A DNA stretch of 64,000 bases, from IMG/VR virus record IMGVR_UViG_3300027129_000004, positions 1-64,000 of that record; one strand, 5' to 3'. The notes beneath the pieces were generated by a model, which did not search any database, had not been told where the DNA came from, and worked only from the letters and a program-made list of their open reading frames with translations. Numbering within the stretch: position 1 is the first letter of the stretch; each line of letters starts with the position of its first letter. The stretch is from a virus. Made by a program: the position numbers and the translations under genes. Of the stretch, positions 1 through 64,000 are shown one piece after another.

Positions 1-38
1 TTGGAGAACTAAATATCTCCAAATACTACAAATTCATT

Positions 39-194
39 ATGTCCTTAATTTCACAAAGAGATAGAGAAGTTGTAATTGAGGCACTAGACTTTTATCTATT
101 CAATAAGAAATTTGATCTTACTGAAGAAAAAAGAATGGAACTTAATGCACTTCTGAATTGGATTAAAATCGAATACAATAAACATGAAAATTAA
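39..194 (+). CDS. Small hypothetical protein
   Basis: A 51-residue, helix-rich, charged protein that I do not recognise. The frame is open back to the first base of the window and no Shine-Dalgarno sequence precedes the ATG, so this methionine may be internal to a longer gene that begins upstream. The next gene starts inside its last codons (ATG at 184). Confidence 0.5.
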   Translation: MSLISQRDREVVIEALDFYLFNKKFDLTEEKRMELNALLNWIKIEYNKHEN

Positions 195-345
195 TCTTTG
201 GCACTGTAAAGAAATGAATCAATGGAGATGGACTTTATGTGAAGATTCTCGTCCAATTGTTAAACAAGAATCAGGCCAAAGAGAAAATTTACGAGATGCT
301 ATGAATGACGTAGTAAATACAGTTGAGTATTTAATGAATACTTGA
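184..345 (+). CDS. Small hypothetical protein
   Basis: 53 residues, rich in Trp near the N-terminus (LWHCKEMNQWRW) and ending in a helix-like segment. It overlaps the preceding stop by 11 bases, which suggests translational coupling. It lies directly before the tRNA cluster. No family recognised. Confidence 0.6.
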   Translation: MKINLWHCKEMNQWRWTLCEDSRPIVKQESGQRENLRDAMNDVVNTVEYLMNT

Positions 346-354
346 CATTCTTAT

Positions 355-427
355 TCCAGATGACCGAGCAAGCGAACGGGCCCGACTGTTAATCGGAGAT
401 TGGTAGGGGCAGTACCTACATCTGGAG
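355..427 (+). tRNA. tRNA-Asn(GTT) with atypical T- and D-loops
   Basis: The acceptor stem TCCAGAT/ATCTGGA is perfect. The anticodon loop CTGTTAA gives GTT (388-390) on a CCGA/TCGG stem, with the outermost C-A pair mismatched. The T-stem GTAGG/CCTAC is perfect but its loop is GGCAGTA instead of TTCRANY. The D-stem is 3 bp and its loop AGCAAGCGAA lacks the usual GG. The identical odd T-loop occurs in the adjacent tmRNA. No CCA is encoded. Confidence 0.75.
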
Positions 428-450
428 TTGGATATAAATTATCCAAATAT

Positions 451-525
451 CGTGGGGAAGTGTAGTGGTTGCACAGAAGTCTCATAAGCTTCAGGTTGGT
501 GGTTCGATTCCACCCCCCGCCACCA
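451..525 (+). tRNA. tRNA with CAT anticodon (Met or Ile2)
   Basis: Anticodon CAT at 483-485 in loop CTCATAA on stem GAAGT/GCTTC. T-arm GGTGG/TTCGATT/CCACC is canonical and CCA (523-525) is encoded. The acceptor pairs from position 2 onward, but C1 faces C72, an initiator-like unpaired end. The anticodon stem lacks the three G-C pairs of an initiator. Elongator Met and lysidine-modified Ile2 cannot be told apart from sequence alone. Confidence 0.85.
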
Positions 526-529
526 AAAT

Positions 530-601
530 GGGGGATTCGTATAACGGTTATTACTCTGGATTTGCAATTCAGAAATAAGGATTCGATTTCCTTATCCTCC
601 A
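530..601 (+). tRNA. tRNA-Cys(GCA)
   Basis: Acceptor GGGGGAT/ATCCTCC with one G-T pair, anticodon loop TTTGCAA giving GCA at 564-566, and canonical T-arm AAGGA/TTCGATT/TCCTT. It sits only 4 bases after the CAT tRNA, so the two are probably processed from one transcript. A second GCA tRNA lies near 32,050. Confidence 0.88.
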
Positions 602-642
602 CTTAGTGCTAACTGTCATTTCATAGAACATTATATTGAAAC

Positions 643-676
643 TTGACTCATAAAACTCTTTATGGTACTATATAAT
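643..676 (+). promoter_or_regulatory. Sigma70-like promoter for the tmRNA
   Basis: TTGACT (643-648) is followed by TACTAT at 17-bp spacing and by an overlapping TATAAT at 671-676. The transcript would start just before the tmRNA acceptor piece. Confidence 0.5.
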
Positions 677-680
677 AAGT

Positions 681-898
681 TCAAGAGGATGTGACCTCTA
701 TATTCCAGGACATCGGGGCAGTACCGATTATCTCCACTTCTTGGGGGTAAATTAGAATCGACTGGGGTTTATGTTGTATCTGTTGACGGGACAAGAAAAC
801 AAACGCAAACAAAATTGTTGCTTTCTCTCGTCAAACCGCATTGGTTTGAACTAAACGAGTGAGGGGGTTATAAGTTTCCTTCTTACCCAAAACTTACA
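681..898 (+). ncRNA. ssrA: Circularly permuted (two-piece) tmRNA
   Basis: The acceptor piece comes first: T-stem ATCGG/CCGAT (712-728) with loop GGCAGTA, then acceptor strand TATCTCC (729-735) and A736. After only 6 bases the 5' piece starts with GGGGGTA (743-749), which pairs with TATCTCC over 7 bp including G-T pairs. AGAATCGAC resembles the tmRNA D-region. A GCA resume codon at 805 opens the frame ANKIVAFSRQTALV-stop (TGA 847-849), close to alpha-cyanobacterial tags. The tag end lies in a hairpin (CAAACC/GGTTTG inside CTCGT/ACGAG). An H-type pseudoknot follows: GGGT 865-868 with ACCC 885-888, and TAAGTTT 871-877 with AAACTTA 890-896. The ends are approximate. A permuted order is known from cyanobacterial tmRNAs. 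Confidence 0.85.
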
Positions 899-923
899 AG
901 GAGGTGTAATGCCTCCTATTTTT
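899..923 (+). terminator. Rho-independent terminator after the tmRNA
   Basis: Perfect 6-bp stem AGGAGG/CCTCCT with a 7-base loop, followed by ATTTTTAT. Confidence 0.75.
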
Positions 924-930
924 ATGCCTT

Positions 931-988
931 GTGCCAGTCCTCATATTGGCACACAATACCTCCAATGCTCCTGCAGACCTGCTATAAT
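931..988 (+). promoter_or_regulatory. Promoter cassette, inverted-repeat type
   Basis: Dyad GTGCCA (931-936)/TGGCAC (947-952), then TATAAT at 983-988, 24 bases before the next start codon. Confidence 0.6.
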
Positions 989-1011
989 ACACAGGTAATC
1001 AACGAAATCCA

Positions 1012-1194
1012 ATGAAAGCTTCAGTTTCATCTAATTTGTCCTCAGTTATTTTTATATTTGCCTGGGTTGCTGGAGTTGTATTGTCTCCTGTTTGGAACTT
1101 AAAACTCGGAGCCGCAATCTTTCCTCCATATTCTTATTACGTGTTACTTGAAAGGATTATCTCTACCTATACACCTGATCTGTTAATCAAATGA
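1012..1194 (+). CDS. Small membrane protein
   Basis: 60 residues with one clear hydrophobic segment (about residues 11-26) and a second weaker one (31-45). It is the first gene of a unit that continues with another membrane protein and an RNA ligase. The stop overlaps the next start as ATGA. Confidence 0.75.
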   Translation: MKASVSSNLSSVIFIFAWVAGVVLSPVWNLKLGAAIFPPYSYYVLLERIISTYTPDLLIK

Positions 1195-1496
1195 AACCTA
1201 TTCTTGCTATTGTAGGCGGTGTTGCTCTTCTTTGGGGTGTTGCCTACCACCAACTTATCTTCACTGCATTCTTCGGTCCTAAGTTTGAGAATGTTCGTAG
1301 GAATACCTTTGAGCAATCAAAGTCCTTCCGAACTGGTGCTGTTCAAGAACTGCAAAATATGCAGTTTGAGTACATCAAGGCAGATCCAGCACATAAGAAA
1401 GCACTCGCAGATATTATTCGGCACCGTGCTGTAGAGGTTCCTGCTGATGCTATGCCTGCTGACCTTCAATCTTTTATCTCTAATCTTCCTAACTGA
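1191..1496 (+). CDS. Conserved phage membrane-anchored protein
   Basis: 101 residues: an N-terminal membrane segment (about 4-24) followed by a soluble domain containing FEQSKSFRTGAVQELQNMQF, a pattern I recall from hypothetical proteins of many unrelated phages. Function unknown. It is coupled by ATGA overlap to the gene before it and is followed 5 bases later by the RNA ligase gene. Confidence 0.85.
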   Translation: MKPILAIVGGVALLWGVAYHQLIFTAFFGPKFENVRRNTFEQSKSFRTGAVQELQNMQFEYIKADPAHKKALADIIRHRAVEVPADAMPADLQSFISNLPN

Positions 1497-1501
1497 TTAT
1501 A

Positions 1502-2053
1502 ATGACCGAAAACTACCCCGAGTTCGTTCCTTTTGCTAAAATCCCCCGTCTTCATAAGGAATGTATTGTCACTGAAAAGATTGACGGCACTAATGGTATT
1601 ATCTACATCACTGACGATGGAGATATGTTTATCGGAAGTCGCAATCGTTGGTTGAGTGCAGAGTCTGACAATTTTGGGTTTCATCGTTGGGCATCTGAAA
1701 ATAAAGATGAACTGATGAAACTTGGTGCTGGTCGTCATCACGGAGAATGGTGGGGTAGTGGTATTCAACGAGGTTATAATCTACCCAAAGGTGAGAAAAG
1801 GTTCTCCTTGTTTAATGTGAGTATCTGGAATTATGAAAACAAACCAGAGTGTTGTTATGTTGTTCCTACTCTTTATACTGGAGAGTTTAGCACTAATGAA
1901 CTTGATGATGCGATGGATAAACTTTGGGATTATGGTTCTGTTGCCTCTCCAGGGTTTATGAATCCTGAAGGAATAATTTTATTTCATAGTTCGGCAAATC
2001 ATTACTTCAAGGCACCATTTTATAAAAATCATAAGGGGGTAAGGACACTCTGA
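1502..2053 (+). CDS. RNA ligase family protein (nucleotidyltransferase)
   Basis: 183 residues with the covalent nucleotidyltransferase motifs in order: motif I EKIDGTNG (Lys26 as predicted AMP-accepting residue), GSRNRW near 45, motif III-like GEWWGSG near 84, motif IV EGIILF near 155, and motif V FKAPF near 167. This matches the RNA_ligase (Rnl2-like) superfamily, which seals RNA nicks by adenylation. It is shorter than T4 Rnl2 and lacks an evident C-terminal domain. It sits just downstream of the tRNA/tmRNA cluster, so tRNA or tmRNA repair is an attractive but unproven role. Confidence 0.85.
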   Translation: MTENYPEFVPFAKIPRLHKECIVTEKIDGTNGIIYITDDGDMFIGSRNRWLSAESDNFGFHRWASENKDELMKLGAGRHHGEWWGSGIQRGYNLPKGEKRFSLFNVSIWNYENKPECCYVVPTLYTGEFSTNELDDAMDKLWDYGSVASPGFMNPEGIILFHSSANHYFKAPFYKNHKGVRTL

Positions 2054-2099
2054 CAACTGGCACAATAGAACCCCAAAACCCCCTCAAATGCCCTATAAT
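2043..2099 (+). promoter_or_regulatory. Promoter cassette
   Basis: GGACAC...ACTGGCACA followed by TATAAT at 2094-2099. The element supplies the stop codon of the ligase gene. Confidence 0.6.
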
Positions 2100-2124
2100 G
2101 ACTTTATACACAACCAAATCCCTG

Positions 2125-2580
2125 ATGAACTACACTCCAGAACAAATCGCAGAAATCGTCCTTAAAGTTCTTAAGGAAGTAAATGAACCTGATGTTCTCA
2201 CACTTTCTCTTGATGAAAAATATGAACTAGCAAATAATACAAACACACCTGTAGAAACTCTAAAGGTTCTTGCGACTGATGAGAATGTTGATGTTCGTTG
2301 GGGGGTTGCAGAAAATCCAAACACACCTGTAGAACTTTTAGAAGTTCTTGCGACTGATGAGAATTATAATGTTCGTTATGGGGTTGCACAAAATCCAAAC
2401 GCACCAGTAGAAACTCTTAAGGTTCTTGCGACCGATAATGATTATGATGTTCGTTGGGGAGTTACACAAAATCCAAACTATAAGACTCAAACTCTTGAAC
2501 TGACTCAAGTTCAATATGATGCTCTTAAGGTTCTTCTGAAATCAAGTCAAGATGAGACTCTTAAGACCCTGACACTCTGA
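2125..2580 (+). CDS. Leucine-rich variant (LRV) repeat protein
   Basis: About 151 residues. At least three near-identical 24-residue repeats carry the pattern N-P-N-x-P-V-E-x-L-K-V-L-A-T-D with V-R-[WY]-G-V, typical of LRV solenoids in which short helices stack. An N-terminal helical cap and a C-terminal helix flank them. I place the start at ATG 2125 because the in-frame ATG at 2098 overlaps the -10 box. A protein-binding scaffold is likely; the partner is unknown. The repeats are also nearly identical at DNA level, so copy number could change by recombination. Confidence 0.85.
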   Translation: MNYTPEQIAEIVLKVLKEVNEPDVLTLSLDEKYELANNTNTPVETLKVLATDENVDVRWGVAENPNTPVELLEVLATDENYNVRYGVAQNPNAPVETLKVLATDNDYDVRWGVTQNPNYKTQTLELTQVQYDALKVLLKSSQDETLKTLTL

Positions 2581-2627
2581 CGAACTGGCACAAGACCCCT
2601 CCCATTCCCCTCAATCCCTGCTATAAT
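2570..2627 (+). promoter_or_regulatory. Promoter cassette
   Basis: ACACTCTGACGAACTGGCACA followed by TATAAT at 2622-2627. Confidence 0.6.
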
Positions 2628-2648
2628 TACAAAGTAATCAACAAAACT

Positions 2649-3134
2649 ATGAAACCTTTTATTGCTCTTGCTTCAATCGCACTTCTGAGTGTAACTCTTG
2701 TTGGGTGTGAAGAATATGAAGATTCTGATGATAAGCAACGTGCTCAACAAGAACGCATTCTACAAGAAGGCACATCACAAACGGGTATGCCTGCCATCAA
2801 GAACTTCCGTGAACGTAAATTGCTGAAGCAGATTATTGAGATGCGTGACCAGGATGGTCTGGTGACTTATACTTACACTGTTCCCGAAACTACTGGTCGT
2901 CCAGTGTTTCTGTGTAATTCTATTGGGTATGGTCTTCCTGCTGCCACTCAATACACTAATCCAGAGAAGTATGAATACACTGGCACAACTCTTCCTCAGG
3001 CAGATCCTAATGGTTTGTTCTCTCCTTCCAGTGCTGAAGGAACTTGGGTGATGTGTTCTGATCCTTCTGGCAGTGGCAAAACCCGCCCTGTTTATGTTGA
3101 ACCTCGTGTGATTGTTTCTCCATTTAAACTGTGA
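2649..3134 (+). CDS. Predicted lipoprotein
   Basis: 161 residues. Lys2 and a hydrophobic stretch end in the lipobox LVGC (Cys20), so signal peptidase II processing and lipid attachment are predicted. The mature part is charged at first, then polar with several Gly/Pro-rich stretches. The role is unknown; phage lipoproteins often act in superinfection exclusion or lysis. The stop is shared with the next start as TGATG. Confidence 0.85.
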   Translation: MKPFIALASIALLSVTLVGCEEYEDSDDKQRAQQERILQEGTSQTGMPAIKNFRERKLLKQIIEMRDQDGLVTYTYTVPETTGRPVFLCNSIGYGLPAATQYTNPEKYEYTGTTLPQADPNGLFSPSSAEGTWVMCSDPSGSGKTRPVYVEPRVIVSPFKL

Positions 3135-3328
3135 TGAACTCTAAAGGATTTACTCTTATTGAGTTGCTGATTGTTGTTGCTATTGCTGGTATTGGATGTG
3201 TTGCTTTGTTTAGTATTGCCACAGGCAACTCTATTGTTCCATCCAAACAATCCTGTATTGCTGCTGGAGGCAAATGGTCTGAAGGCATTCAATACGGTCG
3301 TATCACTCAACTCTGTACTTATAACTGA
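3134..3328 (+). CDS. Type IV prepilin-like protein
   Basis: 64 residues. After a short MNSK leader comes GFTLIELLIVVAIAGIG, the classic class III signal of type IV pilins and pseudopilins: cleavage after Gly, methylated Phe, Glu at +5, then a hydrophobic helix. The remainder has two Cys that could form a C-terminal disulfide. It is much shorter than normal pilins (about 130-160 residues) and more like a minor pseudopilin. It is coupled to the lipoprotein gene by TGATG. Confidence 0.85.
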   Translation: MNSKGFTLIELLIVVAIAGIGCVALFSIATGNSIVPSKQSCIAAGGKWSEGIQYGRITQLCTYN

Positions 3329-3330
3329 TT

Positions 3331-3669
3331 ATGACTAAAGTAGTATATAATGCCTGCTACGGTGGGTTCGGTCTCTCTAATGAGGCAATGGACCGAATGA
3401 TTGAATTGGGTTATGATGGATTGAAACCCAATCCAGAATATGTCCCAAACTCCAAGAGTATGTTCAACAGTCACAAATACTATGGTGATTATGATATTTC
3501 CCGTCACGATCCTATTCTTGTTCAAGTTGTAGAAGAAATGGGTGCCAAAGCAGACGGAATGTGTGCTAAACTTGCTATTGCTGAGGTCTCTGGTCCTTAT
3601 CGTATTGATGAATATGATGGGAATGAGAGTGTAGAAACTCCTGGTAGTTACGATTGGATTACTCCCTGA
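3331..3669 (+). CDS. Conserved phage protein with KVVYNACYGGFGLS N-terminus
   Basis: 112 residues. The opening KVVYNACYGGFGLS, plus a ...HDPILVQVVEEMG... segment, matches a hypothetical family I recall from many phages and some bacteria. No catalytic assignment is known to me. It begins 2 bases after the prepilin-like gene. Confidence 0.85.
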   Translation: MTKVVYNACYGGFGLSNEAMDRMIELGYDGLKPNPEYVPNSKSMFNSHKYYGDYDISRHDPILVQVVEEMGAKADGMCAKLAIAEVSGPYRIDEYDGNESVETPGSYDWITP

Positions 3670-3689
3670 ACTTTATTTGAGGTAAATTA

Positions 3690-4096
3690 TGAATCGTTAC
3701 GATGATCCCAACACCCCTGTTGCCATTGTATTTGGTGTTGGGTTTGTAGTTGTTATTGCTCTGCTGTTTATTGGTGGACCAATGTATAATGTGTGGCAAC
3801 AATCTCTTGCTGGTAAAGCAGAACTGCAAAAGGCAGAATACACTCGTCAGGTTGCGGTTCTGGAAGCACAAGCAAAGAAAGATAGTGCTCAACAACTTGC
3901 TGATGCTGAAATCATCCGTGCTTCTGGTGTTGCCAAGGCAAACCAAATCATCGGTGATAGTCTGAAGGACAATCGTGAGTATCTTCAGTATCTGTATATC
4001 ACTGGTATCGAAGATGGCAGTAAGAATGGTAATGTAACCATCTATGTGCCTACTGAAGGTGGTATGCCTGTTCCTACTCTCCAAATGAATAAGTGA
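3690..4096 (+). CDS. SPFH/prohibitin-tail-like membrane protein
   Basis: About 135 residues. One membrane helix (about 11-31) is followed by an Ala/Gln/Lys/Glu-rich helical stretch (QVAVLEAQAKKDSAQQLADA then EIIRASGVAKANQIIG) and a short beta-like end. This is the C-terminal half of flotillin/prohibitin-type proteins without the SPFH core. Similar short proteins are, as I recall, common in cyanophages. Possible membrane scaffolding role. A GAGG ribosome site lies about 10 bases upstream. Confidence 0.75.
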
Positions 4097-4098
4097 TT

Positions 4099-4305
4099 AT
4101 GGCAACTGCAACTAAACGTAAATTTGTTTGTGTAGAACCTGTGTCAAATCTGGCAAAAGTCAGGTTTGATGTAGAGATGGATAATCTACATAGTTGCTAT
4201 GTAGATGATGAAAAAGATGGAACTATGTTCCTGACATCAGTGAATGGAAAATACAAATTCACTCTAAACAAAACACAAGATTTTAACTGGCAAATTGTTA
4301 AATGA
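4099..4305 (+). CDS. Small hypothetical protein
   Basis: 68 residues, mostly beta-like with a basic start (MATATKRKF). ATG 4099 is preferred over an upstream GTG that overlaps the previous stop. It overlaps the next start by ATGA. No family recognised. Confidence 0.75.
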   Translation: MATATKRKFVCVEPVSNLAKVRFDVEMDNLHSCYVDDEKDGTMFLTSVNGKYKFTLNKTQDFNWQIVK

Positions 4306-4667
4306 TTATGAAAAGCATTCTTCTTCTTTCTTCTCTTTTTCTGACTTCTCCTGTATTTGCACAAGAACAGAAAACTCATCGATCGTTTGCCTACGAAACT
4401 TCGTGTGCAGTAGAAACATCGACCCAATTTATAACAGATGTATGTAAAGTAGTTGAAACTCGTGAGAAAGGTGGAGCACTTCGCACACGCAACATTTACT
4501 CAAATCGTTTTAGTTTGACAATTAAATCACGATTTGATAAAGAAAAAGGATTCGTAACTTGGGATAGTCATAATAAGTACGAGTATAAATGGGATTACAA
4601 ACCTTCTAGCACTGGTTTGACTTATGTGATGCCAGGTTTCCTTGTTCAAAACGTTTCTTGGGATTGA
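4302..4667 (+). CDS. Predicted secreted protein
   Basis: 121 residues (or 119 from ATG 4308). The signal peptide KSILLLSSLFLTSPVFA ends in an AxA-like site, so export to the periplasm is expected. The mature domain (about 100 residues, with two Cys close together) is beta-rich. Unknown function; it sits among other envelope-directed genes. Confidence 0.75.
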   Translation: MIMKSILLLSSLFLTSPVFAQEQKTHRSFAYETSCAVETSTQFITDVCKVVETREKGGALRTRNIYSNRFSLTIKSRFDKEKGFVTWDSHNKYEYKWDYKPSSTGLTYVMPGFLVQNVSWD

Positions 4668-4671
4668 AATT

Positions 4672-4905
4672 ATGTTTATTAAATCTATCATTGCTTATCC
4701 AGTTCTGATTCTAACTGCAATTGCTGGATTTGCTATTGGTGGTGCAACTTCTGTAAATACAATTACTAATAATGCACTTAAAATGTGTAATCAGAAACCA
4801 CTTGAATGTAAGTTCAAGTATGATATTCTGATGTATAATGAAACTGGTAGAATCCCTTATACTCAACCAAAACCTCAAACTGAAGAAAAGAAAAATAAAA
4901 AATGA
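4672..4905 (+). CDS. Small membrane protein with MCxxKPxxCKxKYD motif
   Basis: 77 residues: an N-terminal membrane helix, then a short domain LKMCNQKPLECKFKYDIL with two Cys, then a Lys/Glu/Pro-rich tail. The gene at 15186 has the same design (LCMENPKDCKIKYDYL), so they form a family. Probably membrane anchored with a short soluble tail. Confidence 0.75.
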   Translation: MFIKSIIAYPVLILTAIAGFAIGGATSVNTITNNALKMCNQKPLECKFKYDILMYNETGRIPYTQPKPQTEEKKNKK

Positions 4906-5099
4906 ATGAAAGAGCAAAAGAGTTTATGAGTGCTGTGTGGGAGCAGAGAACTAATCAAGGTGCTAATACTGAAGAAAAGTTAGTTGCTGCTATTCTTTCA
5001 CTTGCTAGTAACTATGTGATATCTTATACGGCACAAAACGATTTGATTGTTCTAGATAAGAACGATATGTTGCAACTTGCTGAGGAACTGAAACAATGA
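4902..5099 (+). CDS. MTERA-family small protein
   Basis: 65 residues, starting NERAKEFM and ending LAEELKQ. It belongs to the same helical family as the genes at 14184, 14366, 14563, 21469 and 21672. ATGA-type overlaps occur at both ends. Function unknown. Confidence 0.75.
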   Translation: MNERAKEFMSAVWEQRTNQGANTEEKLVAAILSLASNYVISYTAQNDLIVLDKNDMLQLAEELKQ

Positions 5100-5377
5100 A
5101 ATTTTTTCAAGTTGCTAAATGGTTTTATCGTGAAGATTTTGGGCACGAATGGTACGTTCAATTCTTCTTTACAGACCGTTGGGCACTTCTTCAAACATCT
5201 GTAAGTTGGAATGATTTTCCTTCTTGGCCCTACATTCAAATCACTTTTGGTAGTAGTGGTCTGCTGAGTATTTTGTTCTGGGTATATAAGTTCGGATTTG
5301 ATGTTGGATTTATTGAGCGTACTTGGAATTGGGAACGACTGGAGCAAATAGATGAAGACAAAACTGAATTGGTTTGA
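5096..5377 (+). CDS. MKFFQ-family hypothetical protein
   Basis: 93 residues, aromatic-rich (many Trp and Phe) with a central hydrophobic stretch. Distantly resembles the protein encoded at 11876, which shares MKFFQ, the spacing of Trp residues and a GFDVGF-like/GVDFQVG segment. Overlaps the next gene by 26 bases. Confidence 0.75.
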   Translation: MKFFQVAKWFYREDFGHEWYVQFFFTDRWALLQTSVSWNDFPSWPYIQITFGSSGLLSILFWVYKFGFDVGFIERTWNWERLEQIDEDKTELV

Positions 5378-5714
5378 GTATTATTTCGGTCACTGCCTGC
5401 AAACTGGTTGGAGGGAGGTAGGAAATAACTTCAAGATGTGGAGAGACCTTATCAGTGGAAACTATAAGGATTATGCTCTGCTGAAAACTGACGACCCATA
5501 TGAAGAATGTTATAATTGGTTCTGGACTTCTATCAATCTAGATGAAACATATCCTAAAGAGTTTCTTGAATACCTGATAGAAATGTGTGATAGAATTGAT
5601 AGAGGTGAAGAGAAACTGATTCCATTCACCAAAGAAATGTTTGATGACCTTGATGACCTTGTAGGTAATTTGATTGATGATTTGAAACTTGATGAGGAGT
5701 TGGACAAAGAATGA
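5352..5714 (+). CDS. Hypothetical acidic protein
   Basis: 120 residues. Trp/Tyr-rich N-terminal half with a strongly acidic, helical C-terminus (DDLDDLVGNLIDDLKLDEE). Part of the unit running from 4099 to 6022. No family recognised. The 21082 product has a similar FEKIQVGWW start. Confidence 0.75.
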   Translation: MKTKLNWFEYYFGHCLQTGWREVGNNFKMWRDLISGNYKDYALLKTDDPYEECYNWFWTSINLDETYPKEFLEYLIEMCDRIDRGEEKLIPFTKEMFDDLDDLVGNLIDDLKLDEELDKE

Positions 5715-6022
5715 TTGGATTGATTGCTGGACTGACTTGTGGAATTGCAACTTACTATGGAGTAGGTGATGGTTTTGATGGTCAGAGAACTGCATCAGGA
5801 AAAAGATTTGATGCTTATGCCCATACCGTAGCCCATCCTTATCTTAAGTTTGGAACACGACTTCGGATTACAAATCAAGACAATAGGAAACAAGTTTATG
5901 TGACCGTGACTGATAGAGGTCCATATTCTCACGCTGATATGGATATGAGTTATGGAGCATTTCGTAAGATTGCAAATGTTAATAATGGAAATGCAACTGT
6001 TTGTTGGAGAGTAGTTGGATGA
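5711..6022 (+). CDS. RlpA-like double-psi beta-barrel protein
   Basis: 103 residues. It has the RlpA-type order of motifs: GIATYYG, ASGKRFDAYAHTVAHPYLKFGT, VYVTVTDRGPY, then DMSYGAFRKIA. In bacterial RlpA this barrel is a lytic transglycosylase acting on naked peptidoglycan, and the Asp of DRGP is catalytic (present here). The N-terminus is hydrophobic and may be a signal peptide or anchor. A cell-wall role in entry, spread or lysis is plausible. No SPOR domain is present. Confidence 0.85.
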   Translation: MIGLIAGLTCGIATYYGVGDGFDGQRTASGKRFDAYAHTVAHPYLKFGTRLRITNQDNRKQVYVTVTDRGPYSHADMDMSYGAFRKIANVNNGNATVCWRVVG

Positions 6023-6036
6023 TGAAGAAACTACCT

Positions 6037-6141
6037 GATAAATAAAAATGCCTGACTTGGTGGTTCTTTTCGGGTTGGGATAAAGCACTTTCGAGTGCTT
6101 TTCCTGTATAAATACTAATAACCACCAAGTTAAGAGCAGTT
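6037..6141 (+). promoter_or_regulatory. Endonuclease 5' element E1 (hairpin with late promoter)
   Basis: Arms ACTTGGTGGTT (6055-6065) and AACCACCAAGT (6120-6130) are perfectly complementary. Between them lie a terminator-like hairpin AAAGCACT-TTCG-AGTGCTTT (6082-6101) and a T4-type late promoter TATAAATA (6107-6114). A GATAAATA precedes the left arm. The right arm ends 11 bases before the start codon. Confidence 0.75.
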
Positions 6142-6904
6142 ATGGTAAATCCTAAAAGATTTTATACCTATGCGTATTTAAGAGAAGATAGGACTCCTTA
6201 TTACATAGGTAAAGGTAGTGGAAGAAGATATTATAGTAGGAAAAAAACTGACATAAAACCACCTAAAGATAAATCAAGAGTAATATTATTAAAGCAAAAT
6301 TTAACCGAAGAAGAAGCATTTAGACACGAAATTTATATGATTGCGATTTTTGGTAAATTTGAAAACTGGTATTTTACTCAATAGGACTGATGGTGGGCAA
6401 GGTTCTTCAAATTTTTCTGAAGAAGCATTAAAAAAAATAAGTGAATCATCAAAAAATAGAGTTTATTCCTTAAAAACTAGAATAAAAAAAAGTAAATCTA
6501 TGACTGGTAAATTTCATACGGAAGAAACTAAAAGGAAAATGAGAGAATCTAAAAAAAATATATCCAAAGAAACAAGAGAAAAAATAAGTAAATGTAGTAA
6601 GGGTAGATTGCATACTGAAGAAACTAAAGAAAAAATAAGACAAGCAAATATTGGGAAAAAAATAAGTGAAGAAACAAAAAGAAAAATGAAAAATAAAATT
6701 TTAAGTGAAGAACATAGAAACACAATTTCAAATTTGCAGAGAAGACATTTTCTTTTTACTTCACCTAATGGAGAAATTATAGAGGAATTTACTACTTTGA
6801 TGAAATTTGGTAAAAAATATGGATTAGATTCTTCTTGCCTTTCAAAAGTGTTAAGGGGAAAGTTAAAACAACATAAAGGATGGAAAGTTCGTCAAATTTT
6901 ATGA
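6142..6904 (+). pseudogene. GIY-YIG endonuclease with NUMOD3 repeats, frameshifted
   Basis: Frame 1 (6142-6384) encodes the GIY-YIG domain (FYTYAYLRED...YYIGKGSGRRYY). Frame 2 (to 6904) continues with ILLNRTDGGQG, about four NUMOD3-like repeats (TEETKRKM, KETREKI and similar) and a helix-turn-helix end SSCLSKVLRGK...HKGWK. The switch lies near 6355-6370 in GGTAAATTTG, where one inserted base or two lost bases would restore frame. The halves look otherwise intact, so the lesion is recent, a sequencing error, or programmed. Confidence 0.8.
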
Positions 6905-6932
6905 TATAATAATAGGTGTAATTTTAAAATTT

Positions 6933-7094
6933 ATGAAACCTCTTCCACCAAAACACGAACTTGATATTTTTTGGACTGTTGCCACCAGTTCCGCAATTGA
7001 AAGTGGCACAAGACCCCACCTAATTTTTGCCCGACTGCTGTATGATGAGTTGTCGGACGAAGAGTTCCCTTACAAAATTGCTGATTCAAAATGA
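6933..7094 (+). CDS. Small hypothetical protein
   Basis: 53 residues, mixed, starting MKPLPPKHELDIFW. TATAAT at 6905-6910 may be its promoter. It overlaps the next start as ATGA. Part of it also reads as a cassette-like sequence (AGTGGCACAAGACCCC with TATGAT at 7041), so DNA here probably has two jobs. Confidence 0.65.
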   Translation: MKPLPPKHELDIFWTVATSSAIESGTRPHLIFARLLYDELSDEEFPYKIADSK

Positions 7095-7372
7095 GTTTTT
7101 CTAAGACTGTTTCTGTTGTTGCTGCTCTTGCCAGTATCTTTGCTGCTGGTGCTACTGGTTGGAAACTGGCAGATTCACAAAAAGAAGTTCCTTTGACTCC
7201 ATTGGACCAAAAGGTAATGGAACTGGAAAAGAAACTTGAACAAACACAACAACCACAAGTTGCTCCAGAACCTGTAAATCTCCCACAACCTACAGTTCAA
7301 ACAGTAGCACCACAACCTGCTATACTGCCACCACCTCCACCACCAGTAACTACTACTGAGGTAACACAATGA
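7091..7372 (+). CDS. Membrane-anchored proline-rich protein
   Basis: 93 residues. N-terminal membrane segment (about 6-25), a short coiled-coil stretch (DQKVMELEKKLEQTQQ), then a Pro/Gln/Val-rich tail ending with six consecutive prolines. The layout is like periplasm-spanning linkers or spanin-type proteins, but no lysis genes are adjacent. Overlaps the next start by ATGA. Confidence 0.75.
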   Translation: MSFSKTVSVVAALASIFAAGATGWKLADSQKEVPLTPLDQKVMELEKKLEQTQQPQVAPEPVNLPQPTVQTVAPQPAILPPPPPPVTTTEVTQ

Positions 7373-7623
7373 AAACTGAAATGAATAAGGACGCATACTA
7401 CGACTGGATTGCCGAAAATGATTCATATCCAGAACATTCTCATAAGTGGATAGTGGGACTTTATAACAAATATGAAGGTGTAGAGGGACTTCACCGATAC
7501 TTTGGAGTTTTTGAAACTCAAAATGAAGCACGAATTTTTGCTTCAAACTATAAGGACAAATATACAAAACCAGGATTTATTTCAAGTGTGCGAGTGTTCC
7601 CTTTATGTTCAATTGTTGAATAA
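7369..7623 (+). CDS. Small hypothetical protein
   Basis: 84 residues (80 if ATG 7381 is used), containing YDWIAENDSYPEHSHKW and a C-terminal segment like other 'FETQNEA..FASNYK' phage proteins. Its TAA begins the endonuclease 5' element that follows. Confidence 0.7.
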   Translation: MKTEMNKDAYYDWIAENDSYPEHSHKWIVGLYNKYEGVEGLHRYFGVFETQNEARIFASNYKDKYTKPGFISSVRVFPLCSIVE

Positions 7624-7728
7624 ATAATAGTACCTGTTATAGTTCGCACCTTATCAGGTAAAGATTAGAGGGCAGAAATGTCCTCTTTTCTTGTATAAAT
7701 ATTATTGCGAACTGTAACAGAAAGAACT
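7621..7728 (+). promoter_or_regulatory. Endonuclease 5' element E2 (hairpin with late promoter)
   Basis: Arms GTTATAGTTCGCA (7636-7648) and TGCGAACTGTAAC (7706-7718) pair over 13 positions with one G-T. The inner hairpin is AGAGGGC/GTCCTCT (7667-7686) followed by TTTTC. TATAAATA is at 7694-7701. Confidence 0.75.
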
Positions 7729-8514
7729 ATGACTGCACAAAGTCCAAGAATTTACATATACAAGATTATCTTTGAGGAAGTTTTGTATTACTATTATGGT
7801 GTTCATAAAGAGAAGAAGTTTAATGAATACTATATGGGTTCTCCTGAAACTCATAAGTGGATGTGGAATTTTTATACTCCTAAAAAGCAGATACTTCAAC
7901 TTTTTAACTTCACAGATGAAGGTTGGTTAGAAGCATTAGATATTGAAGAAAGATTAATTAGACCAGTTTTTAATACTGATAAATGGTGTCTTAACGAAGC
8001 ATGTGGTGGAAAGTTTTCTATTGATGTTTCTAGAAAAAATGGACAAAAAACAGGTAAAAAAATGTATGAAGAAAAAAGAGGTTTGTTTGCCTTAACACCA
8101 GAAGAAAGAAGTGAAATAGGAAGAAAAACTTTTGAAAAAGCAATAGGTTGTTTTTCCGTACCTCCAGAAGAAAGAACAAAACTTTCAAGTAAAGTAGGTA
8201 AAAGAAATTGCGAACTTGGTATTGGAGTTGCTGGAAGAAGTAAAGAAAAAATGACTGAAGATGGTAAAAAAGGTGGTACAAAAACAAAAGAACTTGGAGT
8301 AGGAATATTTGCTCTAACTAAAGAGGAAAGAAAAATTATATCTTCTAATGGTGGTAAAATAGGTGGAAGTAAAGGTGGTAAGAAAGGAGGGAAAACTACA
8401 GGTACTCAAAGATGGATGTGTCTTGAGACGGGATATATAACAACACCAGGACCACTTTCAATATATCAAAAGAAACAAGGTATAGATACTTCCAAACGAG
8501 TTAGAGTATCATAA
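7729..8514 (+). CDS. GIY-YIG-like endonuclease with repeat linker
   Basis: About 261 residues. The N-terminal IYIYKIIFEEV...YYYYGVHK with YYMGSPETHKW is a GIY-YIG-like core. Then come four copies of a module of the type [EK]-L-G-x-G-x-[FH]-A-L-T-x-E-E-R followed by G-G-K, and the end domain QRWMCLETGYI...LSxYQKKxxIDTSKR. The same end domain is found on the genes at 10098 and 32407. A homing endonuclease role is inferred. Start ATG 7729 is preferred over an upstream TTG inside the hairpin arm. Confidence 0.8.
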   Translation: MTAQSPRIYIYKIIFEEVLYYYYGVHKEKKFNEYYMGSPETHKWMWNFYTPKKQILQLFNFTDEGWLEALDIEERLIRPVFNTDKWCLNEACGGKFSIDVSRKNGQKTGKKMYEEKRGLFALTPEERSEIGRKTFEKAIGCFSVPPEERTKLSSKVGKRNCELGIGVAGRSKEKMTEDGKKGGTKTKELGVGIFALTKEERKIISSNGGKIGGSKGGKKGGKTTGTQRWMCLETGYITTPGPLSIYQKKQGIDTSKRVRVS

Positions 8515-8572
8515 GGACACTTGAAGAACTGGCACAGGGCATCTCCACAGGTGCCCTTTTTCGTTGTATAAT
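8515..8572 (+). promoter_or_regulatory. Terminator-promoter cassette
   Basis: GGACACTTGAAGAACTGGCACA, then the hairpin GGGCA/TGCCC with TTTTT, then TATAAT at 8567-8572. Confidence 0.7.
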
Positions 8573-8594
8573 GACTTCATAAGCAACCAAACCG

Positions 8595-8801
8595 ATGACT
8601 GACCAACAACAAATCACCGACGCATTTATGAGGGACTTTGAGGAACTCCTGCGTCGTTATAATGCCTCTTTTGATTTTTATAGTTATGATTGCGACACTC
8701 ATGCAGAGATTGACTTTGATGGTATCTATGATGAGAATGGAAATCAGGTAAGACCTTACATCAACTTTCAACTGCCCAATTACATCAATCCTAACCGATG
8801 A
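8595..8801 (+). CDS. Small hypothetical protein
   Basis: 68 residues; acidic, with YSYDCDTHAEIDFDGIYDENG in the middle (possible metal-binding acidic turn, unproven). First gene after a promoter cassette; ATGA overlap with the next. Confidence 0.75.
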   Translation: MTDQQQITDAFMRDFEELLRRYNASFDFYSYDCDTHAEIDFDGIYDENGNQVRPYINFQLPNYINPNR

Positions 8802-9100
8802 CTGAACTTACTCCTGAAGCACAAGCAGTTGTAGATGCCTTCTATCGTGAATTGCCCCCAAACTATCAGCAAGGAGGTATTACTGCTGCTCTCCGTGCTG
8901 CTATTGATAGTGTAGTTCCTGAAGAAGCAGAAGCATATAAACGGGGAGTAAAAATCCACGAACAAATGGAAGAATACTTGAAAACTCATTCTTTTGAGGT
9001 TTATACAGAAGGAGAAACAAAGTTATATGAAAGTGGTTTAGAGTATTCTCAACCTGATTATATTTTTGATGGACAGGGGATGTATTATCAGGACACTTGA
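8798..9100 (+). CDS. Hypothetical protein
   Basis: 100 residues. The N-terminal half resembles the short helical 'MTE...A..vmdAf...IAAALRAA' proteins encoded elsewhere in the window. The C-terminal half is acidic. The last codons (GAC ACT TGA) belong to the following promoter cassette. Confidence 0.75.
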   Translation: MTELTPEAQAVVDAFYRELPPNYQQGGITAALRAAIDSVVPEEAEAYKRGVKIHEQMEEYLKTHSFEVYTEGETKLYESGLEYSQPDYIFDGQGMYYQDT

Positions 9101-9147
9101 AGAACTGGCACAGGGGCACTCCACAGGTGCCCTTTTTGCACTATAAT
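9092..9147 (+). promoter_or_regulatory. Terminator-promoter cassette
   Basis: GGACACTTGAAGAACTGGCACA, hairpin GGGCAC/GTGCCC with TTTTT, and TATAAT at 9142-9147. Confidence 0.7.
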
Positions 9148-9172
9148 ACTCTCATACACAAAGGAACTCCAA

Positions 9173-9457
9173 ATGCTTGATGCCTTTACTGATTATCCTA
9201 TTCCATCTTATGGTGATGTTGCGGGAGAAAAAGCACCTATTCGTAAGGCAACAATCCTGACTTATGATAGAAATAAGTATTGTGATGTTCTTGTTTATCA
9301 AGTAGATGAATATGGTGATTTGAGAGGAACTGTTGTGAATTTCAAGCAGTTCTATCTCTATAAAAATGAAGCACGACTTGATGATGGTATTCAATTTACA
9401 TATGAAGAACTAAAAACTCTTCCTTGGACTGAAATAAGTTCTCCTCGTTACATTTGA
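9173..9457 (+). CDS. MLDAFTDYPI-family protein, copy 1
   Basis: 94 residues, mostly beta-like (KYCDVLVYQVDEYGDLRG). About two thirds identical to the protein at 43111, some 34 kb away. Preceded by AAAGGAACTCC, a good ribosome site also used by other cassette-driven genes. Function unknown. Confidence 0.85.
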   Translation: MLDAFTDYPIPSYGDVAGEKAPIRKATILTYDRNKYCDVLVYQVDEYGDLRGTVVNFKQFYLYKNEARLDDGIQFTYEELKTLPWTEISSPRYI

Positions 9458-9484
9458 CATAATACTCTCATAGACAACAAACCG
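9455..9484 (+). promoter_or_regulatory. Remnant of a promoter cassette
   Basis: Only the distal part remains: GACATAATACTCTCATAGACA and the AAACCG leader. The ACTGGCACA part is absent. Confidence 0.4.
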
Positions 9485-9745
9485 ATGACCGACTTCTACA
9501 GACTTATTCCTGGAACTGAAATTCTTCATAGCACCACTGATGTTTATGAACTCACTGATGAAGCAGAAGGTGTAACTCATACTGCAAAACTTCAAGCAGA
9601 TAATGGTGGGGTGTATATTGAATACACTGAAAAGAACCACGATTCAACAACTAAAAGTATCACCGAATGTGTGTCTATTGGGAACAAACAACTTGCGATC
9701 GTAGTTGCTCGTCGTATTCTTGAACTTTATGGAGAACTAAAATGA
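9485..9745 (+). CDS. Hypothetical protein
   Basis: 86 residues; beta-rich with a helical C-terminus (KQLAIVVARRILELYGELK). GGAGAACTAAAATGA forms both its end and the ribosome site of the next gene. Confidence 0.75.
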   Translation: MTDFYRLIPGTEILHSTTDVYELTDEAEGVTHTAKLQADNGGVYIEYTEKNHDSTTKSITECVSIGNKQLAIVVARRILELYGELK

Positions 9746-10002
9746 ACTATGAAACCGAAATCATAGATGGACGCAAAGCAGTGGTCCGTCATTTCTTCAA
9801 ACCACACGAAATCCAAGTTGGTTCTCGTTGGGCACGGGCAGATGGTTCCAAAGGTTATGTGACTGTTGAAGGTCTCAATTCTTATGGGAGCACAGACCCT
9901 TGTTATGAAGTTGTGTATTCTTGGGAAGAAAATGGTGTGAAGAAAATCTGGCAAAAAGAAACTTTTAGTTTTCAGTGTCGTTATTGTTTGATTGTAGAAT
10001 GA
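9742..10002 (+). CDS. Hypothetical protein
   Basis: 86 residues, beta-rich; contains KPHEIQVGSRWARADGSKGYVTVEGL, similar in style to small barrel (SH3-like) phage proteins such as the 12364 product (IPIGSKWKHKNSNDVYVV). Unknown function. Confidence 0.7.
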   Translation: MNYETEIIDGRKAVVRHFFKPHEIQVGSRWARADGSKGYVTVEGLNSYGSTDPCYEVVYSWEENGVKKIWQKETFSFQCRYCLIVE

Positions 10003-10097
10003 CTAAATAACAATACCTGTAAGTCGCATTATAGGTGGAAGAGGTGCTTTCGGGCACCTTTTCTTGTATAAATAGTATTGCGACTTACAGAGTAGAA
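10003..10097 (+). promoter_or_regulatory. Endonuclease 5' element E3 (hairpin with late promoter)
   Basis: Perfect 12-bp arms CTGTAAGTCGCA (10017-10028) and TGCGACTTACAG (10079-10090). Inner hairpin AGGTGC/GCACCT (10042-10059) plus TTTTC. TATAAATA at 10067-10074. Confidence 0.8.
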
Positions 10098-10862
10098 ATG
10101 AACTATCTAAAAGTTTATTGTAATCTCATCAGGAAAGCAGAGAACAGAACTCCACCTGATGGATATACAGAAAAACACCACATCTTTCCAGTAAGTATTT
10201 ACGGAAAGAATAATAGAGTTGTAGTTCTTACTTCAAGAGAACATTATGTTGCTCACGCACTACTTGAAAAAATATGTATAGTGAGATATGGTGTTCATCA
10301 TTATAAAACTCACAAAATGACTAATGCTCATATGAGAATGAAAAATAACAAAAGATATTACAATTCTTATCTTTATGAAAAATGTAGAAATAGATTTAGT
10401 GAGATAATTACTGAAAAAAATAAAGGGAGAGTTCATTCAATAGAAACCAGAGAAAAGATGGGTAATATTAGTGAAGATGTTAGAATTTTGAGACAAAATA
10501 TTGGAAAAGAAGTTGGAAATAAATTTGTAGAATTGAAAGTCGGTATTCACAATTTTACAAAAGAAGAAAGAGTTGAAGTTGCTAAAATGGGTGGAAATAA
10601 GTGTAAAGAACTTGGTAAAGGTATTCATAGTAGGACAGAAGATGAGAAATCAAAAGATGGTAAAATGGGTGGTAAAAAAACCTATGAACTAAAAATCGGT
10701 GCCTTTTCTATACCAAAAGAAGAAAGGTTAAAAATTATTCAAAAAGTAAATTCTCAAAGATGGATGTGTCTTGAAACAGGTTATATTAGTAATGCTGGTG
10801 CTCTTTCAACATATCAAAAAAAGAGAGATATAGACACTTCTAAAAGAAAACGAATATCATAG
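10098..10862 (+). CDS. HNH-type endonuclease with repeat linker
   Basis: 254 residues. The N-terminal domain has YTEKHHIFPVSIYG and REHYVAHALLEK, the His-rich signature of a phage HNH/ββα-metal nuclease. A linker follows with NUMOD-like helices and modules such as [EK]-L-K-V-G-I-H-N-F-T-K-E-E-R. The C-terminal QRWMCLETGYI domain is shared with the GIY-YIG genes at 7729 and 32407. Thus the nuclease head has been exchanged while the DNA-binding tail is kept. Confidence 0.85.
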   Translation: MNYLKVYCNLIRKAENRTPPDGYTEKHHIFPVSIYGKNNRVVVLTSREHYVAHALLEKICIVRYGVHHYKTHKMTNAHMRMKNNKRYYNSYLYEKCRNRFSEIITEKNKGRVHSIETREKMGNISEDVRILRQNIGKEVGNKFVELKVGIHNFTKEERVEVAKMGGNKCKELGKGIHSRTEDEKSKDGKMGGKKTYELKIGAFSIPKEERLKIIQKVNSQRWMCLETGYISNAGALSTYQKKRDIDTSKRKRIS

Positions 10863-10907
10863 GGACACTTTCCAAACCGTCACAGGGACACTTTCCAAAC
10901 CGTCACA
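10862..10907 (+). repeat. 23-bp tandem duplication in a promoter cassette
   Basis: GGGACACTTTCCAAACCGTCACA is present twice head to tail (10862-10884 and 10885-10907). Confidence 0.9.
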
Positions 10908-10943
10908 GGGGCACTTGAAAACAGGTGCCCTTTGTCGTATAAT
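10885..10943 (+). promoter_or_regulatory. Terminator-promoter cassette
   Basis: Hairpin GGGCAC/GTGCCC with TTTG, then TATAAT at 10938-10943 and the AAACCG leader. Confidence 0.65.
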
Positions 10944-10965
10944 AACCTTATAAGAAACCAAACCG

Positions 10966-11148
10966 ATGTCTCTCAATTATTTGTGTCTTGTTGATGGTGT
11001 CGTAGAATACGGCAGCACAGACCTCAACCAATTCAATCATTACCGTATGGTGTATGCCGAAGAACACCAAGATGCTGATGTTCAGTATCTCACTCTGACT
11101 GATGAAGAGTATGATGAACTATTTCCTGTGGAGGAGGGTGATTACTAA
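10966..11148 (+). CDS. Small acidic hypothetical protein
   Basis: 60 residues, pI clearly acidic, ending ...EEYDELFPVEEGDY. The GGAGGAGGG run inside its last codons is the ribosome site for the next gene, which starts at TAATG. Confidence 0.75.
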   Translation: MSLNYLCLVDGVVEYGSTDLNQFNHYRMVYAEEHQDADVQYLTLTDEEYDELFPVEEGDY

Positions 11149-11327
11149 TGACTGTTGCTGAATGGATTGAGAAACTCAAAGAGTTTCCACAAGACAAAGA
11201 AGTAAAAATCACAGATGGGCATAAGTATCACTTTTACGAAGGTGATTTTGACTTCCAACTCTTTGAGGATGTAGATGGTTCTACCTTTGTAGATATTGGT
11301 ATTGGTGGATTTGAGGTAGAAGAATGA
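11148..11327 (+). CDS. MTVAE-family small protein, copy 1
   Basis: 59 residues: MTVAEWIEKLKEFPQDKEVK then a Gly/Asp-rich end. Paralogue of 12133 (MTVAELIEKLKEYPQDLRV). This opening is widespread among phage hypothetical proteins. Function unknown. Confidence 0.8.
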   Translation: MTVAEWIEKLKEFPQDKEVKITDGHKYHFYEGDFDFQLFEDVDGSTFVDIGIGGFEVEE

Positions 11328-11500
11328 TTGAAGCAATTGAAGTCGCACTTTATCATGGAAACATTCTCTGTGCCTTTTCTACCCGTGATGAGTGTAAAAC
11401 CTTCATCAAAGAAAAACACCCTGATATTGACCCATTTGATATTCAACTAAAAACTCAATACATTAGTGATTACAAACCTTCTGGATACTTTGACCGATGA
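11324..11500 (+). CDS. Small hypothetical protein
   Basis: 58 residues, alpha/beta-like with CAFSTRDECKTFIKEKHPDID. ATGA overlaps at both ends. Confidence 0.7.
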   Translation: MIEAIEVALYHGNILCAFSTRDECKTFIKEKHPDIDPFDIQLKTQYISDYKPSGYFDR

Positions 11501-11652
11501 AATACTTTTTTCAAGATTACCTTGCTATGCCTCTTAGCATTCTATTGTTTCTTCTGATTGCTCCAACTGTAATGCTTGGTGGAGTTATATTTGCCACACA
11601 TATTCTTGGAGTTCTTCCTGATACTGGTATTTGCCAAAAGGTGGAGAAATGA
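11497..11652 (+). CDS. Small membrane protein
   Basis: 51 residues with one long hydrophobic stretch (about residues 9-40). Coupled to both neighbours by ATGA overlaps. Confidence 0.65.
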   Translation: MKYFFQDYLAMPLSILLFLLIAPTVMLGGVIFATHILGVLPDTGICQKVEK

Positions 11653-11879
11653 AACCTTATCTTTTGATTGCGGGGGACAACTATTACCCTTCTGCTTATA
11701 CTGGTGATTGGATTGCTTGTTATGAAACTAAAGAGGAAGCACAAGAAAAATGGGAGGAAATATCATCAAAATCAAAGTATAGATATGACTGGTATGAAAT
11801 CGTTGATTTGAGAAAGTGGATGGAAGATACTACATTTGATACTTTTGGAACTACTGGACTTATTGGAGACCCACAGTGA
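11649..11879 (+). CDS. Hypothetical protein
   Basis: 76 residues; opens with KPYLLIAGDNYYPSAYTGDW. The end GLIGDPQ is encoded by GGAGACCCACAGTGA, which doubles as the ribosome site and GTG start of the next gene; the same junction recurs near 16,575. Confidence 0.75.
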   Translation: MKPYLLIAGDNYYPSAYTGDWIACYETKEEAQEKWEEISSKSKYRYDWYEIVDLRKWMEDTTFDTFGTTGLIGDPQ

Positions 11880-12136
11880 AATTTTTTCAATATGACAAAA
11901 AAGTTTGGGATGATGGGGATACTGACCACACCTGGCAGTTTGGCATCATCAAAAATCTTTCATTACTTTGGGTGAATTATGAGAACCCCAGTAGGTTAGT
12001 TCATAGTAATGGTGGATTACACATCATGCTCTCATTTCTTACTTCTTCTTCTTTTCTTGGAGTAGATTTTCAAGTTGGTAAGGTTGGTTTGAGTTTTAAC
12101 TTTTTCACAGAATACTTTGAGGGGTGGCAAGAATGA
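11876..12136 (+). CDS. MKFFQ-family hypothetical protein (GTG start)
   Basis: 86 residues. Distant relative of the 5096 product. GTG 11876 overlaps the previous TGA, and GGAG lies 7 bases before it. Confidence 0.75.
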   Translation: MKFFQYDKKVWDDGDTDHTWQFGIIKNLSLLWVNYENPSRLVHSNGGLHIMLSFLTSSSFLGVDFQVGKVGLSFNFFTEYFEGWQE

Positions 12137-12360
12137 CTGTTGCTGAATTGATTGAAAAACTTAAAGAGTATCCACAAGATTTGAGAGTGGTTGTTCGTGG
12201 TTATGAGGGTGGAGTAGATGATGTTAGTCATTTTGAAGAACTTGAAATCTTACTGGACTATCATGATGCTTGGTATTATGGAAAACACGAAGAGGTATTT
12301 TCTTGGACCAAGGATACAACTCACGAAAAAGTTCCAGCACTTAAACTTTGTGGAGAATGA
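12133..12360 (+). CDS. MTVAE-family small protein, copy 2
   Basis: 75 residues. MTVAELIEKLKEYPQDLRVVV then an acidic and Tyr-rich end. Longer C-terminus than the copy at 11148. Overlaps the previous stop by ATGA. Confidence 0.8.
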   Translation: MTVAELIEKLKEYPQDLRVVVRGYEGGVDDVSHFEELEILLDYHDAWYYGKHEEVFSWTKDTTHEKVPALKLCGE

Positions 12361-12363
12361 AGA

Positions 12364-12546
12364 ATGACTGAAATACCAATAGGTTCTAAATGGAAACATA
12401 AGAACTCTAATGATGTTTATGTTGTAATGGAGCAGTATTCTCATAGAGTTGTTCTTCAACACGAACTTACTGGAACAAGTATCAAACTCACAGTAGGACA
12501 TCTAAATCCAGATGGTTTTGCTGATTATGAAAGGATAGAAGAATGA
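12364..12546 (+). CDS. Small beta-rich protein
   Basis: 60 residues: IPIGSKWKHKNSNDVYVVMEQYSH, a KOW/SH3-like small barrel pattern that I recall from many phage hypothetical proteins. Ends in an ATGA overlap. Confidence 0.75.
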   Translation: MTEIPIGSKWKHKNSNDVYVVMEQYSHRVVLQHELTGTSIKLTVGHLNPDGFADYERIEE

Positions 12547-12767
12547 CTGAAAGAACACCTATACAAATCTCTGGAAATAGAGCATTATGTGCCGATGGAA
12601 CTCTGTGGATGTGGAGTGATGGAGATTTTATGTGTGGAACACCTTCTGGATGGGTAAAACTTCCTCCTATTCCTACCGACGAACAATATGAAATTTTGAC
12701 AAAAGACAGGGTTGAAAAAGAAAGAGAATGGATAAAAAAAGTAACTGAAAAAGGTGGGGGGAATTAA
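12543..12767 (+). CDS. Hypothetical protein
   Basis: 74 residues; Trp-rich middle (LWMWSDGDFMCG) and a charged helical tail. No family recognised. Confidence 0.7.
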   Translation: MTERTPIQISGNRALCADGTLWMWSDGDFMCGTPSGWVKLPPIPTDEQYEILTKDRVEKEREWIKKVTEKGGGN

Positions 12768-12770
12768 AAA

Positions 12771-12947
12771 ATGACTTGTCATATTTCCTGCTATAATCAG
12801 GAGACCAGAGAACTGGAACACTTCAAAGTTCCTAAATCAGTTTATGTTTATGTTATTCAGTTAGAATGTGAAATCAAGTATGGACGGGGTGGTGTTCAAA
12901 AACTTTATCCCGGTAGATTTAATGGTAAATTTTTTGATGAGAAATGA
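12771..12947 (+). CDS. Small hypothetical protein
   Basis: 58 residues starting MTCHISCYNQETREL, mostly beta-like. A TATAAT in its seventh to ninth codons is probably coincidental. Confidence 0.6.
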   Translation: MTCHISCYNQETRELEHFKVPKSVYVYVIQLECEIKYGRGGVQKLYPGRFNGKFFDEK

Positions 12948-12950
12948 ATA

Positions 12951-13217
12951 ATGTTCAACTTCAAAGAGGACTGGGAAGAACCAACTAAAAAAGCAATTCA
13001 ACAAATCATCTCATATAAGGGATACATTCCATCCAAAGACCTCAACGAGTATCAGTATCAAACCTATCTCAAAGTAGCATCACCCTACGAACTGGAAAAG
13101 GACATTATCTTTGAAGAAACGATGCGTAAAGTAAATGAGGAATGTAAAACCTCTTTTGACGCAGAAGACCCTTCTACTTGCAACTATTCTTACTCACGAA
13201 TGATGAGGTACTTATGA
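12951..13217 (+). CDS. Hypothetical protein
   Basis: 88 residues, helical, polar. ATGA overlap with the next gene. No family recognised. Confidence 0.75.
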   Translation: MFNFKEDWEEPTKKAIQQIISYKGYIPSKDLNEYQYQTYLKVASPYELEKDIIFEETMRKVNEECKTSFDAEDPSTCNYSYSRMMRYL

Positions 13218-13429
13218 CTGACGAACAAATTCTTGAACTTGTAAGATTTCACTTTCAAGAGGGTGGATTGAGAGACGATGGTAGTTGTTCTGAATATTTC
13301 GGAACTCCCGAAGATTTTATTGAGTTTGCCCAAGCAATTTATGAAATGGGTAATGAAAATGGTTGGGAAAGTCACCAAGAAAGTGTATCCCTGAACTCCT
13401 CTTATCCTACTGATTATAACTATGACTAA
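13214..13429 (+). CDS. TDEQIL-family small protein, copy 1
   Basis: 71 residues. TDEQILELVRFHF, then EDFIEFAQAIYEMGNENGWES and LNSSYPT. Strongly similar to the product at 16369 and weakly to the MILNEE family at 14766 and 21899. Confidence 0.8.
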   Translation: MTDEQILELVRFHFQEGGLRDDGSCSEYFGTPEDFIEFAQAIYEMGNENGWESHQESVSLNSSYPTDYNYD

Positions 13430-13595
13430 ACTACTCAAATACATCAAATCTCTAAAAACAATCTATGTTCCTTCACTTTGGTTTGGTGTTCTGTTAGTTG
13501 CTTTGTTCTTTCCACAGTATGTTTTGTGGTTTATGTTTGGAACTGCTTGGGGAGTATTGTGGATGATTGCTTACAATTGGTTTCACGACAAATAA
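13422..13595 (+). CDS. Small membrane protein
   Basis: 57 residues, two hydrophobic segments rich in Trp/Phe (about 17-33 and 36-52), basic N-terminus. Overlaps the previous gene by 8 bases. Confidence 0.65.
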   Translation: MTKLLKYIKSLKTIYVPSLWFGVLLVALFFPQYVLWFMFGTAWGVLWMIAYNWFHDK

Positions 13596-13652
13596 GGACA
13601 CTTCCCAAACTGACCACTGACCTTACCACAGACCTTGTGGATGCCCTATAAT
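13595..13652 (+). promoter_or_regulatory. Promoter cassette
   Basis: GGACACTTCCCAAACTGACCAC (diverged upstream half), then TATAAT at 13647-13652 with the CTCATAGACA leader. Confidence 0.6.
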
Positions 13653-13675
13653 ACTCTCATAGACACAAAGACATT

Positions 13676-13891
13676 ATGAATAAGTATCGTATTAAAAAAG
13701 TAAATCACGATGTTTTGGGAGCAATATATTATCCACAAGAAAGAGTATTATTCTTTTTTTGGGAAAATATATATCCAAGAAGTTCTTCATTTGTTGGTTT
13801 TTATGAAACTTATGATGGAGCACTTCAAGATATCAACTCCAGAGCAAGAAATAAAAAAAATGTAGAGTATATTTACAATTTGGACACTTAA
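13676..13891 (+). CDS. NKYRIKK-family protein, copy 1
   Basis: 71 residues: YRIKKVN then YYPQER, an aromatic run, and VEYIYNLDT. Paralogues at 16975 and 17187. The pattern YRIKK...YPQ...F is one I recall from cyanophage and other phage proteins. The stop is provided by the next promoter cassette. Confidence 0.8.
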   Translation: MNKYRIKKVNHDVLGAIYYPQERVLFFFWENIYPRSSSFVGFYETYDGALQDINSRARNKKNVEYIYNLDT

Positions 13892-13939
13892 AGAACTGGC
13901 ACACTCCTCCTTGTGATGGGGTGTGTTTTGCCTTATAAT
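13882..13939 (+). promoter_or_regulatory. Terminator-promoter cassette
   Basis: GGACACTTAAAGAACTGGCACA, hairpin CACACTCC/GGGGTGTG with TTTTG, and TATAAT at 13934-13939. Confidence 0.7.
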
Positions 13940-13962
13940 ACTCTCATAGACACAGACACCTG

Positions 13963-14187
13963 ATGACCTCAGAAAAATTTAAAATCAGACATCCTGAAGA
14001 GTTGGAAGTTCTGAAAGAAAGTGGAGACATCAAGGATTATTCTCTTTATGATACTGCATATGGAGAGTATCTTGAAATCACATTCCTCTCTGGCAAAACA
14101 CTAAAAATTCATAACTGGGGTTCAGAATACAATTGTTATCTTGATTTCACTGAAACTTCACCTCAAACAACACCAGAACTGAAATGA
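13963..14187 (+). CDS. Hypothetical protein
   Basis: 74 residues. The last 35 bases (from 14153) are part of a 40-bp sequence repeated exactly at 25481, where it is read in another frame. ATGA overlap with the next gene. Confidence 0.75.
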   Translation: MTSEKFKIRHPEELEVLKESGDIKDYSLYDTAYGEYLEITFLSGKTLKIHNWGSEYNCYLDFTETSPQTTPELK

Positions 14188-14369
14188 CTGAAAGAGCAAA
14201 AAGGATTATGAAAGCATACGAAGCAGAGGATACTTACAACTTTCCAAAGGATGGAGTTGCTGCTGCTATTCGTGAGATTGCTAATTGTTTTGAATGGGAT
14301 AGTTATGGTCTTGCCGAATTGAATGCTGACGATTTTATTGAACTTGCTGATGAATTGGAGGCACTATGA
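14184..14369 (+). CDS. MTERA/ELEAL-family small protein
   Basis: 61 residues: MTERAKRIMKAYEA, AAAIREIA, FIELADELEAL. First of three tandem paralogues. The final codons GGAGGCACT act as the Shine-Dalgarno of the next gene. Confidence 0.8.
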   Translation: MTERAKRIMKAYEAEDTYNFPKDGVAAAIREIANCFEWDSYGLAELNADDFIELADELEAL

Positions 14370-14566
14370 CTGAACGAGCACAAAGGATTATGGAAGCATT
14401 TTATCTCACTTTCGCAGATAAAAGACAAGATTTTATTATTGAAAAACTTAATGATGATGCGATTGCTAATGTTCTCCGTGAAGTCATCAACCAACTCCAA
14501 CAAAGTCCTGGTGTGATTATGTGTGCTGATGTGTTAAAATTGTGTGAGGAACTGGAGGCACTGTGA
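14366..14566 (+). CDS. MTERA/ELEAL-family small protein
   Basis: 66 residues, second tandem copy; NVLREVIN and LCEELEAL align with its neighbours. Confidence 0.8.
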   Translation: MTERAQRIMEAFYLTFADKRQDFIIEKLNDDAIANVLREVINQLQQSPGVIMCADVLKLCEELEAL

Positions 14567-14766
14567 CTGAAAGAGCAAAAAGGATTATGAAAGCATATCA
14601 AAGAGCAAAAGAAAAATCTGTTTACTATGATGAAGAATGTGTTTCTGCTGTTATTCGTGAGATTGTAAGTGAATTTGGATACTATCATGGTGATGATGAT
14701 TGTGGAAGATGGGTGGTTAGTTCCATAGACCTTATTGAACTTGCTGATGAACTTGAGGCACTCTAA
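14563..14766 (+). CDS. MTERA/ELEAL-family small protein (GTG start)
   Basis: 67 residues, third tandem copy, starting at GTG that overlaps the previous TGA. Shares MTERAKRIMKAY with the first copy. Confidence 0.8.
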   Translation: MTERAKRIMKAYQRAKEKSVYYDEECVSAVIREIVSEFGYYHGDDDCGRWVVSSIDLIELADELEAL

Positions 14767-14960
14767 TGATTTTAAATGAAGAAATTCTTGTTCTTGCTAA
14801 AACCTGTGGGTTTGATAGACACATAAGTAAAGCAACAAACGACATTTACTGGGAATGTGATGAAGAAGACCTTCTGAAGTTTGCTCTAATAATTCACGAA
14901 ATGGGTTATAATGAAGGTAGTTATGACACTTCAATCGTAATGGGAGATGAAAATGTATGA
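14766..14960 (+). CDS. MILNEE-family small protein, copy 1
   Basis: 64 residues. Nearly identical in its first 45 residues to the 21899 product (GFDRHISK...NDIYWECDEEDLLKFA). Both copies follow ELEAL-family genes, so the pair was duplicated as a block. Confidence 0.8.
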   Translation: MILNEEILVLAKTCGFDRHISKATNDIYWECDEEDLLKFALIIHEMGYNEGSYDTSIVMGDENV

Positions 14961-15184
14961 AAAACTTTGAAGAAATTGATTGGGCAGTTTTGTCTGTATT
15001 CTTTATTATAATCGTTGCTGCTACTTCTATCACCTATAGTGAGCAACAACAACGAGCACTCTTTCAACAAACATACAATAAGAACTTGGAGTGTCGTCAA
15101 GCACTCAAAGACCAAACAGTAGGAAGAGTGAATGAGATTTGTGGAGAAGTTCCACAAATCAAAGATTTTGTTGGGAGAAACTGA
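14957..15184 (+). CDS. Small membrane-anchored protein
   Basis: 75 residues with a membrane helix at about 10-26 and a soluble tail containing two Cys. Coupled to both neighbours. Confidence 0.7.
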   Translation: MKNFEEIDWAVLSVFFIIIVAATSITYSEQQQRALFQQTYNKNLECRQALKDQTVGRVNEICGEVPQIKDFVGRN

Positions 15185-15185
15185 A

Positions 15186-15380
15186 ATGTATAGTAATGAT
15201 GATAATTTGTGGGGACTTATTCTTTTATTCGGTTTTTGTTTTTCTCTTGTGGGTATGTTGCTATTTGCTGACGGACAAGGATACAAAAAAGGAGTGAATG
15301 AAACTCTTGTTTTGTGTATGGAGAACCCAAAAGATTGTAAAATTAAGTATGATTATTTGAAGTTGGAGAACCAGAAATGA
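15186..15380 (+). CDS. Small membrane protein with CxxNPxxCKxKYD motif
   Basis: 64 residues: membrane helix (about 9-28) then LCMENPKDCKIKYDYL. Paralogue of 4672. Confidence 0.75.
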   Translation: MYSNDDNLWGLILLFGFCFSLVGMLLFADGQGYKKGVNETLVLCMENPKDCKIKYDYLKLENQK

Positions 15381-15526
15381 TTGAAAACAAACAACTCACA
15401 GAATATCTCAAAGAAGTTCTCAATCCTCCTGATAATGTAGAACTCTCTGTTTATGATGAAGATAATAATGAAAAGGATTTGTCTAATGGTATTGTAAATG
15501 TTTGGATAGAGGAGAACCAAAAATGA
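15377..15526 (+). CDS. Small acidic protein
   Basis: 49 residues, acidic, ATGA-coupled to the preceding and following genes. No family recognised. Confidence 0.65.
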   Translation: MIENKQLTEYLKEVLNPPDNVELSVYDEDNNEKDLSNGIVNVWIEENQK

Positions 15527-15774
15527 ACCTCACACGAATAATCTTTGATAAGTGGAAAATCTGGATGACCATTCCAAAGGACACTCTGGAGTGTGCTCTC
15601 ACATATAGAGAAAGTTTGGGGTTTTATGATTGGTATGTTATGGATTTCTGGTATTGTCTCAACCACGATTGGTATAAAATAAACAACAAAATGTATGCTT
15701 ATACTGGTTGTGATAAACCATATGTAGAACCCAGAGATTTTTATGATTATGAAGAGTATTGGAGTGAGAAATGA
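15523..15774 (+). CDS. Aromatic-rich hypothetical protein
   Basis: 83 residues with about one fifth Trp/Tyr/Phe. ATG 15523 is chosen because it overlaps the previous TGA. Confidence 0.7.
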   Translation: MNLTRIIFDKWKIWMTIPKDTLECALTYRESLGFYDWYVMDFWYCLNHDWYKINNKMYAYTGCDKPYVEPRDFYDYEEYWSEK

Positions 15775-15974
15775 TTAAACCCCTCTACGAACTACAAAAT
15801 AATCTAAACTGTTGGTGTCAAAAATGTTGTGAAGAACAGACAGGGCATCAACGTATGTTTAGAATGGTTCTGTGCCCTACTTGTGGTAATAAAAGATGCC
15901 CCAAAGCAACCGACCATAAGTTAGAATGCACGGGTAGTAATGAACCAGGACAGAAAGGGAGTGTGTACCAGTAG
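15771..15974 (+). CDS. Zinc-ribbon-like phage protein
   Basis: 67 residues. Cys clusters CWCQKCC and CPTCGNKRCPKATDH, then CTGSNEPGQ, suggest a zinc-binding knuckle. The segment CPxCGNKRCPxAxxHxxxCTGSNxPGQ is familiar from many phage hypothetical proteins. Function unknown. Confidence 0.85.
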   Translation: MIKPLYELQNNLNCWCQKCCEEQTGHQRMFRMVLCPTCGNKRCPKATDHKLECTGSNEPGQKGSVYQ

Positions 15975-15975
15975 A

Positions 15976-16022
15976 AGAACTGGCACAGTAGGCATCCAGA
16001 GTGGTCTGTGATGCCTTATAAT
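15976..16022 (+). promoter_or_regulatory. Promoter cassette
   Basis: AGAACTGGCACA then TATAAT at 16017-16022. Confidence 0.6.
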
Positions 16023-16046
16023 AGTAGGACAAACAAAGGAACTCCA

Positions 16047-16220
16047 ATGACTATCCAACAATCAATTGAACAACTTTCAAGTGCCGTAGTTACATATGGA
16101 GATTCAATCATCAAAATAGTTGAACTTATAAACAAACAAAATAATCAAATTGATTATCAATCTGCTCAAATCAATAAACTACAAAAAGAACTCCAAGAAC
16201 TCAAATCTAAACTCCAATGA
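16047..16220 (+). CDS. Small coiled-coil protein
   Basis: 57 residues; the C-terminal half (INKQNNQIDYQSAQINKLQ and following) has heptad spacing. Good ribosome site AAAGGAACTCC. Confidence 0.75.
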   Translation: MTIQQSIEQLSSAVVTYGDSIIKIVELINKQNNQIDYQSAQINKLQKELQELKSKLQ

Positions 16221-16372
16221 CCGAACTTCAAACAAAAGTTTTCAATGCCGTCAAATCAGGAACTACTGACGAAGAAAAGACATTTCTTGCTATTGACGCA
16301 CTGAGAATGTGGTATTTTGAGCAGGGGTATTTTGCTCGTGCTTATAGTCTTGAATCGGAGAACCCACAGTGA
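16217..16372 (+). CDS. Small hypothetical protein
   Basis: 51 residues, helical. Ends SENPQ, encoded by a GGAGAACCCACAG junction like that at 11876. Confidence 0.65.
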   Translation: MTELQTKVFNAVKSGTTDEEKTFLAIDALRMWYFEQGYFARAYSLESENPQ

Positions 16373-16578
16373 TTACCGACGAACAAATCCTTCAAATTGC
16401 GTCTGAACATCTTTATGTTCTTACTTCTGTGAATGAATGGTGTGGAGAGAATGAAGACCTCTTGAACTTTGCCCGAGCAATCTACGAAATTGGTAATGAA
16501 AATGGTTGGGAAAGTCGTGCTGATGCTGAATACCTGAACTCATCTTATCCAACTGGACTTGTAGGAGACCCACAATGA
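16369..16578 (+). CDS. TDEQIL-family small protein, copy 2 (GTG start)
   Basis: 69 residues. DLLNFARAIYEIGNENGWES and YLNSSYPT match the 13214 product; GLVGDPQ at the end repeats the GGAGACCCACA junction. Confidence 0.8.
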   Translation: MITDEQILQIASEHLYVLTSVNEWCGENEDLLNFARAIYEIGNENGWESRADAEYLNSSYPTGLVGDPQ

Positions 16579-16745
16579 CTCTTGTAGCAATCTTTTATCA
16601 TCACTCTAACAATCTTCCTATTGTGATGGAAGTATCTTCAACTGAAAAGTTTCGGGATTGTTGTGATACAATTCCAACTGACTGGGCATACCTAATGAAT
16701 AAGGAAACTGGAGAAATTACATACACTTATAGGAATAAACTATGA
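16575..16745 (+). CDS. Small hypothetical protein
   Basis: 56 residues, beta-like start (TLVAIFYHHSNN). ATGA overlaps on both sides. Confidence 0.65.
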   Translation: MTLVAIFYHHSNNLPIVMEVSSTEKFRDCCDTIPTDWAYLMNKETGEITYTYRNKL

Positions 16746-16915
16746 TTAAAATCAGTAAAACTTACCATCTTACACTCACCGAAGACCAAGCAAAAGAACT
16801 CTACGAACTTCTACGAACTGAAAAGGATAGTGGATGTCTAACACCGGATAAAGAACTGGTGCTTGTTTATCACGAACTCAAAAACCTCTTTGGTACTTAT
16901 GGTGGTGTGAAATAA
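16742..16915 (+). CDS. Small hypothetical protein
   Basis: 57 residues, helical middle with Leu/Glu repeats (EDQAKELYELLRTEK). Followed by a 60-bp gap. Confidence 0.65.
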   Translation: MIKISKTYHLTLTEDQAKELYELLRTEKDSGCLTPDKELVLVYHELKNLFGTYGGVK

Positions 16916-16974
16916 AAAAACCAGAACCTCCAAAATCCCGACTTATCCGTGAAGATTTTTTACCATATGAACCA

Positions 16975-17184
16975 ATGAAAAACTATCGCATTAAAAAAGT
17001 AACTGATGATGACGGAACAAGATATTTTCCACAAGTAAAGCATTTGTTTTGGTGGCATAATCTCATTTATTCCTCTCCTTATAATGGTGATGGTGGATTT
17101 TCGACACTTGAAGAAGCAACATATGCCATTCAAAAATTAAAGAAAAAAGAAAAGAGTGTAGAATACATTTACGACCTAGATTAA
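16975..17184 (+). CDS. NKYRIKK-family protein, copy 2
   Basis: 69 residues: YRIKKVTDDD...YFPQVKHLFWWHN...VEYIYDLD. The preceding 57 bases are open in the same frame (reading EPPKSRLIREDFLPYEP) but have no start codon, so they may be the leftover end of a lost gene. Confidence 0.8.
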   Translation: MKNYRIKKVTDDDGTRYFPQVKHLFWWHNLIYSSPYNGDGGFSTLEEATYAIQKLKKKEKSVEYIYDLD

Positions 17185-17186
17185 TT

Positions 17187-17399
17187 ATGAATAAGTATCG
17201 TATTAAAAAAGGAACTTATGGTGATGTTATTCGGTATTATCCGCAAGAAAAGTTTTTGTTCTGGTGGCATAATACCGTTGAACCTTCTTTTGATGGTGGG
17301 TATTCTACTTTGGAACAAGCACAAGAAGCACTTTGTTCTCGTATCAAAAAATCTGTGGTAGAATATATTGACTTTGACCCAGAGAGGGACTGCAAATGA
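17187..17399 (+). CDS. NKYRIKK-family protein, copy 3
   Basis: 70 residues, tandem paralogue of 16975 with YYPQEKFLFWWHN and VEYIDFD. Confidence 0.8.
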   Translation: MNKYRIKKGTYGDVIRYYPQEKFLFWWHNTVEPSFDGGYSTLEQAQEALCSRIKKSVVEYIDFDPERDCK

Positions 17400-17623
17400 C
17401 TGAACAACGCAAACTATGCAAAGATTGTCTCTACTATGAGAAGAATTGGTTAGGACATCTTTTTGGGAGTAACTATTTTGATAAATGTTACAATCCAATC
17501 ATAACTGGTGATTTGGTGACTGGAGACAAAAAAGGTGAGTATTGTGGAGTTGCCAGAAATCTTGAGATGTATTGTGGTAGAGGTGGTAAGCATTTTGAGC
17601 AACTGTGGGGGGATAAAAAATGA
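17396..17623 (+). CDS. Cys-containing hypothetical protein
   Basis: 75 residues: CKDCLYYEKN...KCYNP...YCGVARN...YCGRGGKHFE. Five or more Cys suggest a zinc or disulfide fold; this CxxC...CxNP...C pattern is familiar from phage proteins of unknown role. Confidence 0.8.
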   Translation: MTEQRKLCKDCLYYEKNWLGHLFGSNYFDKCYNPIITGDLVTGDKKGEYCGVARNLEMYCGRGGKHFEQLWGDKK

Positions 17624-18030
17624 CTGCCAATTACAAACAACTTGCTGAAGACCTTTACGATGCTCTAAAAAGATTGAAAAATTTGATGGATGATGCAAAT
17701 GGTAGTCCTATCAATAGATATGGAGTTAGTATGTCTCTTGCTGATAAAGTCATTCAAAAATACGAACAAGAAACCAGAGGAACTGGAAGAACTACTGTTC
17801 TTTATCACAAAGCAATCACAGAAGCACTTGAAAATCCTGGTAAGAGTGTGGAGTTTATTGACCATTATCCTCATACCTGGAGTGGTGCTAGTTTTCACAG
17901 AGAAAGATTAGAAAAGATTATCAATAAACTGGGTTATAATATTGTGGTTTCAACGAAGGGACAAGCACAAGTATTTCTTTACAATAAGTTTGTGGCAGGA
18001 CACTTGAAGAACTGGCATAGGTGCCCTTGA
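17620..18030 (+). CDS. Hypothetical protein with GTGRTT motif
   Basis: 136 residues. The N-terminal 50 are helical; GTGRTTVLYHKAIT is a Gly-rich loop followed by a helix, reminiscent of a phosphate-binding loop but not a classical Walker A. The last 11 residues are translated from the promoter cassette that follows (GGACACTTGAAGAACTGGC), so the original stop appears to have been lost or shifted. Confidence 0.75.
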   Translation: MTANYKQLAEDLYDALKRLKNLMDDANGSPINRYGVSMSLADKVIQKYEQETRGTGRTTVLYHKAITEALENPGKSVEFIDHYPHTWSGASFHRERLEKIINKLGYNIVVSTKGQAQVFLYNKFVAGHLKNWHRCP

Positions 18031-18055
18031 AATCTGGTGCCCTTTGTCGTATAAT
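18000..18055 (+). promoter_or_regulatory. Promoter cassette
   Basis: GGACACTTGAAGAACTGGCATA, a direct repeat of GGTGCCCTT/GGTGCCCTTT, and TATAAT at 18050-18055. Confidence 0.6.
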
Positions 18056-18076
18056 AATCTTACAAACATAAAACGA

Positions 18077-18238
18077 ATGAACCACGCACTTATTCTGCTT
18101 CTTGCTAATCTAACTTCTGTTGCCTGTGTGATTGGAGGAATCATTCTTGCTCTTCACGGGATTGCTGGTTGGGGATGGTTTCTCTTTATGTCTGGTTTGC
18201 TTTATACTTCTTATAGTTCTTCTAAAACTACTGATTGA
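18077..18238 (+). CDS. Small two-helix membrane protein
   Basis: 53 residues with hydrophobic segments about 4-24 and 28-43. The in-frame TTG upstream overlaps the -10 box and is rejected as start. Confidence 0.7.
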   Translation: MNHALILLLANLTSVACVIGGIILALHGIAGWGWFLFMSGLLYTSYSSSKTTD

Positions 18239-18240
18239 TT

Positions 18241-18456
18241 ATGACTGAACCACCAGATTGTTTGGGTGTTGTTGGTAAATGTACCGATTGTGAAAATCCT
18301 GTGTTAGAATACCTGTGTAATCAATCTCTTTTGGAAGTGCGACCAGAAAGTAAAAACTTTGACTATTGGTTTTCTTGTAGTAATATTCTATGTAAAAATC
18401 ATAGTGGTGGAGGTTCTTATGGATATTATTATGATGATTGGGTGGATGTGAAATGA
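18241..18456 (+). CDS. Small Cys-rich protein
   Basis: 71 residues; CLGVVGKCTDC...CNQ...CSNILCKNH is a possible zinc site. Gly/Tyr-rich end. Confidence 0.7.
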   Translation: MTEPPDCLGVVGKCTDCENPVLEYLCNQSLLEVRPESKNFDYWFSCSNILCKNHSGGGSYGYYYDDWVDVK

Positions 18457-18722
18457 AATCCTTCAACATTAATACCAACGTCAAGATTCGTCTCACGAAG
18501 TTCGGTAAAGAACTTCATAAGAAACAGTGGGAAGATTTTTGGAACTCTCACGGTAAATTGGATAAGTTTCCTTATGAACCACCTAAAGAAGATGAAAATG
18601 GATACTGTGAGTTTATAATGTGGGACTTGATGAATAAGTTTGGTTCTTATTGTGTATTGGGATGTGAGTTGCCTTTTGAGACTGTGATTCTTATTGAAGA
18701 TAAGGATTTGAAAGATGCCTGA
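18453..18722 (+). CDS. Conserved phage hypothetical protein
   Basis: 89 residues: NTNVKIRLTKFGKELHKKQWEDFW and GYCEFIMWDLMNKFGSY; a pattern I recall in several tailed-phage genomes without known function. Confidence 0.8.
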   Translation: MKSFNINTNVKIRLTKFGKELHKKQWEDFWNSHGKLDKFPYEPPKEDENGYCEFIMWDLMNKFGSYCVLGCELPFETVILIEDKDLKDA

Positions 18723-18807
18723 ATTTGTTATGATTGTTTTGATTGTTTATATGGGAGGTTCTATGTTTTTGGGACTACTTGAATACTTTATGGATAGAAA
18801 GAAATGA
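18715..18807 (+). CDS. Very small membrane protein
   Basis: 30 residues, one hydrophobic helix and a Lys/Arg end. Overlaps both neighbours, which supports it despite its size. Confidence 0.5.
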   Translation: MPEFVMIVLIVYMGGSMFLGLLEYFMDRKK

Positions 18808-18938
18808 CTGAACCAACCGACGAACAAATTGATGAACTCTGGGATGAGATTGGAGGGTATTACAATCTTTATCCTGAAGTTAGAAATACTATTCGTGAAG
18901 CACTCAATCGTTGGGGAAATGTGGAGATTGAAGAATGA
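18804..18938 (+). CDS. Small acidic protein
   Basis: 44 residues, acidic, ATGA overlaps at both ends. No family recognised. Confidence 0.6.
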   Translation: MTEPTDEQIDELWDEIGGYYNLYPEVRNTIREALNRWGNVEIEE

Positions 18939-19294
18939 AATGTAAATACTGGGATTGTGGATGGTGTTATGCACCAGAGAATGTAGAAACCAACGCAACT
19001 CAAGGTGGGTGCTTTGAACCTGAATATTGTCCTTATACTAAACAAATGACTAACCAACAACCTCCTGATATTATTGAAATTGGTGGTGTAAAGTATCAAC
19101 GAGTAGAAGAACCAAAACCACCGACACTTTATGAGGCATTACATGAAGTGTATTACGGGACAAATTATGTTCATAAGGAAGAGATTTGTGGTGTGGTGGA
19201 AAGATGGTTGCCTGCTGAAGTGATTGAAGATGGTGAGGATTATAATAATGGTTGGAATGATTGTCTGAAACTTATGCGTGATAAAATTAAATGA
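18935..19294 (+). CDS. Hypothetical protein with GWNDCL end
   Basis: 119 residues: a Cys-rich N-terminus (CKYWDCGWCYAPEN...CFEPEYC), a linker, and a helical end CGVVERWLP...YNNGWNDCLKLMRDKIK. The helical end is shared in style with 20325, 21245 and 28525. Confidence 0.75.
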   Translation: MKCKYWDCGWCYAPENVETNATQGGCFEPEYCPYTKQMTNQQPPDIIEIGGVKYQRVEEPKPPTLYEALHEVYYGTNYVHKEEICGVVERWLPAEVIEDGEDYNNGWNDCLKLMRDKIK

Positions 19295-19431
19295 CTGACT
19301 ACACTCTAATGGAACTGGAACTTATCTGTGAGGAAGTCGCAAAACTTCCAAGAACCACAGACACTTCCTATGTGCCCCCCGATGTGTTAGAATTGGTGGA
19401 ACAACGGATTTGGGATTATTGCCACAAATGA
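19291..19431 (+). CDS. Small hypothetical protein
   Basis: 46 residues, acidic, helical. ATGA overlaps at both ends. Confidence 0.6.
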   Translation: MTDYTLMELELICEEVAKLPRTTDTSYVPPDVLELVEQRIWDYCHK

Positions 19432-19637
19432 CTGAACTTCTTAAAACTCCAATAAGATATGTGGTAGATATTCAAAATAAAAAAATTTCTCTTCATCAAG
19501 AAGAGGACTTTGAAGTATTATCTTTTAATACTATTGATGAGTTTATGTATGCTCTAACAGATATTCGCAAAACAAACAACATTATCTGGTATGTAATTCC
19601 ACCAGGATTGATTGACCCCCCTATTAAGGTGAACTGA
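19428..19637 (+). CDS. Hypothetical protein
   Basis: 69 residues starting MTELLKTPIRYVVDIQ. ATG 19428 overlaps the previous TGA. No family recognised. Confidence 0.7.
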   Translation: MTELLKTPIRYVVDIQNKKISLHQEEDFEVLSFNTIDEFMYALTDIRKTNNIIWYVIPPGLIDPPIKVN

Positions 19638-19638
19638 A

Positions 19639-19788
19639 ATGACTAAACACGAGATTGGTGAAACAATTGGATTTTATATTTTTGTGGGATTGATGGGTTG
19701 GGCACTTGTGTCTTTATTTCCTCTTACTTGGGGGCAGGCACTCATAATCTCTTGGATGTTTAACAAACTTATTGATGTATTAGAATGA
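19639..19788 (+). CDS. Small membrane protein
   Basis: 49 residues with a hydrophobic segment from about residue 9 to 30. ATGA overlap with the next gene. Confidence 0.65.
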   Translation: MTKHEIGETIGFYIFVGLMGWALVSLFPLTWGQALIISWMFNKLIDVLE

Positions 19789-19970
19789 CTTCTATTCTCC
19801 AACAATACACTCTTGAAGATTTTGTAAAATGTCGTAATCAAAAAGAGTGGGTTTGTGATAATTGTATGAAATGTGGTGATAGAGATTGTTGCTCTGGAAA
19901 TCACATTATGTTTAGAGTTCCTAAAACTGATGATTGTCTTTGTTCTATTTGTATGAGTGGATTGAAATGA
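19785..19970 (+). CDS. Small Cys-rich protein
   Basis: 61 residues with CDNCMKCGDRDCC and CLCSIC; probable zinc-binding micro-domain. Function unknown. Confidence 0.75.
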   Translation: MTSILQQYTLEDFVKCRNQKEWVCDNCMKCGDRDCCSGNHIMFRVPKTDDCLCSICMSGLK

Positions 19971-19978
19971 AACCCTTT

Positions 19979-20137
19979 TTGGGAGAAGAAATGACTTACG
20001 AAGTTCAAACTTGGGATGATGCAGATAAAACTGTGTATTATGAAACCGTAAAGGATGCTATTGATTATGAGAATGCTCGTGATATAATTGTAGAGAAGTA
20101 TCCAAATCGTAAAGTAATTGCTGTGATTAGAAAATGA
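19979..20137 (+). repeat. 159-bp exact duplication, copy 1
   Basis: Base-for-base identical to 23155-23313. The unit contains a ribosome site, a whole 48-codon gene and its stop. Confidence 0.95.
19991..20137 (+). CDS. MTYEVQTWDD protein, copy 1
   Basis: 48 residues. An in-frame ATG at 19967 would add 8 residues and overlaps the previous stop, but the duplicated unit begins at the GGGAGAAGAA just before 19991, so that start is preferred. Function unknown. Confidence 0.8.
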   Translation: MTYEVQTWDDADKTVYYETVKDAIDYENARDIIVEKYPNRKVIAVIRK

Positions 20138-20328
20138 ATTTACTTGAAACACTTGAATACTTTCTCACAGAAACCGCAGCAGATATGGATGGTTTGTCTT
20201 GGGAAATCCGTGAGGAAACTAACTTTGAGGACAACAACATAGACCATTTGACTGAATGTTATGATTTCAATAAAGAACTTTATGATAATCTCAAACAAAT
20301 CAAATCCATTATTGAGAAACTGAAATGA
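20134..20328 (+). CDS. Small helical protein, paralogue of 22111
   Basis: 64 residues: LSWEIREETNF...LYDNLKQIKSIIEKLK, the same ending as 22111. Asp/Glu-rich. Confidence 0.75.
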   Translation: MNLLETLEYFLTETAADMDGLSWEIREETNFEDNNIDHLTECYDFNKELYDNLKQIKSIIEKLK

Positions 20329-20765
20329 CTGAAATTCAAACTGAAATGACTGAAATTCAAAAAGTAAAAGCAGAAATCAAAATGCTTGAGAAGAAACTCT
20401 CATTCTTGGAGGAACTGGAAAAAACAAAATCACCAGTAGAAGAAGCATTCAAAAGAGTTTATGGTAGGTATCCTGTGACTGATATTGCCGATACTTGTTG
20501 GGATGGTTCAACTTGGACGAATTTTGAGCAGGGTTATAATGCTGCTTATGAAGAGAAAGTATCACAAGAACCAGAAGAAGAACCAGAAGAACTCAAAACT
20601 CTTCATCAATTATTTCATGAAACAGTATGGATTGTACCTGATTGTGATGAGTTTTGTGAAATTGTAAAAGAATGGATGTCTCAATACACTCATAATGTGA
20701 TGACTGGAGAATACTTGAAAGGATATGAAGAATGTCTTACTGTTTTGGGAGAAAATTTGAAATGA
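20325..20765 (+). CDS. Hypothetical protein of the VEEAF...GYNAAY / GYEECL type
   Basis: 146 residues. Its start is a 21-bp tandem repeat (ATGACTGAAATTCAA twice, so two possible starts). A coiled-coil N-terminus leads to VEEAFKRVYGRYP...FEQGYNAAYEE and then EIVKEWMSQY...KGYEECLTVLG. The modules recur at 27174 and 27713. Confidence 0.8.
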   Translation: MTEIQTEMTEIQKVKAEIKMLEKKLSFLEELEKTKSPVEEAFKRVYGRYPVTDIADTCWDGSTWTNFEQGYNAAYEEKVSQEPEEEPEELKTLHQLFHETVWIVPDCDEFCEIVKEWMSQYTHNVMTGEYLKGYEECLTVLGENLK

Positions 20766-21085
20766 CGAAACAAGAACTCAAAGAACTTATCACCCCAGAG
20801 TTTCTTTCTACACTTCATAGTGCTGTGGAATGTTGTGGTTGGGATGTTGATGCGATGGAGTATAACATAGGACAACCAGTAAAACCTTCTGGGGATAATC
20901 TACCGTATCCTTATATATCTTCCTACATTCATAATCCAAAACAATCTAATTGGACTTGTTATATGTTTGGTGGTAGTCCTGGTTGTGGAATTGCTTATAC
21001 TCCACAAGAAGGACACGTTCCTAATAGGTTTGTGAGGTTTATGATGAAACTTTGTTTTGATTGTACTTGGGTAGAGGAGAAATGA
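20762..21085 (+). CDS. Hypothetical protein, related to 23310
   Basis: 107 residues with CWDGDAMEY-like and GGSPGCGIAY segments and the end RFMMKLCFDCTWVEEK, which aligns with RYFTRMLLDFTWNDK of the 23310 product. Confidence 0.75.
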   Translation: MTKQELKELITPEFLSTLHSAVECCGWDVDAMEYNIGQPVKPSGDNLPYPYISSYIHNPKQSNWTCYMFGGSPGCGIAYTPQEGHVPNRFVRFMMKLCFDCTWVEEK

Positions 21086-21258
21086 AATACAACAGACCTA
21101 TGAACTTCTTTGAGAAAATCCAAGTTGGTTGGTGGTGGATTGGAGAAATCTTTGATGAATGGTGCTATACTATGAGAAGTGAAGACGGAGAGTTCTTTAA
21201 CTATCTTCAAAGTGATTATGTCCGTTATGAACAGGAAATGTATTATGACCACAAATAA
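21082..21258 (+). CDS. Small Trp-rich protein
   Basis: 58 residues: MNFFEKIQVGWWWIGEIFDEW. ATGA overlap with the previous gene and 14-base overlap with the next. Confidence 0.7.
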   Translation: MKYNRPMNFFEKIQVGWWWIGEIFDEWCYTMRSEDGEFFNYLQSDYVRYEQEMYYDHK

Positions 21259-21472
21259 AGAAAAAGCAGAAGAACTCCTAAAAGTTATTTGTAAAAGTGA
21301 AGCACACAATACTGCTTGGATGCTTCAAGAGGTTCTTCAACACCTTCGTAAGCAACTATCAGGACAAAATCCTGTTGATTTTAAGGATGAACTAAATGTG
21401 ATGTATGTTCTTGGTTATGATGACTGCTTAAAGGATATTGATGGTATTTGTGATGAATTGGAGTTGCTATGA
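21245..21472 (+). CDS. Small helical protein with GYDDCL end
   Basis: 75 residues, ends MYVLGYDDCLKDIDGICDELELL, bridging the GYxxCL and ELEAL families. Confidence 0.75.
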   Translation: MTTNKEKAEELLKVICKSEAHNTAWMLQEVLQHLRKQLSGQNPVDFKDELNVMYVLGYDDCLKDIDGICDELELL

Positions 21473-21675
21473 CGAATACCGCATACCAAATCTGGGAAAC
21501 ATTCAAAGCAGAATTGATTGTTGAACCCACCGATGATATGAAACAAGCACTAGCATCTTCTATTCGTGTGATTTCTTCTATCATTCATAGAGATGGAATT
21601 ATTGACCAAGAACCCTTGTTTATTCATATTGCTGATGAACTGAATGAATATGCTGATGAATTGGAGGCATTATGA
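21469..21675 (+). CDS. MTERA/ELEAL-family small protein
   Basis: 68 residues: AYQIWETF, ALASSIRVISSII, ELNEYADELEAL. Second cluster of this family; followed by another copy. Confidence 0.8.
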   Translation: MTNTAYQIWETFKAELIVEPTDDMKQALASSIRVISSIIHRDGIIDQEPLFIHIADELNEYADELEAL

Positions 21676-21899
21676 CTGAAAGAGCACAAAAAGTATGGGA
21701 TACTTACATCAACGGATATTCAGAAGCACTAATGACCCCTGTGGAGAATTTTTCTACTTATTTGGATAAGGATAGTAGAAAAATTCTTGCTTCTGTTATT
21801 CGTGCTATTGTAAGTGATTATGAGACTTGGGAAGATGGAACTTATATGGTAAAATCCAAGGATATTCTTGAGATTGCTGATGAATTGGAGGCACTCTAA
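21672..21899 (+). CDS. MTERA/ELEAL-family small protein
   Basis: 75 residues: MTERAQKVWDTY, LASVIRAIVSDY, ILEIADELEAL. Its GGAGGCACTCTAATG end serves the next gene. Confidence 0.8.
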   Translation: MTERAQKVWDTYINGYSEALMTPVENFSTYLDKDSRKILASVIRAIVSDYETWEDGTYMVKSKDILEIADELEAL

Positions 21900-22114
21900 T
21901 GATTTTAAATGAAGAAATCATCAAACTTGCTAACACCTATGGGTTTGATAGACACATAAGTAAAACAACACACGACATTTACTGGGAATGTGATGAAGAA
22001 GACCTCTTGAAGTTTGCCCGAGAACTTTATGATGAAGGTTATACTAAAGGTTTCAAAGTGGGGCACGATGCTGGTTGGGAATTAAATGAAGAAGTATCAC
22101 GCAAAGGATTATGA
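21899..22114 (+). CDS. MILNEE-family small protein, copy 2
   Basis: 71 residues; same N-terminal 45 residues as 14766, then a different end (GYTKGFKVGHDAGWELNEE). Confidence 0.8.
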   Translation: MILNEEIIKLANTYGFDRHISKTTHDIYWECDEEDLLKFARELYDEGYTKGFKVGHDAGWELNEEVSRKGL

Positions 22115-22281
22115 CTTTACTTGATACTCTCAACTATTATCTTGAAGAAGCATCAGGACAAATGGAAGAACTTTCTTGGGAAATCCGTGAGGAAACTAAC
22201 TATTCTGAACTTTATGATTTTCATAAAGAAAACTATGATAATCTCAAACAAATCAAATCTATTATTGAGGAACTGAAATGA
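22111..22281 (+). CDS. Small helical protein, paralogue of 20134
   Basis: 56 residues: LSWEIREETNY...YDNLKQIKSIIEELK. ATGA overlaps on both sides. Confidence 0.75.
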   Translation: MTLLDTLNYYLEEASGQMEELSWEIREETNYSELYDFHKENYDNLKQIKSIIEELK

Positions 22282-22481
22282 AACTCACAGCATTAGACCT
22301 TTATATTCTCACAGACACTCTACTTCATTCTTTAAGTCAGAATAATTATTGGACTGGTTCTGCTACAAAAGAAGCACGGGATGGTGTCCTTAAAAAACTT
22401 GAAATCATTATGAATGATATGAGTGTAGAGATTATCACAGACAAAGCAAACTTCACAATTGATGCTGACGCAGGTATTTGA
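22278..22481 (+). CDS. Small protein, paralogue of 23837
   Basis: 67 residues: LTALDLYILTDTLLHSL...VLKKLEIIMNDMSVEII. The 23837 product has the same length and layout. Confidence 0.75.
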   Translation: MKLTALDLYILTDTLLHSLSQNNYWTGSATKEARDGVLKKLEIIMNDMSVEIITDKANFTIDADAGI

Positions 22482-22482
22482 A

Positions 22483-22722
22483 ATGACTGAAATGAAACTC
22501 TATAAACTAACCTACGAAACTGAAATCGTTATTCTTGCCGAAGATGAGAAAGAGGCACTCGCAAATGCCCAGTATTATGTGAAAGAAGAAACACCAGAAC
22601 TTGTGGATTGGACTGGGGTAGATGAAATGAACCAAATTCCAAAGTGGAAAGGTGCTATTCCTTATTCTGCGAAAAGGCAGTATAATGTGAATGAACGAAA
22701 ATGTGAGGAGTTTGTGGTATGA
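22483..22722 (+). CDS. Hypothetical protein
   Basis: 79 residues. KLYKLTYETEIVILAEDEKEALANA has the beta-helix layout of small phage proteins with a 'YxVxYxxExxVxAxxxEEA' motif. ATGA overlap with the next gene. Confidence 0.75.
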   Translation: MTEMKLYKLTYETEIVILAEDEKEALANAQYYVKEETPELVDWTGVDEMNQIPKWKGAIPYSAKRQYNVNERKCEEFVV

Positions 22723-22919
22723 CTAAATGCACCTGTTCTTATCTTCAAATAGGAATGAAGACCTCCGACACCAAAAACCTCAATCCAGATTGCCCATTAC
22801 ACGGAACTGATAGTGTGTGGTATAATAGTCCAGAACAAGTCAAAAAGAGAGATGAAAGGTCGCAACGACTTCGGGAACTTTATGATGCTGCTCGCAAAGC
22901 AAGGGAGAATGTAAAATGA
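22719..22919 (+). CDS. Small CxC...NPDCPLHG protein
   Basis: 66 residues: CTCSYLQIG...LNPDCPLHGTDSVWYN then a charged helix. The motif CxC...NPxCPxHG is common in actinophage and cyanophage hypothetical proteins; possible metal site. Confidence 0.8.
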   Translation: MTKCTCSYLQIGMKTSDTKNLNPDCPLHGTDSVWYNSPEQVKKRDERSQRLRELYDAARKARENVK

Positions 22920-23170
22920 AAGTTTATTCACTTTATCACAACGACACTTATGTTGCTTCCTTTCCAAATAAGGAAGATGCTATTTTCTATGGTAAGCAGT
23001 TCTATGAGGATGGATGGTCTTGTAATATTGTAGAAGAGTATTTGAGTAAATCTCCACCACTTTATAGCACTCCTTATATTCCACCTGCTTCAAGCACTAC
23101 TCCTACTATTCATAATGTAGTAAAAGCAGAACCTTATAAAGATGTGAGAGCAAATTGGGAGAAGAAATGA
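22916..23170 (+). CDS. Hypothetical protein
   Basis: 84 residues: YSLYHNDTYVASFPNKEDAIFYG then a Pro/Ser/Thr-rich linker. The stop lies within the duplicated 159-bp unit. Confidence 0.75.
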   Translation: MKVYSLYHNDTYVASFPNKEDAIFYGKQFYEDGWSCNIVEEYLSKSPPLYSTPYIPPASSTTPTIHNVVKAEPYKDVRANWEKK

Positions 23171-23313
23171 CTTACGAAGTTCAAACTTGGGATGATGCAG
23201 ATAAAACTGTGTATTATGAAACCGTAAAGGATGCTATTGATTATGAGAATGCTCGTGATATAATTGTAGAGAAGTATCCAAATCGTAAAGTAATTGCTGT
23301 GATTAGAAAATGA
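23155..23313 (+). repeat. 159-bp exact duplication, copy 2
   Basis: Identical to 19979-20137. Confidence 0.95.
23167..23313 (+). CDS. MTYEVQTWDD protein, copy 2
   Basis: 48 residues, identical to the 19991 product. It overlaps the preceding and following genes by ATGA although it must have arrived by duplication, so the cassette was inserted precisely at a stop/start junction. Confidence 0.8.
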   Translation: MTYEVQTWDDADKTVYYETVKDAIDYENARDIIVEKYPNRKVIAVIRK

Positions 23314-23840
23314 CTGAAAGAATAGGATATAAACTCAACCCAAACAAACTCAAAGGAGCACCTCAAAGTATTCTTCCTTATGTTGTTGGTGCTTTTTATT
23401 ACACAGAAGATTTTGAGTATTTTGATGTAATCAAAAATTATCTTGATATTCCAGAACCACCCAAATCATTAGAAGAAATCCAACAGGAATGTGAGGAGAA
23501 GTTTGATGATTTGATTGAGAGAACAAAGAATAGTTTTTATAAGTCAAAGTATATTGCTGAAACTTTGTATGAAACAAAGTTCAATAGAATTATTGAGAAC
23601 TTTGAGTATGCGAAGGAACACGGACAATTCCCAGTCAGACTTACAGTAGGTAAGTTAGATTGTTCTACTCTTGGTGTGAGCAGTGCTGTAGATTGGACTA
23701 CAGAGTTTAGAATTGGTAAAGATGAGGTAGGATACTGGGACATCAAACCAAACATCAAAGTGTATCTGAAAAAGAAACCAAATCGTGTTGTGAGATACTT
23801 TACTAGGATGCTTCTTGATTTTACTTGGAACGACAAATGA
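23310..23840 (+). CDS. Hypothetical protein, related to 20762
   Basis: 176 residues: helical, Lys/Glu-rich middle (EECEEKFDDLIERTKN), beta-rich end, and RYFTRMLLDFTWNDK shared in pattern with 20762. No family recognised. Confidence 0.75.
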   Translation: MTERIGYKLNPNKLKGAPQSILPYVVGAFYYTEDFEYFDVIKNYLDIPEPPKSLEEIQQECEEKFDDLIERTKNSFYKSKYIAETLYETKFNRIIENFEYAKEHGQFPVRLTVGKLDCSTLGVSSAVDWTTEFRIGKDEVGYWDIKPNIKVYLKKKPNRVVRYFTRMLLDFTWNDK

Positions 23841-24040
23841 CTAAACTATCAGCAGCAGACCTTATGGTAATCCATAATACTCTCTATAAAAGTTTAAATG
23901 TCGTGGGAAATAGTATTTGGACACAAGAAACCAGAGAAAGAGTTATGGATAAGGTGTCTATTATTATGGAACAAATGAACGCAGAAGTTGTCTGTGGTGA
24001 TGTAGAACCTATTGTAGTGAGTGGAGATGTAGGGGGATGA
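23837..24040 (+). CDS. Small protein, paralogue of 22278
   Basis: 67 residues: LSAADLMVIHNTLYKSL...VMDKVSIIMEQMNAEVV. Confidence 0.75.
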   Translation: MTKLSAADLMVIHNTLYKSLNVVGNSIWTQETRERVMDKVSIIMEQMNAEVVCGDVEPIVVSGDVGG

Positions 24041-24141
24041 CCCACCCATCTTATTGTTGCCAAAAATGCGGAGAGCAGATAGGATATATTGGAAGGTTCT
24101 TTCAGTTTATTCGTATTCCATTACATCGGTGTAAGAAATGA
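24037..24141 (+). CDS. Very small zinc-finger-like protein
   Basis: 34 residues: CCQKCGEQIG...PLHRCKK. Two Cys pairs about 20 residues apart suggest a zinc knuckle. Supported by ATGA overlaps on both sides. Confidence 0.6.
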   Translation: MTHPSYCCQKCGEQIGYIGRFFQFIRIPLHRCKK

Positions 24142-24353
24142 TACATAAATGGACTACTGGAAATCCTAAAGAAAGTGGATATTATTGTTGTTTATATTAT
24201 AATATAAGACCCGATGGATATTTCTACAAACACATCTATTGGTGCGAAAAGAGAAAAAACTGGATTTCTTGGAGAAATCCTTTTAGTTCTTGTTTGCATC
24301 ACTTTCAGGTTGTAAAGTTTGCAGAAGAAACCAGGAGTAATTTTTACCCGTGA
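24138..24353 (+). CDS. Small aromatic-rich protein
   Basis: 71 residues: HKWTTGNPKESGYYCCLY...HIYWCEKRKNW...FQVVKFAEE; resembles small phage proteins with the opening 'W..g.P...G.Y.'. Function unknown. Confidence 0.75.
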   Translation: MIHKWTTGNPKESGYYCCLYYNIRPDGYFYKHIYWCEKRKNWISWRNPFSSCLHHFQVVKFAEETRSNFYP

Positions 24354-24371
24354 ATATATGGAGAATGAGAA

Positions 24372-24743
24372 ATGACTAATCCCTTAATTCAAAAATATTA
24401 TGAGATTTATCCAGAAAAGAAAGAAGAACCAAAGAAAGAAGAATCAAAGAAAGAGGAGTATGAACTTACACTTGAATTTTTTGAGGAACTAAAAAAACTA
24501 AATTCAACTAATATTTCAGTCGCATCCAATCTCACAACTCCATCAGTAGCAACATCAAACACAGGTATTACAAAAATCAAATCCTACGACAAATACAGTG
24601 GGAATGATGCTTTCTTAGAATTGGCAGAAAAAGTAAAGAATGGAACCGCACAAGTAAAATGTGTATCTTTAGAGGTTGATGCTATTGGATGTTTCAGTTG
24701 TGGTAAAAGAATAACCTTTGAGGTTTATGATTATGAACCTTGA
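24372..24743 (+). CDS. Hypothetical protein with charged repeat
   Basis: 123 residues. An N-terminal PKKEESKKEE low-complexity stretch and a Ser/Thr-rich linker precede a C-terminal domain with CFSCGKR. Overlaps the next small gene. Confidence 0.75.
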   Translation: MTNPLIQKYYEIYPEKKEEPKKEESKKEEYELTLEFFEELKKLNSTNISVASNLTTPSVATSNTGITKIKSYDKYSGNDAFLELAEKVKNGTAQVKCVSLEVDAIGCFSCGKRITFEVYDYEP

Positions 24744-24825
24744 AGAACTCCAAAAGTTCTTGGATGATAATAAAATCACACTTGAAGAGTATATGAGAGC
24801 AAATATGATTCTGATGAAGAGATGA
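24733..24825 (+). pseudogene. Truncated paralogue of 25109
   Basis: 30 codons: LEELQKFLDDNKITLEEYMRANM matches the 25109 product, then the frame is lost because one A is missing (ATGATT-CTGATGAAG versus ATGATTACTGATGAAG). Probably a decaying duplicate. Confidence 0.65.
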
Positions 24826-24854
24826 ATTTTATGGTATTTTGAATAGAGGTTATT

Positions 24855-25112
24855 ATGACTAAACTTGAACTTACACAAGAACAAAGAGAATTTCTTGAAA
24901 ATGAATTCAAGAGCATTCCTCAAGATATTGTAAAAGAAAATCAAACATTCACTACAATAGAGGGTATTGAAAACCAATTGAAAAAAACTGAAGAACAGAT
25001 TGAATTGGAAAATCCACAGTATCAAGATATTAGTGGTGTTATGACTTTTTATGGGTGTATGAGGAATGGAAAGTATAGTGTAAATAGATTTTTTGTACCT
25101 ATAACAAAATGA
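24855..25112 (+). CDS. Hypothetical protein
   Basis: 85 residues: helical and Glu/Gln-rich, ending MTFYGCMRNGKYSVNRFFVPITK. GAGGTTATT precedes the start. Confidence 0.7.
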   Translation: MTKLELTQEQREFLENEFKSIPQDIVKENQTFTTIEGIENQLKKTEEQIELENPQYQDISGVMTFYGCMRNGKYSVNRFFVPITK

Positions 25113-25267
25113 CTGATGAAGTAAAAGAACTCCAAAAGTTCTTGGATGATAATAACATCACCTTTGAAGAGTATATGAGAGCAAATATGATTACTGATGA
25201 AGAACGGAAATATCTTGATAAGATATGGATGGATGCGATTTATAAGAACTTGGGTGAGAACACTTGA
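25109..25267 (+). CDS. Small helical protein
   Basis: 52 residues: ELQKFLDDNNITFEEYMRANMITDEERKYL, the intact copy of the 24733 gene. Its last codons AAC ACT TGA belong to the next cassette. Confidence 0.75.
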   Translation: MTDEVKELQKFLDDNNITFEEYMRANMITDEERKYLDKIWMDAIYKNLGENT

Positions 25268-25314
25268 AGAACTGGCACAGGGGATTCTCTGGATGCCTCT
25301 TTAGGTGGTATGAT
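25257..25314 (+). promoter_or_regulatory. Promoter cassette
   Basis: ACACTTGAAGAACTGGCACA then TATGAT at 25309-25314, followed by CTCATACGCA and AAACCG. Confidence 0.6.
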
Positions 25315-25336
25315 AGTCTCATACGCAACCAAACCG

Positions 25337-25510
25337 ATGGACTACGAAACTCACATCGACATCCACCAGTATTTCCCTGATGATAGATTTTATTACAAAC
25401 TCAAAGTCACAGATGTAATGAATATGGATTACTACTATGAGGGTAGTGCTAAAACTCTTGATGATGTTATGGATTGTATCAAACTTCACCTCAAACAACA
25501 CCAGAACTGA
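25337..25510 (+). CDS. Small hypothetical protein
   Basis: 57 residues. Its end (KLHLKQHQN) comes from the 40-bp junction that also ends the gene at 13963, here in a different frame. Confidence 0.75.
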   Translation: MDYETHIDIHQYFPDDRFYYKLKVTDVMNMDYYYEGSAKTLDDVMDCIKLHLKQHQN

Positions 25511-25511
25511 A

Positions 25512-25676
25512 ATGACTGAACAACCAAAACTCTACGAAATGAGTGTAGAAGAAGTCAAAGAGTATCTAAAAACTCAATCAAAACCACAAAGTTCTTATCA
25601 ACCAGAAAAGAAAAAGAAACCAGAAGAACCACCTCAATACTTTTACGACATTTCTACAAATCTTTTTGTTGGATGA
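25512..25676 (+). CDS. Small Lys/Pro-rich protein
   Basis: 54 residues with a PEKKKKPEEPP linker and an aromatic end PQYFYDISTNLFVG. ATG 25512 lies within the shared junction sequence. Confidence 0.65.
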   Translation: MTEQPKLYEMSVEEVKEYLKTQSKPQSSYQPEKKKKPEEPPQYFYDISTNLFVG

Positions 25677-26002
25677 TTGACCTTTCACAACTGACCGAAG
25701 AACAACTCAACGAACTTCAACTTCAAATCCAAAAGCATAAGGAACAACAGAAGACAAAGGATGCTCTGGAAAATCTACAAGGTTATAAAGTAACTTTTTA
25801 TATTAGGTTTGACCCTGAAAAGCATAAGAATCATGATATGCTTACAAATGATGGAGAACTTGACCCGAACATTTTTGCTGATTATCTGTGTGATAATCTT
25901 GTTACAGACCTGATTAGGGATTTTGAATTGTATGGTTATGAGGATGTGAATTATCCTACTGTGGAAGTAGCAACAAAACAAGAAATTGAAGAGAAATTTT
26001 GA
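25673..26002 (+). CDS. Hypothetical protein
   Basis: 109 residues: N-terminal coiled coil (LTEEQLNELQLQIQKHKEQQ), then an alpha/beta part starting YKVTFYIRFDPEK. No family recognised. Confidence 0.75.
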   Translation: MIDLSQLTEEQLNELQLQIQKHKEQQKTKDALENLQGYKVTFYIRFDPEKHKNHDMLTNDGELDPNIFADYLCDNLVTDLIRDFELYGYEDVNYPTVEVATKQEIEEKF

Positions 26003-26011
26003 GGAACTGAA

Positions 26012-26335
26012 ATGACTGCCTTCACTTACAAAGGATACGGACGCATCTACACTAATCCAGAGAATATTCAAGATGTAGAACAAATCATTCAAGAACTTGA
26101 TGAGTTTGAGTGGGGTTATTATACAGGAGGACTTGTAGCATCTTGGGATATGTATCCAAATGTTGAGTATGTTGGTAAGTTTGAACTGAATGAAGAAAAG
26201 TTCAAACAAATCTGTAAAGAACGAAACATTCCTGTTTTTGTCTTTAATGCTTATGATAATGATTATCCTCGTGGTTATGTCAAAACTTTGAATAAAGAAG
26301 AAATCAAAACACTTTCTTATGGAGAACTGAAATGA
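26012..26335 (+). CDS. Hypothetical protein
   Basis: 107 residues: YTNPENIQDVEQIIQELDEFEWG and VFVFNAYDNDYPRGYVKTL; the first segment resembles a beta-alpha repeat. GAGGAACTGAAATGA serves as ribosome site. Confidence 0.75.
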   Translation: MTAFTYKGYGRIYTNPENIQDVEQIIQELDEFEWGYYTGGLVASWDMYPNVEYVGKFELNEEKFKQICKERNIPVFVFNAYDNDYPRGYVKTLNKEEIKTLSYGELK

Positions 26336-26538
26336 CTACGCAAATCACCAAAGAACAACTGAATCAACTTTGGAATGCGATTGAATACACACGGGGAACG
26401 ATTGGAAATGGTTGTGTAATTGAAAGTACGGAAAAACCTGATTGGGTGCTCATTCATAAAGATAGGGCACATCAATCCAGAGAGTTTCTAAATCAAGCAA
26501 AAGACCTTGTAAATCAACTCAAAGCACAACTGAAATGA
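26332..26538 (+). CDS. Small helical protein
   Basis: 68 residues, ends AKDLVNQLKAQLK. ATGA overlaps on both sides. Confidence 0.75.
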   Translation: MTTQITKEQLNQLWNAIEYTRGTIGNGCVIESTEKPDWVLIHKDRAHQSREFLNQAKDLVNQLKAQLK

Positions 26539-26762
26539 CTAACGAAGAAAAACTCAATCTTCTCCTCAAGGTTCTCAAAGAAGTAGCAGAGGTAAAACAC
26601 TGCTATGAAGGTCTATTTGGAGATGATTATACTCCAAGTGCTGGTAGTTATGATGATGCCTTTGAAGATGGTTGTGCTTATGGTGAGATTACCTTTGCCC
26701 GCACTATGTTAGAATGTATTGGTGAAAAGTTTGAGTATCCTTGTATGAAAGAAAATGACTGA
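26535..26762 (+). CDS. Hypothetical protein
   Basis: 75 residues: VLKEVAEVKHCYEGLFG, then AFEDGCAYGEITFARTML, similar in spirit to the GYxxCL modules. Overlaps the next start by 8 bases. Confidence 0.75.
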   Translation: MTNEEKLNLLLKVLKEVAEVKHCYEGLFGDDYTPSAGSYDDAFEDGCAYGEITFARTMLECIGEKFEYPCMKEND

Positions 26763-26937
26763 ACGAGTAAAATTCACACACATCACACGAGTGATTGGAC
26801 CAAAATCAGGTATTCATTATTTGGATGCTATTGATGAGAATGGACAACACTGGACTGCTGAAATGTCTCACGGTGTAGAACCTTGGATTGTTTATACTTC
26901 TAATTGGAAAAAAGACCCACAACAACCTTATGACTAA
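26755..26937 (+). CDS. Small beta-rich protein
   Basis: 60 residues: FTHITRVIGPKSGIHYLDAIDENGQHWTAEM. No family recognised. Confidence 0.7.
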   Translation: MTERVKFTHITRVIGPKSGIHYLDAIDENGQHWTAEMSHGVEPWIVYTSNWKKDPQQPYD

Positions 26938-27181
26938 ACATCCTACGAACGATTGGAACTTTCACGATGACGCAGAGGATGCCTTTGTAAAGTGGTTTAA
27001 TGACTTTTATAGTCCTTATACTTTTCGTAGTGAGTGGTTTTATGGGGACTGTAAAGTAGAAGACGAAAAGACCCGTGAGGACATTATGTATGGTTGGATA
27101 CACGCATCTTTTGTTGCTGGTTGGGAAGCAGCAAACTATGCTAAACTGGAGGAGGAAGTAGGACTTACTGATAATGAGTGA
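26930..27181 (+). CDS. Hypothetical protein
   Basis: 83 residues: AFVKWFNDFYSPYTF...MYGWIHASFVAGWEAANY; the end again is a 'GW/GY' helical module. Acidic tail. Confidence 0.75.
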   Translation: MTKHPTNDWNFHDDAEDAFVKWFNDFYSPYTFRSEWFYGDCKVEDEKTREDIMYGWIHASFVAGWEAANYAKLEEEVGLTDNE

Positions 27182-27716
27182 TATAATCTACTACAAAAAT
27201 GGTGAGGAAACATTTCGTATTTCTCCTTCAACTGTTGGAACCAAATGCCCTGAAACTAAACTTGAAATCAAAATGATTGAACAAAAATTCACACTTGAAC
27301 TCACACTTGACGAACTTCACATGCTTGATAAGTATGTTGAATATTGTGAAGAAACAAAAGAGTTTTTTGAAAAACTTAAGAATGCTTATCCTAAACCAAA
27401 ATCACCAATAGAAGAAGCATATAAGGACTGGTGTGGTGAGTATCCATTAGGTTCTCCAAGTGAAGACGCAAGGTGGGGTGCTTTTTTAGCAGGTTATCGA
27501 GTAACACAACCAAAAGCAGTTCCAGTTGATGACCCTCCCGAATATGATGAAATTGAACACGATATTAGTGAAAATGTAGAAAATAAAACAATCCGTCAGG
27601 TGATAGACCGATGGTGGATGGATACATTCACATCTAAAAATATGTGGTCTGTTAATGAATGTATTGATGACCTTGCTGACCAAATTCAATTTTGGATTTT
27701 GAGGAATAAGAAATGA
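27174..27716 (+). CDS. Modular hypothetical protein (IEEAYKDW / GYRV)
   Basis: 180 residues. The N-terminus (YYKNGEETFRISPS...GTKCPETKLEIK) matches the whole small gene at 32161. A coiled-coil region and IEEAYKDWCGEYPLG...FLAGYRV are like 20325 and 27713, and a helical end follows. It appears assembled from shared modules. Confidence 0.8.
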   Translation: MSDIIYYKNGEETFRISPSTVGTKCPETKLEIKMIEQKFTLELTLDELHMLDKYVEYCEETKEFFEKLKNAYPKPKSPIEEAYKDWCGEYPLGSPSEDARWGAFLAGYRVTQPKAVPVDDPPEYDEIEHDISENVENKTIRQVIDRWWMDTFTSKNMWSVNECIDDLADQIQFWILRNKK

Positions 27717-28528
27717 CTAACCCAATTGAAGAACTAAAAGAAAAAATTGCTACGATGCAACATAACCTCAAAGTATTGGAGCAACTTGAAGCAAGCACAA
27801 CAGATGTAGAAAAGGCATACAGGGATGCCTACGGACATTATCCAGAAACAAGTAGTTTTGCTGTAAGTGATTGGGATGTTATAAGTTGGGAAGCATTCCA
27901 GAAGGGTTATGAGGCAGCACAACCAAAAGAAGTTTCAGTAGAAGAACAAACAAAACCGATGGAGGAAGTTGTGGATAGGTTGGAGAACAAATGGAATTCT
28001 GCAGCAGAGAATTCTGCAGCAGAGAATTCTGCTTATTATATTACTGATGAAGTAGTTGATAGGTTGATAAAACAACAACAAGCACAAAAACTCTACAATA
28101 GATTGTATGATGAACCAGAGCATTATGATGAAGTGGAGTGGGATGAGAAGGATAATCCAAAACCTATGAATGAGGTTCTGGATAGGTTGGAGAATAAGTG
28201 GAATTCTGCGACAGAGAATTCTGCTTCTTATATTACTGATGAAGTTGTGAATAGAATGTTGAAGAAGTGGGAGGAAAATCCACCAGAGTTCTTGAAGTTT
28301 GAGTTGGGGGAAACCCTAGAAACCCGAATTTATAAGTGGTGGACTACTTGCTATAGCAAACACTGGACTATTGATGAGTGTACTGCAGATTTACTGGATA
28401 TTGTAGAATTATTTCTTCCACGAGAACAATCGGCAGAGGGGTCTCAAAATATCAATACCGAAGTTGCTGTAGAAGCACATAATGAACTTTTGCAGAAAAT
28501 CAAATCAAAATTGAGGAATAAGAAATGA
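27713..28528 (+). CDS. Large modular hypothetical protein with internal repeats
   Basis: 271 residues. N-terminal coiled coil, VEKAYRDAYGHYP...FQKGYEAAQP, then RLENKWNSAAENSA...YITDEVVDRL, repeated later as RLENKWNSATENSA...YITDEVVNRM. NSAAE is itself duplicated (GCAGCAGAGAATTCT). The end EQSAEGSQNINTEVAVEAHNE is shared with the 30453 product. Confidence 0.8.
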   Translation: MTNPIEELKEKIATMQHNLKVLEQLEASTTDVEKAYRDAYGHYPETSSFAVSDWDVISWEAFQKGYEAAQPKEVSVEEQTKPMEEVVDRLENKWNSAAENSAAENSAYYITDEVVDRLIKQQQAQKLYNRLYDEPEHYDEVEWDEKDNPKPMNEVLDRLENKWNSATENSASYITDEVVNRMLKKWEENPPEFLKFELGETLETRIYKWWTTCYSKHWTIDECTADLLDIVELFLPREQSAEGSQNINTEVAVEAHNELLQKIKSKLRNKK

Positions 28529-28725
28529 AACTCCACGAACGACTTACGGAATGGTATTATACTCACGATGCCGTTCAATCTGGTGATGTAATCGCAAATG
28601 AGATTGTGAATGTTGTGAAAGAATGGTTGAAAAATTACCATAAAGAAGACAACAACAAATACGATTTTGACTATTTCAGTGGATGGGCAGATTGTATTGA
28701 TATTTTAGAGAGAGATTTGAGATGA
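28525..28725 (+). CDS. Small protein with GWADCI end
   Basis: 66 residues: VVKEWLKNYHKED...YFSGWADCIDILERDLR, a stand-alone version of the C-terminal module of 20325. Confidence 0.75.
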   Translation: MKLHERLTEWYYTHDAVQSGDVIANEIVNVVKEWLKNYHKEDNNKYDFDYFSGWADCIDILERDLR

Positions 28726-28949
28726 GATACAATCCAGCAGATTGGGATACTTATACTCAAAAACAAAGAAAAGAGTGGCATTACAAACCATATGAAGAAC
28801 AACGAGAGATTATAAATCAATCATATCTCTCAATTATTACTGATGAGAATGGAAATCTTGATGCTTTGAAAATCCTTGAGATTATTATGGATTTACAAGA
28901 CCGAGTAGAAGACCTTGAAACAGAATGTGTGAGGAAGGATTATTTCTAA
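28722..28949 (+). CDS. Hypothetical protein
   Basis: 75 residues, Tyr/Gln-rich start and a coiled-coil-like end (IIMDLQDRVEDLETECVRKD). TAATG overlap with the next gene. Confidence 0.75.
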   Translation: MRYNPADWDTYTQKQRKEWHYKPYEEQREIINQSYLSIITDENGNLDALKILEIIMDLQDRVEDLETECVRKDYF

Positions 28950-29098
28950 TGACCGAACAATACGGGAATCTTCCTGATGGTTTCTTTCTTTCTGAAAAGG
29001 GGATTGAAGACTTGAGAAACTCTAAAAAAGAATTGACGACTTATGGTAGAGAGAAACTGAGAGAACTTATTGAAAAGCAGAAGAAAGAGGACACCTGA
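28949..29098 (+). CDS. TEQYGNLPDGFF protein, copy 1
   Basis: 49 residues, almost identical to 31524 (three or four substitutions around residues 15-19). A basic helical end. Terminated by the GACACCTGA start of a promoter cassette. Confidence 0.75.
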   Translation: MTEQYGNLPDGFFLSEKGIEDLRNSKKELTTYGREKLRELIEKQKKEDT

Positions 29099-29122
29099 CG
29101 AACGTATTAAAGGCAAACTGTA

Positions 29123-29374
29123 ATGTACAAAATTCTTTTACTGGAAGGACCTGATGGTAATAGGTATAAGGGAACTCTCTTACATACAGGCATTTGGTCC
29201 GTAGAAAAATTTGCAAATTTGAGATCATCTGTCTGGTGGGACACCGAAAAACAAGGTTATTGGGGGAGTAATATTTCTTACACTGACGAAGAGTTAAAAG
29301 AAACATTCGTTATTTTAGCAGAAAGTGAAACCTATATTCATCCGTCCAACTTCATTATTCACGATGGACGATGA
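29123..29374 (+). CDS. Hypothetical protein, inserted in a cassette
   Basis: 83 residues: YKILLLEGPDGNRYKGTLLHTGIW, beta-rich. The gene lies between two copies of the 15-bp sequence GGACACCTGACGAAC (29089-29103 and 29393-29407). Confidence 0.75.
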   Translation: MYKILLLEGPDGNRYKGTLLHTGIWSVEKFANLRSSVWWDTEKQGYWGSNISYTDEELKETFVILAESETYIHPSNFIIHDGR

Positions 29375-29392
29375 AAAACTCTTGGATCTGTA

Positions 29393-29449
29393 GGACACCT
29401 GACGAACTGGCACAAGATCCCTCCACAGGGGCACCAGATGCCCTATAAT
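29393..29449 (+). promoter_or_regulatory. Terminator-promoter cassette
   Basis: GGACACCTGACGAACTGGCACA, hairpin GGGCA/TGCCC directly before TATAAT at 29444-29449. Confidence 0.7.
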
Positions 29450-29472
29450 AGTCTCATACACACAGAACCCTG

Positions 29473-29862
29473 ATGAAACCCTTTGATTACTACTCCAAAC
29501 CCCAAACTGTTTATCCCAACAAAAAGGATTACATCACCTCTTATGTTTATGATAAGGGTGTAGTTCTTTGGTCTGGTCCTACTTGGGAAAAGGATAAAGC
29601 AGAACTAAAAGAAGAATATCCTAATGCTCTCATTCAAGAAATTTTGGATGAGGACGCATACAAGGCACAACGCAAAAAATATACTGATGAAGAGTTTAAT
29701 CTTCAAGTACAGTTCCAGAATGATTTGTTTGAAGATTATGGTGTGACTGATAATCCTAAAAGGTTCATGTGTTTTGACCTTGCTTGGGAACAGGGACACG
29801 CTTATGGTCTTGAAGAAGTGTATAATAAGTTTGATGACTTGGTGGAACTTATTAAGGATTGA
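29473..29862 (+). CDS. Hypothetical protein
   Basis: 129 residues: FDYYSKPQTVYPNKKDY...YVYDKGVVLWSG, Asp/Glu-rich, ending with AWEQGHAYGLEEVYNKFDDLVELI. The latter has the 'GHxxGLEEVYNxxxDLVxLI' pattern I recall from phage proteins. Confidence 0.8.
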   Translation: MKPFDYYSKPQTVYPNKKDYITSYVYDKGVVLWSGPTWEKDKAELKEEYPNALIQEILDEDAYKAQRKKYTDEEFNLQVQFQNDLFEDYGVTDNPKRFMCFDLAWEQGHAYGLEEVYNKFDDLVELIKD

Positions 29863-29919
29863 GGACACTTGATGAACTGGCACAGGGGATTCTCTGGGTG
29901 CCTCTGGATGGTGTATAAT
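29863..29919 (+). promoter_or_regulatory. Promoter cassette
   Basis: GGACACTTGATGAACTGGCACA, GGGGATTCTCTGG, TATAAT at 29914-29919. Confidence 0.65.
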
Positions 29920-30007
29920 ACTCCTATACACCCAGAGAATGTGAGTATTCTCATATCACACAAGAACTCATCACCCAAACCGCAGAGGACATTCTATCTT
30001 TTTACAA

Positions 30008-30187
30008 ATGACTGAACGCAACTTCAAGAAAGAACTCTCTCACTCTGTTTATTATGATATGGAGGATGGGAATGATACTGAAACCATTTGTTATCCTTCC
30101 TTGATTTCTATTATCACAGAGTTGTGTGATAGAATTGAACAACTTGAAAAATCTCAACATACACACTCGGAAATGAACAATGACTGA
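30008..30187 (+). CDS. Small protein, paralogue of 30979
   Basis: 59 residues: MTERNFKKELSHSVYYDMEDGNDTET...LCDRIEQLEK. The 30979 product shares MTERN, YYxDMEDG and the helical end. Confidence 0.75.
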   Translation: MTERNFKKELSHSVYYDMEDGNDTETICYPSLISIITELCDRIEQLEKSQHTHSEMNND

Positions 30188-30347
30188 AAACAAACTGAAA
30201 ATTGAACAAGAAGTGATTGATGACCTCTATTTTCAAATGAATGTCAATAAACCAAAAAAAAGATCCCAACAATTACTTGAAGAAGGTCTAATCAAAAAGG
30301 CATATTTGATGGGGTATTATGAATGTGAATGTAAGAACCAAAAATGA
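30180..30347 (+). CDS. Small basic protein
   Basis: 55 residues, helical; ends AYLMGYYECECKNQK. Overlaps both neighbours. Confidence 0.65.
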   Translation: MTENKLKIEQEVIDDLYFQMNVNKPKKRSQQLLEEGLIKKAYLMGYYECECKNQK

Positions 30348-30481
30348 AACACTCACCATACACACTTGGAATAATCACGGGATTTTGTATTGCTGCTCTG
30401 TATTTTATGGCACCTGGTATCTTTGAGAGTTTCAAACAACCAGAAGCAAGTTATGAAACAAATAGAAGAGTATCCTTATAA
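30344..30481 (+). CDS. Small membrane protein
   Basis: 45 residues: MKHSPYTLGIITGFCIAALYF, one membrane helix. Its end overlaps the next gene by 29 bases. Confidence 0.6.
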   Translation: MKHSPYTLGIITGFCIAALYFMAPGIFESFKQPEASYETNRRVSL

Positions 30482-30791
30482 AAAATATACACCAGATGAA
30501 GTTGCTGATGAAGTAGAGTGGGATGAGAAAGATAATCCTGCTTCAATTGGATTCAAAATTGCCGATGAAGTTGTGAATAGGTTGGTGAAAAAACACCAAG
30601 CACAAAAACTTTTTAATAGATTGGTAGATGAACTTGGTTTCGAGTTTGATACTTGTAATGATATTGTAGATTTGGTGGAAGACTGGATTTTAGAAGAACA
30701 AAGTGCTTCTGGTTCGCAGAATGTGAATACTGAATTGCTTGTTGAGGGATTTAATGACGCAATACGCAAAATGAAAGAGATGTTGCGATGA
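30453..30791 (+). CDS. Modular protein related to 27713
   Basis: 112 residues: DEVEWDEKDNP, ADEVVNRLVKKHQAQKLFNRL and EQSASGSQNVNTELLVEGFND all have close counterparts in the 27713 product. An N-terminally shorter derivative of that architecture. Confidence 0.75.
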   Translation: MKQIEEYPYKKYTPDEVADEVEWDEKDNPASIGFKIADEVVNRLVKKHQAQKLFNRLVDELGFEFDTCNDIVDLVEDWILEEQSASGSQNVNTELLVEGFNDAIRKMKEMLR

Positions 30792-30797
30792 CTGAAA

Positions 30798-30986
30798 ATG
30801 ACTAAAAAGAAAGACACTTGGAAAAAGTGGAACATCTATACCTCAATCCATCTCTTTGAGTATTGTGTGTATAGTTGGAGAAATCATATGTGGAACCATC
30901 TTGATGGATATCCAAATGAAGAGAGAATGAGAAACCTATTCTGGTATTATTTGAACTACGGACACGCAAACACTTATTATGACTGA
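30798..30986 (+). CDS. Small Trp-rich protein
   Basis: 62 residues, basic start (TKKKDTWKKW) and aromatic body. Overlaps the next gene by 8 bases. Confidence 0.65.
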   Translation: MTKKKDTWKKWNIYTSIHLFEYCVYSWRNHMWNHLDGYPNEERMRNLFWYYLNYGHANTYYD

Positions 30987-31161
30987 ACGAAACCTAAAAC
31001 AACAACTCCAGTATTCCTACTATGAGGATATGGAGGATGGTAGAACAACTGAAACGATTGATTATGATGCCTTGATTGAAATTATTGATGATTTGTATGA
31101 TAAAATTGAAACACTTCAAAGGGATAATGAATTCCTGAAATCTTATGCTTGGGAACAATGA
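30979..31161 (+). CDS. Small protein, paralogue of 30008
   Basis: 60 residues: MTERNLKQQLQYSYYEDMEDG, IIDDLYDKIETLQ. Confidence 0.75.
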   Translation: MTERNLKQQLQYSYYEDMEDGRTTETIDYDALIEIIDDLYDKIETLQRDNEFLKSYAWEQ

Positions 31162-31352
31162 CTGACGAACAAATCTGCGAAATGGTTAATAGGCACCGAT
31201 ACCTTATGAGGTGTGAGATTAAACACGCACTTGATAAATTTTGTGCTGAAAATGGGAACCAAGACTTCAGCACTGCCAATCGTTCAGAAGCATTCAACGA
31301 TACAAAATGGATTGAATTTGCTAAATGGTTCAAGGAGATAAGAGATGAATGA
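31158..31352 (+). CDS. Small hypothetical protein
   Basis: 64 residues: TDEQICEMVNRHRYLM...WIEFAKWFKEIRDE; distant relative of the TDEQIL family. Confidence 0.7.
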   Translation: MTDEQICEMVNRHRYLMRCEIKHALDKFCAENGNQDFSTANRSEAFNDTKWIEFAKWFKEIRDE

Positions 31353-31527
31353 AGAACTTTATATTCTTTATCTCAAACTTCGTGGTGGATATTGGAGAGT
31401 TAAGGAGGCATTTTCTATTTGGGGATTTTTGATGACCCATAGTTTGGAAAGATTAAATGAAAGATGTCACGGTTTAAATTGTTTTGATGAGTTTTATGCT
31501 ACAATTAATGGTGGTTGGAAAAAATGA
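31345..31527 (+). CDS. Small hypothetical protein
   Basis: 60 residues, aromatic and basic. Overlaps the previous gene by 8 bases and the next by ATGA. Confidence 0.65.
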   Translation: MNEELYILYLKLRGGYWRVKEAFSIWGFLMTHSLERLNERCHGLNCFDEFYATINGGWKK

Positions 31528-31673
31528 CCGAACAATACGGGAATCTTCCTGATGGTTTCTTTCTTTATGAAAGGGAGATTGAAGACTTGAGAAACTCTAA
31601 AAAAGAATTGACGACTTATGGTAGAGAGAAACTGAGAGAACTTATTGAAAAGCAGAAGAAAGAGGACACCTGA
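31524..31673 (+). CDS. TEQYGNLPDGFF protein, copy 2
   Basis: 49 residues, near-identical duplicate of 28949. Here the GACACCTGA end continues straight into an intact promoter cassette. Confidence 0.75.
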   Translation: MTEQYGNLPDGFFLYEREIEDLRNSKKELTTYGREKLRELIEKQKKEDT

Positions 31674-31720
31674 CCAACTGGCACAAGACCCCTCCACAGG
31701 GGCACCAGATGCCTTATAAT
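31664..31720 (+). promoter_or_regulatory. Terminator-promoter cassette
   Basis: GGACACCTGACCAACTGGCACA, hairpin GGCA/TGCC directly before TATAAT at 31715-31720. Confidence 0.7.
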
Positions 31721-31752
31721 AGTCTCATACACATAACAAATACTCTATTTTT

Positions 31753-32025
31753 ATGAACAAAGAACCACTCCAAGCAAAAGTATCCGACGAAGATTACCAA
31801 AAACTTCTTGATTACTTCAAAACTCAACTTGTTCAATCGGTTGTACCCAACAACCCTTTGAGTAAGGTTCAACAAACACGAACCATCTATTCCAAAATCA
31901 AAGAGAAAAATGTAGTAGAAGGTCTGGTTTCTTTTGATGGTGAAGAACCTGCTTGGGTTCCGATTGAAACCATCAACGGGATTTATTCCTTTATCAACAA
32001 AACCTTTGACAATTTTAACATTTGA
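31753..32025 (+). CDS. Hypothetical protein
   Basis: 90 residues: KEPLQAKVSDEDYQKLLDYFKTQL... then beta strands. Its last codons overlap the strong promoter of the tRNA gene that follows. Confidence 0.7.
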   Translation: MNKEPLQAKVSDEDYQKLLDYFKTQLVQSVVPNNPLSKVQQTRTIYSKIKEKNVVEGLVSFDGEEPAWVPIETINGIYSFINKTFDNFNI

Positions 32026-32034
32026 TAGTATAAT
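32006..32034 (+). promoter_or_regulatory. Consensus sigma70 promoter for a tRNA
   Basis: TTGACA (32006-32011), 17 bases, TATAAT (32029-32034): a perfect consensus promoter 12 bases before the tRNA. Confidence 0.85.
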
Positions 32035-32045
32035 CGTCTGGTGCT

Positions 32046-32122
32046 GTGTCTGTGGACCGAGTGGTGAAGGCAACCGTCTGCAAAACGGTTAATCAACGTG
32101 GGTTCAAATCCCACCAGACACT
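32046..32122 (+). tRNA. tRNA-Cys(GCA), second copy
   Basis: Acceptor GTGTCTG/CAGACAC, anticodon loop CTGCAAA (GCA at 32080-32082) on ACCGT/ACGGT, T-arm GTGGG/TTCAAAT/CCCAC. The variable region is longer than usual (about 8 bases) and the D-stem is weak. Sequence is unlike the Cys tRNA at 530, so this is not a duplicate. Confidence 0.8.
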
Positions 32123-32160
32123 CTTATAAATTATGAGGCACTAAAGGAACTGAAATACAA

Positions 32161-32310
32161 ATGAGTGAAGACCTAATCTTCTATACAAATGGTAAAGAAA
32201 CGTCCCGTATTCCTTCTCCAACTCTTGAAACTCTTACTCTTGGAACCAAAACACCAGAAACTAAACTTGAAATAGAAAAAACAATGGATAAAGAAGATAC
32301 TGATAAATAA
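32161..32310 (+). CDS. Small protein matching the N-terminus of 27174
   Basis: 49 residues: LIFYTNGKETSRIPS...LGTKTPETKLEIE, parallel to YYKNGEETFRISPS...GTKCPETKLEIK. A stand-alone or truncated module. Its TAA opens the next endonuclease element. Confidence 0.7.
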   Translation: MSEDLIFYTNGKETSRIPSPTLETLTLGTKTPETKLEIEKTMDKEDTDK

Positions 32311-32406
32311 TAGTGCTTATGTGTGTCGCAACCATAGCAGAGATTGGGTGCTTTCGGGCACCTTTTCTTGTATAAATACTATTGCGACACAACATAAAGC
32401 AGAACT
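32303..32406 (+). promoter_or_regulatory. Endonuclease 5' element E4 (hairpin with late promoter)
   Basis: Arms TGTGTCGCAA (32322-32331) and TTGCGACACA (32382-32391), extended by GCTTATG/CATAAAGC. Inner hairpin GGTGC/GCACC (32347-32362) plus TTTTC. TATAAATA at 32371-32378. Confidence 0.8.
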
Positions 32407-33195
32407 ATGGAACTCAAAGAGTATCACTATGTTTATTATTCCTATGAGGAATATGGTAGAGGATATTTTGGTAGTAGAACTTGTAAATGTTTACCAGAAG
32501 ATGATGTAAGATATTTTGGTTCTTACAGGGATAAGACATTCAAACCAACTCAAAAGATAATCTTGAAAAGTGATTATGCTACAAGAGAAGAGGCATATGA
32601 TGATGAGATTACTTTACAAGAATATTATAAAGTAGTTGAAAATCCACATTTTTCTAATAGGGCATATCAAACATCTACAAAATTTTCTTATATAAGACCA
32701 ACAGAACAAGCAAGAGAAATTGGAAAAAAATCTGGATTAAAAGTAAAAGAACTTGGATTGGGATTTCACGCACTCACAAAAGAACAATTAAGTGAAAATT
32801 CTAAAAAAATGGTAGAAAAACATAGAAAAACTGGAACTGGTTTATTTACTTTAACTAATGAACAAAGAAGTAAAGGTGGATTAAAAAATAAAGAACAAGG
32901 TTCGGGAATTTTTTCTTTAACGGAAGAAGAAAAACAAAAAATAAGAAGTGAAGCAGGAAAAATAGGAGGGAAAAGGGCAGCAGAACTGAAAGTAGGTGCT
33001 CACGGAAGAACAAAAGAACAGATGAGTGAGGATGGTAAAAAAGTATCAAAATCAGTAAGAATACAAGCAGGAAAAACAACAAGTTCTCAAAGATGGATGT
33101 GTCTTGAAACAGGACATATTTCTACACCAGGAGGACTTTCAAAATATCAAAAACATAAAGGAATAGATACTTCTAGAAGAATAAGAGTATCATAA
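32407..33195 (+). CDS. GIY-YIG-like endonuclease with repeat linker
   Basis: 262 residues. N-terminal YHYVYYSYEEYGRGYFGSRTCKC with RYFGSYRD and an acidic helix (EEAYDDEITLQEYY) is a GIY-YIG-like head different from that at 7729. The middle has the same ELGxGxxALTxEQ/GG modules, and the end is QRWMCLETGHI...LSKYQKHKGIDTSRR. Confidence 0.8.
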   Translation: MELKEYHYVYYSYEEYGRGYFGSRTCKCLPEDDVRYFGSYRDKTFKPTQKIILKSDYATREEAYDDEITLQEYYKVVENPHFSNRAYQTSTKFSYIRPTEQAREIGKKSGLKVKELGLGFHALTKEQLSENSKKMVEKHRKTGTGLFTLTNEQRSKGGLKNKEQGSGIFSLTEEEKQKIRSEAGKIGGKRAAELKVGAHGRTKEQMSEDGKKVSKSVRIQAGKTTSSQRWMCLETGHISTPGGLSKYQKHKGIDTSRRIRVS

Positions 33196-33254
33196 AGGAC
33201 ACTTGACGAACTGGAACAAGGTGCCTTTACGGGGCACCTTTTTTGTTGTATAAT
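33196..33254 (+). promoter_or_regulatory. Terminator-promoter cassette
   Basis: GGACACTTGACGAACTGGAACA, strong hairpin GGTGCC/GGCACC with TTTTTT, then TATAAT at 33249-33254. Confidence 0.75.
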
Positions 33255-33275
33255 ATGAGAAATCAAAGGAACATT

Positions 33276-33581
33276 ATGGAAGATAGATTTTATCCAGATG
33301 AAATGTTTGAAGTTGCTGAACGAAGGGAGAAGAGTAATCGTGTTCTCCAAAGGTATAATGACTACTACAATATGGAGTGTGAATCATTACCAACTGGAGG
33401 ACCAATTAGTATGATGCATATGCAAGCAATTGCATTACAATCTGCAATTGATGCTCTGCGTTGCGAAAACCTGAATCGTGAGTATAATGAAATCGCAATC
33501 TCTGATATTGAGGATTTGATTGAACGATTGTATCAACAGAGTAATGAGTATCTTGAACGAGTGAGGAAACTGAAAAAATGA
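33276..33581 (+). CDS. Hypothetical protein
   Basis: 102 residues, helical, Met-rich; ends EDLIERLYQQSNEYLERVRKLKK. ATG 33276 is chosen because AAAGGAAC precedes it and the earlier in-frame ATG overlaps the -10 box. Confidence 0.75.
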   Translation: MEDRFYPDEMFEVAERREKSNRVLQRYNDYYNMECESLPTGGPISMMHMQAIALQSAIDALRCENLNREYNEIAISDIEDLIERLYQQSNEYLERVRKLKK

Positions 33582-33598
33582 CTTACTCACCAAACCTG

Positions 33599-33655
33599 TG
33601 ACACTTGTGAAACTGGCACAAGACCCCACCAATCCCCCTGTGGATGCCCTATAAT
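33599..33655 (+). promoter_or_regulatory. Promoter cassette
   Basis: GACACTTGTGAAACTGGCACA, TATAAT at 33650-33655. Confidence 0.65.
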
Positions 33656-33677
33656 AGTCTCATATTCAAAAAGAGCA

Positions 33678-33941
33678 ATGACTGCTTCCAATCTTTCTAA
33701 AATCAAACCTAAACTTCGCACTCAAGGCTCTGTATCTGGGAACTTTGGTAGGGCAAAAGTTAAAGCAGGTTCTCCTTTGCGTGATATTGGAATGACCGAT
33801 GCAAAAGTAGTTAAAGTTTGCACACAAGAAGATTATCTGAAGAGACTCTATCTTGCATATGAGACAACTGAAGATGCTAAACTGAAAAAGTTTGTATTTT
33901 CTGAAATTAAAAAGATTCTAATCCAACGAGGGGAATGGTGA
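33678..33941 (+). CDS. Basic hypothetical protein
   Basis: 87 residues, basic: SKIKPKLRTQGSVSGNFGRAKVKAG; a helical end. Possibly nucleic-acid binding by charge only. Confidence 0.75.
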   Translation: MTASNLSKIKPKLRTQGSVSGNFGRAKVKAGSPLRDIGMTDAKVVKVCTQEDYLKRLYLAYETTEDAKLKKFVFSEIKKILIQRGEW

Positions 33942-34123
33942 GTAACACTGTTTACGCATATTCAGAAGTTGAACGTGCTTACAAGATTCTTAAAGAACTT
34001 GCAGAACGTGAGAATAAACTTCATATGATGGATATGACCATCAATCTCCAGCATCTTGATGTTATTCAATACGAGATTCTTCCTGCACTGGAAGAAATCG
34101 TTTATTTTGACCCAACTCCTTAA
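33935..34123 (+). CDS. Small helical protein
   Basis: 62 residues: VERAYKILKELAERENKLHMM. Overlaps the previous gene by 7 bases. Confidence 0.7.
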   Translation: MVSNTVYAYSEVERAYKILKELAERENKLHMMDMTINLQHLDVIQYEILPALEEIVYFDPTP

Positions 34124-34142
34124 TTGTCTACATAGGTATAAC

Positions 34143-34166
34143 AATGGACAGTTTTTTCACTGTCCA
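34143..34166 (+). repeat. 9-bp perfect inverted repeat
   Basis: ATGGACAGT/ACTGTCCAT with a TTTTTC loop; probably an RNA hairpin ending the previous unit, though no U-tract follows. Confidence 0.6.
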
Positions 34167-34173
34167 TTTGCAC

Positions 34174-34202
34174 TTGATTACGCACCGAAAGGGTGCTATG
34201 AT
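34174..34202 (+). promoter_or_regulatory. Sigma70-like promoter
   Basis: TTGATT, 17 bases, TATGAT. 20 bases before a small membrane protein gene. Confidence 0.6.
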
Positions 34203-34221
34203 TACGAAGTAAATCACTCAA

Positions 34222-34350
34222 ATGATGTTCGACACATTCAATTTTACTGGTGATGCCACTACCTTTATTGGTTTGGTTGGTGTTATTAGCACTGCTGTTA
34301 TTGTTATTACTGTTTTCCGTTCTTACTGGTCTAGTCCTTATCGCAAATGA
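34222..34350 (+). CDS. Small membrane protein
   Basis: 42 residues with a central hydrophobic helix (FIGLVGVISTAVIVITVF). Two consecutive ATGs; ATGA overlap with the next gene. Confidence 0.65.
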   Translation: MMFDTFNFTGDATTFIGLVGVISTAVIVITVFRSYWSSPYRK

Positions 34351-34568
34351 ATTATTCAAAATCCATTCAAGAGTACGAAAAAGAACTCAAAGAAGCAAAG
34401 AAAAAGTTTGATAAACTCTCAAAGCAATATAAAAAGTGTAGAAGTGTTTATCAAGCAGAGATGATGTACGATGACCTAACAATTCTGAATGAAGATATTT
34501 CTGAACTTCAGATGATTGTGAAGGAACTGCGTCAACAAAAGAAACTTGCCGAAATTGATGTTGTCTAA
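34347..34568 (+). CDS. Coiled-coil protein
   Basis: 73 residues, Lys/Glu heptads throughout (SIQEYEKELKEAKKKFDKL). Possibly an oligomeric partner protein. Confidence 0.75.
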   Translation: MNYSKSIQEYEKELKEAKKKFDKLSKQYKKCRSVYQAEMMYDDLTILNEDISELQMIVKELRQQKKLAEIDVV

Positions 34569-34570
34569 TT

Positions 34571-34801
34571 ATGTCTGACCTTTATACTGAAATCTTGGTG
34601 TTTAACAAAATGTCTTTTAATCGTGAGCAACTTGTTGAGGATTATATCCAGCAAACGATTGGAGGAATGGATTATAAGACTATGGAACGTTTTGTTTATG
34701 ATACTTTGAAAGATAATCTAGCAGATTATAATGATGAAGAATTGATTACAGAGGTTACAGACTACTACCCAGAATTGTTGGAGGATGTTGATACTCTGTG
34801 A
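34571..34801 (+). CDS. Acidic hypothetical protein
   Basis: 76 residues: FNREQLVEDYIQQTIGGMDYKTMERFVYDTLKDNL...YNDEELITEVTDYYPELLED. The Y-D-T-L-x-D-N-L...D-E-E-L pattern is common in cyanophage hypothetical proteins. Confidence 0.8.
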   Translation: MSDLYTEILVFNKMSFNREQLVEDYIQQTIGGMDYKTMERFVYDTLKDNLADYNDEELITEVTDYYPELLEDVDTL

Positions 34802-34855
34802 CACTTGTGGCACTGGCACACTAAAAGATCACAGCACCTCAAATCCTGCTATAAT
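34800..34855 (+). promoter_or_regulatory. Promoter cassette
   Basis: GACACTTGTGGCACTGGCACACTAAAAG, TATAAT at 34850-34855. Confidence 0.65.
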
Positions 34856-34877
34856 TACTTCGTAATCAATCAACACC

Positions 34878-35054
34878 ATGTTAGTCCTTGATTCTATTGG
34901 TTTCTACGATAAGTTTCAAAATTATAATCTAATCCTAGATTTTTCTGGTCGTTGGGTAGAACATTATAATTATATGATATCTCCTTTTAATGAAAAATGG
35001 ATAAATAAAACCTATCAAGATGAGATAAGGCAAAATCGGTTTTACGATGTTTGA
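34878..35054 (+). CDS. Small aromatic-rich protein
   Basis: 58 residues: LVLDSIGFYDKFQNYNLILDFSGRWVEHYNY. No family recognised. Confidence 0.6.
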   Translation: MLVLDSIGFYDKFQNYNLILDFSGRWVEHYNYMISPFNEKWINKTYQDEIRQNRFYDV

Positions 35055-35063
35055 TTGTGCCTT

Positions 35064-35121
35064 GTGCCACTGATTCTTCTGGCACATAACACTTTACAGA
35101 CCCCAGAACCTGTGCTATGAT
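35064..35121 (+). promoter_or_regulatory. Promoter cassette, inverted-repeat type
   Basis: GTGCCA (35064-35069)/TGGCAC (35080-35085), TATGAT at 35116-35121. Confidence 0.65.
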
Positions 35122-35149
35122 GTATTCATCAAGTCAAGGAGGTTTCAAG

Positions 35150-35293
35150 ATGATTGACACTTGTGTTCTTCACGATGATTACGAGGACTTTGCTAAAAAG
35201 TTTCTCGGTGTTGATTATGAGGACTTTATTGGTCTTCAACTTGGTCTTCCCGATGAAGATGAAATTGAAATTGAATACTCTTTAAGTATTTGA
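35150..35293 (+). CDS. Small acidic protein
   Basis: 47 residues, strongly acidic: DDYEDFAKKFLGVDYEDF...DEDEIEIEY. The strongest Shine-Dalgarno in the region (AAGGAGG) lies 9 bases upstream. Confidence 0.75.
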   Translation: MIDTCVLHDDYEDFAKKFLGVDYEDFIGLQLGLPDEDEIEIEYSLSI

Positions 35294-35378
35294 TTTCATT
35301 TGGAACGGGTTTGCCAATGGGTTGGAAATATCTAACCAATAAAGTTACCCATTTTTCGTTCCCTTGACTTTTCATTAA

Positions 35379-35609
35379 ATGTCTGCTAAACTGATTGCTC
35401 TTGCTTCCGAAATCGTTGATACCAACCCTGCTGCTGCTCAACTGATTGTTAGTCTGACTAAAGCAGAAACTGGTGCTGAACTCATCGAAGCACTTGATAA
35501 CTATGATTCCACCGTGCTTGAGAACTATTCTGAACCTGTGGATTCTGAAGATGAAGATGAAGGTGAAGTGACTCTCACCGATGCAGATGGTATTGTAACT
35601 TCTGTTTGA
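35379..35609 (+). CDS. Acidic hypothetical protein
   Basis: 76 residues: helical start then an acidic tail (DSEDEDEGEV). TTGACT lies 16 bases before the start but no clear -10 is seen. Confidence 0.75.
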   Translation: MSAKLIALASEIVDTNPAAAQLIVSLTKAETGAELIEALDNYDSTVLENYSEPVDSEDEDEGEVTLTDADGIVTSV

Positions 35610-35647
35610 TTTTTGATTCTTTAATTTCTTAACCAACTAATTTTATT

Positions 35648-35899
35648 ATGGCACGTCGCAACAAGTCTGCATCTCGTCAAATGGTTGAAAATCTTCAAGA
35701 ACAACTTGTTGAGTATTTTCAAGAAAACATCTTTGATGATTGTGATTACGAAGATTTGACTGGTTCTGACCTTCTTGAAGCACTGGTTGGCACTTTCCGT
35801 GAACTGGAAAGTGAAATCCAAAAGAAAATGAACCCGATTCAGTATGTGCTAAATAAAATTGACCCAGAGGATTCTGAATCTCAAGTCCTTAACGGTTAA
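35648..35899 (+). CDS. Hypothetical protein
   Basis: 83 residues: MARRNKSASRQMVENLQEQLVEYF, basic start then acidic helices. No family recognised. Confidence 0.75.
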   Translation: MARRNKSASRQMVENLQEQLVEYFQENIFDDCDYEDLTGSDLLEALVGTFRELESEIQKKMNPIQYVLNKIDPEDSESQVLNG

Positions 35900-35984
35900 T
35901 TCTTACGGGCATCAAAGGTCCAAACTTTGAATAAGACCCACACCCTCTATGCCTCTTAACAATGCACAAACCAGAGGGTCTCTT

Positions 35985-36057
35985 GGGCATATGGTGAAGT
36001 GGATTATCACACGGCTCTTCTAAAGCCTTATCCCTGGTTCGAATCCAGGTATGCCTG
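35985..36057 (+). tRNA. tRNA-Arg(TCT)
   Basis: Acceptor GGGCATA/TATGCCT (G1-T72 wobble), anticodon loop CTTCTAA (TCT at 36019-36021), T-arm CCTGG/TTCGAAT/CCAGG, D-arm GTGA/TCAC. AGA is a rare codon class in many cyanobacteria and common in AT-rich phages, so supply of this tRNA makes sense. Confidence 0.9.
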
Positions 36058-36063
36058 TTTAAT

Positions 36064-36170
36064 ATAAATAATAGTGCCTGAGTTGGGTGCAATCTTCACA
36101 GGTAAGATAGTGGGGGCAGAAATGTCCCCTCTTCTAATATAAATACTATTGCACCCAACAAAGAGCAGTT
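36064..36170 (+). promoter_or_regulatory. Endonuclease 5' element E5 (hairpin with late promoter)
   Basis: Perfect 12-bp arms GTTGGGTGCAAT (36082-36093) and ATTGCACCCAAC (36148-36159). Inner hairpin GGGGGC...GTCCCCT (near 36112-36128) plus CTTCT. TATAAATA at 36138-36145. Confidence 0.8.
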
Positions 36171-36746
36171 ATGAAAGGTACTATTTATTGTATCCACTGT
36201 ATTTCCACTGGAGAGAAATATATTGGACAAACCAGAAGAAGTATACAAGATAGACTAAGATATCACAAATACGCATCTGCAAAAAGTTCCAGAGCAAAAT
36301 TATACATACAAGCAAATAAAACTGGATGGGATGATTTCATAATTGGGATTGTTGAGCAGTGTGAGGTCAATCAATTAAATGGAAAAGAATGTTTTTATAT
36401 TGAAACATTTAATACTTTAGAAAAAGGACTGAATAGTTCTCCAGGTGGAGGAAAATTCCCAGTTATGAAAGGAAAATTGCACCCTTTGTTTGGAAAAGGA
36501 CATAAAAAGGAAACAAAATTAAAAATAAGCAAAAATCATCACAATGTCTTAGGAAAAAACAATCCAAGGTCAAATTATTATGAAGTTGAATTTTTAAATG
36601 GAAAAAAAGAAACTGTTCATTGTTTGACGGAGTGGGGAAGAAACAATGGATACAAAAAACAAAATTTATTTAATTTAGCTTGCAATCTCCAGAAATCACC
36701 TCACAAAGATATTTTAAAAATTACTAAAATTCAAAATGAAAGTTAA
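36171..36746 (+). CDS. GIY-YIG homing endonuclease
   Basis: 191 residues. TIYCIHCISTGEKYIGQTRRS is a canonical GIY-YIG core with Arg and RLRYH following. GKLHPLFGKGHKKETKLKIS is NUMOD3-like, and the end (KETVHCLTEWGRNNGYKKQNL) is a DNA-binding helix-turn-helix. It lies between tRNA-Arg and the phosphoesterase gene, whose first 11 bases it overlaps. Confidence 0.88.
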   Translation: MKGTIYCIHCISTGEKYIGQTRRSIQDRLRYHKYASAKSSRAKLYIQANKTGWDDFIIGIVEQCEVNQLNGKECFYIETFNTLEKGLNSSPGGGKFPVMKGKLHPLFGKGHKKETKLKISKNHHNVLGKNNPRSNYYEVEFLNGKKETVHCLTEWGRNNGYKKQNLFNLACNLQKSPHKDILKITKIQNES

Positions 36747-37509
36747 AGTAGCATCAGATTTGCACCTTGAATTTTTAAACTCTTTTGAAGAAATTCCAAA
36801 CTTAGGAACTGCTGATATATTAGTGCTGGCAGGAGATATATTTCCAGCAAAGTATTTAAAAACAAATGGAAAATTAAAAGACATTTATCTTCGTTTTGTG
36901 GATAAATGTTCAAAAGATTTTTCACATATATTATATGTTCTTGGGAATCATTGCTATTATGGATACAATTACGAAGGAAGTAAGAGGAAAATAAAAGAGC
37001 ATCTTCCTCATAATTTCCAAATCCTTGACAATGACACAGTTAAGATTGGAGACTGGAACTTTATAGGTTTCACTCTCTGGACTGACTTTAGAAATGAAAA
37101 TGCTCTAGAGATGATGGAAGCAGCACAAGTGATGAATGACTACAAAGTTATTCGTATTACTCCAAAGTATCGGAAACTGAATCCAACTGACACTCTTAAT
37201 TTTCATAAGGATAGTAAGAAGTATCTGTTGAATCAACTACAAACACTCAATGACAATGTATTTGTCATCAGTCATCATGCACCGAGTTATCAATCGGTTC
37301 CACAGCAATTCAAGAAACACGCAAATGGTGCCTATTGTAGTAATCTGGATGATTTGATTGTTAATCATCCACAAATTAAATACTGGGCACACGGACACAC
37401 TCACACTGCTTTTAATTATATGATTGAAGGTTGCCGAGTGATTTGTAATCCTGGTGGGTATCCTGGACAAGGAACTGGATTTAATCCAGATTTACTTTTT
37501 GACATCTAG
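36736..37509 (+). CDS. Calcineurin-like metallophosphoesterase
   Basis: 257 residues with all two-metal site motifs in order: SDLHLE (Asp8, His10), LAGDIF (Asp near 35), LGNHCYYG, ISHHAPS, and AHGHTHT. A full-size family member. The substrate (protein phosphate, nucleotide or nucleic acid end) cannot be told from sequence. It resembles stand-alone phosphoesterases found in cyanophages. Confidence 0.9.
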   Translation: MKVKVASDLHLEFLNSFEEIPNLGTADILVLAGDIFPAKYLKTNGKLKDIYLRFVDKCSKDFSHILYVLGNHCYYGYNYEGSKRKIKEHLPHNFQILDNDTVKIGDWNFIGFTLWTDFRNENALEMMEAAQVMNDYKVIRITPKYRKLNPTDTLNFHKDSKKYLLNQLQTLNDNVFVISHHAPSYQSVPQQFKKHANGAYCSNLDDLIVNHPQIKYWAHGHTHTAFNYMIEGCRVICNPGGYPGQGTGFNPDLLFDI

Positions 37510-37557
37510 ATATAAGGAAGGTAGAATCTTCCCACACATTAAACTCGCAAAAGGTCG

Positions 37558-38034
37558 ATGGACTACTTAAAAATTGAACCAAATCAAACTATTCTTGTTC
37601 TAAACGCATCCTATGAACCAATTAACTTTACTAATTGGAAAAGAGCAATCGTGCTGCTTATGAAGAACAAAGCACAAGCACTTGGTAAGAGAGTCATTCG
37701 ACTGGTCAATTACATTAAGTTGCCCTACGAGAAACTAATGCAAAATAGACCATCACGAGCAATGATTTATAAACGTGATGGTCATAAGTGTCAGTATTGT
37801 GGTTCGACTAAAGAACTAACTATTGACCACATCATCCCACGTTCTCGTGGTGGTGAAGATACTTGGGAAAATCTTACTGTTGCTTGTATGCCTTGCAACT
37901 CTAAAAAAAGTGATAAACTTCTTGAAGAAACTAATTTGTCTCTTCGCACTATTCCAAAAAAACCACTGAATAAGATGCTATTTGCTCTCGATAGAGCAAA
38001 TGACCCAGAGTGGAATGAATACTCTTATGCCTAA
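37558..38034 (+). CDS. HNH endonuclease
   Basis: 158 residues. CQYCGSTKELTIDHIIPRSRGG then WENLTVACMPCNSKKS: the ββα HNH core with two CxxC zinc pairs, as in McrA-like and cyanobacterial HNH proteins. The N-terminal VLNASYEPINFTNWKRAIVLL is the usual partner region in this cyanobacterial subfamily. It lacks the 5' hairpin element of the other endonucleases, so it is probably not mobile in the same way. Confidence 0.88.
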   Translation: MDYLKIEPNQTILVLNASYEPINFTNWKRAIVLLMKNKAQALGKRVIRLVNYIKLPYEKLMQNRPSRAMIYKRDGHKCQYCGSTKELTIDHIIPRSRGGEDTWENLTVACMPCNSKKSDKLLEETNLSLRTIPKKPLNKMLFALDRANDPEWNEYSYA

Positions 38035-38191
38035 ACTCAATAATGAGTTTTATACTGTAGAATATGAGTTTATGGGGAAGAGAAAGTTTGCTTGTTATTT
38101 TCAACTTGAATCCGCACAGGAAGCAATGATGAAAATGATTAAGAAAGGAATGGTTGTTAATGGATTAGAAACCAAGACTCTCAAAAAATAG
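38027..38191 (+). CDS. Small hypothetical protein
   Basis: 54 residues: NEFYTVEYEFMGKRKFACYFQ then a helix. Overlaps the HNH gene by 8 bases; ATG 38015 is an alternative start. Confidence 0.65.
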   Translation: MPKLNNEFYTVEYEFMGKRKFACYFQLESAQEAMMKMIKKGMVVNGLETKTLKK

Positions 38192-38195
38192 TCAG

Positions 38196-38255
38196 TGTGC
38201 CACTTGTAGCACTGTCCCTAACACCTCTCCAAACCCCCTGGAGGGGTGTTATACT
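38196..38255 (+). promoter_or_regulatory. Promoter cassette
   Basis: TGTGCCACTTGTAGCACTG, hairpin CCCCC/GGGGT, TATACT at 38250-38255. Confidence 0.55.
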
Positions 38256-38278
38256 ATGGAGACAAGCAAAGGGGAGGG

Positions 38279-38401
38279 ATGACTCCAAATTGGCAGCACA
38301 ACTCAGGAAAAAATAAGAATACTAAAGGTTCTTGTAAGGGGAAACTCAAAGCAAGAAAACAAGCATTGCAGCACATCAAACGCAAACTCAAAGTAATCTG
38401 A
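38279..38401 (+). CDS. Very small basic protein
   Basis: 40 residues, about one quarter Lys/Arg (KNKNTKGSCKGKLKARKQA). Strong ribosome site AAAGGGGAGGG. Confidence 0.65.
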   Translation: MTPNWQHNSGKNKNTKGSCKGKLKARKQALQHIKRKLKVI

Positions 38402-38574
38402 TGACTTATCAAAATCTTCTGGAGATTCTTCAGACTCTCACTCTGGAGCAGTTGAAGATGGATGTGTCAATTTATGACATTAGTTATGATGAGTTTTGTC
38501 CAATGCACAAATTTCATTTTGCAGATAACACTGTAGATGTGCTTGACCCTGACCACCCTTACCTTTCTTTCTGA
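38401..38574 (+). CDS. Small hypothetical protein
   Basis: 57 residues: TYQNLLEILQTLTLEQLKMDVSIYD then ...VDVLDPDHPYLSF, a pattern seen in phage proteins that start 'YxxLLxxLqxLspeQL'. TGATG overlap with the previous gene. Confidence 0.75.
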   Translation: MTYQNLLEILQTLTLEQLKMDVSIYDISYDEFCPMHKFHFADNTVDVLDPDHPYLSF

Positions 38575-38576
38575 TT

Positions 38577-38708
38577 ATGAACTCTAAAACTATTACTTAC
38601 ATCTTTCTTGCTTTTATTGCTGTTCTTGGATGGAACTCATTTGCAATTCAACGTGATGAGAAAATGTTTGATGCTTATGATAAAGCAGTAGTAATTAAAA
38701 AATTGTAA
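38577..38708 (+). CDS. Small membrane protein
   Basis: 43 residues with one N-terminal membrane helix (YIFLAFIAVLGW). Confidence 0.65.
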   Translation: MNSKTITYIFLAFIAVLGWNSFAIQRDEKMFDAYDKAVVIKKL

Positions 38709-38749
38709 TTTGAAGTGAGTATAAATTAAAGAAATTATTTAATTTATAG

Positions 38750-38980
38750 ATGCCACTTCATTACAAACCCAAAGTTGATGATTATGTCAGGTGGAAAAAT
38801 CTAGAGGGATGGATTTATTTCAAAGATGATGCGTATGTTTCTATTGAGATTGCAGTAAAAGATAAAGTCTGCAATAAAGGTTCATTTCATAAGAAAGACC
38901 ATCTTCTTGTATTGTGTTATTATGAACAATGGAATAATCTTGAGTATGTAAAGACAAGGCAATCGAAATATGAGGGGTAA
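38750..38980 (+). CDS. Small hypothetical protein
   Basis: 76 residues: YKPKVDDYVRWKNLEGWIYFKDDAYVSIEI, a small beta-barrel pattern similar to phage proteins of unknown role. Confidence 0.75.
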   Translation: MPLHYKPKVDDYVRWKNLEGWIYFKDDAYVSIEIAVKDKVCNKGSFHKKDHLLVLCYYEQWNNLEYVKTRQSKYEG

Positions 38981-38992
38981 GATTGATACCGA

Positions 38993-39051
38993 TGTGCCAC
39001 CTGTAGCACTGGCACAGTAAATGAGCACAGACCCCCCTGATGCCCTACAAT
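38993..39051 (+). promoter_or_regulatory. Promoter cassette, inverted-repeat type
   Basis: TGTGCCAC...TGGCACA, GAGCACAGACCCC, TACAAT at 39046-39051. Confidence 0.65.
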
Positions 39052-39077
39052 ACAGGGACACAAGCAAAGGAGACCAC

Positions 39078-39326
39078 TTGGCAGACCTCGATACTATCTT
39101 TAACTACACCACCTCTCGTTGGGATTGGCATGAAGGTAATGTCAATCAAATGTGGATTCAAGAGATTGAAGAATCTCCTGATTTTTATCGTTATATTGCG
39201 GTTGCTTACAATCCTCGTAAGAATGTGAGCACAGTAGTATCTGAACCTCGTTGCTATGCTGACACCTTGAAATGGGTTCGTATGTATTGTGGTAATTTCT
39301 GTATTCTTCCTGAGTATTGCTATTGA
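39078..39326 (+). CDS. Hypothetical protein (TTG start)
   Basis: 82 residues: DLDTIFNYTTSRWDWHEGNVNQMWIQ. The frame is open back to ATG 39021, but that ATG lies upstream of the -10 box; TTG 39078 has AAGGAG at correct spacing. Confidence 0.7.
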   Translation: MADLDTIFNYTTSRWDWHEGNVNQMWIQEIEESPDFYRYIAVAYNPRKNVSTVVSEPRCYADTLKWVRMYCGNFCILPEYCY

Positions 39327-39328
39327 TT

Positions 39329-39490
39329 ATGCTTTACAACATTACAGTTAAGTTTAAGGATGGAACTGTCGAGACGTTTCAACGCAGAAGCAACATCAAA
39401 CCCATCAACAGTGTAAAACTCACCGATAAGATTGCTAACGAAATCTTTCCACGAGAGTGGAAAGAAATCTCTTCCAAACCTGTTTATTGA
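39329..39490 (+). CDS. Small hypothetical protein
   Basis: 53 residues: YNITVKFKDGTVETFQRRSNIKP, beta-rich then helical. Confidence 0.65.
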   Translation: MLYNITVKFKDGTVETFQRRSNIKPINSVKLTDKIANEIFPREWKEISSKPVY

Positions 39491-39492
39491 TT

Positions 39493-39750
39493 ATGTCTTT
39501 CACCACTATCACTCTTGAAAAGTTTCACGAACTCCTGGCAGATGCTTATGCTGTCTGCGTGAATGACACTCTATACTTTGTGGGGTATGATACGGACGAC
39601 AATCCTTACATTTCCGACAATGATGGGGATGATTATGTTGACCTCTCCACTGTAGATGGTGACATTGAAGTTCACAAAAACTATGTGTTCTTTTATGTGA
39701 ACGGTGAAGCAATGCAAATGGTCTTTCTCAACATCAAAAAACTTTCTTGA
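39493..39750 (+). CDS. Hypothetical protein
   Basis: 85 residues, acidic; DTDDNPYISDNDGDD is a dense Asp stretch. Confidence 0.7.
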   Translation: MSFTTITLEKFHELLADAYAVCVNDTLYFVGYDTDDNPYISDNDGDDYVDLSTVDGDIEVHKNYVFFYVNGEAMQMVFLNIKKLS

Positions 39751-39752
39751 TT

Positions 39753-40133
39753 ATGTCTTTCACCTTTCCTCGTCTGTCTGCTGGTATCTACGAAGTTCAG
39801 AAGGATTCTAACACTGTTGGATTCATTCGTAAAGCATCTGCTGCTAAGTGGATTATTGTTGATGTTGTAGACACTCCTCAACAAGTCACAAAGACTCTCA
39901 AAGAAGCAAAGGATGCTTGTGTCAATCTAATCATCTTTGATGTGGTTGACAAGACCCCTGAACCTGAGTATAATGACTCTGTAGGGGTTGATAAGGTGAA
40001 TACTGAACTTAATAAGGTTCTTGAGGGTTCTTTGCACTGCTATAAGCAGATTCCTGGAACTGATGAGTTTAAGGAAGTTTCTCCTGTTGAGTTTGGGTTT
40101 GCTGAACCTACTCTTGAACCAATTTTGTTCTGA
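39753..40133 (+). CDS. Hypothetical protein
   Basis: 126 residues: FTFPRLSAGIYEVQKDSNTVGFI and a C-terminal acidic region. Like its upstream neighbour it starts MSFT, suggesting junction reuse. TGATG overlap with the next. Confidence 0.7.
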   Translation: MSFTFPRLSAGIYEVQKDSNTVGFIRKASAAKWIIVDVVDTPQQVTKTLKEAKDACVNLIIFDVVDKTPEPEYNDSVGVDKVNTELNKVLEGSLHCYKQIPGTDEFKEVSPVEFGFAEPTLEPILF

Positions 40134-40309
40134 TGTTTAAGTTTATTTTACATAAATTGTTTAATCAAAGAAAAATGCACGATTCTACTCTTGACCTGTT
40201 TTGTAATCACGAGTCTGCTGAGTATGCAGATGAGTATGCAATGGAGATTGAACGTAAAGCAGCAGAACTAGAAGTGACTGTTGATTATTATATGGCCGAG
40301 TTTATGTGA
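40133..40309 (+). CDS. Small hypothetical protein
   Basis: 58 residues: basic N-terminal helix and an acidic helical end (AEYADEYAMEIERKAAELEV). Confidence 0.65.
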   Translation: MFKFILHKLFNQRKMHDSTLDLFCNHESAEYADEYAMEIERKAAELEVTVDYYMAEFM

Positions 40310-40313
40310 CCTC

Positions 40314-40372
40314 TGTGCCACTTGTGGAACCGTCCAGCACTCTTCCCGAACGCACGGGAGGGGTGCTATAAT
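40314..40372 (+). promoter_or_regulatory. Promoter cassette
   Basis: TGTGCCACTTGTGG, TATAAT at 40367-40372; start codon 30 bases later. Confidence 0.6.
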
Positions 40373-40402
40373 GTATGAATACAAACGTTACTTGACTTAT
40401 TG

Positions 40403-41638
40403 ATGCTGACTCTTCTTCCTTATCAACAACGTGCTCTGAAAGCAGTTCAGAACTCCATTAAAGGTTCTGTGTATATTCCTACTGGTGGTGGGAAAACTGT
40501 TGTGATGATGGAAGATGCTCGTCAGAGGATTCTTAACGCACTGGAACCAATGACATTTGTTGTTGTTGCTCCTCGTATTCTGCTTGCAAATCAACTTTGT
40601 TCTGAGTTTGAAGCATATCTCAAGGACCAGAATGTTGCTTATATGCACGTTCACAGTGGTGAAACTCATCATCAATCCTCTACACGTCCAGCAGACATTG
40701 CAGAATACAATGACACTGCAATCGGAAGTGGCAAGCATCAGTTTATCTTCACCACTTACAATTCGATTGGTCGGGTGAATGAGTCTGATATTGAAATTGA
40801 TGTTGTGTATTTTGATGAAGCACATCATTGCGTGAAACCATCTAACTTTGTGGGTATTGCTCATACTTCATCAGTTGCAGATAATGCTTATTTCTTCACT
40901 GCAACTCCGAAGTTCAATAACAGTATGGAGTCTATGAATAATACTGATGTTTATGGCAACAACATCATCAGTATTCCTGCACAAGAACTGATTGATGCTG
41001 GTAGTATTATTCCTCCCAAAGTTGTGCCTTATGAAGCACAAACCATTCGCACTAAAGAAAATGCTGCATTTGTAGATGCAGAGAACATTGTAGGTATCCT
41101 GTCAGAGATTTCTGATTGTGATGCACCTAAAGTTCTTGTTGCTGCTCCTAGCACCAAAGTAATCTGGGCAATGTTTACTGAGAGTGATTTGCTTCAACAA
41201 CTCAATGATATGGGTTATACGATTATGCATATCACTTCTAAGCACGGTGCTTATATTGACAAACAGAAAGTGTCTCGTGAAGTCTTCTTTGAGAAGATGA
41301 ATGAGTTTGGTGCAGACCCAGAAAAGAAGTTCATTGTGTTTCACTACAGCATCTTGTCTGAGGGTATGAACGTGCAGGGATTGACTGATTGCATTATGCT
41401 TCGCAATCTTCCATTGATTGAAATGGCACAGACTGTTGGACGGGTTATCCGTATGCACGGTGATGACCGTAAAGCAATCGCAGATGGTAAGATGAAAGCA
41501 GGAGAGTTTGCTTTCTACAAGAAACCATTTGGCACTATCACGATTCCTGTTAATAACAACTATGGTGATAAGATTGCAAAGCAACTTCAAAATGTTGTGG
41601 ATACTATCTTTGTGAAAGGTGAAGTTCTTGGTGTATAA
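40403..41638 (+). CDS. DEAH-box superfamily 2 helicase
   Basis: About 411 residues. Motifs in order: Q-type start LLPYQQRAL, motif I PTGGGKT (near 26-32), Ia VVVAPRILLANQL, motif II DEAH (near 139), III FTATPK, IV-V region IVFHYSILSEGMNVQG, VI QTVGRVIRMHG. This is a complete SF2 core of the type I restriction/RecG/UvsW branch without extra domains. Likely remodels DNA or RNA during phage replication or repair; related single-domain helicases are common in cyanophages. Confidence 0.92.
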   Translation: MLTLLPYQQRALKAVQNSIKGSVYIPTGGGKTVVMMEDARQRILNALEPMTFVVVAPRILLANQLCSEFEAYLKDQNVAYMHVHSGETHHQSSTRPADIAEYNDTAIGSGKHQFIFTTYNSIGRVNESDIEIDVVYFDEAHHCVKPSNFVGIAHTSSVADNAYFFTATPKFNNSMESMNNTDVYGNNIISIPAQELIDAGSIIPPKVVPYEAQTIRTKENAAFVDAENIVGILSEISDCDAPKVLVAAPSTKVIWAMFTESDLLQQLNDMGYTIMHITSKHGAYIDKQKVSREVFFEKMNEFGADPEKKFIVFHYSILSEGMNVQGLTDCIMLRNLPLIEMAQTVGRVIRMHGDDRKAIADGKMKAGEFAFYKKPFGTITIPVNNNYGDKIAKQLQNVVDTIFVKGEVLGV

Positions 41639-41665
41639 ATTATATTATGTGTCCCACATAGAATT

Positions 41666-41830
41666 ATGCCATTTACAAAGAAATTTCCACAGTCAGGAGA
41701 AACAACCCATATTCGGGTTCCGAAATGTTATGCTGAACTCATTGAAGAACTGATGGTAACGTTAGATGAACGATTTGATGTAGATAAGGGCAAACATCTA
41801 CTGAAGAAGTTCATACACAACTTAACGTGA
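41666..41830 (+). CDS. Small protein, possible ribbon-helix-helix type
   Basis: 54 residues: GETTHIRVPKCYAELIEELMVTLDERF...LKKFI. A beta strand with IRVP then two helices is the layout of ribbon-helix-helix DNA-binding proteins; the 49992 product has the same plan. Confidence 0.65.
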   Translation: MPFTKKFPQSGETTHIRVPKCYAELIEELMVTLDERFDVDKGKHLLKKFIHNLT

Positions 41831-41844
41831 GTCCAATGATATCC

Positions 41845-41902
41845 TGTGCCACCTGTAGCACTGGCACAGTAAATGAGCACATACCCCTAAATGTGTTATA
41901 GT
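41845..41902 (+). promoter_or_regulatory. Promoter cassette, inverted-repeat type
   Basis: TGTGCCACCTGTAGCACTGGCACA, GAGCACATACCCC, TATAGT at 41897-41902. Confidence 0.6.
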
Positions 41903-41928
41903 AGTTCTATGGTTGAGGAAGACCTTCA

Positions 41929-42093
41929 ATGACTTACACCCCACATCTTTCTAAGATTCCTTATTTGATGATTCCAGAAAACAGAGTGAATCTTGCATTC
42001 AACTGGTATCAACGAGATAGGAGTCATCCACAAAACTTTCCTGCTTATTCTTATTGGATTCAACAATGCACAAATGATGGGAGTGATTACTGA
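41929..42093 (+). CDS. Small hypothetical protein
   Basis: 54 residues, aromatic (NLAFNWYQRDRSHPQNFPAY). TGATG overlap with the next gene. Confidence 0.65.
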   Translation: MTYTPHLSKIPYLMIPENRVNLAFNWYQRDRSHPQNFPAYSYWIQQCTNDGSDY

Positions 42094-42275
42094 TGGAAAT
42101 GCTTGATACTGTTCTGACTATTGAGGAAGTTTTGACTGATAAACAATTGCTTGCTCTGCAAGACATTCTTTGCCATTACAAAGAGTTTCAGGAAGAACTT
42201 TACAACTATCCTGAACCTGATACTCTCTTCACTAAGACTCAACAAGAACTGTTTGACATCTTTAACATCAAATGA
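42093..42275 (+). CDS. Small acidic helical protein
   Basis: 60 residues: TIEEVLTDKQLLALQDILCHYKEF. No family recognised. Confidence 0.7.
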   Translation: MEMLDTVLTIEEVLTDKQLLALQDILCHYKEFQEELYNYPEPDTLFTKTQQELFDIFNIK

Positions 42276-42478
42276 CTTCTATTTCTTTTACCTCTGGTGA
42301 GTTGTTGGATATTATGTCCGTACTTGAAGAGAAAGAAAATGCTCTTCAACTTGCAGAGAATTATCAACTCTCTGCTTATTATATGCACCTTGGGGGTCAA
42401 TTCCAACGGATTTATGATAAACTGCAGGAGTTTGTTCCTGAGAACCGAGTTGCCAATCTTGTCCTTGCTGTGAATTGA
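42272..42478 (+). CDS. Small helical protein
   Basis: 68 residues: SGELLDIMSVLEEKENALQ. Coupled to both neighbours. Confidence 0.7.
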   Translation: MTSISFTSGELLDIMSVLEEKENALQLAENYQLSAYYMHLGGQFQRIYDKLQEFVPENRVANLVLAVN

Positions 42479-42747
42479 TGACTATGGAAACACACAGTCT
42501 GATTATTCTTTCTACTGCACACCTACATCCATTGGAAGCAGCAAAGATTGATGAATTTTCTTATGTTGGAAACAAAGAATGTGCTCTTGTTTCCACTGTT
42601 TCAGAGATGAGGGATTTCTATTATCAGGGTGGATTGGTTTGCTTGTGCGACCTGTTGAAATTGGTGCAAGAAAAATATAATGCAAAATATGTTCTCTTTG
42701 ACCCTGATGCAGATACTACTGATGAGTTCAGGTATTATCAATGGTGA
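42478..42747 (+). CDS. Hypothetical protein
   Basis: 89 residues: HSLIILSTAHLHPLEAAKIDEF...CLCDLLKLVQEKYNAKYVLFDPD. The opening resembles DUF5983-type proteins as I remember them; tentative. Confidence 0.75.
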   Translation: MTMETHSLIILSTAHLHPLEAAKIDEFSYVGNKECALVSTVSEMRDFYYQGGLVCLCDLLKLVQEKYNAKYVLFDPDADTTDEFRYYQW

Positions 42748-42806
42748 TGTGCCAGTTGTAGCACTGGCACACTAAAAGAGCACAGAGGCACCAGATGCCT
42801 TATAAT
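42748..42806 (+). promoter_or_regulatory. Promoter cassette, inverted-repeat type
   Basis: TGTGCCAGTTGTAGCACTGGCACA, GAGCACAG, hairpin AGGCA/TGCCT, TATAAT at 42801-42806. Confidence 0.7.
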
Positions 42807-42827
42807 ACTCTCATACGAAACAAACCG

Positions 42828-42995
42828 ATGACCCTGACCGAAGCAAACAAGATATGGTCCGACTGTTACAACAGCGGCGACCTCTCACTGTGGAACAACT
42901 ATACTAACGCCCAGCGTGAGCAGGCAATCGCCACCCGAGACGCCCACTTCAACGGTCGCCAGTGGGGCATCTGGAACATCAACGATTGGGACTGA
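42828..42995 (+). CDS. Small Trp/Asn-rich protein
   Basis: 55 residues: LTEANKIWSDCYNSGDLSLWNNYTN. Its codons are clearly more GC-rich than the surroundings (for example GCC ACC CGA GAC GCC CAC), suggesting a recent outside origin. Confidence 0.7.
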   Translation: MTLTEANKIWSDCYNSGDLSLWNNYTNAQREQAIATRDAHFNGRQWGIWNINDWD

Positions 42996-43028
42996 TTGCC
43001 CTACCTGGTGGTCTGACTGGTAAGTGAT

Positions 43029-43085
43029 GGCACTCTGAAAACTGGCACAGGGCATCCTTCGGAGTGCCCTTTGATGCCTTATAAT
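43029..43085 (+). promoter_or_regulatory. Terminator-promoter cassette
   Basis: GGCACTCTGAAAACTGGCACA, hairpin GGGCATCC-TTCG-GAGTGCCC with TTTG, TATAAT at 43080-43085. Confidence 0.7.
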
Positions 43086-43110
43086 ACTCTCATACACAAA
43101 GGAACTTCAA

Positions 43111-43377
43111 ATGCTTGATGCCTTTACTGATTATCCTATTGAAAAACTTGATGATATTGAATTTGAAAAAGCACCCATTCGTAAATGCACCATTCTAACT
43201 TGGGACAGAAATAAGTATTGTGATGTCCTTGTATATTTTGTAGATGAGGATGGTGATTTGCGAGGACACATTACTAACTTCAAGCAGTGGTATTTGTATA
43301 AGAATGAAGCACGACTTGATGATGGTATTCAATTTACTGATGATGAACTGAAAACTCTTCCTTGGACTTGCCGATGA
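43111..43377 (+). CDS. MLDAFTDYPI-family protein, copy 2
   Basis: 88 residues, paralogue of 9173, with the same cassette and AAAGGAACTTC leader upstream: promoter and gene were duplicated together. Confidence 0.85.
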   Translation: MLDAFTDYPIEKLDDIEFEKAPIRKCTILTWDRNKYCDVLVYFVDEDGDLRGHITNFKQWYLYKNEARLDDGIQFTDDELKTLPWTCR

Positions 43378-43556
43378 CTGCTATTGAAATTGATGAAATG
43401 ATGAACCGAATGGAATCATTTGGTGGTTCATTTGTTGTTGCACTTGCTTATGCAATGCGAAAAGCAGACCCATCAAATAAAACTAGACTGATTCTTGCCT
43501 TTCCTGAGTATGTGAAAGAGTATGGACCAGAAAGTCAGTTTCCTGCGTATGAATGA
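43374..43556 (+). CDS. Small helical protein
   Basis: 60 residues: EIDEMMNRMESFGGSFVVALAYAMRKADPSNKTRL...FPEYVKEYG, a family I recall in many phages. Function unknown. Confidence 0.8.
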   Translation: MTAIEIDEMMNRMESFGGSFVVALAYAMRKADPSNKTRLILAFPEYVKEYGPESQFPAYE

Positions 43557-43738
43557 TGAAACCTAAGTTCCGTGCCGTATTAGAAATGGCAATAGAAGAA
43601 GGTGTAAGGTTTGGATACAATCGTGCTTTTAAGCATAATTCAGAACCACACATTGATTCTATATCTGATAGTATAGTTACAGAAATCTTTAATTCACTTG
43701 ACACTTGGTTTGATGACATCAACGACACTGAAAACTAA
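43553..43738 (+). CDS. Conserved phage protein (FRAVLEMAIEEGVRFGYNRA)
   Basis: 61 residues: FRAVLEMAIEEGVRFGYNRAFKH...FDDIND, a widespread phage hypothetical family with a conserved Arg-Ala-x-Lys-His segment. Confidence 0.8.
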   Translation: MMKPKFRAVLEMAIEEGVRFGYNRAFKHNSEPHIDSISDSIVTEIFNSLDTWFDDINDTEN

Positions 43739-43739
43739 A

Positions 43740-44147
43740 ATGAATCCTGAAATTAAACAGAAATGGGTTGATGCTCTGCTTTCTGGCAAATACGAACAAG
43801 GCAGTGGGAAACTCCGTGGTGCAAATGGTTATTGTTGCCTTGGTGTTCTGTGTGACCTTTATTCACAAGAACACGATACTCAATGGGAGTTTAGGAGTCA
43901 TGATGAAAATAGTGATGAAACTAATCCTGAACCAATGGACTATTGGTATTTCGATGGTGAGGGTGAGTTTCTGCCTAAATCTGTGATGAATTGGGCAGGA
44001 TTTTCTCTTCATAGTCCTCAAGTTCGAGTTGATGTTACTGAGGATGATGATAAAGATGATTGGTCCTATAAGGAGTATATTGCCAATCTGAACGATACGG
44101 GTTATACTTTTGAAGCACTTTCTAAACTAATCGAAGAACAATTTTAA
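43740..44147 (+). CDS. Conserved phage protein (KWVDALLSGKYEQG / YCCLGVLCDL)
   Basis: 135 residues: KWVDALLSGKYEQGSGKLRG, GYCCLGVLCDLY, and ...LNDTGYTFEALSKLIEEQF. A very common family in phages of diverse hosts; unknown function. Confidence 0.85.
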   Translation: MNPEIKQKWVDALLSGKYEQGSGKLRGANGYCCLGVLCDLYSQEHDTQWEFRSHDENSDETNPEPMDYWYFDGEGEFLPKSVMNWAGFSLHSPQVRVDVTEDDDKDDWSYKEYIANLNDTGYTFEALSKLIEEQF

Positions 44148-44329
44148 TGGAAGAAGAAAACACTCTGACACAAGGACGTATTCCTACTCACAAAAGTGTA
44201 AACGTTGCACTTTTCTTTAATGATGAGATGGATGATGGTGAAGTGAGAGACTTTATTGAACGTATGACTGAAAAGTATCATCATCCTGATGATATTGTGA
44301 AAGATTATGAATACTGGTATGATGAGTGA
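44147..44329 (+). CDS. Small acidic protein
   Basis: 60 residues; beta strand NVALFFNDEMDDGEV then an acidic helix. TAATG overlap. Confidence 0.7.
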   Translation: MEEENTLTQGRIPTHKSVNVALFFNDEMDDGEVRDFIERMTEKYHHPDDIVKDYEYWYDE

Positions 44330-44344
44330 GTCTAGTGTGAGACT

Positions 44345-44402
44345 GTGACAGTTGGGGGACTGTCCACCAAACCCCCCATTTCCCCCTCTGGGGTGCTATC
44401 AT
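44345..44402 (+). promoter_or_regulatory. Promoter cassette, diverged
   Basis: TGTGACAGTTGGGGGACTGTCCAC replaces the usual dyad (GACAGT/ACTGTC arms); TATCAT at 44397-44402. Confidence 0.5.
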
Positions 44403-44430
44403 TACAAAGTAATCGAGGTTAAGAGACCCA

Positions 44431-44826
44431 ATGCCTGCAACTGAAATGCAACTTAAAGAATCCACTGTTGATTTCATTAAGGATTTGGTTGAGCAATCCT
44501 ATTATGATGAAGATATGTATATTTTCATCGGTGAGCATGGTGAAGATACATTTGTTCAGTATTACGAAGAGTATGTTCAGTTTGGTGAATCTTATAACTA
44601 TCGTGCTGTAGATACTTTCATTGAAGAGTTTGGTATTGATAATCTCTCTTCCTTTGAAGATGCTTACCGTGGTGAATGGGAGTCTAAAGCAGATTATGCG
44701 GAAAACTTTGTAACTGATTGTTATTCTGTTGATTTCCCTGCTTTTATTGAGATTGACTGGGAAAATACCTTTGACAATCTTGATTCTGTTTATGTCAATG
44801 GTTTTGTTTTTGATACCAAATTCTGA
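44431..44826 (+). CDS. ArdA-like antirestriction protein
   Basis: 131 residues, strongly acidic. VDTFIEEFGIDNLSSFEDAY, then RGEWESKADYAENFVTDCY and FIEIDWENTFDNLDSVYVNG, reproduce the ArdA domain layout (FxxAYxGxxxSxxxFAxxxxE ... xIDWExxxxDL). ArdA proteins mimic B-form DNA with their negative surface and block type I restriction enzymes. The first 40 residues are divergent and the protein is shorter than ArdA of Tn916 (about 166 residues). Confidence 0.75.
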   Translation: MPATEMQLKESTVDFIKDLVEQSYYDEDMYIFIGEHGEDTFVQYYEEYVQFGESYNYRAVDTFIEEFGIDNLSSFEDAYRGEWESKADYAENFVTDCYSVDFPAFIEIDWENTFDNLDSVYVNGFVFDTKF

Positions 44827-44828
44827 AT

Positions 44829-45077
44829 ATGAAACTTCAATCTAACGATGGAAACATGGTGGTAGATTTCTACCCCATCAAAACACCTTTTGGTGATGTA
44901 TCTCAAGAGTGGTTCTTGAAGACTCTCACTTTTATGGGTCAAAGTCAATCCAAGAAGTTTCTCAATCGCATTGAGATGAATCTTGAGATTGAAGAATATC
45001 TCAATCACACTATTCCGTATGAAGTTGTAGACTTCAATACGATTCCACAACTTGCTAATCCTTTTATTGGTGTCTGA
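44829..45077 (+). CDS. Hypothetical protein
   Basis: 82 residues: beta-rich start (NMVVDFYPIKTPFGDVSQEW). Follows the ArdA-like gene by 2 bases. Confidence 0.7.
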   Translation: MKLQSNDGNMVVDFYPIKTPFGDVSQEWFLKTLTFMGQSQSKKFLNRIEMNLEIEEYLNHTIPYEVVDFNTIPQLANPFIGV

Positions 45078-45079
45078 CA

Positions 45080-45295
45080 ATGCTTCTGAAACTAACTGAC
45101 ATTGAGTTTGATTTTGATGATGGAGAAGAAATCTCTGGGGAACTTCCTTATGATGAACAGGTTGCAGTCACTAAATCCGTGATTGGTGAAGTCTTTGAGG
45201 TTGAGACTGAAGATGAACTTGCTGATGCAGTTTCTGACAGAACTGGTTGGTGTGTGAAATATCTTGATTATGTTGAAATCTCTGAATCTCACTGA
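45080..45295 (+). CDS. Small acidic protein
   Basis: 71 residues, very acidic (EFDFDDGEEISGELPYDEQ). Could be another DNA-mimic-like protein, but only by charge. Confidence 0.7.
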   Translation: MLLKLTDIEFDFDDGEEISGELPYDEQVAVTKSVIGEVFEVETEDELADAVSDRTGWCVKYLDYVEISESH

Positions 45296-45309
45296 GTCCA
45301 ATGATGCCC

Positions 45310-45422
45310 TGTGCCACTTCTTCTAGTGGCACACTAAAAGAGCACAGACCCCTAAATGTGGTATTCTTAAAGGGTGGAAGGGGTCACACCCACCCACAAA
45401 CGTCCAACTAACTCAAACTAAA
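45310..45422 (+). promoter_or_regulatory. Promoter cassette with leader hairpin
   Basis: Perfect dyad TGTGCCACT (45310-45318)/AGTGGCACA (45325-45333), TATTCT at 45362-45367, then leader hairpin GGGTGG...CCACCC. Confidence 0.65.
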
Positions 45423-45620
45423 ATGACTGTTGATTTCTCTCGTGATGTGATGGTTGCTATGCTCTGCCAGGGTGATACTGGCAACGACATTCTGGATATT
45501 CTGAATGTTCTTGTTCCCTATCAAACTGAACTCACTCGTGAGCAAGTTTGTGAAGACCTGGGCATTGCTGATTGTCCTGAGAATGATGATGAGATTGCCC
45601 GTGCTATGGTTGCTGCCTGA
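45423..45620 (+). CDS. Small acidic protein
   Basis: 65 residues: DVMVAMLCQGDTGNDILDILNVL; I recall similar 'GxTGxEILxxL' proteins in cyanophages. Function unknown. Confidence 0.75.
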   Translation: MTVDFSRDVMVAMLCQGDTGNDILDILNVLVPYQTELTREQVCEDLGIADCPENDDEIARAMVAA

Positions 45621-45683
45621 GTTTAATTTGGGGGAGATTCAATTCTCCCTCTGTGGATTTAATTCATTTACTCTTTGATTCCA

Positions 45684-45872
45684 ATGTTTGTTATCTGTCC
45701 CGCATCTTTTGATTTGATTGATGCTGAGTGGTTTGACAATGTATATGAAGCAAAAGATGAAGCACTTGATTGGAGTGTTGAACTCTCTGGTGAGAATGTG
45801 ATTGTTTATCGGGCAGTTGAGGAAGATGATGGTGCTTATGAGTTTGATAAACTCTATGCCATCTCTGCCTGA
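45684..45872 (+). CDS. Small acidic protein
   Basis: 62 residues: FVICPASFDLIDAEWFDNVYEAKDEALDWS. TGATG overlap with the next. Confidence 0.7.
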   Translation: MFVICPASFDLIDAEWFDNVYEAKDEALDWSVELSGENVIVYRAVEEDDGAYEFDKLYAISA

Positions 45873-46024
45873 TGAGAACTAAAACACTCACATTTAGACC
45901 ACCAAATAAGATGCGAACTATAATTCTTATCTTTGCAGTTGCATTTATTTTCTCTCCGAGTGTGAGGAATGTAACTGCAAACACACTTTACACTGTTGCT
46001 GATATTATCAGCACAAATCGGTGA
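45872..46024 (+). CDS. Small membrane protein
   Basis: 50 residues, basic N-terminus and one membrane helix (MRTIILIFAVAFIF). Confidence 0.65.
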   Translation: MRTKTLTFRPPNKMRTIILIFAVAFIFSPSVRNVTANTLYTVADIISTNR

Positions 46025-46038
46025 GTCCAGTGTTGAGA

Positions 46039-46157
46039 TGTGCCACTTGTTCTAGTGGCACACGAAATGGGCACAGACCCCCAAATATGCTAATCTTAAA
46101 GGGTGGAGGGAGCAGGTCGCACTGTCCCACCCGAGTCTCAATCTTCATTCTTTTAAC
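46039..46157 (+). promoter_or_regulatory. Promoter cassette with leader hairpin
   Basis: Dyad TGTGCCACT (46039-46047)/AGTGGCACA (46054-46062), TAATCT at 46091-46096, leader hairpin GGGTGG...CCACCC. Confidence 0.65.
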
Positions 46158-46832
46158 ATGGACCGTTCACAAGTCATCTCCAAGATTCAGTCTATCCTGA
46201 AACTTCAGGAAGGAACTTCTTTTGATGGTGAAGCAGATGCTGCTGCCAAGATGATTGATAAACTGTGTAAGCAGTATGGTGTTACAATCACCGAAGCAAC
46301 TGAAACTCAAGTTTATGATGAATCTTTCATCAATTTCAAACGTGTGAATGTTGCACTTACAACTCTTCTGAATGCGATTGCATCTTTCTATGATGCAAAG
46401 GCATATATGAAGAATGGTGATGTTAAGTCTCTGCAAATCATTGGTAGTGAAGCACAACAAATCCAAGTGCGTCTCTATTATGATTACCTGAATCAAGTGA
46501 TGGAGAAAGAAGCAGAAGTTGCATATCAAGCAGAGAAGATTATGTCTGCTCTAACTGGTGCAACTGTTTCTCGTAGTTTCAAACTTAATTTCCGCAAGGC
46601 ATTTGCAGATAATGTTGCTCTGCGTTTGCGTGAAATGAAGAAAGCAGAGAACCGAGTTCACGATGATGCAAAAGCAGTGAGTGATAAACTCTCTACGATG
46701 CGATTCGGACGTGCAAAGAAGATGAATGGTGCTAATGGTGCTGGTGCTTATGCTGGTTCTAACGTTGGTGCTGGTGTATCTCTGAACCGTCAAGCAACTG
46801 GTTCTGTGACCAAACAACTGTGTGGAGTGTGA
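46158..46832 (+). CDS. DUF2786-like protein
   Basis: 224 residues. VISKIQSILKLQEGTSFDGEADAAAKMIDKLCKQYGV matches the DUF2786 motif (KIxxLLxLAxxxxFxGEAxxAxxKAxxLMxxYGI). A helical middle (YYDYLNQVMEKEAEVAYQ, FRKAFADNVALRLREM) and a Gly/Ala-rich tail follow. DUF2786 proteins are widespread in phages and prophages; function unproven. Confidence 0.85.
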   Translation: MDRSQVISKIQSILKLQEGTSFDGEADAAAKMIDKLCKQYGVTITEATETQVYDESFINFKRVNVALTTLLNAIASFYDAKAYMKNGDVKSLQIIGSEAQQIQVRLYYDYLNQVMEKEAEVAYQAEKIMSALTGATVSRSFKLNFRKAFADNVALRLREMKKAENRVHDDAKAVSDKLSTMRFGRAKKMNGANGAGAYAGSNVGAGVSLNRQATGSVTKQLCGV

Positions 46833-46876
46833 GTTAATCTCGCCTCTACTTCACTTTTCCCTTTATTCCTAATACG

Positions 46877-47209
46877 ATGAACGCACAACTGACAATTGAT
46901 GAGTGTAAACTGATGTGGGTTGTTGGTGCATTGCAACGACTTGCAACTTTGGGTATGATTGGTCCTGATATTCCTCTGAAACTTTCTGGTAGTGCAGTAG
47001 ATGATTATCTTTATATTGATGAGCATCGGGAAATTCTGTTTGAATCTGATTTTGAGATTGCAAGTATTTTCACTGCTATTGTCAATAGTGAATGTGACCC
47101 AAAAGTTCAAAATCCTGATGATACCAAACCTCTGATTGAACTTCTTCTGCAATATAAGAACAATCGCACCGAGATTGTGAAGTATGCACTCTCGCAACAA
47201 GTTATTTGA
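46877..47209 (+). CDS. Hypothetical protein
   Basis: 110 residues: TIDECKLMWVVGALQRLATLG, helical. Coupled closely to 47212. Confidence 0.75.
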   Translation: MNAQLTIDECKLMWVVGALQRLATLGMIGPDIPLKLSGSAVDDYLYIDEHREILFESDFEIASIFTAIVNSECDPKVQNPDDTKPLIELLLQYKNNRTEIVKYALSQQVI

Positions 47210-47211
47210 AA

Positions 47212-47409
47212 ATGACAATGGATAAAGATTTAATGCAAATCACACTGAGTAAGGAAAATTATAAGGTTCTACATAAACTCATCTGCGACCAAATGGTTTA
47301 TATTCTTTCTCCGTTTGACAATGATGATTATGAACCAACGCAAGAACATCTAAAGATTCTCGACGCAGTTACAAAGTTCAGTTCTTATCAAGTTACTTAC
47401 AATGTTTGA
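47212..47409 (+). CDS. Small hypothetical protein
   Basis: 65 residues, acidic; ATG 47212 preferred over the upstream TTG. Overlaps the next gene by 8 bases. Confidence 0.7.
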   Translation: MTMDKDLMQITLSKENYKVLHKLICDQMVYILSPFDNDDYEPTQEHLKILDAVTKFSSYQVTYNV

Positions 47410-47650
47410 CCTTCTGAAGTTTAACCCCCATCATATTCCTGAGTGTATTCAAGCACGACATAAGTTTTCCAACGGTTGGGAGATTAGTGTAGTTGCTGGT
47501 CCACCGAATTGTGGTCTCTATGGCAACATCAATGAGAACAATTATGAAGTTGCAATTTTCCGTCCCAATGGAAATATGACTGAAGATGTAAATGGTTGGA
47601 ATACTAAAGAAGAAGTATCTGCGATGATGTGGGTGCTGTCTCAACTCTAG
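47402..47650 (+). CDS. Conserved phage protein (SNGWEISVVAGPPNCGLYG)
   Basis: 82 residues: FSNGWEISVVAGPPNCGLYG, YEVAIF, VNGWNTKEEVSAMM. The same motif order occurs in hypothetical proteins of many phages. Confidence 0.8.
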   Translation: MFDLLKFNPHHIPECIQARHKFSNGWEISVVAGPPNCGLYGNINENNYEVAIFRPNGNMTEDVNGWNTKEEVSAMMWVLSQL

Positions 47651-47662
47651 TCTCTTATACCG

Positions 47663-47769
47663 TGTGCCACTTGTTCTAGTGGCACAGTAAATGAGCACAG
47701 ACCCCTGGATGTGGTATATTAAAGAGGTGGAGGGGTCTGGTCCCACCCGAGTCCCATTCTTCATTCTTT
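47663..47769 (+). promoter_or_regulatory. Promoter cassette with leader hairpin
   Basis: Dyad TGTGCCACT (47663-47671)/AGTGGCACA (47678-47686), TATATT at 47715-47720, leader hairpin GGTGG...CCACC. Confidence 0.65.
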
Positions 47770-47988
47770 ATGCAAACTCTCGAACAACAACTTAAATCTG
47801 ATTGGAATGAAACAATTTCCAATCTGACTCCTGAAGAGAAGGAAATGCTGAAGAACTCTACTCCTCAAGATTGGATTAAAGCAATTTCTGATCTTGTAAA
47901 AAGTCCTGAGTTTTGGGCAAGTATTGCTGTTGCATTTGCTGAAGGAATTATTCGGGGGATTGATTCTTATGCAAATGAACAGTTCTGA
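47770..47988 (+). CDS. Hypothetical protein
   Basis: 72 residues, helical: LTPEEKEMLKNSTPQDWIKAISDLV. The C-terminal ASIAVAFAEGIIRGI is weakly hydrophobic. Confidence 0.7.
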   Translation: MQTLEQQLKSDWNETISNLTPEEKEMLKNSTPQDWIKAISDLVKSPEFWASIAVAFAEGIIRGIDSYANEQF

Positions 47989-48038
47989 GTCCAGCATACC
48001 CATCAGGGATGCTGATAGGTAGAAGAACCGTTACCACC

Positions 48039-48067
48039 TTGACAAACACCCAGATCCGTGCTATGAT
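48039..48067 (+). promoter_or_regulatory. Sigma70-like promoter
   Basis: TTGACA, 17 bases, TATGAT. The -10 box overlaps two in-frame ATG codons. Confidence 0.7.
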
Positions 48068-48263
48068 GAACGAAGTTCAGACTCAAGAAATGACTGCTGC
48101 TCAACGGATGGAAAAGCAATTCTTCATTCAAATGATTCAACTTGTGAATGAAGTGCAAGGTAAGCAGAAACTTCCTTCTCAAGTTAATTCTTCTCGTAAG
48201 TCTGCTTGGTGTAAGAAAGTTTCTAATCCCAAGCAAAAGAAAGATGCACTTGCTCGCATCTAG
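48063..48263 (+). CDS. Small basic protein
   Basis: 66 residues from ATG 48063, or 57 from ATG 48090. If the promoter at 48039 drives it, the message starts after 48066 and ATG 48090 must be used. Glu/Gln-rich helix then a basic tail (SSRKSAWCKKVSNPKQKK). Confidence 0.65.
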   Translation: MMNEVQTQEMTAAQRMEKQFFIQMIQLVNEVQGKQKLPSQVNSSRKSAWCKKVSNPKQKKDALARI

Positions 48264-48302
48264 TTCTTAATTCTTTCATCTGTCCCACACAAACAACAAA
48301 CA

Positions 48303-48467
48303 ATGCTGATCAAAACTGTTTTCGATGTTCAAACCAAGCAAGCAGGTTATGCTATTTGTGATCCTGCCACTGAACGTTGTGGTTTTGTGACTTATAGCAT
48401 CATCAATGCTATTAAAGCAGGGCAATGTAAAACCTTCGCACAAGTTCAACAACTCATCAATGCCTGA
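48303..48467 (+). CDS. Small hypothetical protein
   Basis: 54 residues: KTVFDVQTKQAGYAICDPATERCGF, beta-rich. ATG 2 bases before the next gene. Confidence 0.65.
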   Translation: MLIKTVFDVQTKQAGYAICDPATERCGFVTYSIINAIKAGQCKTFAQVQQLINA

Positions 48468-48468
48468 A

Positions 48469-48627
48469 ATGAATCAAATGTATGAAGTTACTTATCAGGT
48501 GCCTTACAACGATTGTGAATGGAGAAGTCAATACTTTAATACTCTACAAGAAGCACAATCAATGGTAGAGTTTTATAGGTCTTGTGGATCTCCTGCTAAA
48601 CTGATTGAACGTAAAGTAAGTAACTGA
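48469..48627 (+). CDS. Small hypothetical protein
   Basis: 52 residues: MYEVTYQVPYNDCEWRSQYFNTLQEAQSM, a beta-alpha layout with an aromatic core. Confidence 0.7.
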   Translation: MNQMYEVTYQVPYNDCEWRSQYFNTLQEAQSMVEFYRSCGSPAKLIERKVSN

Positions 48628-48628
48628 A

Positions 48629-48868
48629 ATGACTCAAACTCTCACTGAAACCATCTACTCTGATGCTCTGTTATTTCTGACTCGATACTTCAATCAGTTT
48701 GATGAATGTCAGTTGCAAGAACACGATGATTTGACTATTCAAGATATTGTTGATGTTCTTGGTTATGCAAGTTTCGAGGAGCATTATCATTCTGATGTAG
48801 CATATATTTCTGATATTCAGACACTCAATAAACTTCGTAATGAAATTCGCAATCGGTTCTATCAATGA
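48629..48868 (+). CDS. Acidic hypothetical protein
   Basis: 79 residues, helical. ATGA overlap with the next. Confidence 0.7.
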   Translation: MTQTLTETIYSDALLFLTRYFNQFDECQLQEHDDLTIQDIVDVLGYASFEEHYHSDVAYISDIQTLNKLRNEIRNRFYQ

Positions 48869-49008
48869 CTGAACTCATCTTTCGATTCACACCTGAAGAA
48901 CTTGAAGTGTTACAAGCATTGATTGAATTTCATTCTGGTTGTGAGATTCCCGAATGGTTAAGTGAAGATGCTTATGATTCTTTATTCGATAAAGTAATGA
49001 GTAATTAG
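48865..49008 (+). CDS. Small acidic protein
   Basis: 47 residues: FRFTPEELEVLQALIEFHSGCEIPEWL. No family recognised. Confidence 0.65.
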   Translation: MTELIFRFTPEELEVLQALIEFHSGCEIPEWLSEDAYDSLFDKVMSN

Positions 49009-49009
49009 A

Positions 49010-49162
49010 ATGGAAAAATCCAATCGAACTCATATGCTTATCGAGGCACTTGAGTATTATATTCAAGACCTCAAAAAGAATAATTGCACTGAAGCATCTA
49101 TTCAAGCATACACAACTCTTCTCAAAGAGATTGATGTTGACAACTACTCAGTCATTGATTAA
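49010..49162 (+). CDS. Small hypothetical protein
   Basis: 50 residues, helical (MLIEALEYYIQDLKKNN). Confidence 0.65.
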   Translation: MEKSNRTHMLIEALEYYIQDLKKNNCTEASIQAYTTLLKEIDVDNYSVID

Positions 49163-49169
49163 AACAAAG

Positions 49170-49268
49170 ATGAAACGTAAAGAAAAACTTGAACTACTAT
49201 CTAAAGCACAAGATGGTAATGAACTTCTTCTAATCGCACAAGCAATTATTAACTCTCAAACCAAATGA
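49170..49268 (+). CDS. Very small protein
   Basis: 32 residues, basic start (MKRKEKLELLSKAQDGNELL). Supported mainly by the ATGA overlap with the next gene. Confidence 0.5.
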   Translation: MKRKEKLELLSKAQDGNELLLIAQAIINSQTK

Positions 49269-49465
49269 TTATTCTTCAAAAAGAAAACTACGGTTGTGTT
49301 TATACAATTGATCCTGATACTCAAGAACTCTTCTATGCCCCCATTCATACAAACAACACTGTAAATCTTTCTGAGTTTGCACCTGTTGATCTATCAAGTG
49401 TAGATGATGAATATGATGTAATTACGATTCAAAAAGAACTGATTAACCTAAACACTAACACTTAA
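49265..49465 (+). CDS. Small acidic protein
   Basis: 66 residues; beta-rich, ends VITIQKELINLNTNT. Last gene of the accessory block; AACACTAACA in its final codons pairs with TGTTAGTGTT at 49541. Confidence 0.7.
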   Translation: MIILQKENYGCVYTIDPDTQELFYAPIHTNNTVNLSEFAPVDLSSVDDEYDVITIQKELINLNTNT

Positions 49466-49940
49466 TCATAAGATGAAATAATCATTTATAACGATAAAAT
49501 GTTTTAATTGATAATTAAATTAAATGTATTAAAAAACATATGTTAGTGTTTTGTGTTGATATAATGATAGTGTTATAATAGTCTTTATATCCTCTTTAGA
49601 CACTTATAAATGCCTCTAGGTCTTGTTGTCTAGGCCCGCATTATACCATAAGACCCAAAAAAAGTCAAGGGCATTACAGACACTCCTAGGGGTGGCACAA
49701 GACATATAGACAATGAAACTCCTGAGACTCACACATCTTATGAGTCTTGGGAGTATTTTGCTAGTTACTCGTAAGACTCATAGGTCTCAAACCACTGCAG
49801 TAACTGGCACATCGTATCGTGAGTCTCACTGATTCTGCGATAGACTTATAGGGTCGGGAGGGGAGGGAATATTATAAACTCCCATAACTGATAAGAAATA
49901 CGCAGAACCCAGTGATTGCAATACTTTTTCGGGGCATTAT
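49466..49940. other. Non-coding stretch with TGAGTCT words
   Basis: An AT-rich first part, then four copies of the 7-mer AGACTCA/TGAGTCT in alternating orientation (49725, 49741, 49774, 49820), the last inside the perfect palindrome GTGAGTCTCAC (49819-49829). No convincing gene. It marks the boundary between the accessory and structural regions. Confidence 0.5.
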
Positions 49941-49990
49941 AGTTTTGTCCCAAAACCCCCTATAAATAACCCTAGTTTTGGGACAAAACT
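49941..49990 (+). promoter_or_regulatory. 16-bp inverted repeat enclosing a late promoter
   Basis: AGTTTTGTCCCAAAAC (49941-49956) and its exact complement (49975-49990) flank TATAAATA (49961-49968). The right arm ends one base before the start codon at 49992. Confidence 0.8.
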
Positions 49991-49991
49991 T

Positions 49992-50156
49992 ATGAGACCA
50001 CAAAAGTATAAGAATTTGGGTGAAACTGAAAGAATGAGAGTGCCCTTATGCAAACAACTTACACGTTTGTGTGATGCATTAGATAAAAAGGCAGAAGATG
50101 GATATGATGTCGTTGAGATATTAGATTCATTTATTGAGAGTATCAAGGACATATAA
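49992..50156 (+). CDS. Small protein, possible ribbon-helix-helix type
   Basis: 54 residues: GETERMRVPLCKQLTRLCDALD...EILDSFIESI. Same plan as 41666 (strand with RVP, then two helices), which suggests a DNA-binding protein. It is a candidate to bind the dyad in front of it or the iteron array behind it. No family can be confirmed by eye. Confidence 0.7.
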   Translation: MRPQKYKNLGETERMRVPLCKQLTRLCDALDKKAEDGYDVVEILDSFIESIKDI

Positions 50157-50288
50157 ACCTTTCGTTATTCATAGCACTTCGTCATAAGAATTCGTTATAC
50201 ATAAGAGTTCGTTATCCAGTTCGTCATCTCTGAGAGTTCGTTATACATAAGAGTTTGTTGTGCAGTTCGTTATACTATGAGTATAATA

Positions 50289-50308
50289 ATATAACAATAC
50301 TGTTATAT
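50289..50308 (+). repeat. 8-bp inverted repeat
   Basis: ATATAACA/TGTTATAT around ATAC, within the array. Confidence 0.6.
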
Positions 50309-50449
50309 GTTTATCATAAAAACAGTTCGTTATGCCACTCCCCATATGGTTTGCTATTCTGTTCGTCCTGTGCTATACTATTCGTTGTATACAGTTCTGT
50401 GTGCTTACTTGTAGTCTCCCTTTCTTATACTTTACATCATTTCTTCGTT

Positions 50450-50491
50450 TATGCCCACTCCCGGTATGGTTCGTTATTAGAATCAAACAGT
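50450..50491 (+). repeat. 42-bp direct repeat, copy 1
   Basis: TATGCCCACTCCCGGTATGG... through AAACAGT; repeated at 50524-50565 with one mismatch. A diverged third copy starts at 50331. Confidence 0.9.
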
Positions 50492-50523
50492 GTTACATAA
50501 GCACTTATATCGTGCCCGTTCGT

Positions 50524-50565
50524 TATGCCCACTCCCGGTATGGTTCGTTATTAGAATAAAACAGT
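50524..50565 (+). repeat. 42-bp direct repeat, copy 2
   Basis: Matches 50450-50491 except for one C/A difference. Each copy carries one TTCGTTAT word. Confidence 0.9.
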
Positions 50566-50777
50566 AATGAATATAAAATATTCGTAATTGTTCGTTTATT
50601 ATAATAGACAGTTATTTTATGTTGTTTGTTATTCTTATACCTAACCGTTGCCCCCCCCGGTATATAATTTTAATGGGTCCTTCAAGGCTACACCGAACCG
50701 AAAACGAGAGAGTAATTGTCTTTCAAATAAAAAAATTTTTCCAAAAAATTTTTCCAAAAAAGTTAAAACATAAAATT

Positions 50778-51680
50778 ATGAATTACCCAGAAGGAACTAT
50801 TAAGACAAACACCCAAGGAAACAAATACATCAGAAAAGATGGAAAATGGGTATATATGAAAAAACCAAAAGAAGAAAGGAAAATATCAAAGGAAAATCCC
50901 AAAAGAGTTGTTTATAATTATCCCCCCATAAGATTGTCCGAAAATATGAGAGAAACTCAATATCCTGGGTATTATATCACTGAGGACGGGAGAGCATATC
51001 GCAAACCTGGAAAATATGATAGGAATGGAAAATACGGAGAAATTAATGAAAATGGGTTAATATATCTAAAACCTGCGTTCAGGGGACACTCAAAATATCC
51101 AGAACATCAATATGAATGCATAAACATCTCAATGTATGATGAAACTGGAAAGTATAAACAAATTAAAAAATCAATTCATCAATTAGTTGCGGAAGCATTT
51201 ATTCCTAATCCTGAAAGACATAGTGAGATATTACACATAGATGGAAATAATAGGAATAATCATTATACAAATTTAAAATGGGGAACACATAAAGAAAACA
51301 TGGAGATGGTTGGTTTACCAGAAGGGAGTATTAGGAGAGCAAAAGGAAAGTCTAGTGATTATATCAAAAAAGATGGTGAGTGGATTTTAATTCCAAAAAA
51401 TACACCTCCATGGAATAGGGGATTGAAAGGAGTATCATGGAATACATTACCTGATGGAACTGTTACAACAAGAAAAGTAAATGGAAAACCTGGAACTTTC
51501 ATAAAACAAAATGGTAAATGGGTTTACCAGACAAATAATCCTAAGTCTAGAGGAAAGAGTTTTAAAGAAAATAAACCAAAAAGAAAACCACTACCCGATG
51601 GAACTATTAGAACTCGTGCTGATGGTACTACATGGGTAAAGGAAAATGGTAAATGGGTTTATCAAAAAACAAAAAAATGA
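50778..51680 (+). CDS. HNH homing endonuclease with flanking repeats
   Basis: 300 residues. Centre: IHQLVAEAFIPNPERH...LHIDGNNRNNHYTNLKWGTHKENM, an HNH_3 core with a NUMOD4-like preceding part (GYYITEDGRAYRK). Four copies of a roughly 25-residue unit [LN]-P-[DE]-G-[TS]-[IV] ... K-x-[GN]-x-W flank it, one before and three after. They probably read DNA in tandem. Start ATG 50778 is preferred; the open frame upstream to 50619 overlaps the repeat region. AAAAAATTTTTCC precedes it twice. Confidence 0.85.
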   Translation: MNYPEGTIKTNTQGNKYIRKDGKWVYMKKPKEERKISKENPKRVVYNYPPIRLSENMRETQYPGYYITEDGRAYRKPGKYDRNGKYGEINENGLIYLKPAFRGHSKYPEHQYECINISMYDETGKYKQIKKSIHQLVAEAFIPNPERHSEILHIDGNNRNNHYTNLKWGTHKENMEMVGLPEGSIRRAKGKSSDYIKKDGEWILIPKNTPPWNRGLKGVSWNTLPDGTVTTRKVNGKPGTFIKQNGKWVYQTNNPKSRGKSFKENKPKRKPLPDGTIRTRADGTTWVKENGKWVYQKTKK

Positions 51681-51710
51681 TATATAATAAAAAATGCCCC
51701 TGAAAGAATA

Positions 51711-51863
51711 ATGAGAATTAATTTTGATGATTACGAAAAAGACTTGTTGATTGATACGATACAGCATCGTTTAGATACTGATAAGTTATTGATTATCAAT
51801 CATAGTTTAAGAGAAGAGATTGAAGATTTACTTCGAAAGATAGAAGAGGATGAATACGTATAA
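51711..51863 (+). CDS. Small cyanophage protein
   Basis: 50 residues: INFDDYEKDLLIDTIQHRLDTDKLLI...LREEIEDLLRKI. Helical; this small gene type is, as I recall, common near structural genes in cyanomyoviruses. Confidence 0.75.
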   Translation: MRINFDDYEKDLLIDTIQHRLDTDKLLIINHSLREEIEDLLRKIEEDEYV

Positions 51864-52020
51864 TATTTCAGTTAAGGGAAATGAGATATTAAGTCAGGTG
51901 CCGCAGAGTGATTTACAGGAGAATCTGAAACTTGTCAGAGGAATTGTATGGACTTCTGGGGGAAATGACAAGGATATTCAAGTATCTCTAAATAAGAATG
52001 AAGACCATTGCAATGAATGA
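51850..52020 (+). CDS. Small hypothetical protein
   Basis: 56 residues: NTYNISVKGNEILSQVPQSDLQENLKLVRGIVW. Overlaps the previous gene by 14 bases. Confidence 0.7.
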   Translation: MNTYNISVKGNEILSQVPQSDLQENLKLVRGIVWTSGGNDKDIQVSLNKNEDHCNE

Positions 52021-52061
52021 GTTGTCGTGGTAAAATAATGTAGTATCGAAAAAATTATTTT

Positions 52062-52811
52062 ATGGCTAAAGGATTTACAGTAAAAGCAAAACTTCCAACA
52101 GGACCTGTGGAAGGAGAGTTTAATTTAGAAGCAGCAAAGGAGATGATTCGAGGGAAGTCAATTGTATTTTGTCTTCCAGGACGAGGAGTTTCTTACATTT
52201 ATCTGAAGAACTTTGTGCAACTTTGTTTTGATTTAGTACAGAGTGGTGCAAGTATTCAGATTAGTCAAGATTATTCGAGTATGGTAAACTTTGCACGATG
52301 TAAAGTACTTGGTGCGAATGTTCTCAGAGGTCCCAAGCAAATTCCTTGGGACGGTAAACTGCAATATGATTATCAACTCTGGATTGACAGTGATATTGTC
52401 TTTGATACTGAGAAGTTCTATCGTCTTGTTGCAATGGATAAGGACATTGCTGCTGGATGGTATTGCACTGAGGATGGTCACACCACGTCTGTTGCACATT
52501 GGTTAGAGGAAGAAGATTTCCGTAAGTCTGGTGGTGTAATGAATCACGAGACATTGGAGACCATTCAGAAACGTCGTAAACCATTTACAGTTGATTATAC
52601 TGGATTTGGATGGGTATTGATTAAGAAAGGAGTCTTTGAGAGTCTTGAATATCCTTGGTTTGCACCGAAGATGCAGGTATTTGAATCTGGAGAGGTTCAA
52701 GATATGTGTGGAGAGGATGTAAGTTTCTGTTTGGATGCAAAAGAGAAAGGATATGAGATTTGGTGCGATCCTTTGATTCGTGTTGGACACGAAAAAACAA
52801 GGATTATCTGA
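52062..52811 (+). CDS. Glycosyltransferase-like protein (GT-A fold)
   Basis: 249 residues. IVFCLPGRGVSYIYLKNF, then LWIDSDIVF with the DxD-type metal/nucleotide-sugar motif (near 109-112), DIAAGWYCT, VDYTGFGWVLIKKGVF and GEDVSFCLDAKEKGYEIWCDP. This is the order of a small family-2-like glycosyltransferase. In phages such enzymes modify virion proteins, DNA or host glycans; the target here is unknown. Followed by a terminator. Confidence 0.75.
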   Translation: MAKGFTVKAKLPTGPVEGEFNLEAAKEMIRGKSIVFCLPGRGVSYIYLKNFVQLCFDLVQSGASIQISQDYSSMVNFARCKVLGANVLRGPKQIPWDGKLQYDYQLWIDSDIVFDTEKFYRLVAMDKDIAAGWYCTEDGHTTSVAHWLEEEDFRKSGGVMNHETLETIQKRRKPFTVDYTGFGWVLIKKGVFESLEYPWFAPKMQVFESGEVQDMCGEDVSFCLDAKEKGYEIWCDPLIRVGHEKTRII

Positions 52812-52821
52812 TAAGTGTCTG

Positions 52822-52845
52822 GAAGGTCTTTCTTGACCTTCTTTA
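52822..52845 (+). terminator. Rho-independent terminator
   Basis: GAAGGTC/GACCTTC perfect 7-bp stem, loop TTTCTT, then TTTAA. Confidence 0.7.
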
Positions 52846-52962
52846 AGACGTTATGATAGAATGCTTCTGTGAGGGTTTGACGAGTCTTGTAGGAGCATTT
52901 TTAATGGCCTGAGAGACTTTATAAAAACCCCCTTGTAAAAACCGTTAGATGGAGAATTGAAA

Positions 52963-53100
52963 ATGGCACAAAAGAGTCGGAAAGATATGAAGATTGAGAG
53001 TATTCCTAAGAATACTCGACAAGGTGATGGTAGGAATACTAAATATGCTGCTACGAGTCGCAATGTAGCACGTAAAAAGTATAGAGGGCAAGGACGGTAA
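52963..53100 (+). CDS. Small basic protein
   Basis: 45 residues, over a quarter Lys/Arg (MAQKSRKDMKIESIPKNTR ... SRNVARKKYRGQGR). Likely nucleic-acid binding by charge; I recall near-identical proteins in cyanomyoviruses. Ribosome site GGAGAATTGAA. Confidence 0.8.
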   Translation: MAQKSRKDMKIESIPKNTRQGDGRNTKYAATSRNVARKKYRGQGR

Positions 53101-53103
53101 ATA

Positions 53104-53733
53104 ATGGCTTATCTAAATCACAGTCTTCCAGATTGGTCCTGTTATATTCGTAATGAATTTCTTTTTAATCATAAAAAGGGTCACGGTGAAGTAACTAAAT
53201 GTGATGTACATTGTGTTGCCAGTATTGAAAAAAGAGTTCCTTTATTTGAGGCATTCCTTGAAAATGGCGTGAATTGGACTCGTAGACCTCTTCACGCCTT
53301 TTGTTGGAAATCAGATGCAGAAATAGAACCTCTAGAAGATATTATGTACTGGGACTGCTTTTCTCCGTATGTTGATGTTCAAAAACGTGCTCGTCTCGCT
53401 GGATTACAAGCAGAATTAATTCGTCCTGATGGAAGAAAGGTGATTGGAAGTTATATGTTTACTCTTGATTGGTCATGGGAAAATAAAGGAGTCACTGATC
53501 TTAATTTTTCAGAGACTCCTGAACATAAATGTGCTCATTTATTCAAGGTAGAAACTGGAAATTACTATGCATATCCAAATAATCGTATTATTTGGTATGA
53601 TAATGCCTGGACATTTAATAGAATCGACAAAAATCCAGGGTATGAAATTGACTTAACTGTGTATTCGGTTGAAAATAAAAGAAAAATTGAAACATCCGAT
53701 CATTATATGTACGAAATTAAAAATTTAAATTAA
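53104..53733 (+). CDS. Conserved cyanophage protein
   Basis: 209 residues: beta-rich, with GHGEVTKCDVHCVASIEKRVPLFEAFLENG, LHAFCWKS and LFKVETGNYYAYPNNRI. I recall it as conserved in cyanomyoviruses next to late genes. No function known to me. Confidence 0.75.
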   Translation: MAYLNHSLPDWSCYIRNEFLFNHKKGHGEVTKCDVHCVASIEKRVPLFEAFLENGVNWTRRPLHAFCWKSDAEIEPLEDIMYWDCFSPYVDVQKRARLAGLQAELIRPDGRKVIGSYMFTLDWSWENKGVTDLNFSETPEHKCAHLFKVETGNYYAYPNNRIIWYDNAWTFNRIDKNPGYEIDLTVYSVENKRKIETSDHYMYEIKNLN

Positions 53734-53763
53734 AATAAATAAATTTTTACTAAAGATATTGAA

Positions 53764-54105
53764 TTGAAACAGTTTTCGATGGGCAATCACCTTCTTTTGG
53801 AGGTTTATAACGTAGAACACAACCTTTTAAATGATGGCATTGCTCTTCAGGAGGTAATGGAACGTGGCATTCAACGTGCTGGAATGACGATTTTAAATAT
53901 TTTTCAGCATTGTTTCTATCCTCAAGGAGTTACAATCGTAATTGCACTCTCAGAAAGTCATGTTTCTTGTCATACGTGGCCCGAGAAAGGTTGTATTGCG
54001 ATAGATGTTTACACTTGTGGTGAAGGAAAACCAAAATTAGTAGCATTAGAACTCTTAAAATATTTTAATTCGGAAAATTATAAACTTCGTCAGTTAGATC
54101 GTTAA
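53764..54105 (+). CDS. speD: S-adenosylmethionine decarboxylase
   Basis: 113 residues from TTG 53764 (or 108 from ATG 53779). Bacterial-type AdoMetDC: GNHLLLEVYNV, then ALSESHVSCHTWPEKG. Self-cleavage between Glu64 and Ser65 would create the pyruvoyl cofactor. His66, Cys70 region and HTWPE are all present. The enzyme makes decarboxylated AdoMet for spermidine synthesis. A viral speD is a known auxiliary gene of T4-type cyanophages. AAATAAATAAA upstream may be a weak late promoter. Confidence 0.92.
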   Translation: MKQFSMGNHLLLEVYNVEHNLLNDGIALQEVMERGIQRAGMTILNIFQHCFYPQGVTIVIALSESHVSCHTWPEKGCIAIDVYTCGEGKPKLVALELLKYFNSENYKLRQLDR

Positions 54106-54110
54106 ATAGT

Positions 54111-54134
54111 TTAAGGAGATAGAAACCTCCTTAA
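54111..54134 (+). terminator. Hairpin after speD
   Basis: TTAAGGAG/CTCCTTAA perfect 8-bp stem, no long U-tract; a second hairpin CTGTTTTT/AAAAACAG follows before the next gene. Confidence 0.5.
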
Positions 54135-54171
54135 AAGTTCTGTTTTTAACTTTAAAAACAGAGGATCTAAA

Positions 54172-54411
54172 ATGTCATTTTACCAAGTTGATCGAGACAA
54201 AAATTATATGAGGGAAATGTGGGGGACCACAAAACTCATTACAGATATCGATCCAGAAAAACCAAAAAGAGTTATTCAAGAAATTATGCACGATTATGCA
54301 CCAAAGCACAATCTAAAGAAACAAACTGAATTGCATGAACGAATTAGGAATGATAGTGATTATGATGATTGGGATTATGGGACTGAACCATCCTATGGAA
54401 AAATGATTTAA
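54172..54411 (+). CDS. Conserved cyanophage protein
   Basis: 79 residues: FYQVDRDKNYMREMWGTTKLITDIDPEKPKRVI, acidic end. Conserved, as I recall, between speD and gene 25 in cyanomyoviruses. Confidence 0.75.
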   Translation: MSFYQVDRDKNYMREMWGTTKLITDIDPEKPKRVIQEIMHDYAPKHNLKKQTELHERIRNDSDYDDWDYGTEPSYGKMI

Positions 54412-54449
54412 AAAGTATTATAGATATATTAAATATACTCATTGTTTAA

Positions 54450-54848
54450 ATGCTTAGTATTTCTAGAAGTTTTAGGGACATTAGTTTGTCTTTTTCTAGA
54501 CATCCAGTGACGAATGATGTTCTTGTATTAAAAAATGAGGATGCGATTAAAAAATCTGTTATTAACTTAATCAGAACTCGTATTGGTGAGAGGTTCTTCA
54601 ATAATTTATTGGGAACCTCTGTTGATAATTCTTTATTTGAACTTAATGGACCAGAAGTTTCGACAATACTTGATGAAGAAATTAAAACAGTATTAAGTAA
54701 CTTTGAACCAAGAATTGTAGTTAGAGAAGTAATGGTTGAATCGATTGAAGATTCAAATGAATTGAATGTAAAAATTTCTTACGATATTGTTGGACTTCCA
54801 TTTCCTCTTCAAAATATAGAGTTTCTTTTACAACCAACTAGAATATAA
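54450..54848 (+). CDS. 25: Baseplate wedge subunit gp25
   Basis: 132 residues, the same length as T4 gp25. SRSFRDISLSFSRHPVTNDV, NLIRTRIGERFFNNLLG and ...VSYDIVGLP are characteristic of the gp25/lysozyme-like wedge family that links to gp6 and gp53 and helps nucleate the sheath. TAATG overlap with gene 6. Confidence 0.95.
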   Translation: MLSISRSFRDISLSFSRHPVTNDVLVLKNEDAIKKSVINLIRTRIGERFFNNLLGTSVDNSLFELNGPEVSTILDEEIKTVLSNFEPRIVVREVMVESIEDSNELNVKISYDIVGLPFPLQNIEFLLQPTRI

Positions 54849-56728
54849 TGTCCTTCAATAATTTCACCAATCTAGATTTTAATGATTTACGATCTCAGAT
54901 AAAAGACTATCTGAGATCGAATAGTAATTTCACGGATTTTGATTTTGAAGGATCTAATTTTTCAAGTTTAATTGATGTATTAGCATACAACTCTTATATT
55001 ACTGCCTTCAATACGAATATGGCAGTCAATGAATCCTTTATTGATAGTGCAACTCTTCGAGAAAATGTAGTCTCCCTTGCACGTAATATTGGGTATGTTC
55101 CTAGGTCCAAAAGTGCATCAAAAGCAAAGGTTAGTTTTACAGTCAATACAACAGGTTTAAATTCAAAAACAGTCACTCTAAAGGCAGGAATCGTTGCTTT
55201 AGGTGCTGTTGAGAATGGTAATTATATATTTTCAATTCCAGAAGACATCACAGTAGTTGTTGATAATAATGGATTTGCAAATTTTACAGGCATTGATGTT
55301 TATGAAGGTTCATATTTAACAAAAACATATACAGTAGATAAATCACAATTAAATCAAAGATTTACAATTCCAAATACTGGTGTAGATTCTTCTACGATTC
55401 GAGTAAAAGTTAGTGGTGTTATCACAGAAAAATATGAATCATATTCAAATATCTTTAAAGTAAATAAAAATTCAAAACTTTTTCTAATACAAGAAATAGA
55501 TGATGAGAAATATGAGATTTTATTTGGTGATGATATTATAGGGAAAAAACCAATTAGTGGAAGTACTATTTTCATTAGTTATATTATTACAAATGGAAAG
55601 GAAGCAAATGGTGCAGCAAACTTTACCTTTTCTGGAATTTTAACTGATAACAATAGCACTTCAATTACAAATAATATTTCTTTATTAACTACAATTCAAC
55701 CATCCGAAAATGGAGATGATATTGAATCAATTGATTCGATTAAGTATCTTGGTCCTAGAGTATATGCTTCACAATACCGTGCAGTGACTGCAAATGACTA
55801 TAAAGGATTAATTCCATATCTGTTTCCAAATGTGGATACTGTAACGGCATATGGTGGGGATGAGTTGGATCCACCAGAGTATGGTAAAGTTTATATTTCT
55901 ATCAAACCAAGAAATGGTAAATATCTTTCACAACTTACAAAAGATAGTATCAAAAAAGATTTAAGACAATATTCAATTGCTGGAATTAAACCAGAAATTA
56001 TTGATTTGAAGTATATGTATGTTGAGATAGACACGACAGTTTATTATGATAAAAGTACGACAATAGATCCAAATAATCTACAATTAAGAGTTACAAAATC
56101 TCTAGAGTCTTATAGCAAATCAACTGAGTTGAATAGTTTTGGTGGTAGATTCAAATACAGTAAAGTTTCTTCATTGATTGACAATACAAGTACATCTATT
56201 ACTTCCAATATTACTAAAATCAAAATCAGAAGAGATTTACAACCAGAATATAATAAATTAGCAACGTATGAAATATGTTTTGGAAATCAATTTCATATTA
56301 AAAAATTAAATTCTGATGGTAGGGGATATAATATAAAATCAACTGGATTTACAGTAAAAGATACTAGTGGAACTTTGTATATGAGTGATGTTCCAAAAAC
56401 TGATGAAATTGGGATTATATTTTTCTTCAAAATGGTTGATGGTCTTCCTGTGATTGTAAACAATAATGCTGGAACGGTAAATTATATGAGGGGTGAAATT
56501 AAATTAACTACAATTACATTCACATCATCTACAAGCACTGCTGGTATTGAAATAGAAGCAATACCAGAATCAAATGATGTCCTTGCGTTAAAGGATATAT
56601 ACTTGGAACTAGATACTACTAAACTTAATGTAAGTATGTTGGAGGATGTAATTACATCTGGTGAAAATACTTCAGCAACACAATATGCTGTCACATCAAG
56701 TTACGTAAACGGAAATTATACAAGATAA
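54848..56728 (+). CDS. 6: Baseplate wedge subunit gp6
   Basis: 626 residues (T4 gp6 has 660). FNNFTNLDFNDLRSQIKDYL and VLAYNSYITAFNTNMAVNESFIDSATLREN are signature gp6 segments (baseplate J-like), with GDDIIGKKP and a long C-terminal beta region. gp6 dimers form the inner iris ring of the baseplate. It directly follows gene 25 and is followed after 1 base by the giant structural gene. Confidence 0.95.
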   Translation: MSFNNFTNLDFNDLRSQIKDYLRSNSNFTDFDFEGSNFSSLIDVLAYNSYITAFNTNMAVNESFIDSATLRENVVSLARNIGYVPRSKSASKAKVSFTVNTTGLNSKTVTLKAGIVALGAVENGNYIFSIPEDITVVVDNNGFANFTGIDVYEGSYLTKTYTVDKSQLNQRFTIPNTGVDSSTIRVKVSGVITEKYESYSNIFKVNKNSKLFLIQEIDDEKYEILFGDDIIGKKPISGSTIFISYIITNGKEANGAANFTFSGILTDNNSTSITNNISLLTTIQPSENGDDIESIDSIKYLGPRVYASQYRAVTANDYKGLIPYLFPNVDTVTAYGGDELDPPEYGKVYISIKPRNGKYLSQLTKDSIKKDLRQYSIAGIKPEIIDLKYMYVEIDTTVYYDKSTTIDPNNLQLRVTKSLESYSKSTELNSFGGRFKYSKVSSLIDNTSTSITSNITKIKIRRDLQPEYNKLATYEICFGNQFHIKKLNSDGRGYNIKSTGFTVKDTSGTLYMSDVPKTDEIGIIFFFKMVDGLPVIVNNNAGTVNYMRGEIKLTTITFTSSTSTAGIEIEAIPESNDVLALKDIYLELDTTKLNVSMLEDVITSGENTSATQYAVTSSYVNGNYTR

Positions 56729-56729
56729 G

Positions 56730-59700
56730 ATGTCTGAAATCAAAAGAGTAAAAATTCAATCTATTGTTGAATCACAAATTCCAGAATTTTTAAATGATGA
56801 TTCACCACTTTTCAGGGAATTTTTAGAGCAGTATTATATTTCTCAAGAACATCAAACTGGTGTTGTAGACTTGTCAGTCAATTTACAACAATATAAGAGT
56901 ATTGATAACTTCAATAATGAAACATTTTATACTCAAGCAGTTCCTTGCATCTTAGCAGAAGACGTAACTTCTTTTGATGATATCATTCCTGTCAATCATA
57001 CAATTGGATTTCCCCGAAAATATGGTTTATTGAAAATTGATAATGAAATTATCACATATACTGGTATTACTACAAATAGTTTTACTGGATGTGTTCGTGG
57101 ATTTAGTGGAATAGACCAACATTCAAATAATGAATCTTTTGTATTTTCAACCACTGATTCAGCATCTCACACCAAAGCAGGAACAGTAACGAATTTAAAT
57201 TTATTATTCTTTAATGAAATATTTAAAAAATTTAAAACTCAATTTTTACCTGGATTTGAGGATAGGCAATTTGCAAAAGGATTAAATTTAAAAAATATTT
57301 TATCCAGAGCAAAAGATTTTTACATCTCAAAAGGAACTGATACATCCTATAAAATTTTATTCAGCATTCTTTTTGGTAAAGACATTCAAGTTATTAAACC
57401 ACAAGATTATCTTTTAAGACCATCAGATAATAATTATTTGGTGACTAAAAATATTTTAGTCGAACAGATAGTTAGAGATGAAACATTTAGAGTTAATGAT
57501 TCTGATTTAAGAAAACAATTAAAAGGAAAAACTATATTTGAAACTTTAAGTAATGGCAAAACTGCTAGTGCTGCTGTTTATAATGTAGAGTATAGACCAG
57601 TAGATGATAGAGATTTATATGAAATTTCTTTAGATTCCACTTCTTTTATATTTAATTTTGAACCTACAAAAAAAACAAATATTTCCGAACTTGTCTCTGG
57701 AGGTTCTACTTCTATTATAGTGGATTCCACAGTTGGATTTAAGGAAAGTGGTTCTTTGTTTATAAATCCATCAAATTTGGCAAATCCAATAACTCTAACT
57801 TATACGGATAAGACTTTAAACGAATTTCTTGGAGTTTCTGGTGTTATTACGAATTTAAATTTTGGCGAAGAACTGGTAGAGGAAAACTTTTTATACTCGT
57901 ATCTAGATGATGGAACTAAAGTCGAATTTAGATTAATTAATGTTATTGATACTATTGATTATTCTGAAACATCTAGTTTGAGAATTGGAGACAAGATTCA
58001 ACTTTCTTCATTTGGAAATGATTTGAATGATAGAAAAGAATTTAATTTTTGGAACTATAATATACCAACAACTCATAAAATAAAATCCATTGCTAATAAT
58101 AGAATATATTTTTATGATAAATTAACTTTTATTGTTGGAGATAAATTTAATTTATTGAATCCAAATGATGAAAATGATAATCTTTTATCTGCAACAGTAA
58201 AAGATTATGGGTTTAATGATAATGGATACTATGTTGATATCGATGAAACATTAAATATATCATCAAAAACTGAAATCAAAAAAATAATTAAAAAGGCAAA
58301 TAGTGCTTTAGATTATTTTCCGTCTATTGTTGATTTGCCAACAGGAGTTCAGAATACTTATGTTGATTATGATTTTAGTAATTTTTATGTTACTTCTTCT
58401 GGACTACCAAATGATAAGATTTATGCAACAGATAGAAAAACAAAAGTTACTGCAGGCGTAGGTAATACAAATATTTTAAATTGCCCCAATCATAAATTTT
58501 ATACTGGGGAAAAAATTTATTATAGTCCGTCTTCCAATTCTGGAATTAAAACATCAATTTACTTTTTGACAAGTATTGATGATAATAATATTAAACTTTC
58601 TTATAGTAATACTGATTTATATACCAAAAATTATATTAGATTTTCAAATGTGGGGACTGGAGATTATTTTGTAAAATTAAATTATCAAAATAAAACATTA
58701 GAACATCAAAAATTATTTAAAAAGTTCAATTTAACTAAAAAAGAACAATTTTTTGACAATCCAGAAAAAAGAAAAACAATCAATAAAAAAATAGGTATTT
58801 TGGCGGATGGAGTTGAATTATTTTCAACTACTATTTTCCAAGATAATATTTACTATGGAAAATTAAACTCCGTATCTGTTAATGCAACAGGACAAGGATA
58901 TGATGTAATTAATTTTTCTGGAATAACCGTTGAGGATAATTCTGGATCTGGTGCTATATTAAATGGATGTATAACAGGAAGTCTAAAAGAGGTAAAATTA
59001 TTATCTCCAGGAATTGGTTATCAGTCAAAACCAAAAATTACTCTTACTGGTGGAAATGGTTCTGGTGCTGTATTAGAATCAAATTTAGTAAAAACAAGAA
59101 TTACTTCAAATTTTAAAGCAACTAGTATATACAGCAATAGTATTAATTTTTCACAAAACCATAATTTTGACAATTCAGAAGAAGTTTTTTACAGTAAAAA
59201 TTCAAATACTTCTATATCTCCTCTCATTGATGGTGCTTCATATTTTGTTGGTGTAACTAGCACAACACAAATTAAATTATATAATACAAAAAATGATTCT
59301 ATATCTGGAATTAATACCATTTCAATTAGTGGTATTGGTTATTCTGGAGTTCATAGTTTCAAAACAGTAAATTCAAAAAATACAATAACAAAAATATATG
59401 TAAAAAATGGTGGATTTGGATATTCAAATAGATTTGTGTCAGTTCCATCATTATTATCGGCAGATAATCAATCAAATGGAATTAATACTTTTGATGATTA
59501 TATTTTTGCAAAAAACCATAATTTCAAAAATGAAGATTTGGTTTTATATACAACATCAGATACTGTGGTATCTGGATTGTCAACTCAAATCAATTATCAC
59601 GTAACAGTAGTTGATGAAAATAAATTTAAACTATCAATTGCTGGAGTTTCTACAAATATTTCTAGAGAAAATTATATTAATAAAAAATATGTAAGTTTTG

Positions 59701-62700
59701 CTTCTATTGGTGTTGGAACTCACAAATTTTCATATCCATCAATTGAGATTGGTGTTGAATCAATTAGTGGAATTGCTACCACAATTGTAGAACCATCCTT
59801 AGATCCGATTGTTCTTGGTTCTTTTGATAATATTTTTATAGAAAATACTGGAAGCAATTATGGAACACCAGATATTCTAAACTTCCATAGAAAACCATTT
59901 GTTTCTGTAAGAAAACAAACATCAGAAGCAATATTAAAACCAGTCGTTTCTAATGGTTTGATTGTTGATGTCCAAATATTAAATGCAGGAAATGGATATG
60001 CAAATGACATTGACATTGTTGTTACTAGTGAAAGTGGAAAATATGCTGAATTATATCCAACTGTGGTAAATGGAAAAATAACTCAAGTTTTAGTTATCAA
60101 TTCTGGAATAAACTATGATGAAACAAATACATCAATAACCATAAAGAAAAGAGGTTCTGGTGCTAGATTTGAAGGTAATATTTTCGAATGGCAAATAAAT
60201 CAAATTGAAAAAAATAAGTCAATCATTAACTCTGAAGATGAAGGTGTTATTATACCAAGTGATGTTGACAAATTCGGATTACAATTTATAAATTATTATC
60301 CTTCCAAAAAATTAAGAAAAAATTTAAATAATTTTATCGATATAGAAGGAAATGAAAATCCACCAGCAGCAACAACAAATCCATATCAAATTTTAGGATG
60401 GGCTTACGACGGAAATCCTATTTTTGGTCCTTATGGTAAAGTAAATGGGCAAATCAAAAGATTAAAATCAAGCTATAATAAAATTAGTGAGTCGGAAAAA
60501 AATCAATTAATTGATTTAAATGTAAGACCAAATTTTGATGCTGGATTTTTTATTGATGATTTTTATTTTGATAGATCAGTATCTGAGGGAGATTTGGACG
60601 AGTGTAATGGAATGTTTATAAACACTCTTGATTTTCCAAATATTAATTATGGATATTTCCTCAGTCTTGATGATGATGGAAATCCACAATATCCATATTT
60701 AATTGGTTCAAAGTTTAAAGATTTACCAATAGAAGAAAATTTTGAACCATCTTTCAACCAGGAATTGGATTTTAATAATTTGGATATAGTGAGAAATACT
60801 GGTCCATATTATTTGAATTCTACATATGCATCCTATGGTTTAATTAATAAAATAGAATCAAAATACAAACAAGAATTTGTAGTAAAACAAATACGGTCTT
60901 CTGGTATAAATTCTGTTTCAATTTATGATCCAGGTCAAGATTATAAATCAGGTGATAATATTGTTTTTGATAATTCAACTTCTGGTGGAACTGGATTATC
61001 TGCTGTAATTTCAAGAATTGAAGGAAAAGAAGTTTCGAATATTCAAATTGGAGTATCTACTTTTTCTGGTGTAACTTTTATCACAAAGGGAACAAGAATA
61101 AAAGGAATTACAGAAACACCCCACAATTTGATTACAAATGATGAAATTTTAGTCACTTCCATTTCTTCTAGTCCGTATAATTATATTCAAGGATTTAAAA
61201 AAGTATTAATAAATCAAAAAAGTGTTAGTTTAATAAATGATATTCCAAACCAATCAACTACTGGTGTAACAACTTATATTACTGTAAATGATATTTCTGG
61301 ATTTGAAGTCGATAACTTAATTGGAATTGATACAGAAACTTTAAGAGTTATTGATATTTCATCTTCGGAATCAAAATTATTTGTAAATCGATATGAAAAT
61401 TATACTGGAATTCATACTGCAGGAATTGCATCCGTAGTATTACTTCCAAATACATTTACATTCGATGCTCCCCAATATAATGATACTATCATAGAAAATA
61501 AAACCACTTATTTCAATCCCAGCAATACAATAGGGATAGGAACAATTGGAACAAATTATTATAAATTGGTTGGTGTTAAAACTGATTTTGGAACATTTAA
61601 TGCTGGAATAACCAGTTATATTGGAATTAATACTACTGCATTGGAAATTGGTGATTATGTTTCGGGAACTAATGTTTCTGCTGGGACAACTGTTATAAGT
61701 GTTGGAATTGGAAGTATTCAAATTTCACCAAGTCATACTCTTGGTGGAGGAATTTCCACTTCTTTAATTACCTTTAAAAGATCAGTATATGATAAATTTG
61801 TTCCATCTCGTTCAATTTATATACCAAATCACAAATATTACACAGGCCAATCTTTAACTTATAATGTTGGGTTGGGCGGAAATGGTATTGTAGTATCAAA
61901 TACTGGCACAGGTTCTACATTTAGATTAAATCAAAATCAAACAGTCTATGCAGTCAATTTGGGAAATGACTATGTTGGATTATCTACCTTAGGTTTTACA
62001 ACAACTACAGGAATTGGATCAACATCAAATTCATTGTATTTTAGTTCATCAACAAATATTGGATTAGCACATTCATTAGCAACACAATATTCAAAACTTA
62101 CTGGAACTTTTGAAAATTATTCCGTAACTGTTTCTACAGCACAAACACATGGATTACAAACAGACGATAAAATAAAATTCAATGTATTTCCAAGTTTTTC
62201 AAATACAATAAAATTAAGATACGATACTGCACTCAGAAAAATCACAACAGATAAAATTGATTTTGATGCTTCTTCAGTTGGTGTAAATACACAAACAAAT
62301 GAGATTACTATAACTGGCAATAAATTAAAAACTGGTGATAAAGTTGTTTATTATACTAATGGAAATACCTCCATTGGTGGATTGACTAATAATAATACTT
62401 ATTACATCTTAAAAGAAAACCCAGACAAAATAAAATTATCAAATTATCTTTACGACACAGCAGTCGGAACTTGTATTAGTTTCACAAGTGTTGGTGTTTC
62501 CAATCATAGCATTGCTCTTATTAATCCACCAATCAGTCTCACTAAAGGTGATATATTGACTTTTGACTTAAGTGATGCTTCTGATATGGATTTGAGGTTA
62601 TACAAAGATCCAAATTTTGCTAAAGAAATTGAAAACTTTAAATATATCAGCAATAACACAAGAGTATTAAATACTCAAACGACTGATGTTCCAAATGAAC

Positions 62701-64000
62701 TATACTATAATTTAATACCATTAACAGATTCATTTACAGAATTATTCCAAATTTCTTACGACAAAGAAGTTGTTGCAAACAATAGAATTAAAATTGTTCC
62801 TAGTGCATTCAATAATGAATATCCAATTATAGGAATTGGAAGTACAGCATTCAAATTTAATTTAAACACAAAACCAGAAAATACATCATATACAACTTCA
62901 AGTGGAGTATCTACTATTTTTTATGATACAAATTCTACCAATACTTCTGGACCAATATCAAAAATAAAAGTTAATTTTGGTGGAAAAAGATACACAAAAT
63001 TACCAAAAATATCTTCAATTGAAACTGTTTCTGGAAAAAATGCAATTCTCAAATCATCATCTTCTACCATAGGAAAAGTTGATTACTTAGAGAGAGTCAA
63101 AGATGGTTTTGACTACCCAACTGATAGCACATTAACACCATTTTTGAGCTCTCCAGCAATAGTTCAAATTAAAGATATTTCAAGGGTTGATTATGTTGGC
63201 ATAATAACTGGAGGAAAAGGATACAATACTGCTCCATCACTCAAAGTTATTGGAAATGATAAGATAAAGTTATCTGCCGAATTACAAAGTGGAAGTATTG
63301 TTGGTGTAAAAGTTGTTGAAAACACTAATGATTTAATCACACCATTAAGAATTGTACCTATAAACAATTCTAATGGATATGAGATTGATGACATCGTAGC
63401 AGAAAATGATGGTTCTACAGTTACTTTAGAATTATTAAATGATACTCAATTATATCCATTAATTACAACTGGATATGGAAAAACAGAAACCGTATTCCCA
63501 TTTGCTGTTGGAGATGAAATCTTTATAGAAAAATGCAGACAACAAGATAAAACAAAAGACAATTTCAACTCAAAAGATTATGGATATAAGTTTTTCACTG
63601 TAACTGGAATAAGTTTAGAAAATTTTACAGTAACCTTTAGTATGACTGGAGTGAAAGATACATTAAATTTAAATCAAAATAATCGTGAAGGTAATTATAT
63701 CAATACTTATGGTTATGGTGTTGTAATCAATAAAAAGGATATGCCCGAATTTGAGATGATTCTTATTGATGATTTGAATTATATTTCTGGGGAAAAAGTT
63801 ACTGGATTTGATAACTCTGGTAATTCAGTATTTTCTGCAATTGTTATGGAAAATGGTTGGGATAATGATATCAATCAATTGCGATTGGTTGATGCAAAAG
63901 GTGAATTGGAAGTTGGAAATAAACTAAGAGGTGAAAAATCATTATTGAATGGTACTGTTGAATTTGCCAATAAGTTCAACTTAAAATCAACACTTGGAGC
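56730..64000 (+). CDS. Giant cyanophage structural protein, partial (YHYH motif)
   Basis: Open from ATG 56730 to the window end: more than 2,423 codons with no stop. The first 250 residues (IPEFLNDDSPLFREFLEQYY, AKDFYISKGTDTSYKILFS) look like a baseplate wedge subunit. A series of beta modules follows with a recurring Gly-x-Gly-Tyr phrase (PGIGYQSKP, AGNGYANDI, GGKGYNTAP). Near residue 1218 lies YQILGWAYDGNPIFGPYG, the YHYH-domain motif. Position after gene 6 suggests a gp7-like or short-tail-fibre-connecting role, but sequence identity with T4 gp7 is not visible. Confidence 0.85.
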   Translation, partial: MSEIKRVKIQSIVESQIPEFLNDDSPLFREFLEQYYISQEHQTGVVDLSVNLQQYKSIDNFNNETFYTQAVPCILAEDVTSFDDIIPVNHTIGFPRKYGLLKIDNEIITYTGITTNSFTGCVRGFSGIDQHSNNESFVFSTTDSASHTKAGTVTNLNLLFFNEIFKKFKTQFLPGFEDRQFAKGLNLKNILSRAKDFYISKGTDTSYKILFSILFGKDIQVIKPQDYLLRPSDNNYLVTKNILVEQIVRDETFRVNDSDLRKQLKGKTIFETLSNGKTASAAVYNVEYRPVDDRDLYEISLDSTSFIFNFEPTKKTNISELVSGGSTSIIVDSTVGFKESGSLFINPSNLANPITLTYTDKTLNEFLGVSGVITNLNFGEELVEENFLYSYLDDGTKVEFRLINVIDTIDYSETSSLRIGDKIQLSSFGNDLNDRKEFNFWNYNIPTTHKIKSIANNRIYFYDKLTFIVGDKFNLLNPNDENDNLLSATVKDYGFNDNGYYVDIDETLNISSKTEIKKIIKKANSALDYFPSIVDLPTGVQNTYVDYDFSNFYVTSSGLPNDKIYATDRKTKVTAGVGNTNILNCPNHKFYTGEKIYYSPSSNSGIKTSIYFLTSIDDNNIKLSYSNTDLYTKNYIRFSNVGTGDYFVKLNYQNKTLEHQKLFKKFNLTKKEQFFDNPEKRKTINKKIGILADGVELFSTTIFQDNIYYGKLNSVSVNATGQGYDVINFSGITVEDNSGSGAILNGCITGSLKEVKLLSPGIGYQSKPKITLTGGNGSGAVLESNLVKTRITSNFKATSIYSNSINFSQNHNFDNSEEVFYSKNSNTSISPLIDGASYFVGVTSTTQIKLYNTKNDSISGINTISISGIGYSGVHSFKTVNSKNTITKIYVKNGGFGYSNRFVSVPSLLSADNQSNGINTFDDYIFAKNHNFKNEDLVLYTTSDTVVSGLSTQINYHVTVVDENKFKLSIAGVSTNISRENYINKKYVSFASIGVGTHKFSYPSIEIGVESISGIATTIVEPSLDPIVLGSFDNIFIENTGSNYGTPDILNFHRKPFVSVRKQTSEAILKPVVSNGLIVDVQILNAGNGYANDIDIVVTSESGKYAELYPTVVNGKITQVLVINSGINYDETNTSITIKKRGSGARFEGNIFEWQINQIEKNKSIINSEDEGVIIPSDVDKFGLQFINYYPSKKLRKNLNNFIDIEGNENPPAATTNPYQILGWAYDGNPIFGPYGKVNGQIKRLKSSYNKISESEKNQLIDLNVRPNFDAGFFIDDFYFDRSVSEGDLDECNGMFINTLDFPNINYGYFLSLDDDGNPQYPYLIGSKFKDLPIEENFEPSFNQELDFNNLDIVRNTGPYYLNSTYASYGLINKIESKYKQEFVVKQIRSSGINSVSIYDPGQDYKSGDNIVFDNSTSGGTGLSAVISRIEGKEVSNIQIGVSTFSGVTFITKGTRIKGITETPHNLITNDEILVTSISSSPYNYIQGFKKVLINQKSVSLINDIPNQSTTGVTTYITVNDISGFEVDNLIGIDTETLRVIDISSSESKLFVNRYENYTGIHTAGIASVVLLPNTFTFDAPQYNDTIIENKTTYFNPSNTIGIGTIGTNYYKLVGVKTDFGTFNAGITSYIGINTTALEIGDYVSGTNVSAGTTVISVGIGSIQISPSHTLGGGISTSLITFKRSVYDKFVPSRSIYIPNHKYYTGQSLTYNVGLGGNGIVVSNTGTGSTFRLNQNQTVYAVNLGNDYVGLSTLGFTTTTGIGSTSNSLYFSSSTNIGLAHSLATQYSKLTGTFENYSVTVSTAQTHGLQTDDKIKFNVFPSFSNTIKLRYDTALRKITTDKIDFDASSVGVNTQTNEITITGNKLKTGDKVVYYTNGNTSIGGLTNNNTYYILKENPDKIKLSNYLYDTAVGTCISFTSVGVSNHSIALINPPISLTKGDILTFDLSDASDMDLRLYKDPNFAKEIENFKYISNNTRVLNTQTTDVPNELYYNLIPLTDSFTELFQISYDKEVVANNRIKIVPSAFNNEYPIIGIGSTAFKFNLNTKPENTSYTTSSGVSTIFYDTNSTNTSGPISKIKVNFGGKRYTKLPKISSIETVSGKNAILKSSSSTIGKVDYLERVKDGFDYPTDSTLTPFLSSPAIVQIKDISRVDYVGIITGGKGYNTAPSLKVIGNDKIKLSAELQSGSIVGVKVVENTNDLITPLRIVPINNSNGYEIDDIVAENDGSTVTLELLNDTQLYPLITTGYGKTETVFPFAVGDEIFIEKCRQQDKTKDNFNSKDYGYKFFTVTGISLENFTVTFSMTGVKDTLNLNQNNREGNYINTYGYGVVINKKDMPEFEMILIDDLNYISGEKVTGFDNSGNSVFSAIVMENGWDNDINQLRLVDAKGELEVGNKLRGEKSLLNGTVEFANKFNLKSTLG

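Follow-up and report, generated by a model that had tools for sequence, protein, structure and literature searches.

A cyanophage two-piece tmRNA with an altered tag ending and a jointly changed elbow

A permuted, two-piece tmRNA gene encoded by a cyanophage combines two changes, one at the end of its tag, where Leu-Val stands in place of Ala-Ala, and one in the elbow of its tRNA-like domain, where several bases are altered together; the components of this combination recur in many aquatic phages. Phage tmRNAs were already known; the altered tag end and the coupled elbow are what the present analysis adds, and a function is proposed from them. We consider it fairly probable that the gene gives rise to a working tmRNA that is matured by the host and frees stalled ribosomes, and that its tag and its elbow were changed independently of each other.

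The tmRNA locus and its neighbors

The DNA analyzed (the window, 64,000 nt) comes from an IMG/VR virus record 88 kb long. That record encodes a baseplate wedge protein of the T4-like type, and its DNA similarity is to Synechococcus T4-like phages; together these identify the source virus, at the sequence level, as a cyanophage of the T4 kind. The original prediction for this locus, a phage-encoded permuted tmRNA, was borne out by a covariance-model search, in which the region scored above gathering both for RF01851 (cyano_tmRNA; E = 3e-21, gathering 70; Table 1) and for RF04321 (tmRNA_permuted; positions 687-849, 68.2 bits, E = 5e-11, gathering 47). Reading of the sequence showed the permuted order, the piece that holds the T-arm and 3' acceptor strand preceding the 5' piece, and agreed with the predicted anatomy of a 6-base gap, a 7-bp acceptor helix, a GCA resume codon, a pseudoknot, and a terminator. 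The pair G3.U70, which is the identity pair for alanine, was present in 81/81 phage and 85/85 host tmRNAs and had not been demanded by the rules used to extract them. A promoter-like site upstream of the tmRNA was no better than chance.

Table 1. Features of the tmRNA locus and adjacent genes, numbered from the first nucleotide of the window.
Feature	Position	Strand	Details	Basis
tRNA-Asn(GTT)	355-427	+	T-loop GGCAGTA; D-loop AG without GG	
tRNA-Met(CAT)	451-525	+	canonical T-loop	sequence reading, ARAGORN
tRNA-Ala(TGC)	530-602	+		ARAGORN
Permuted (two-piece) tmRNA gene	662-915	+	complete match, model 1-288 in full	RF01851, 84.9 bits
T-arm	712-728	+	stem ATCGG/CCGAT; loop GGCAGTA (717-723), not TTCRANN	sequence reading
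Acceptor 3' strand	729-736	+	TATCTCC 729-735; discriminator A73 at 736; CCA unencoded	
Spacer	737-742	+	CTTCTT, 6 bases; removal expected from the permuted tmRNA class	
Acceptor 5' strand	743-749	+	GGGGGTA; 7-bp helix; G3 pairs with U70	
D-loop region	750-762	+	A18 G19 (754-755) replacing the usual GG, then conserved TCGAC	
Tag frame	805-849	+	resume codon GCA at 805; stop TGA 847-849; ANKIVAFSRQTALV	
H-type pseudoknot	859-896	+	9 + 7 bp; GTGAGGGGG/CCTTCTTAC and TAAGTTT/AAACTTA	
Intrinsic-terminator-like hairpin	899-917	+	followed by T run	
RNA ligase gene	1502-2053	+	neighbor downstream of the tRNA/tmRNA cluster	PF09414, 48.2 bits

The tRNA-Asn upstream of the tmRNA was missed by ARAGORN and by Rfam at gathering. 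The RNA ligase encoded downstream could mend cleaved tRNAs or the tmRNA, and the product of positions 2098-2580 has repeats of the leucine-rich-repeat-variant/HEAT type (PF01816). Homing endonucleases of the HNH and GIY-YIG/NUMOD3 kinds are encoded at several places in the window. Farther along, an abiF RNA (RF03085, 48.8 bits; 35943-35979) lies immediately upstream of a tRNA-Arg, an order that is annotated in phage S-CREM1 (L002, 3642-3678) and was also seen in L436 (4668-4704). The abiF RNA is linked to abortive-infection genes, and a phage copy could serve as a counter-defence decoy.

A coupled change in the elbow of phage tmRNAs and tRNAs

RNase P, modification enzymes, the L1 stalk of the ribosome, and gene finders all make use of the tRNA T-loop, which is regarded as almost invariant. 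A canonical elbow joins a T-loop of the form TTCRANN to a D-loop GG; the window tmRNA instead has GGCAGTA and AG, and belongs to an alternative form in which position 55 is G and position 18 is A, positions 54 and 58 are G and G or T and A, and C56 and G19 are kept. Neither the alternative T-loop nor the altered D-loop had been part of the original prediction, nor had the tRNA-Asn or the domain swapping described below. The T-loop together with its flanking GG/CC (GGGGCAGTACC) occurs twice in the window, against an expectation of zero, once in the tmRNA and once in the tRNA-Asn. With G at positions 54 and 55, the window T-loop offers no uridine for the usual modifications m5U54 and Psi55; a review of the elbow describes Psi55 as conserved universally and as pairing with G18 (PMC4810234).

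Tags and elbows were extracted with our own pattern rules, and T-loops of the form N-G-C-A-N-T-N were found in a tmRNA context in at least 120 viral stretches. In the loci collected, T-loop and D-loop varied in step almost wherever the latter was readable: across 148 distinct elbows, U55 occurred with G18 in 55 and G55 with A18 in 90, with two exceptions, one of them perhaps a parsing error; positions 54/58 were T-A in 73, G-G in 73, and G-A in one. Fisher's test for the coupling of positions 18 and 55 gave P = 3e-38, a value that overstates independence because the sequences are related, and C56 and G19 were fixed by the extraction, so that their conservation is no evidence. The stems differ among the elbow groups, indicating that the loop was not simply copied along with its stem. 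The coupling was seen in two cyanophage types (that of the window and that of L007, L027, and L032) and also in phage tmRNAs of the alphaproteobacterial type. A restriction of the alternative loop to phages was considered and rejected, since TGCAATT with AG is present in a cellular tmRNA of the standard, one-piece form in three of 386 genomes from the cyanobacterial phylum. In these three genomes (L308-L310) the tag is AKNNVIEADFSRAYALAA.

The same elbow was found in phage tRNAs, where 50 distinct alternative-loop sequences comprised Pro (22), Asn (16), Val (6), Met (4), Arg (1), and Ile (1); those for Pro and Asn came from targeted scans of 64 and 100 viral stretches, and the counts therefore show no isotype preference. 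Among the loci collected, 47 of the 50 alternative tRNAs had AG in the D-loop and 766 of 769 canonical phage tRNAs had GG; because AG was accepted anywhere in an 8-base D-loop, its presence is weaker evidence than in the tmRNAs, and more weight lies on the lack of GG. Acceptor stems within the tRNA-Asn set vary by compensated pairs, the scanner having demanded six of the seven pairs. In 117 cyanobacterial genomes, the pattern for the alternative tRNA-Asn matched once (G042); this match had no tRNA around it and looks like chance.

Several individual tRNAs deserve mention. The isolate Microcystis phage Mwe-JY26 carries an unannotated tRNA-Asn with the GGCAGTA loop (L590, ~407-480), and Synechococcus phage B23 has a related tRNA-Asn with T-loop ATCGATA and D-loop GG that is annotated as a pseudogene (L589, 405-477). 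In one cyanophage record (G407, 61900-62400, minus strand; L426), the anticodon loop of a tRNA-Val contains an insert of ~47 bases that includes the hairpin GGGGG-GGCAGTA-CCCTC, i.e., an alternative T-arm. Phage tRNA-Met genes in L445, L572, and L405 have an initiator-like 1-72 mismatch and the T-loop TGCAAAT or TGCAATT.

These loops also bear on annotation. ARAGORN did not find the window tmRNA. It does not miss all alternative tmRNAs, a notion that we discarded after it recovered 82 of 123, and its recovery was 65/72 for canonical phage tmRNAs and 117/118 for cell tmRNA genes. Annotation tools thus miss many phage RNAs with the alternative elbow, and inventories of phage tRNAs and tmRNAs are undercounted. 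In S-SSM7 (L434, 236-454), a "hypothetical protein" (SSSM7_025, T4-LIKE GC 1277) overlies an unannotated permuted tmRNA, as does a "hypothetical protein" in S-CAM3 (L435, 146-286; AOV59188.1); both protein calls are probably spurious. The tmRNAs of S-CRM01 and S-CBWM1 are likewise unannotated.

The window tmRNA and those of L165 and L314 are 100% identical in the tag domain and 69-71% identical in the tRNA-like domain, one elbow being alternative and the other canonical. Likewise, the tag ANKIVKFERTAVAV is shared by L032 and L369, which have both elbow types between them, and in L331 and L383 a third tRNA-like domain, very unlike the others, lies beneath it. Among pairs whose tag domains are at least 90% identical, ~30% of phage pairs had tRNA-like domains below 75% identity, whereas the minimum for host pairs was 94%. 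By these identities, the tRNA-like domain of cyanophages is swapped beneath an unchanged tag domain, and that of host pairs is not. Together with the constant G3.U70, the comparisons indicate that the part recognized by the host has diversified, the charging signal and the tag staying constant. The several alleles found beneath a single tag domain suggest diversifying selection of some kind.

The changed elbow could be an escape from recognition by a host factor, such as a defence nuclease or a modification-dependent control, whose target is the normal T-loop or its modifications, the alternative alleles being maintained among the phages. The two or three tRNA-like-domain alleles found beneath the same tag domain are in keeping with this reading, as are the recurrence of the same elbow in tRNA-Asn, -Pro, -Val, and -Met and the presence of an RNA ligase gene nearby. 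However, we know of no host factor directed at the T-loop, one cellular group carries the TGCAATT form, and the majority of phage tRNAs have a normal loop. An escape of this kind is somewhat unlikely in our estimation; it is compatible with a working, host-matured tmRNA and would supply a reason for the changed elbow.

The tag and its ending

As had been predicted, the window tag is close to that of the host with its end changed, having a host-like core followed by Leu-Val. The tags of alpha-cyanobacterial host tmRNAs ended in Ala-Ala at 118 of 118 loci among the matches listed, as did all 13 distinct host tags among those matches, most of which read ...APVAA. A host tmRNA ending in ALV, the observation held in advance to speak against a phage-specific change, was found in none of at least 118 alpha-cyanobacterial host tags. 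Two host genomes have tags in ...TALVAA, and by sequence the phage tag looks like this host tag minus its final two alanines.

A search of cyanophages, proposed as a check on the altered ending, showed that it recurs widely. Complete cyano-type permuted tmRNAs were found at 98 loci in viral contigs and isolates, and endings other than Ala-Ala occurred at 75 of these. With tags read from the conserved ANK/ANN onward, although some begin further upstream, 31 of the 39 distinct ones had such an ending. The distinct tags concerned ended in LV (13), AV (8), TA (3), TV (2), and AL, CA, SV, VA, or TL (1 each), with V endings occurring on several different tag backbones. Among isolates, the tags end in ...TSLVAAL (S-CRM01), ...VSCA (S-CBWM1), ...ELATA (Sf-FS3), ...QLATA (AG-345-P14), and ...ELVTA (S-SSM7). 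Cyanophage tags that keep Ala-Ala are mostly of one type, ANNIVAFSRSTVAA, which includes those of S-CAM1 and S-CAM3. Outside the cyanophages, the tag of Bacillus phage G, AKLNITNNELQVA, has the non-Ala-Ala end ...ELQVA, and that of mycobacteriophage Bxz1 reportedly ends in ALV.

Nearest-neighbor comparisons of 59 distinct tag ORFs gave 66 synonymous and 37 non-synonymous differences (pN/pS 0.195), a ratio that shows purifying selection on the ORFs. Since, in addition, the final Leu-Val is encoded by eight codon pairs, selection at the level of the peptide keeps the ending, at least in the LV groups.

The Ala-Ala end of an ssrA-type Clp degron is absent from the window tag. From this it had been argued that ClpXP-type proteases, which were said to need the terminal Ala-Ala, might spare the product or redirect it; the need for Ala-Ala was overstated, since in Synechocystis reporters LVA was the strongest degradation tag, AAV weaker, and ASV weakest, so that AAV and ASV still degrade (PMC3446811, review). 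The tag is better taken as a degron that is attenuated or redirected, and most likely the V end weakens or redirects Clp-type degradation of tagged proteins. The same Synechocystis results would also fit a functional tmRNA in which the change at the tag end is neutral, tags ending in V or TA being degraded well enough and drift giving rise to the variety of endings (LV, AV, TV, SV, TL, TA, CA, VA, and AL). However, the codons for Leu-Val vary synonymously while the residues stay constant, Ala-Ala has been lost in none of at least 118 hosts, and V endings stand on several different backbones; neutrality thus seems unlikely to us. The tag change is also, as far as the sequences indicate, unlinked to the elbow change, neither being obligatory, since some cyanophage tags keep Ala-Ala and phage tmRNAs of the alphaproteobacterial type that have the alternative elbow keep Ala-Ala ends.

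Proposed function and relation to known systems

In the mechanism that we propose, the RNase P and RNase Z of the host would excise the phage tmRNA and CCA would be added, after which host AlaRS would charge it via G3.U70. Host SmpB would carry it, no SmpB family match having been found in the 14 phage records examined. The RNA would then free ribosomes that are stalled in the infected cell, and its tag (core ANKIVAFSRQ, end Leu-Val) would direct the weakened or redirected Clp-type degradation discussed above. In the elbow, A18/G55 stands in place of G18/U55 and G54/G58 in place of T54/A58, with G19 and C56 kept; in the three-dimensional form that we would expect, these two outer-face bases would be retained for RNase P and the ribosome and the modified positions lost. 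The reason may be that the RNA no longer depends on host modification, or that it evades a reader of the normal T-loop. Phage tmRNAs can be strongly expressed: among the lytic genes of mycobacteriophage Wildcat, the tmRNA ranks first in expression (PMC7474061). More broadly, and tentatively, phages of aquatic bacteria may possess a second, self-consistent elbow that functions without T-loop modification, is swapped as a cassette in tmRNAs and tRNAs, and evades a host factor, some of these RNAs also bearing sparing or redirecting tags; we regard this wider scheme as possible rather than expected.

Two other readings concern the RNA as a whole. It might act as a decoy that sequesters SmpB or AlaRS and blocks host trans-translation, as has been proposed for the tmRNA of mycobacteriophage DS6A; host SmpB would be needed given that the 14 phage records yielded none, and a DS6A-like RNA inhibits tmRNA on expression (PMC4131195; PMC11915505). 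However, the mRNA-like domain is whole, with tag frame, stop, and pseudoknot, and the tag is under purifying selection, making a decoy improbable. That the gene is a decayed, non-functional host remnant acquired by recombination would agree with the fast divergence of the tRNA-like domain and is highly improbable, given the constant G3.U70, compensated stems, tag pN/pS of 0.195, and coupled loop changes.

The two changes in the phage RNA offer points of entry to experiment. The recurrent loss of Ala-Ala makes the purpose of phage tmRNAs testable, whether rescue, destruction, or rescue without destruction, and a natural, jointly changed elbow in many phage tmRNAs and tRNAs provides a test of the roles of the elbow and its modifications. 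A 2022 survey reports tmRNA in 402 of 18,146 phage genomes, with 53 of 133 distinct structures, counted in isolates, being two-piece and 50 of those 53 coming from aquatic samples (PMC9004378); a 2025 tmRNA database holds 79 unique phage sequences (PMC11915505). Tag endings and the coupled elbow change are untreated in the available text of these two open-access sources, and an earlier description may exist elsewhere.

The window tmRNA resembles the permuted tmRNA of alpha-cyanobacteria in gene order, its two pieces, G3.U70, TCGAC, tag core, and pseudoknot, but differs in its Leu-Val tag end, in GGCAGTA with AG, and in having an exchangeable tRNA-like domain. Like the permuted tmRNA of Melnitz and the pelagimyophages, it is phage-borne, two-piece, and found in marine T4-like phages; theirs, however, is of the alphaproteobacterial type (PMC9004378). 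Bacillus phage G and mycobacteriophages also encode tmRNAs (PMC4131195), and the phage G tag shares the loss of Ala-Ala, although that RNA has the standard one-piece form and a canonical T-loop. DS6A has a tRNA-like domain only, whereas the window tmRNA has a tag and pseudoknot and is thus unlike an inhibitor of that type. With the canonical elbow (G18-Psi55, G19-C56, T54-A58; PMC4810234), the window elbow has G19, C56, and purine 57 in common, while positions 18, 54, 55, and 58 are changed jointly.

Suppressor tRNAs selected in the laboratory by the Steinberg group reportedly have non-standard D/T-loop contacts and show that other combinations can work. In contrast to these, the phage elbow is natural and widespread in phages.

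Follow-up and report, generated by a model that had tools for sequence, protein, structure and literature searches.

A phage must not come to harm from the free-standing homing endonucleases that reside in it. A hairpin with an internal late promoter is known for I-TevI and segB of T4 and for mobE of Aeh1, and seven free-standing T4 endonucleases have been described as promoter-less cassettes (PMC2988022). Five nuclease-like genes in the DNA analysed here, a window of 64,000 nucleotides, raise the question of whether they are governed by the same design. The window comes from an 88-kb virus record (IMGVR_UViG_3300027129_000004) of the T4-like cyanophage type, whose nearest annotated relatives are the Synechococcus phages S-SRM01 and S-PM2. 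The initial annotation had placed elements with mutually complementary arms at 6037, 7621, 10003, 32303 and 36064 and likened them to the T4 arrangement. All five were found at these positions, each with two arms that complement one another, a hairpin resembling a terminator, and TATAAATA just 5' of the right arm. Left out of that description were a second late-promoter motif at the left end, the stem-loop carrying the left arm, and the terminator that closes the left unit; the reported start coordinates actually fall inside the left promoter (P1).

Read 5' to 3', an element opens with P1 (N[AC]TAAATA), followed after 5 nt by a purine and a short stem with the left arm as its loop; an intrinsic terminator and the internal promoter P2, nearly always TATAAATA, come next. 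P2 is likewise followed by 5 nt and a purine; the right arm forms the first 14 nt of the leader, and the AUG lies at about +21. The late-promoter motif is present twice per element, with TAAATA also opening it on the left. Of the seven TATAAATA sites in the window, five are the internal promoters of the elements and one more is the P1 of element 5. The nuclease gene of element 1 is frameshifted in the window near residue 72 and is intact in another locus (L175). Where relatives of the element 4 protein were scored and had an upstream leader, that leader was nearly always of the same type.

Table 1. Features of the five elements in the window; transcript starts and RNAs are predictions.
Feature	Position	Strand	Remarks
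Element 1 P1, left late-promoter motif GATAAATA	6037..6044	+	predicted +1 at 6050
Element 1 predicted antisense RNA	6050..6106	+	stem-loop; antisense stretch 6052-6065; terminator 6082-6102
Element 1 P2 TATAAATA	6107..6114	+	predicted +1 at 6120
Element 1 predicted target, first 14 nt of nuclease mRNA	6120..6133	+	
Element 1 nuclease	6142..6904	+	GIY-YIG-like N-terminus with NUMOD3
Element 2 P1 AATAAATA	7619..7626	+	predicted +1 at 7632
Element 2 predicted antisense RNA	7632..7693	+	antisense stretch 7634-7648; terminator 7667-7689
Element 2 P2 TATAAATA	7694..7701	+	predicted +1 at 7707
Element 2 nuclease-like protein	7729..8514	+	SPRIYIYKI.. type; without Pfam match
Element 3 P1 ACTAAATA	10002..10009	+	predicted +1 at 10015
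Element 3 predicted antisense RNA	10015..10066	+	antisense stretch 10017-10028; terminator 10043-10062
Element 3 P2 TATAAATA	10067..10074	+	predicted +1 at 10080
Element 3 nuclease	10098..10862	+	T4-like phage homologues annotated as homing endonuclease
Element 4 P1 GATAAATA	32302..32309	+	predicted +1 at 32315
Element 4 predicted antisense RNA	32315..32370	+	antisense stretch 32316-32330; terminator 32347-32366
Element 4 P2 TATAAATA	32371..32378	+	predicted +1 at 32384
Element 4 nuclease-like protein	32407..33195	+	without Pfam match; 44 relatives in viral contigs
Element 5 P1 TATAAATA	36063..36070	+	predicted +1 at 36076
Element 5 predicted antisense RNA	36076..36137	+	antisense stretch 36078-36091; terminator 36112-36133
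Element 5 P2 TATAAATA	36138..36145	+	predicted +1 at 36151
Element 5 nuclease	36171..36746	+	GIY-YIG and NUMOD3

Beyond the window, the elements proved far commoner than five. We recovered 190 distinct elements with 83 distinct target sequences, mostly from IMG/VR and the isolate S-SRM01, and the genes behind them are nearly all GIY-YIG or HNH nucleases. A DNA-pattern scan of IMG/VR returned at least 119 stretches, the majority of one same element; this first sample was picked by a pattern containing P2. Two protein scans with the window nucleases yielded 124 loci, which were fetched regardless of their leader. Because the set of 190 was selected by the double motif, conservation of P1 has to be judged from the protein-fetched loci, where a script detected the left motif, the right motif and the arms in 72 of 84 distinct scored leaders. 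Inspection of the other 12 by eye showed that L142 and L164 qualify, that the left motif of L240 is degenerate, and that L213 is cut by a contig end.

S-SRM01 contains six elements, with different arms in each, and was the only phage found when an element was compared by blastn with 50,697 phage records, apart from one stray terminator match. Members with the same layout in the isolates B23, S-B68, MA01 and S-CREM2 are too diverged for blastn and were reached by nuclease protein search. One S-CREM2 element has a degenerate P1, as in L240, and the S-CREM2 gene at 29672 is annotated as intron-associated endonuclease II. Bacterial genome contigs gave no exact match to the promoter core. No Rfam covariance model matched the elements at its gathering score, the window matching only tRNA, tmRNA and abiF.

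The P1 motif was assessed against late genes of S-SRM01 and agrees with the late promoters of this phage group. Of 32 late or structural genes, 28 have N[AC]TAAATA in the 60 nt upstream, compared with 1 of 27 early-region genes (both lists hand-picked from the annotation) and 2.5% of random windows; forms found before the late or structural genes include ACTAAATA and TCTAAATA. Since the TATA box of T4 late promoters sits about one helical turn 5' of the start (PMC2988020), the exact +1 positions used here were derived from T4 late-promoter geometry. The predicted +1 is a purine at P2 in 188 and at P1 in 184 of the 190 elements, and the spacers are alike on both sides. A terminator-like hairpin was seen in every folded example inspected, and the T run after it is often just 3-4 long. 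Judged by its sequence, the left unit possesses all parts of a small RNA gene: a promoter, a purine start, a stem-loop with an exposed antisense loop, and a terminator.

How specific is the complementarity between the two arms? Among the TATAAATA sites of the first loci, 134 of 290 have a perfect complement of at least 8 nt upstream. Swapping left and right halves between sites destroys the complementarity, leaving such a complement in 84 of 1450 combinations. Across 83 arm families, the mean duplex energy was -19.0 kcal/mol for cognate and -7.1 kcal/mol for non-cognate arms, an advantage of about 12 kcal/mol, and the cognate partner ranked first for 61 of the 83. The complementarity starts at the predicted +1 of the P2 transcript, spans +1 to +14 and ends about 6 nt before the AUG: pairing is 100% from +1 to +6, 72-98% up to +14, and 24% at -2. 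In divergent isolates outside the set from which the rules were drawn, pairing as judged by eye also begins at or beside +1. The sharp pairing edge at +1 could partly reflect promoter constraint.

That the arms differ yet stay paired had been taken as compensatory variation, and this was borne out by a covariation test with a tree-aware null. An R-scape-type check had been proposed; we ran it with our own implementation of the idea on 168 non-redundant elements, with nulls obtained by replaying substitutions along a FastTree tree. Significance was reached by four arm:arm column pairs (21:84, 23:82, 17:89 and 13:93) and by one terminator pair (45:56), all of them above the null maximum. The arm helix is about 13 bp long and has a one-base bulge on the leader side. 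The small stem by itself fell below significance in this test of 168 sequences. Column 13 pairs both with its partner in the small stem and with the leader of the mRNA, which indicates that stem-loop and arm duplex are alternatives to each other.

Related genomes with occupied and empty sites, as expected of a free-standing homing endonuclease cassette, reveal what moves. In comparisons of the two, homology ends just 5' of the TAAATA of P1 and the flanks rejoin past the nuclease; in several such pairs the junction of the empty site lacks a late promoter. From empty sites the whole block of P1, stem-loop, terminator, P2 and nuclease is missing together, so the control region is part of the cassette and moves as one with it. 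In 16 of 72 arm families, identical arms also stand before nucleases of unrelated types, which points to an exchange of control modules between nucleases. Avoidance of identical arms within a genome, expected if cross-talk is costly, was not borne out (3 of 122 pairs within genomes and 42 of 2624 between genomes), in a test whose power is low because the arms are so diverse.

We consider it probable, with moderate confidence, that each element, as a control region, governs a mobile homing-endonuclease cassette through two tandem late promoters, the P1 RNA being antisense to the P2 mRNA. P1 would start an RNA of about 50-60 nt, consisting of the small stem-loop and an intrinsic terminator, whereas P2 would start the nuclease mRNA with a leader of just about 20 nt. 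Pairing of the P1 RNA, through its loop and 5' stem strand, with nucleotides +1 to about +14 of the P2 mRNA would cover the stretch immediately before the start codon and limit nuclease translation in late infection. Should the polymerase enter from upstream or run past the terminator, the read-through RNA may form these pairs in cis and block the ribosome site in the manner of T4 I-TevI. The sequences compared show both promoter motifs, the stem-loop and the terminator, as well as complementarity that is specific and covarying, and movement as one cassette. From the conserved P1, stem-loop and terminator we infer that P1 fires, that its RNA terminates and that it acts in trans.

Folding calculations are consistent with pairing in either mode. 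The predicted unpaired probability of the Shine-Dalgarno window was 0.58 in the short mRNA and 0.25 in the read-through RNA, and addition of the antisense RNA to the P2 mRNA likewise lowered it from 0.58 to 0.25. Because cis and trans both give 0.25, the computation does not separate them; with the predicted cis lock as strong as the trans effect, accessibility was dropped as a discriminator. In the predicted P1 RNA, the seed for antisense pairing stays largely unpaired (mean 0.64). Pairing from +1 to +14, with the AUG at about +21, overlaps the Shine-Dalgarno window in part and leaves the start codon free. Points that weigh against the antisense reading are the equal strength of the predicted cis lock, the possible promoter constraint at +1, the lack of arm avoidance within genomes, the failure to find orphan P1 units among the profile matches, the degenerate P1 of L240 and of one S-CREM2 element, and the short T runs.

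It is possible, although we think it rather unlikely, that the arms work in cis only. Early or middle read-through RNA would then fold its left onto its right arm and hide the ribosome site, and late P2 RNA without the left arm would be translated; the terminator would be a second barrier, and the left TAAATA either a non-working promoter or one that only feeds read-through. Regulation of this kind is known for I-TevI, segB and mobE (PMC2988022). The covarying arms around an internal late promoter fit it, and since folding of the read-through RNA hides the Shine-Dalgarno window, a T4-like cis lock is possible. A lock of this kind does not account for a P1 conserved at fixed spacing, nor does it explain the conserved stem-loop that presents the arm, a terminator that lies inside the supposed hairpin and moves with the cassette, or pairing that stops before the AUG, unlike that of the true cis hairpins of the same phages. 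A reading in which the terminator and P2 merely insulate the nuclease from early transcription appears improbable. The arms would then be a remnant of a duplicated promoter or a DNA-level recombination aid, in line with the resemblance of the P1 and P2 regions to a direct repeat, TAAATANTANTG, and with the regular presence of the terminator-like hairpin. But duplication yields direct repeats rather than inverted complementarity, and the arms covary specifically across 83 families. Even less probable, in our judgement, is that the P1 RNA targets other phage or host mRNAs and that the nuclease leader is one of several targets. The recurrence of one arm module before unrelated nucleases would agree with this; however, the complementarity tracks the adjacent leader precisely, and a search for orphan P1 units, considered as candidate immunity RNAs, found none among 296 profile matches in the sequences collected, the lone candidate being an element on the opposite strand. 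Nothing therefore shows action away from the adjacent gene.

The antisense reading also bears on the proposed identity with the T4 design, which holds in part. As in T4 I-TevI, I-TevII and I-TevIII, segB and Aeh1 mobE, a homing-endonuclease gene of a T4-like phage is preceded by a late-promoter motif set between complementary arms, and RNA from the internal promoter would lack the left arm. Whereas in I-TevI-type hairpins the left arm is reached only by upstream read-through, here it is directly preceded by a late-promoter motif of its own; it sits in the loop of its own stem-loop, the arms are separated by a terminator, and pairing from +1 to +14 stops before the AUG. The same phages also carry true T4-type hairpins that lack a left promoter, one for the S-SRM01 psbA-intron endonuclease at 207739 and one in the window at 49945-49993, and these have no unit of P1, stem-loop and terminator. 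These differences, and the presence of T4-type hairpins alongside, mark the tandem element as a different thing, which on its sequence features seems better explained as an antisense RNA with its target leader than as the T4 design. In a further class (L219, L238, L255 and S-SRM01 77630), the start region is complementary to the loop of a terminator-like hairpin, and P1 is not conserved.

Small stem-loop RNAs of the plasmid RNAI or CopA type pair with the leader of the gene they limit, as the predicted RNA would. Plasmid antisense RNAs are transcribed from the strand opposite their target, whereas here two same-strand units keep their complementarity by covariation. The c4 RNA is processed from a transcript that it shares with ant; the RNA predicted here differs in having its own late promoter and terminator. 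It resembles c4 of phages P1 and P7 as a same-strand antisense RNA just upstream of its target that pairs via loops: c4 of phage P1 is a loop-based antisense RNA (PMC12197685), and sequence and folding here predict a discrete RNA unit whose loop is complementary to the target leader. CfrI of cyanophage S-PM2, which is antisense to psbA and whose gene lies between psbA and that of the endonuclease (F-CphI) (PMC12197685), is also a non-coding RNA beside a homing endonuclease of a T4-like cyanophage; unlike CfrI, the predicted RNA is same-strand, occurs in many cassettes and would target the nuclease leader. The hairpin with a late promoter of T4 homing endonucleases, CfrI and c4 are thus already known. 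Our search of the open-licence literature found no paper on tandem late promoters with a same-strand antisense unit, and a term search of the S-SRM01 genome paper found no promoter or transcript analysis there.

Taken to the level of the family, the chances seem to us slightly in favour of cyanobacterial T4-like phages harbouring a large family of mobile nuclease cassettes, each with a private trans-acting antisense RNA from its own late promoter, with arms that have split into many families that do not pair with one another and a module that has been swapped between unrelated nucleases. Over 80 natural antisense/leader pairs make this directly testable. If true, antisense RNA would join cis hairpins and autorepression as a layer of control, and the nuclease would be kept restrained wherever the cassette jumps. 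Such a self-contained travelling control module would explain how one phage can hold six or more of these genes at unrelated sites.

The nuclease reading frame of element 1, one of five predicted nuclease control regions in the window, is shifted. Because a near-identical counterpart of this gene, at viral locus L175, is intact, the element 1 cassette looks, from sequence comparison, like a decaying copy or, alternatively, the site of a sequencing error.

Features located in the window (P1, left predicted late promoter)
Feature	Position	Remarks
Phage-borne tmRNA match, cyanobacterial type	662-915	Two tRNA genes alongside
Element 1 nuclease reading frame	6142-6904	Shifted around residue 72
abiF RNA, Rfam match	35943-35979	48.8 bits; ~85 bases upstream of element 5 P1; adjoins tRNA gene
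Classic cis hairpin	49945-49993	Order GTTTTGTCCCAAAAC .. TATAAATA .. GTTTTGGGACAAAAC
Non-coding stretch	50160-50560	Upstream of HNH gene; short repeat built around TTCGTTAT, present many times over

Hairpin leaders of other kinds were also observed. The classic cis hairpin, a T4-type leader hairpin without a left promoter, has two arms that are each nearly palindromic in themselves, and the ORF immediately 3' of it is short (~55 aa) and not nuclease-like in appearance. A second leader class (L219, L238, L255 and, within L127, positions 77561-77665 of Synechococcus phage S-SRM01) carries a terminator-like hairpin, GGGC..AAGTTGC..GTCCC, the loop of which, e.g. TGTGTCTGGGG, is complementary to the bases directly 5' of AUG in GIY-YIG genes.

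In some leaders (L206 and L220), the region of P2, the right predicted late promoter preceding the nuclease leader, is partly duplicated, e.g. CTATTATAAACTCTTATAAATA. Two cassettes of a single genome, at 51855 and 67057 of the G007 record, have identical left arms; strict orthogonality of the arms is therefore not required.
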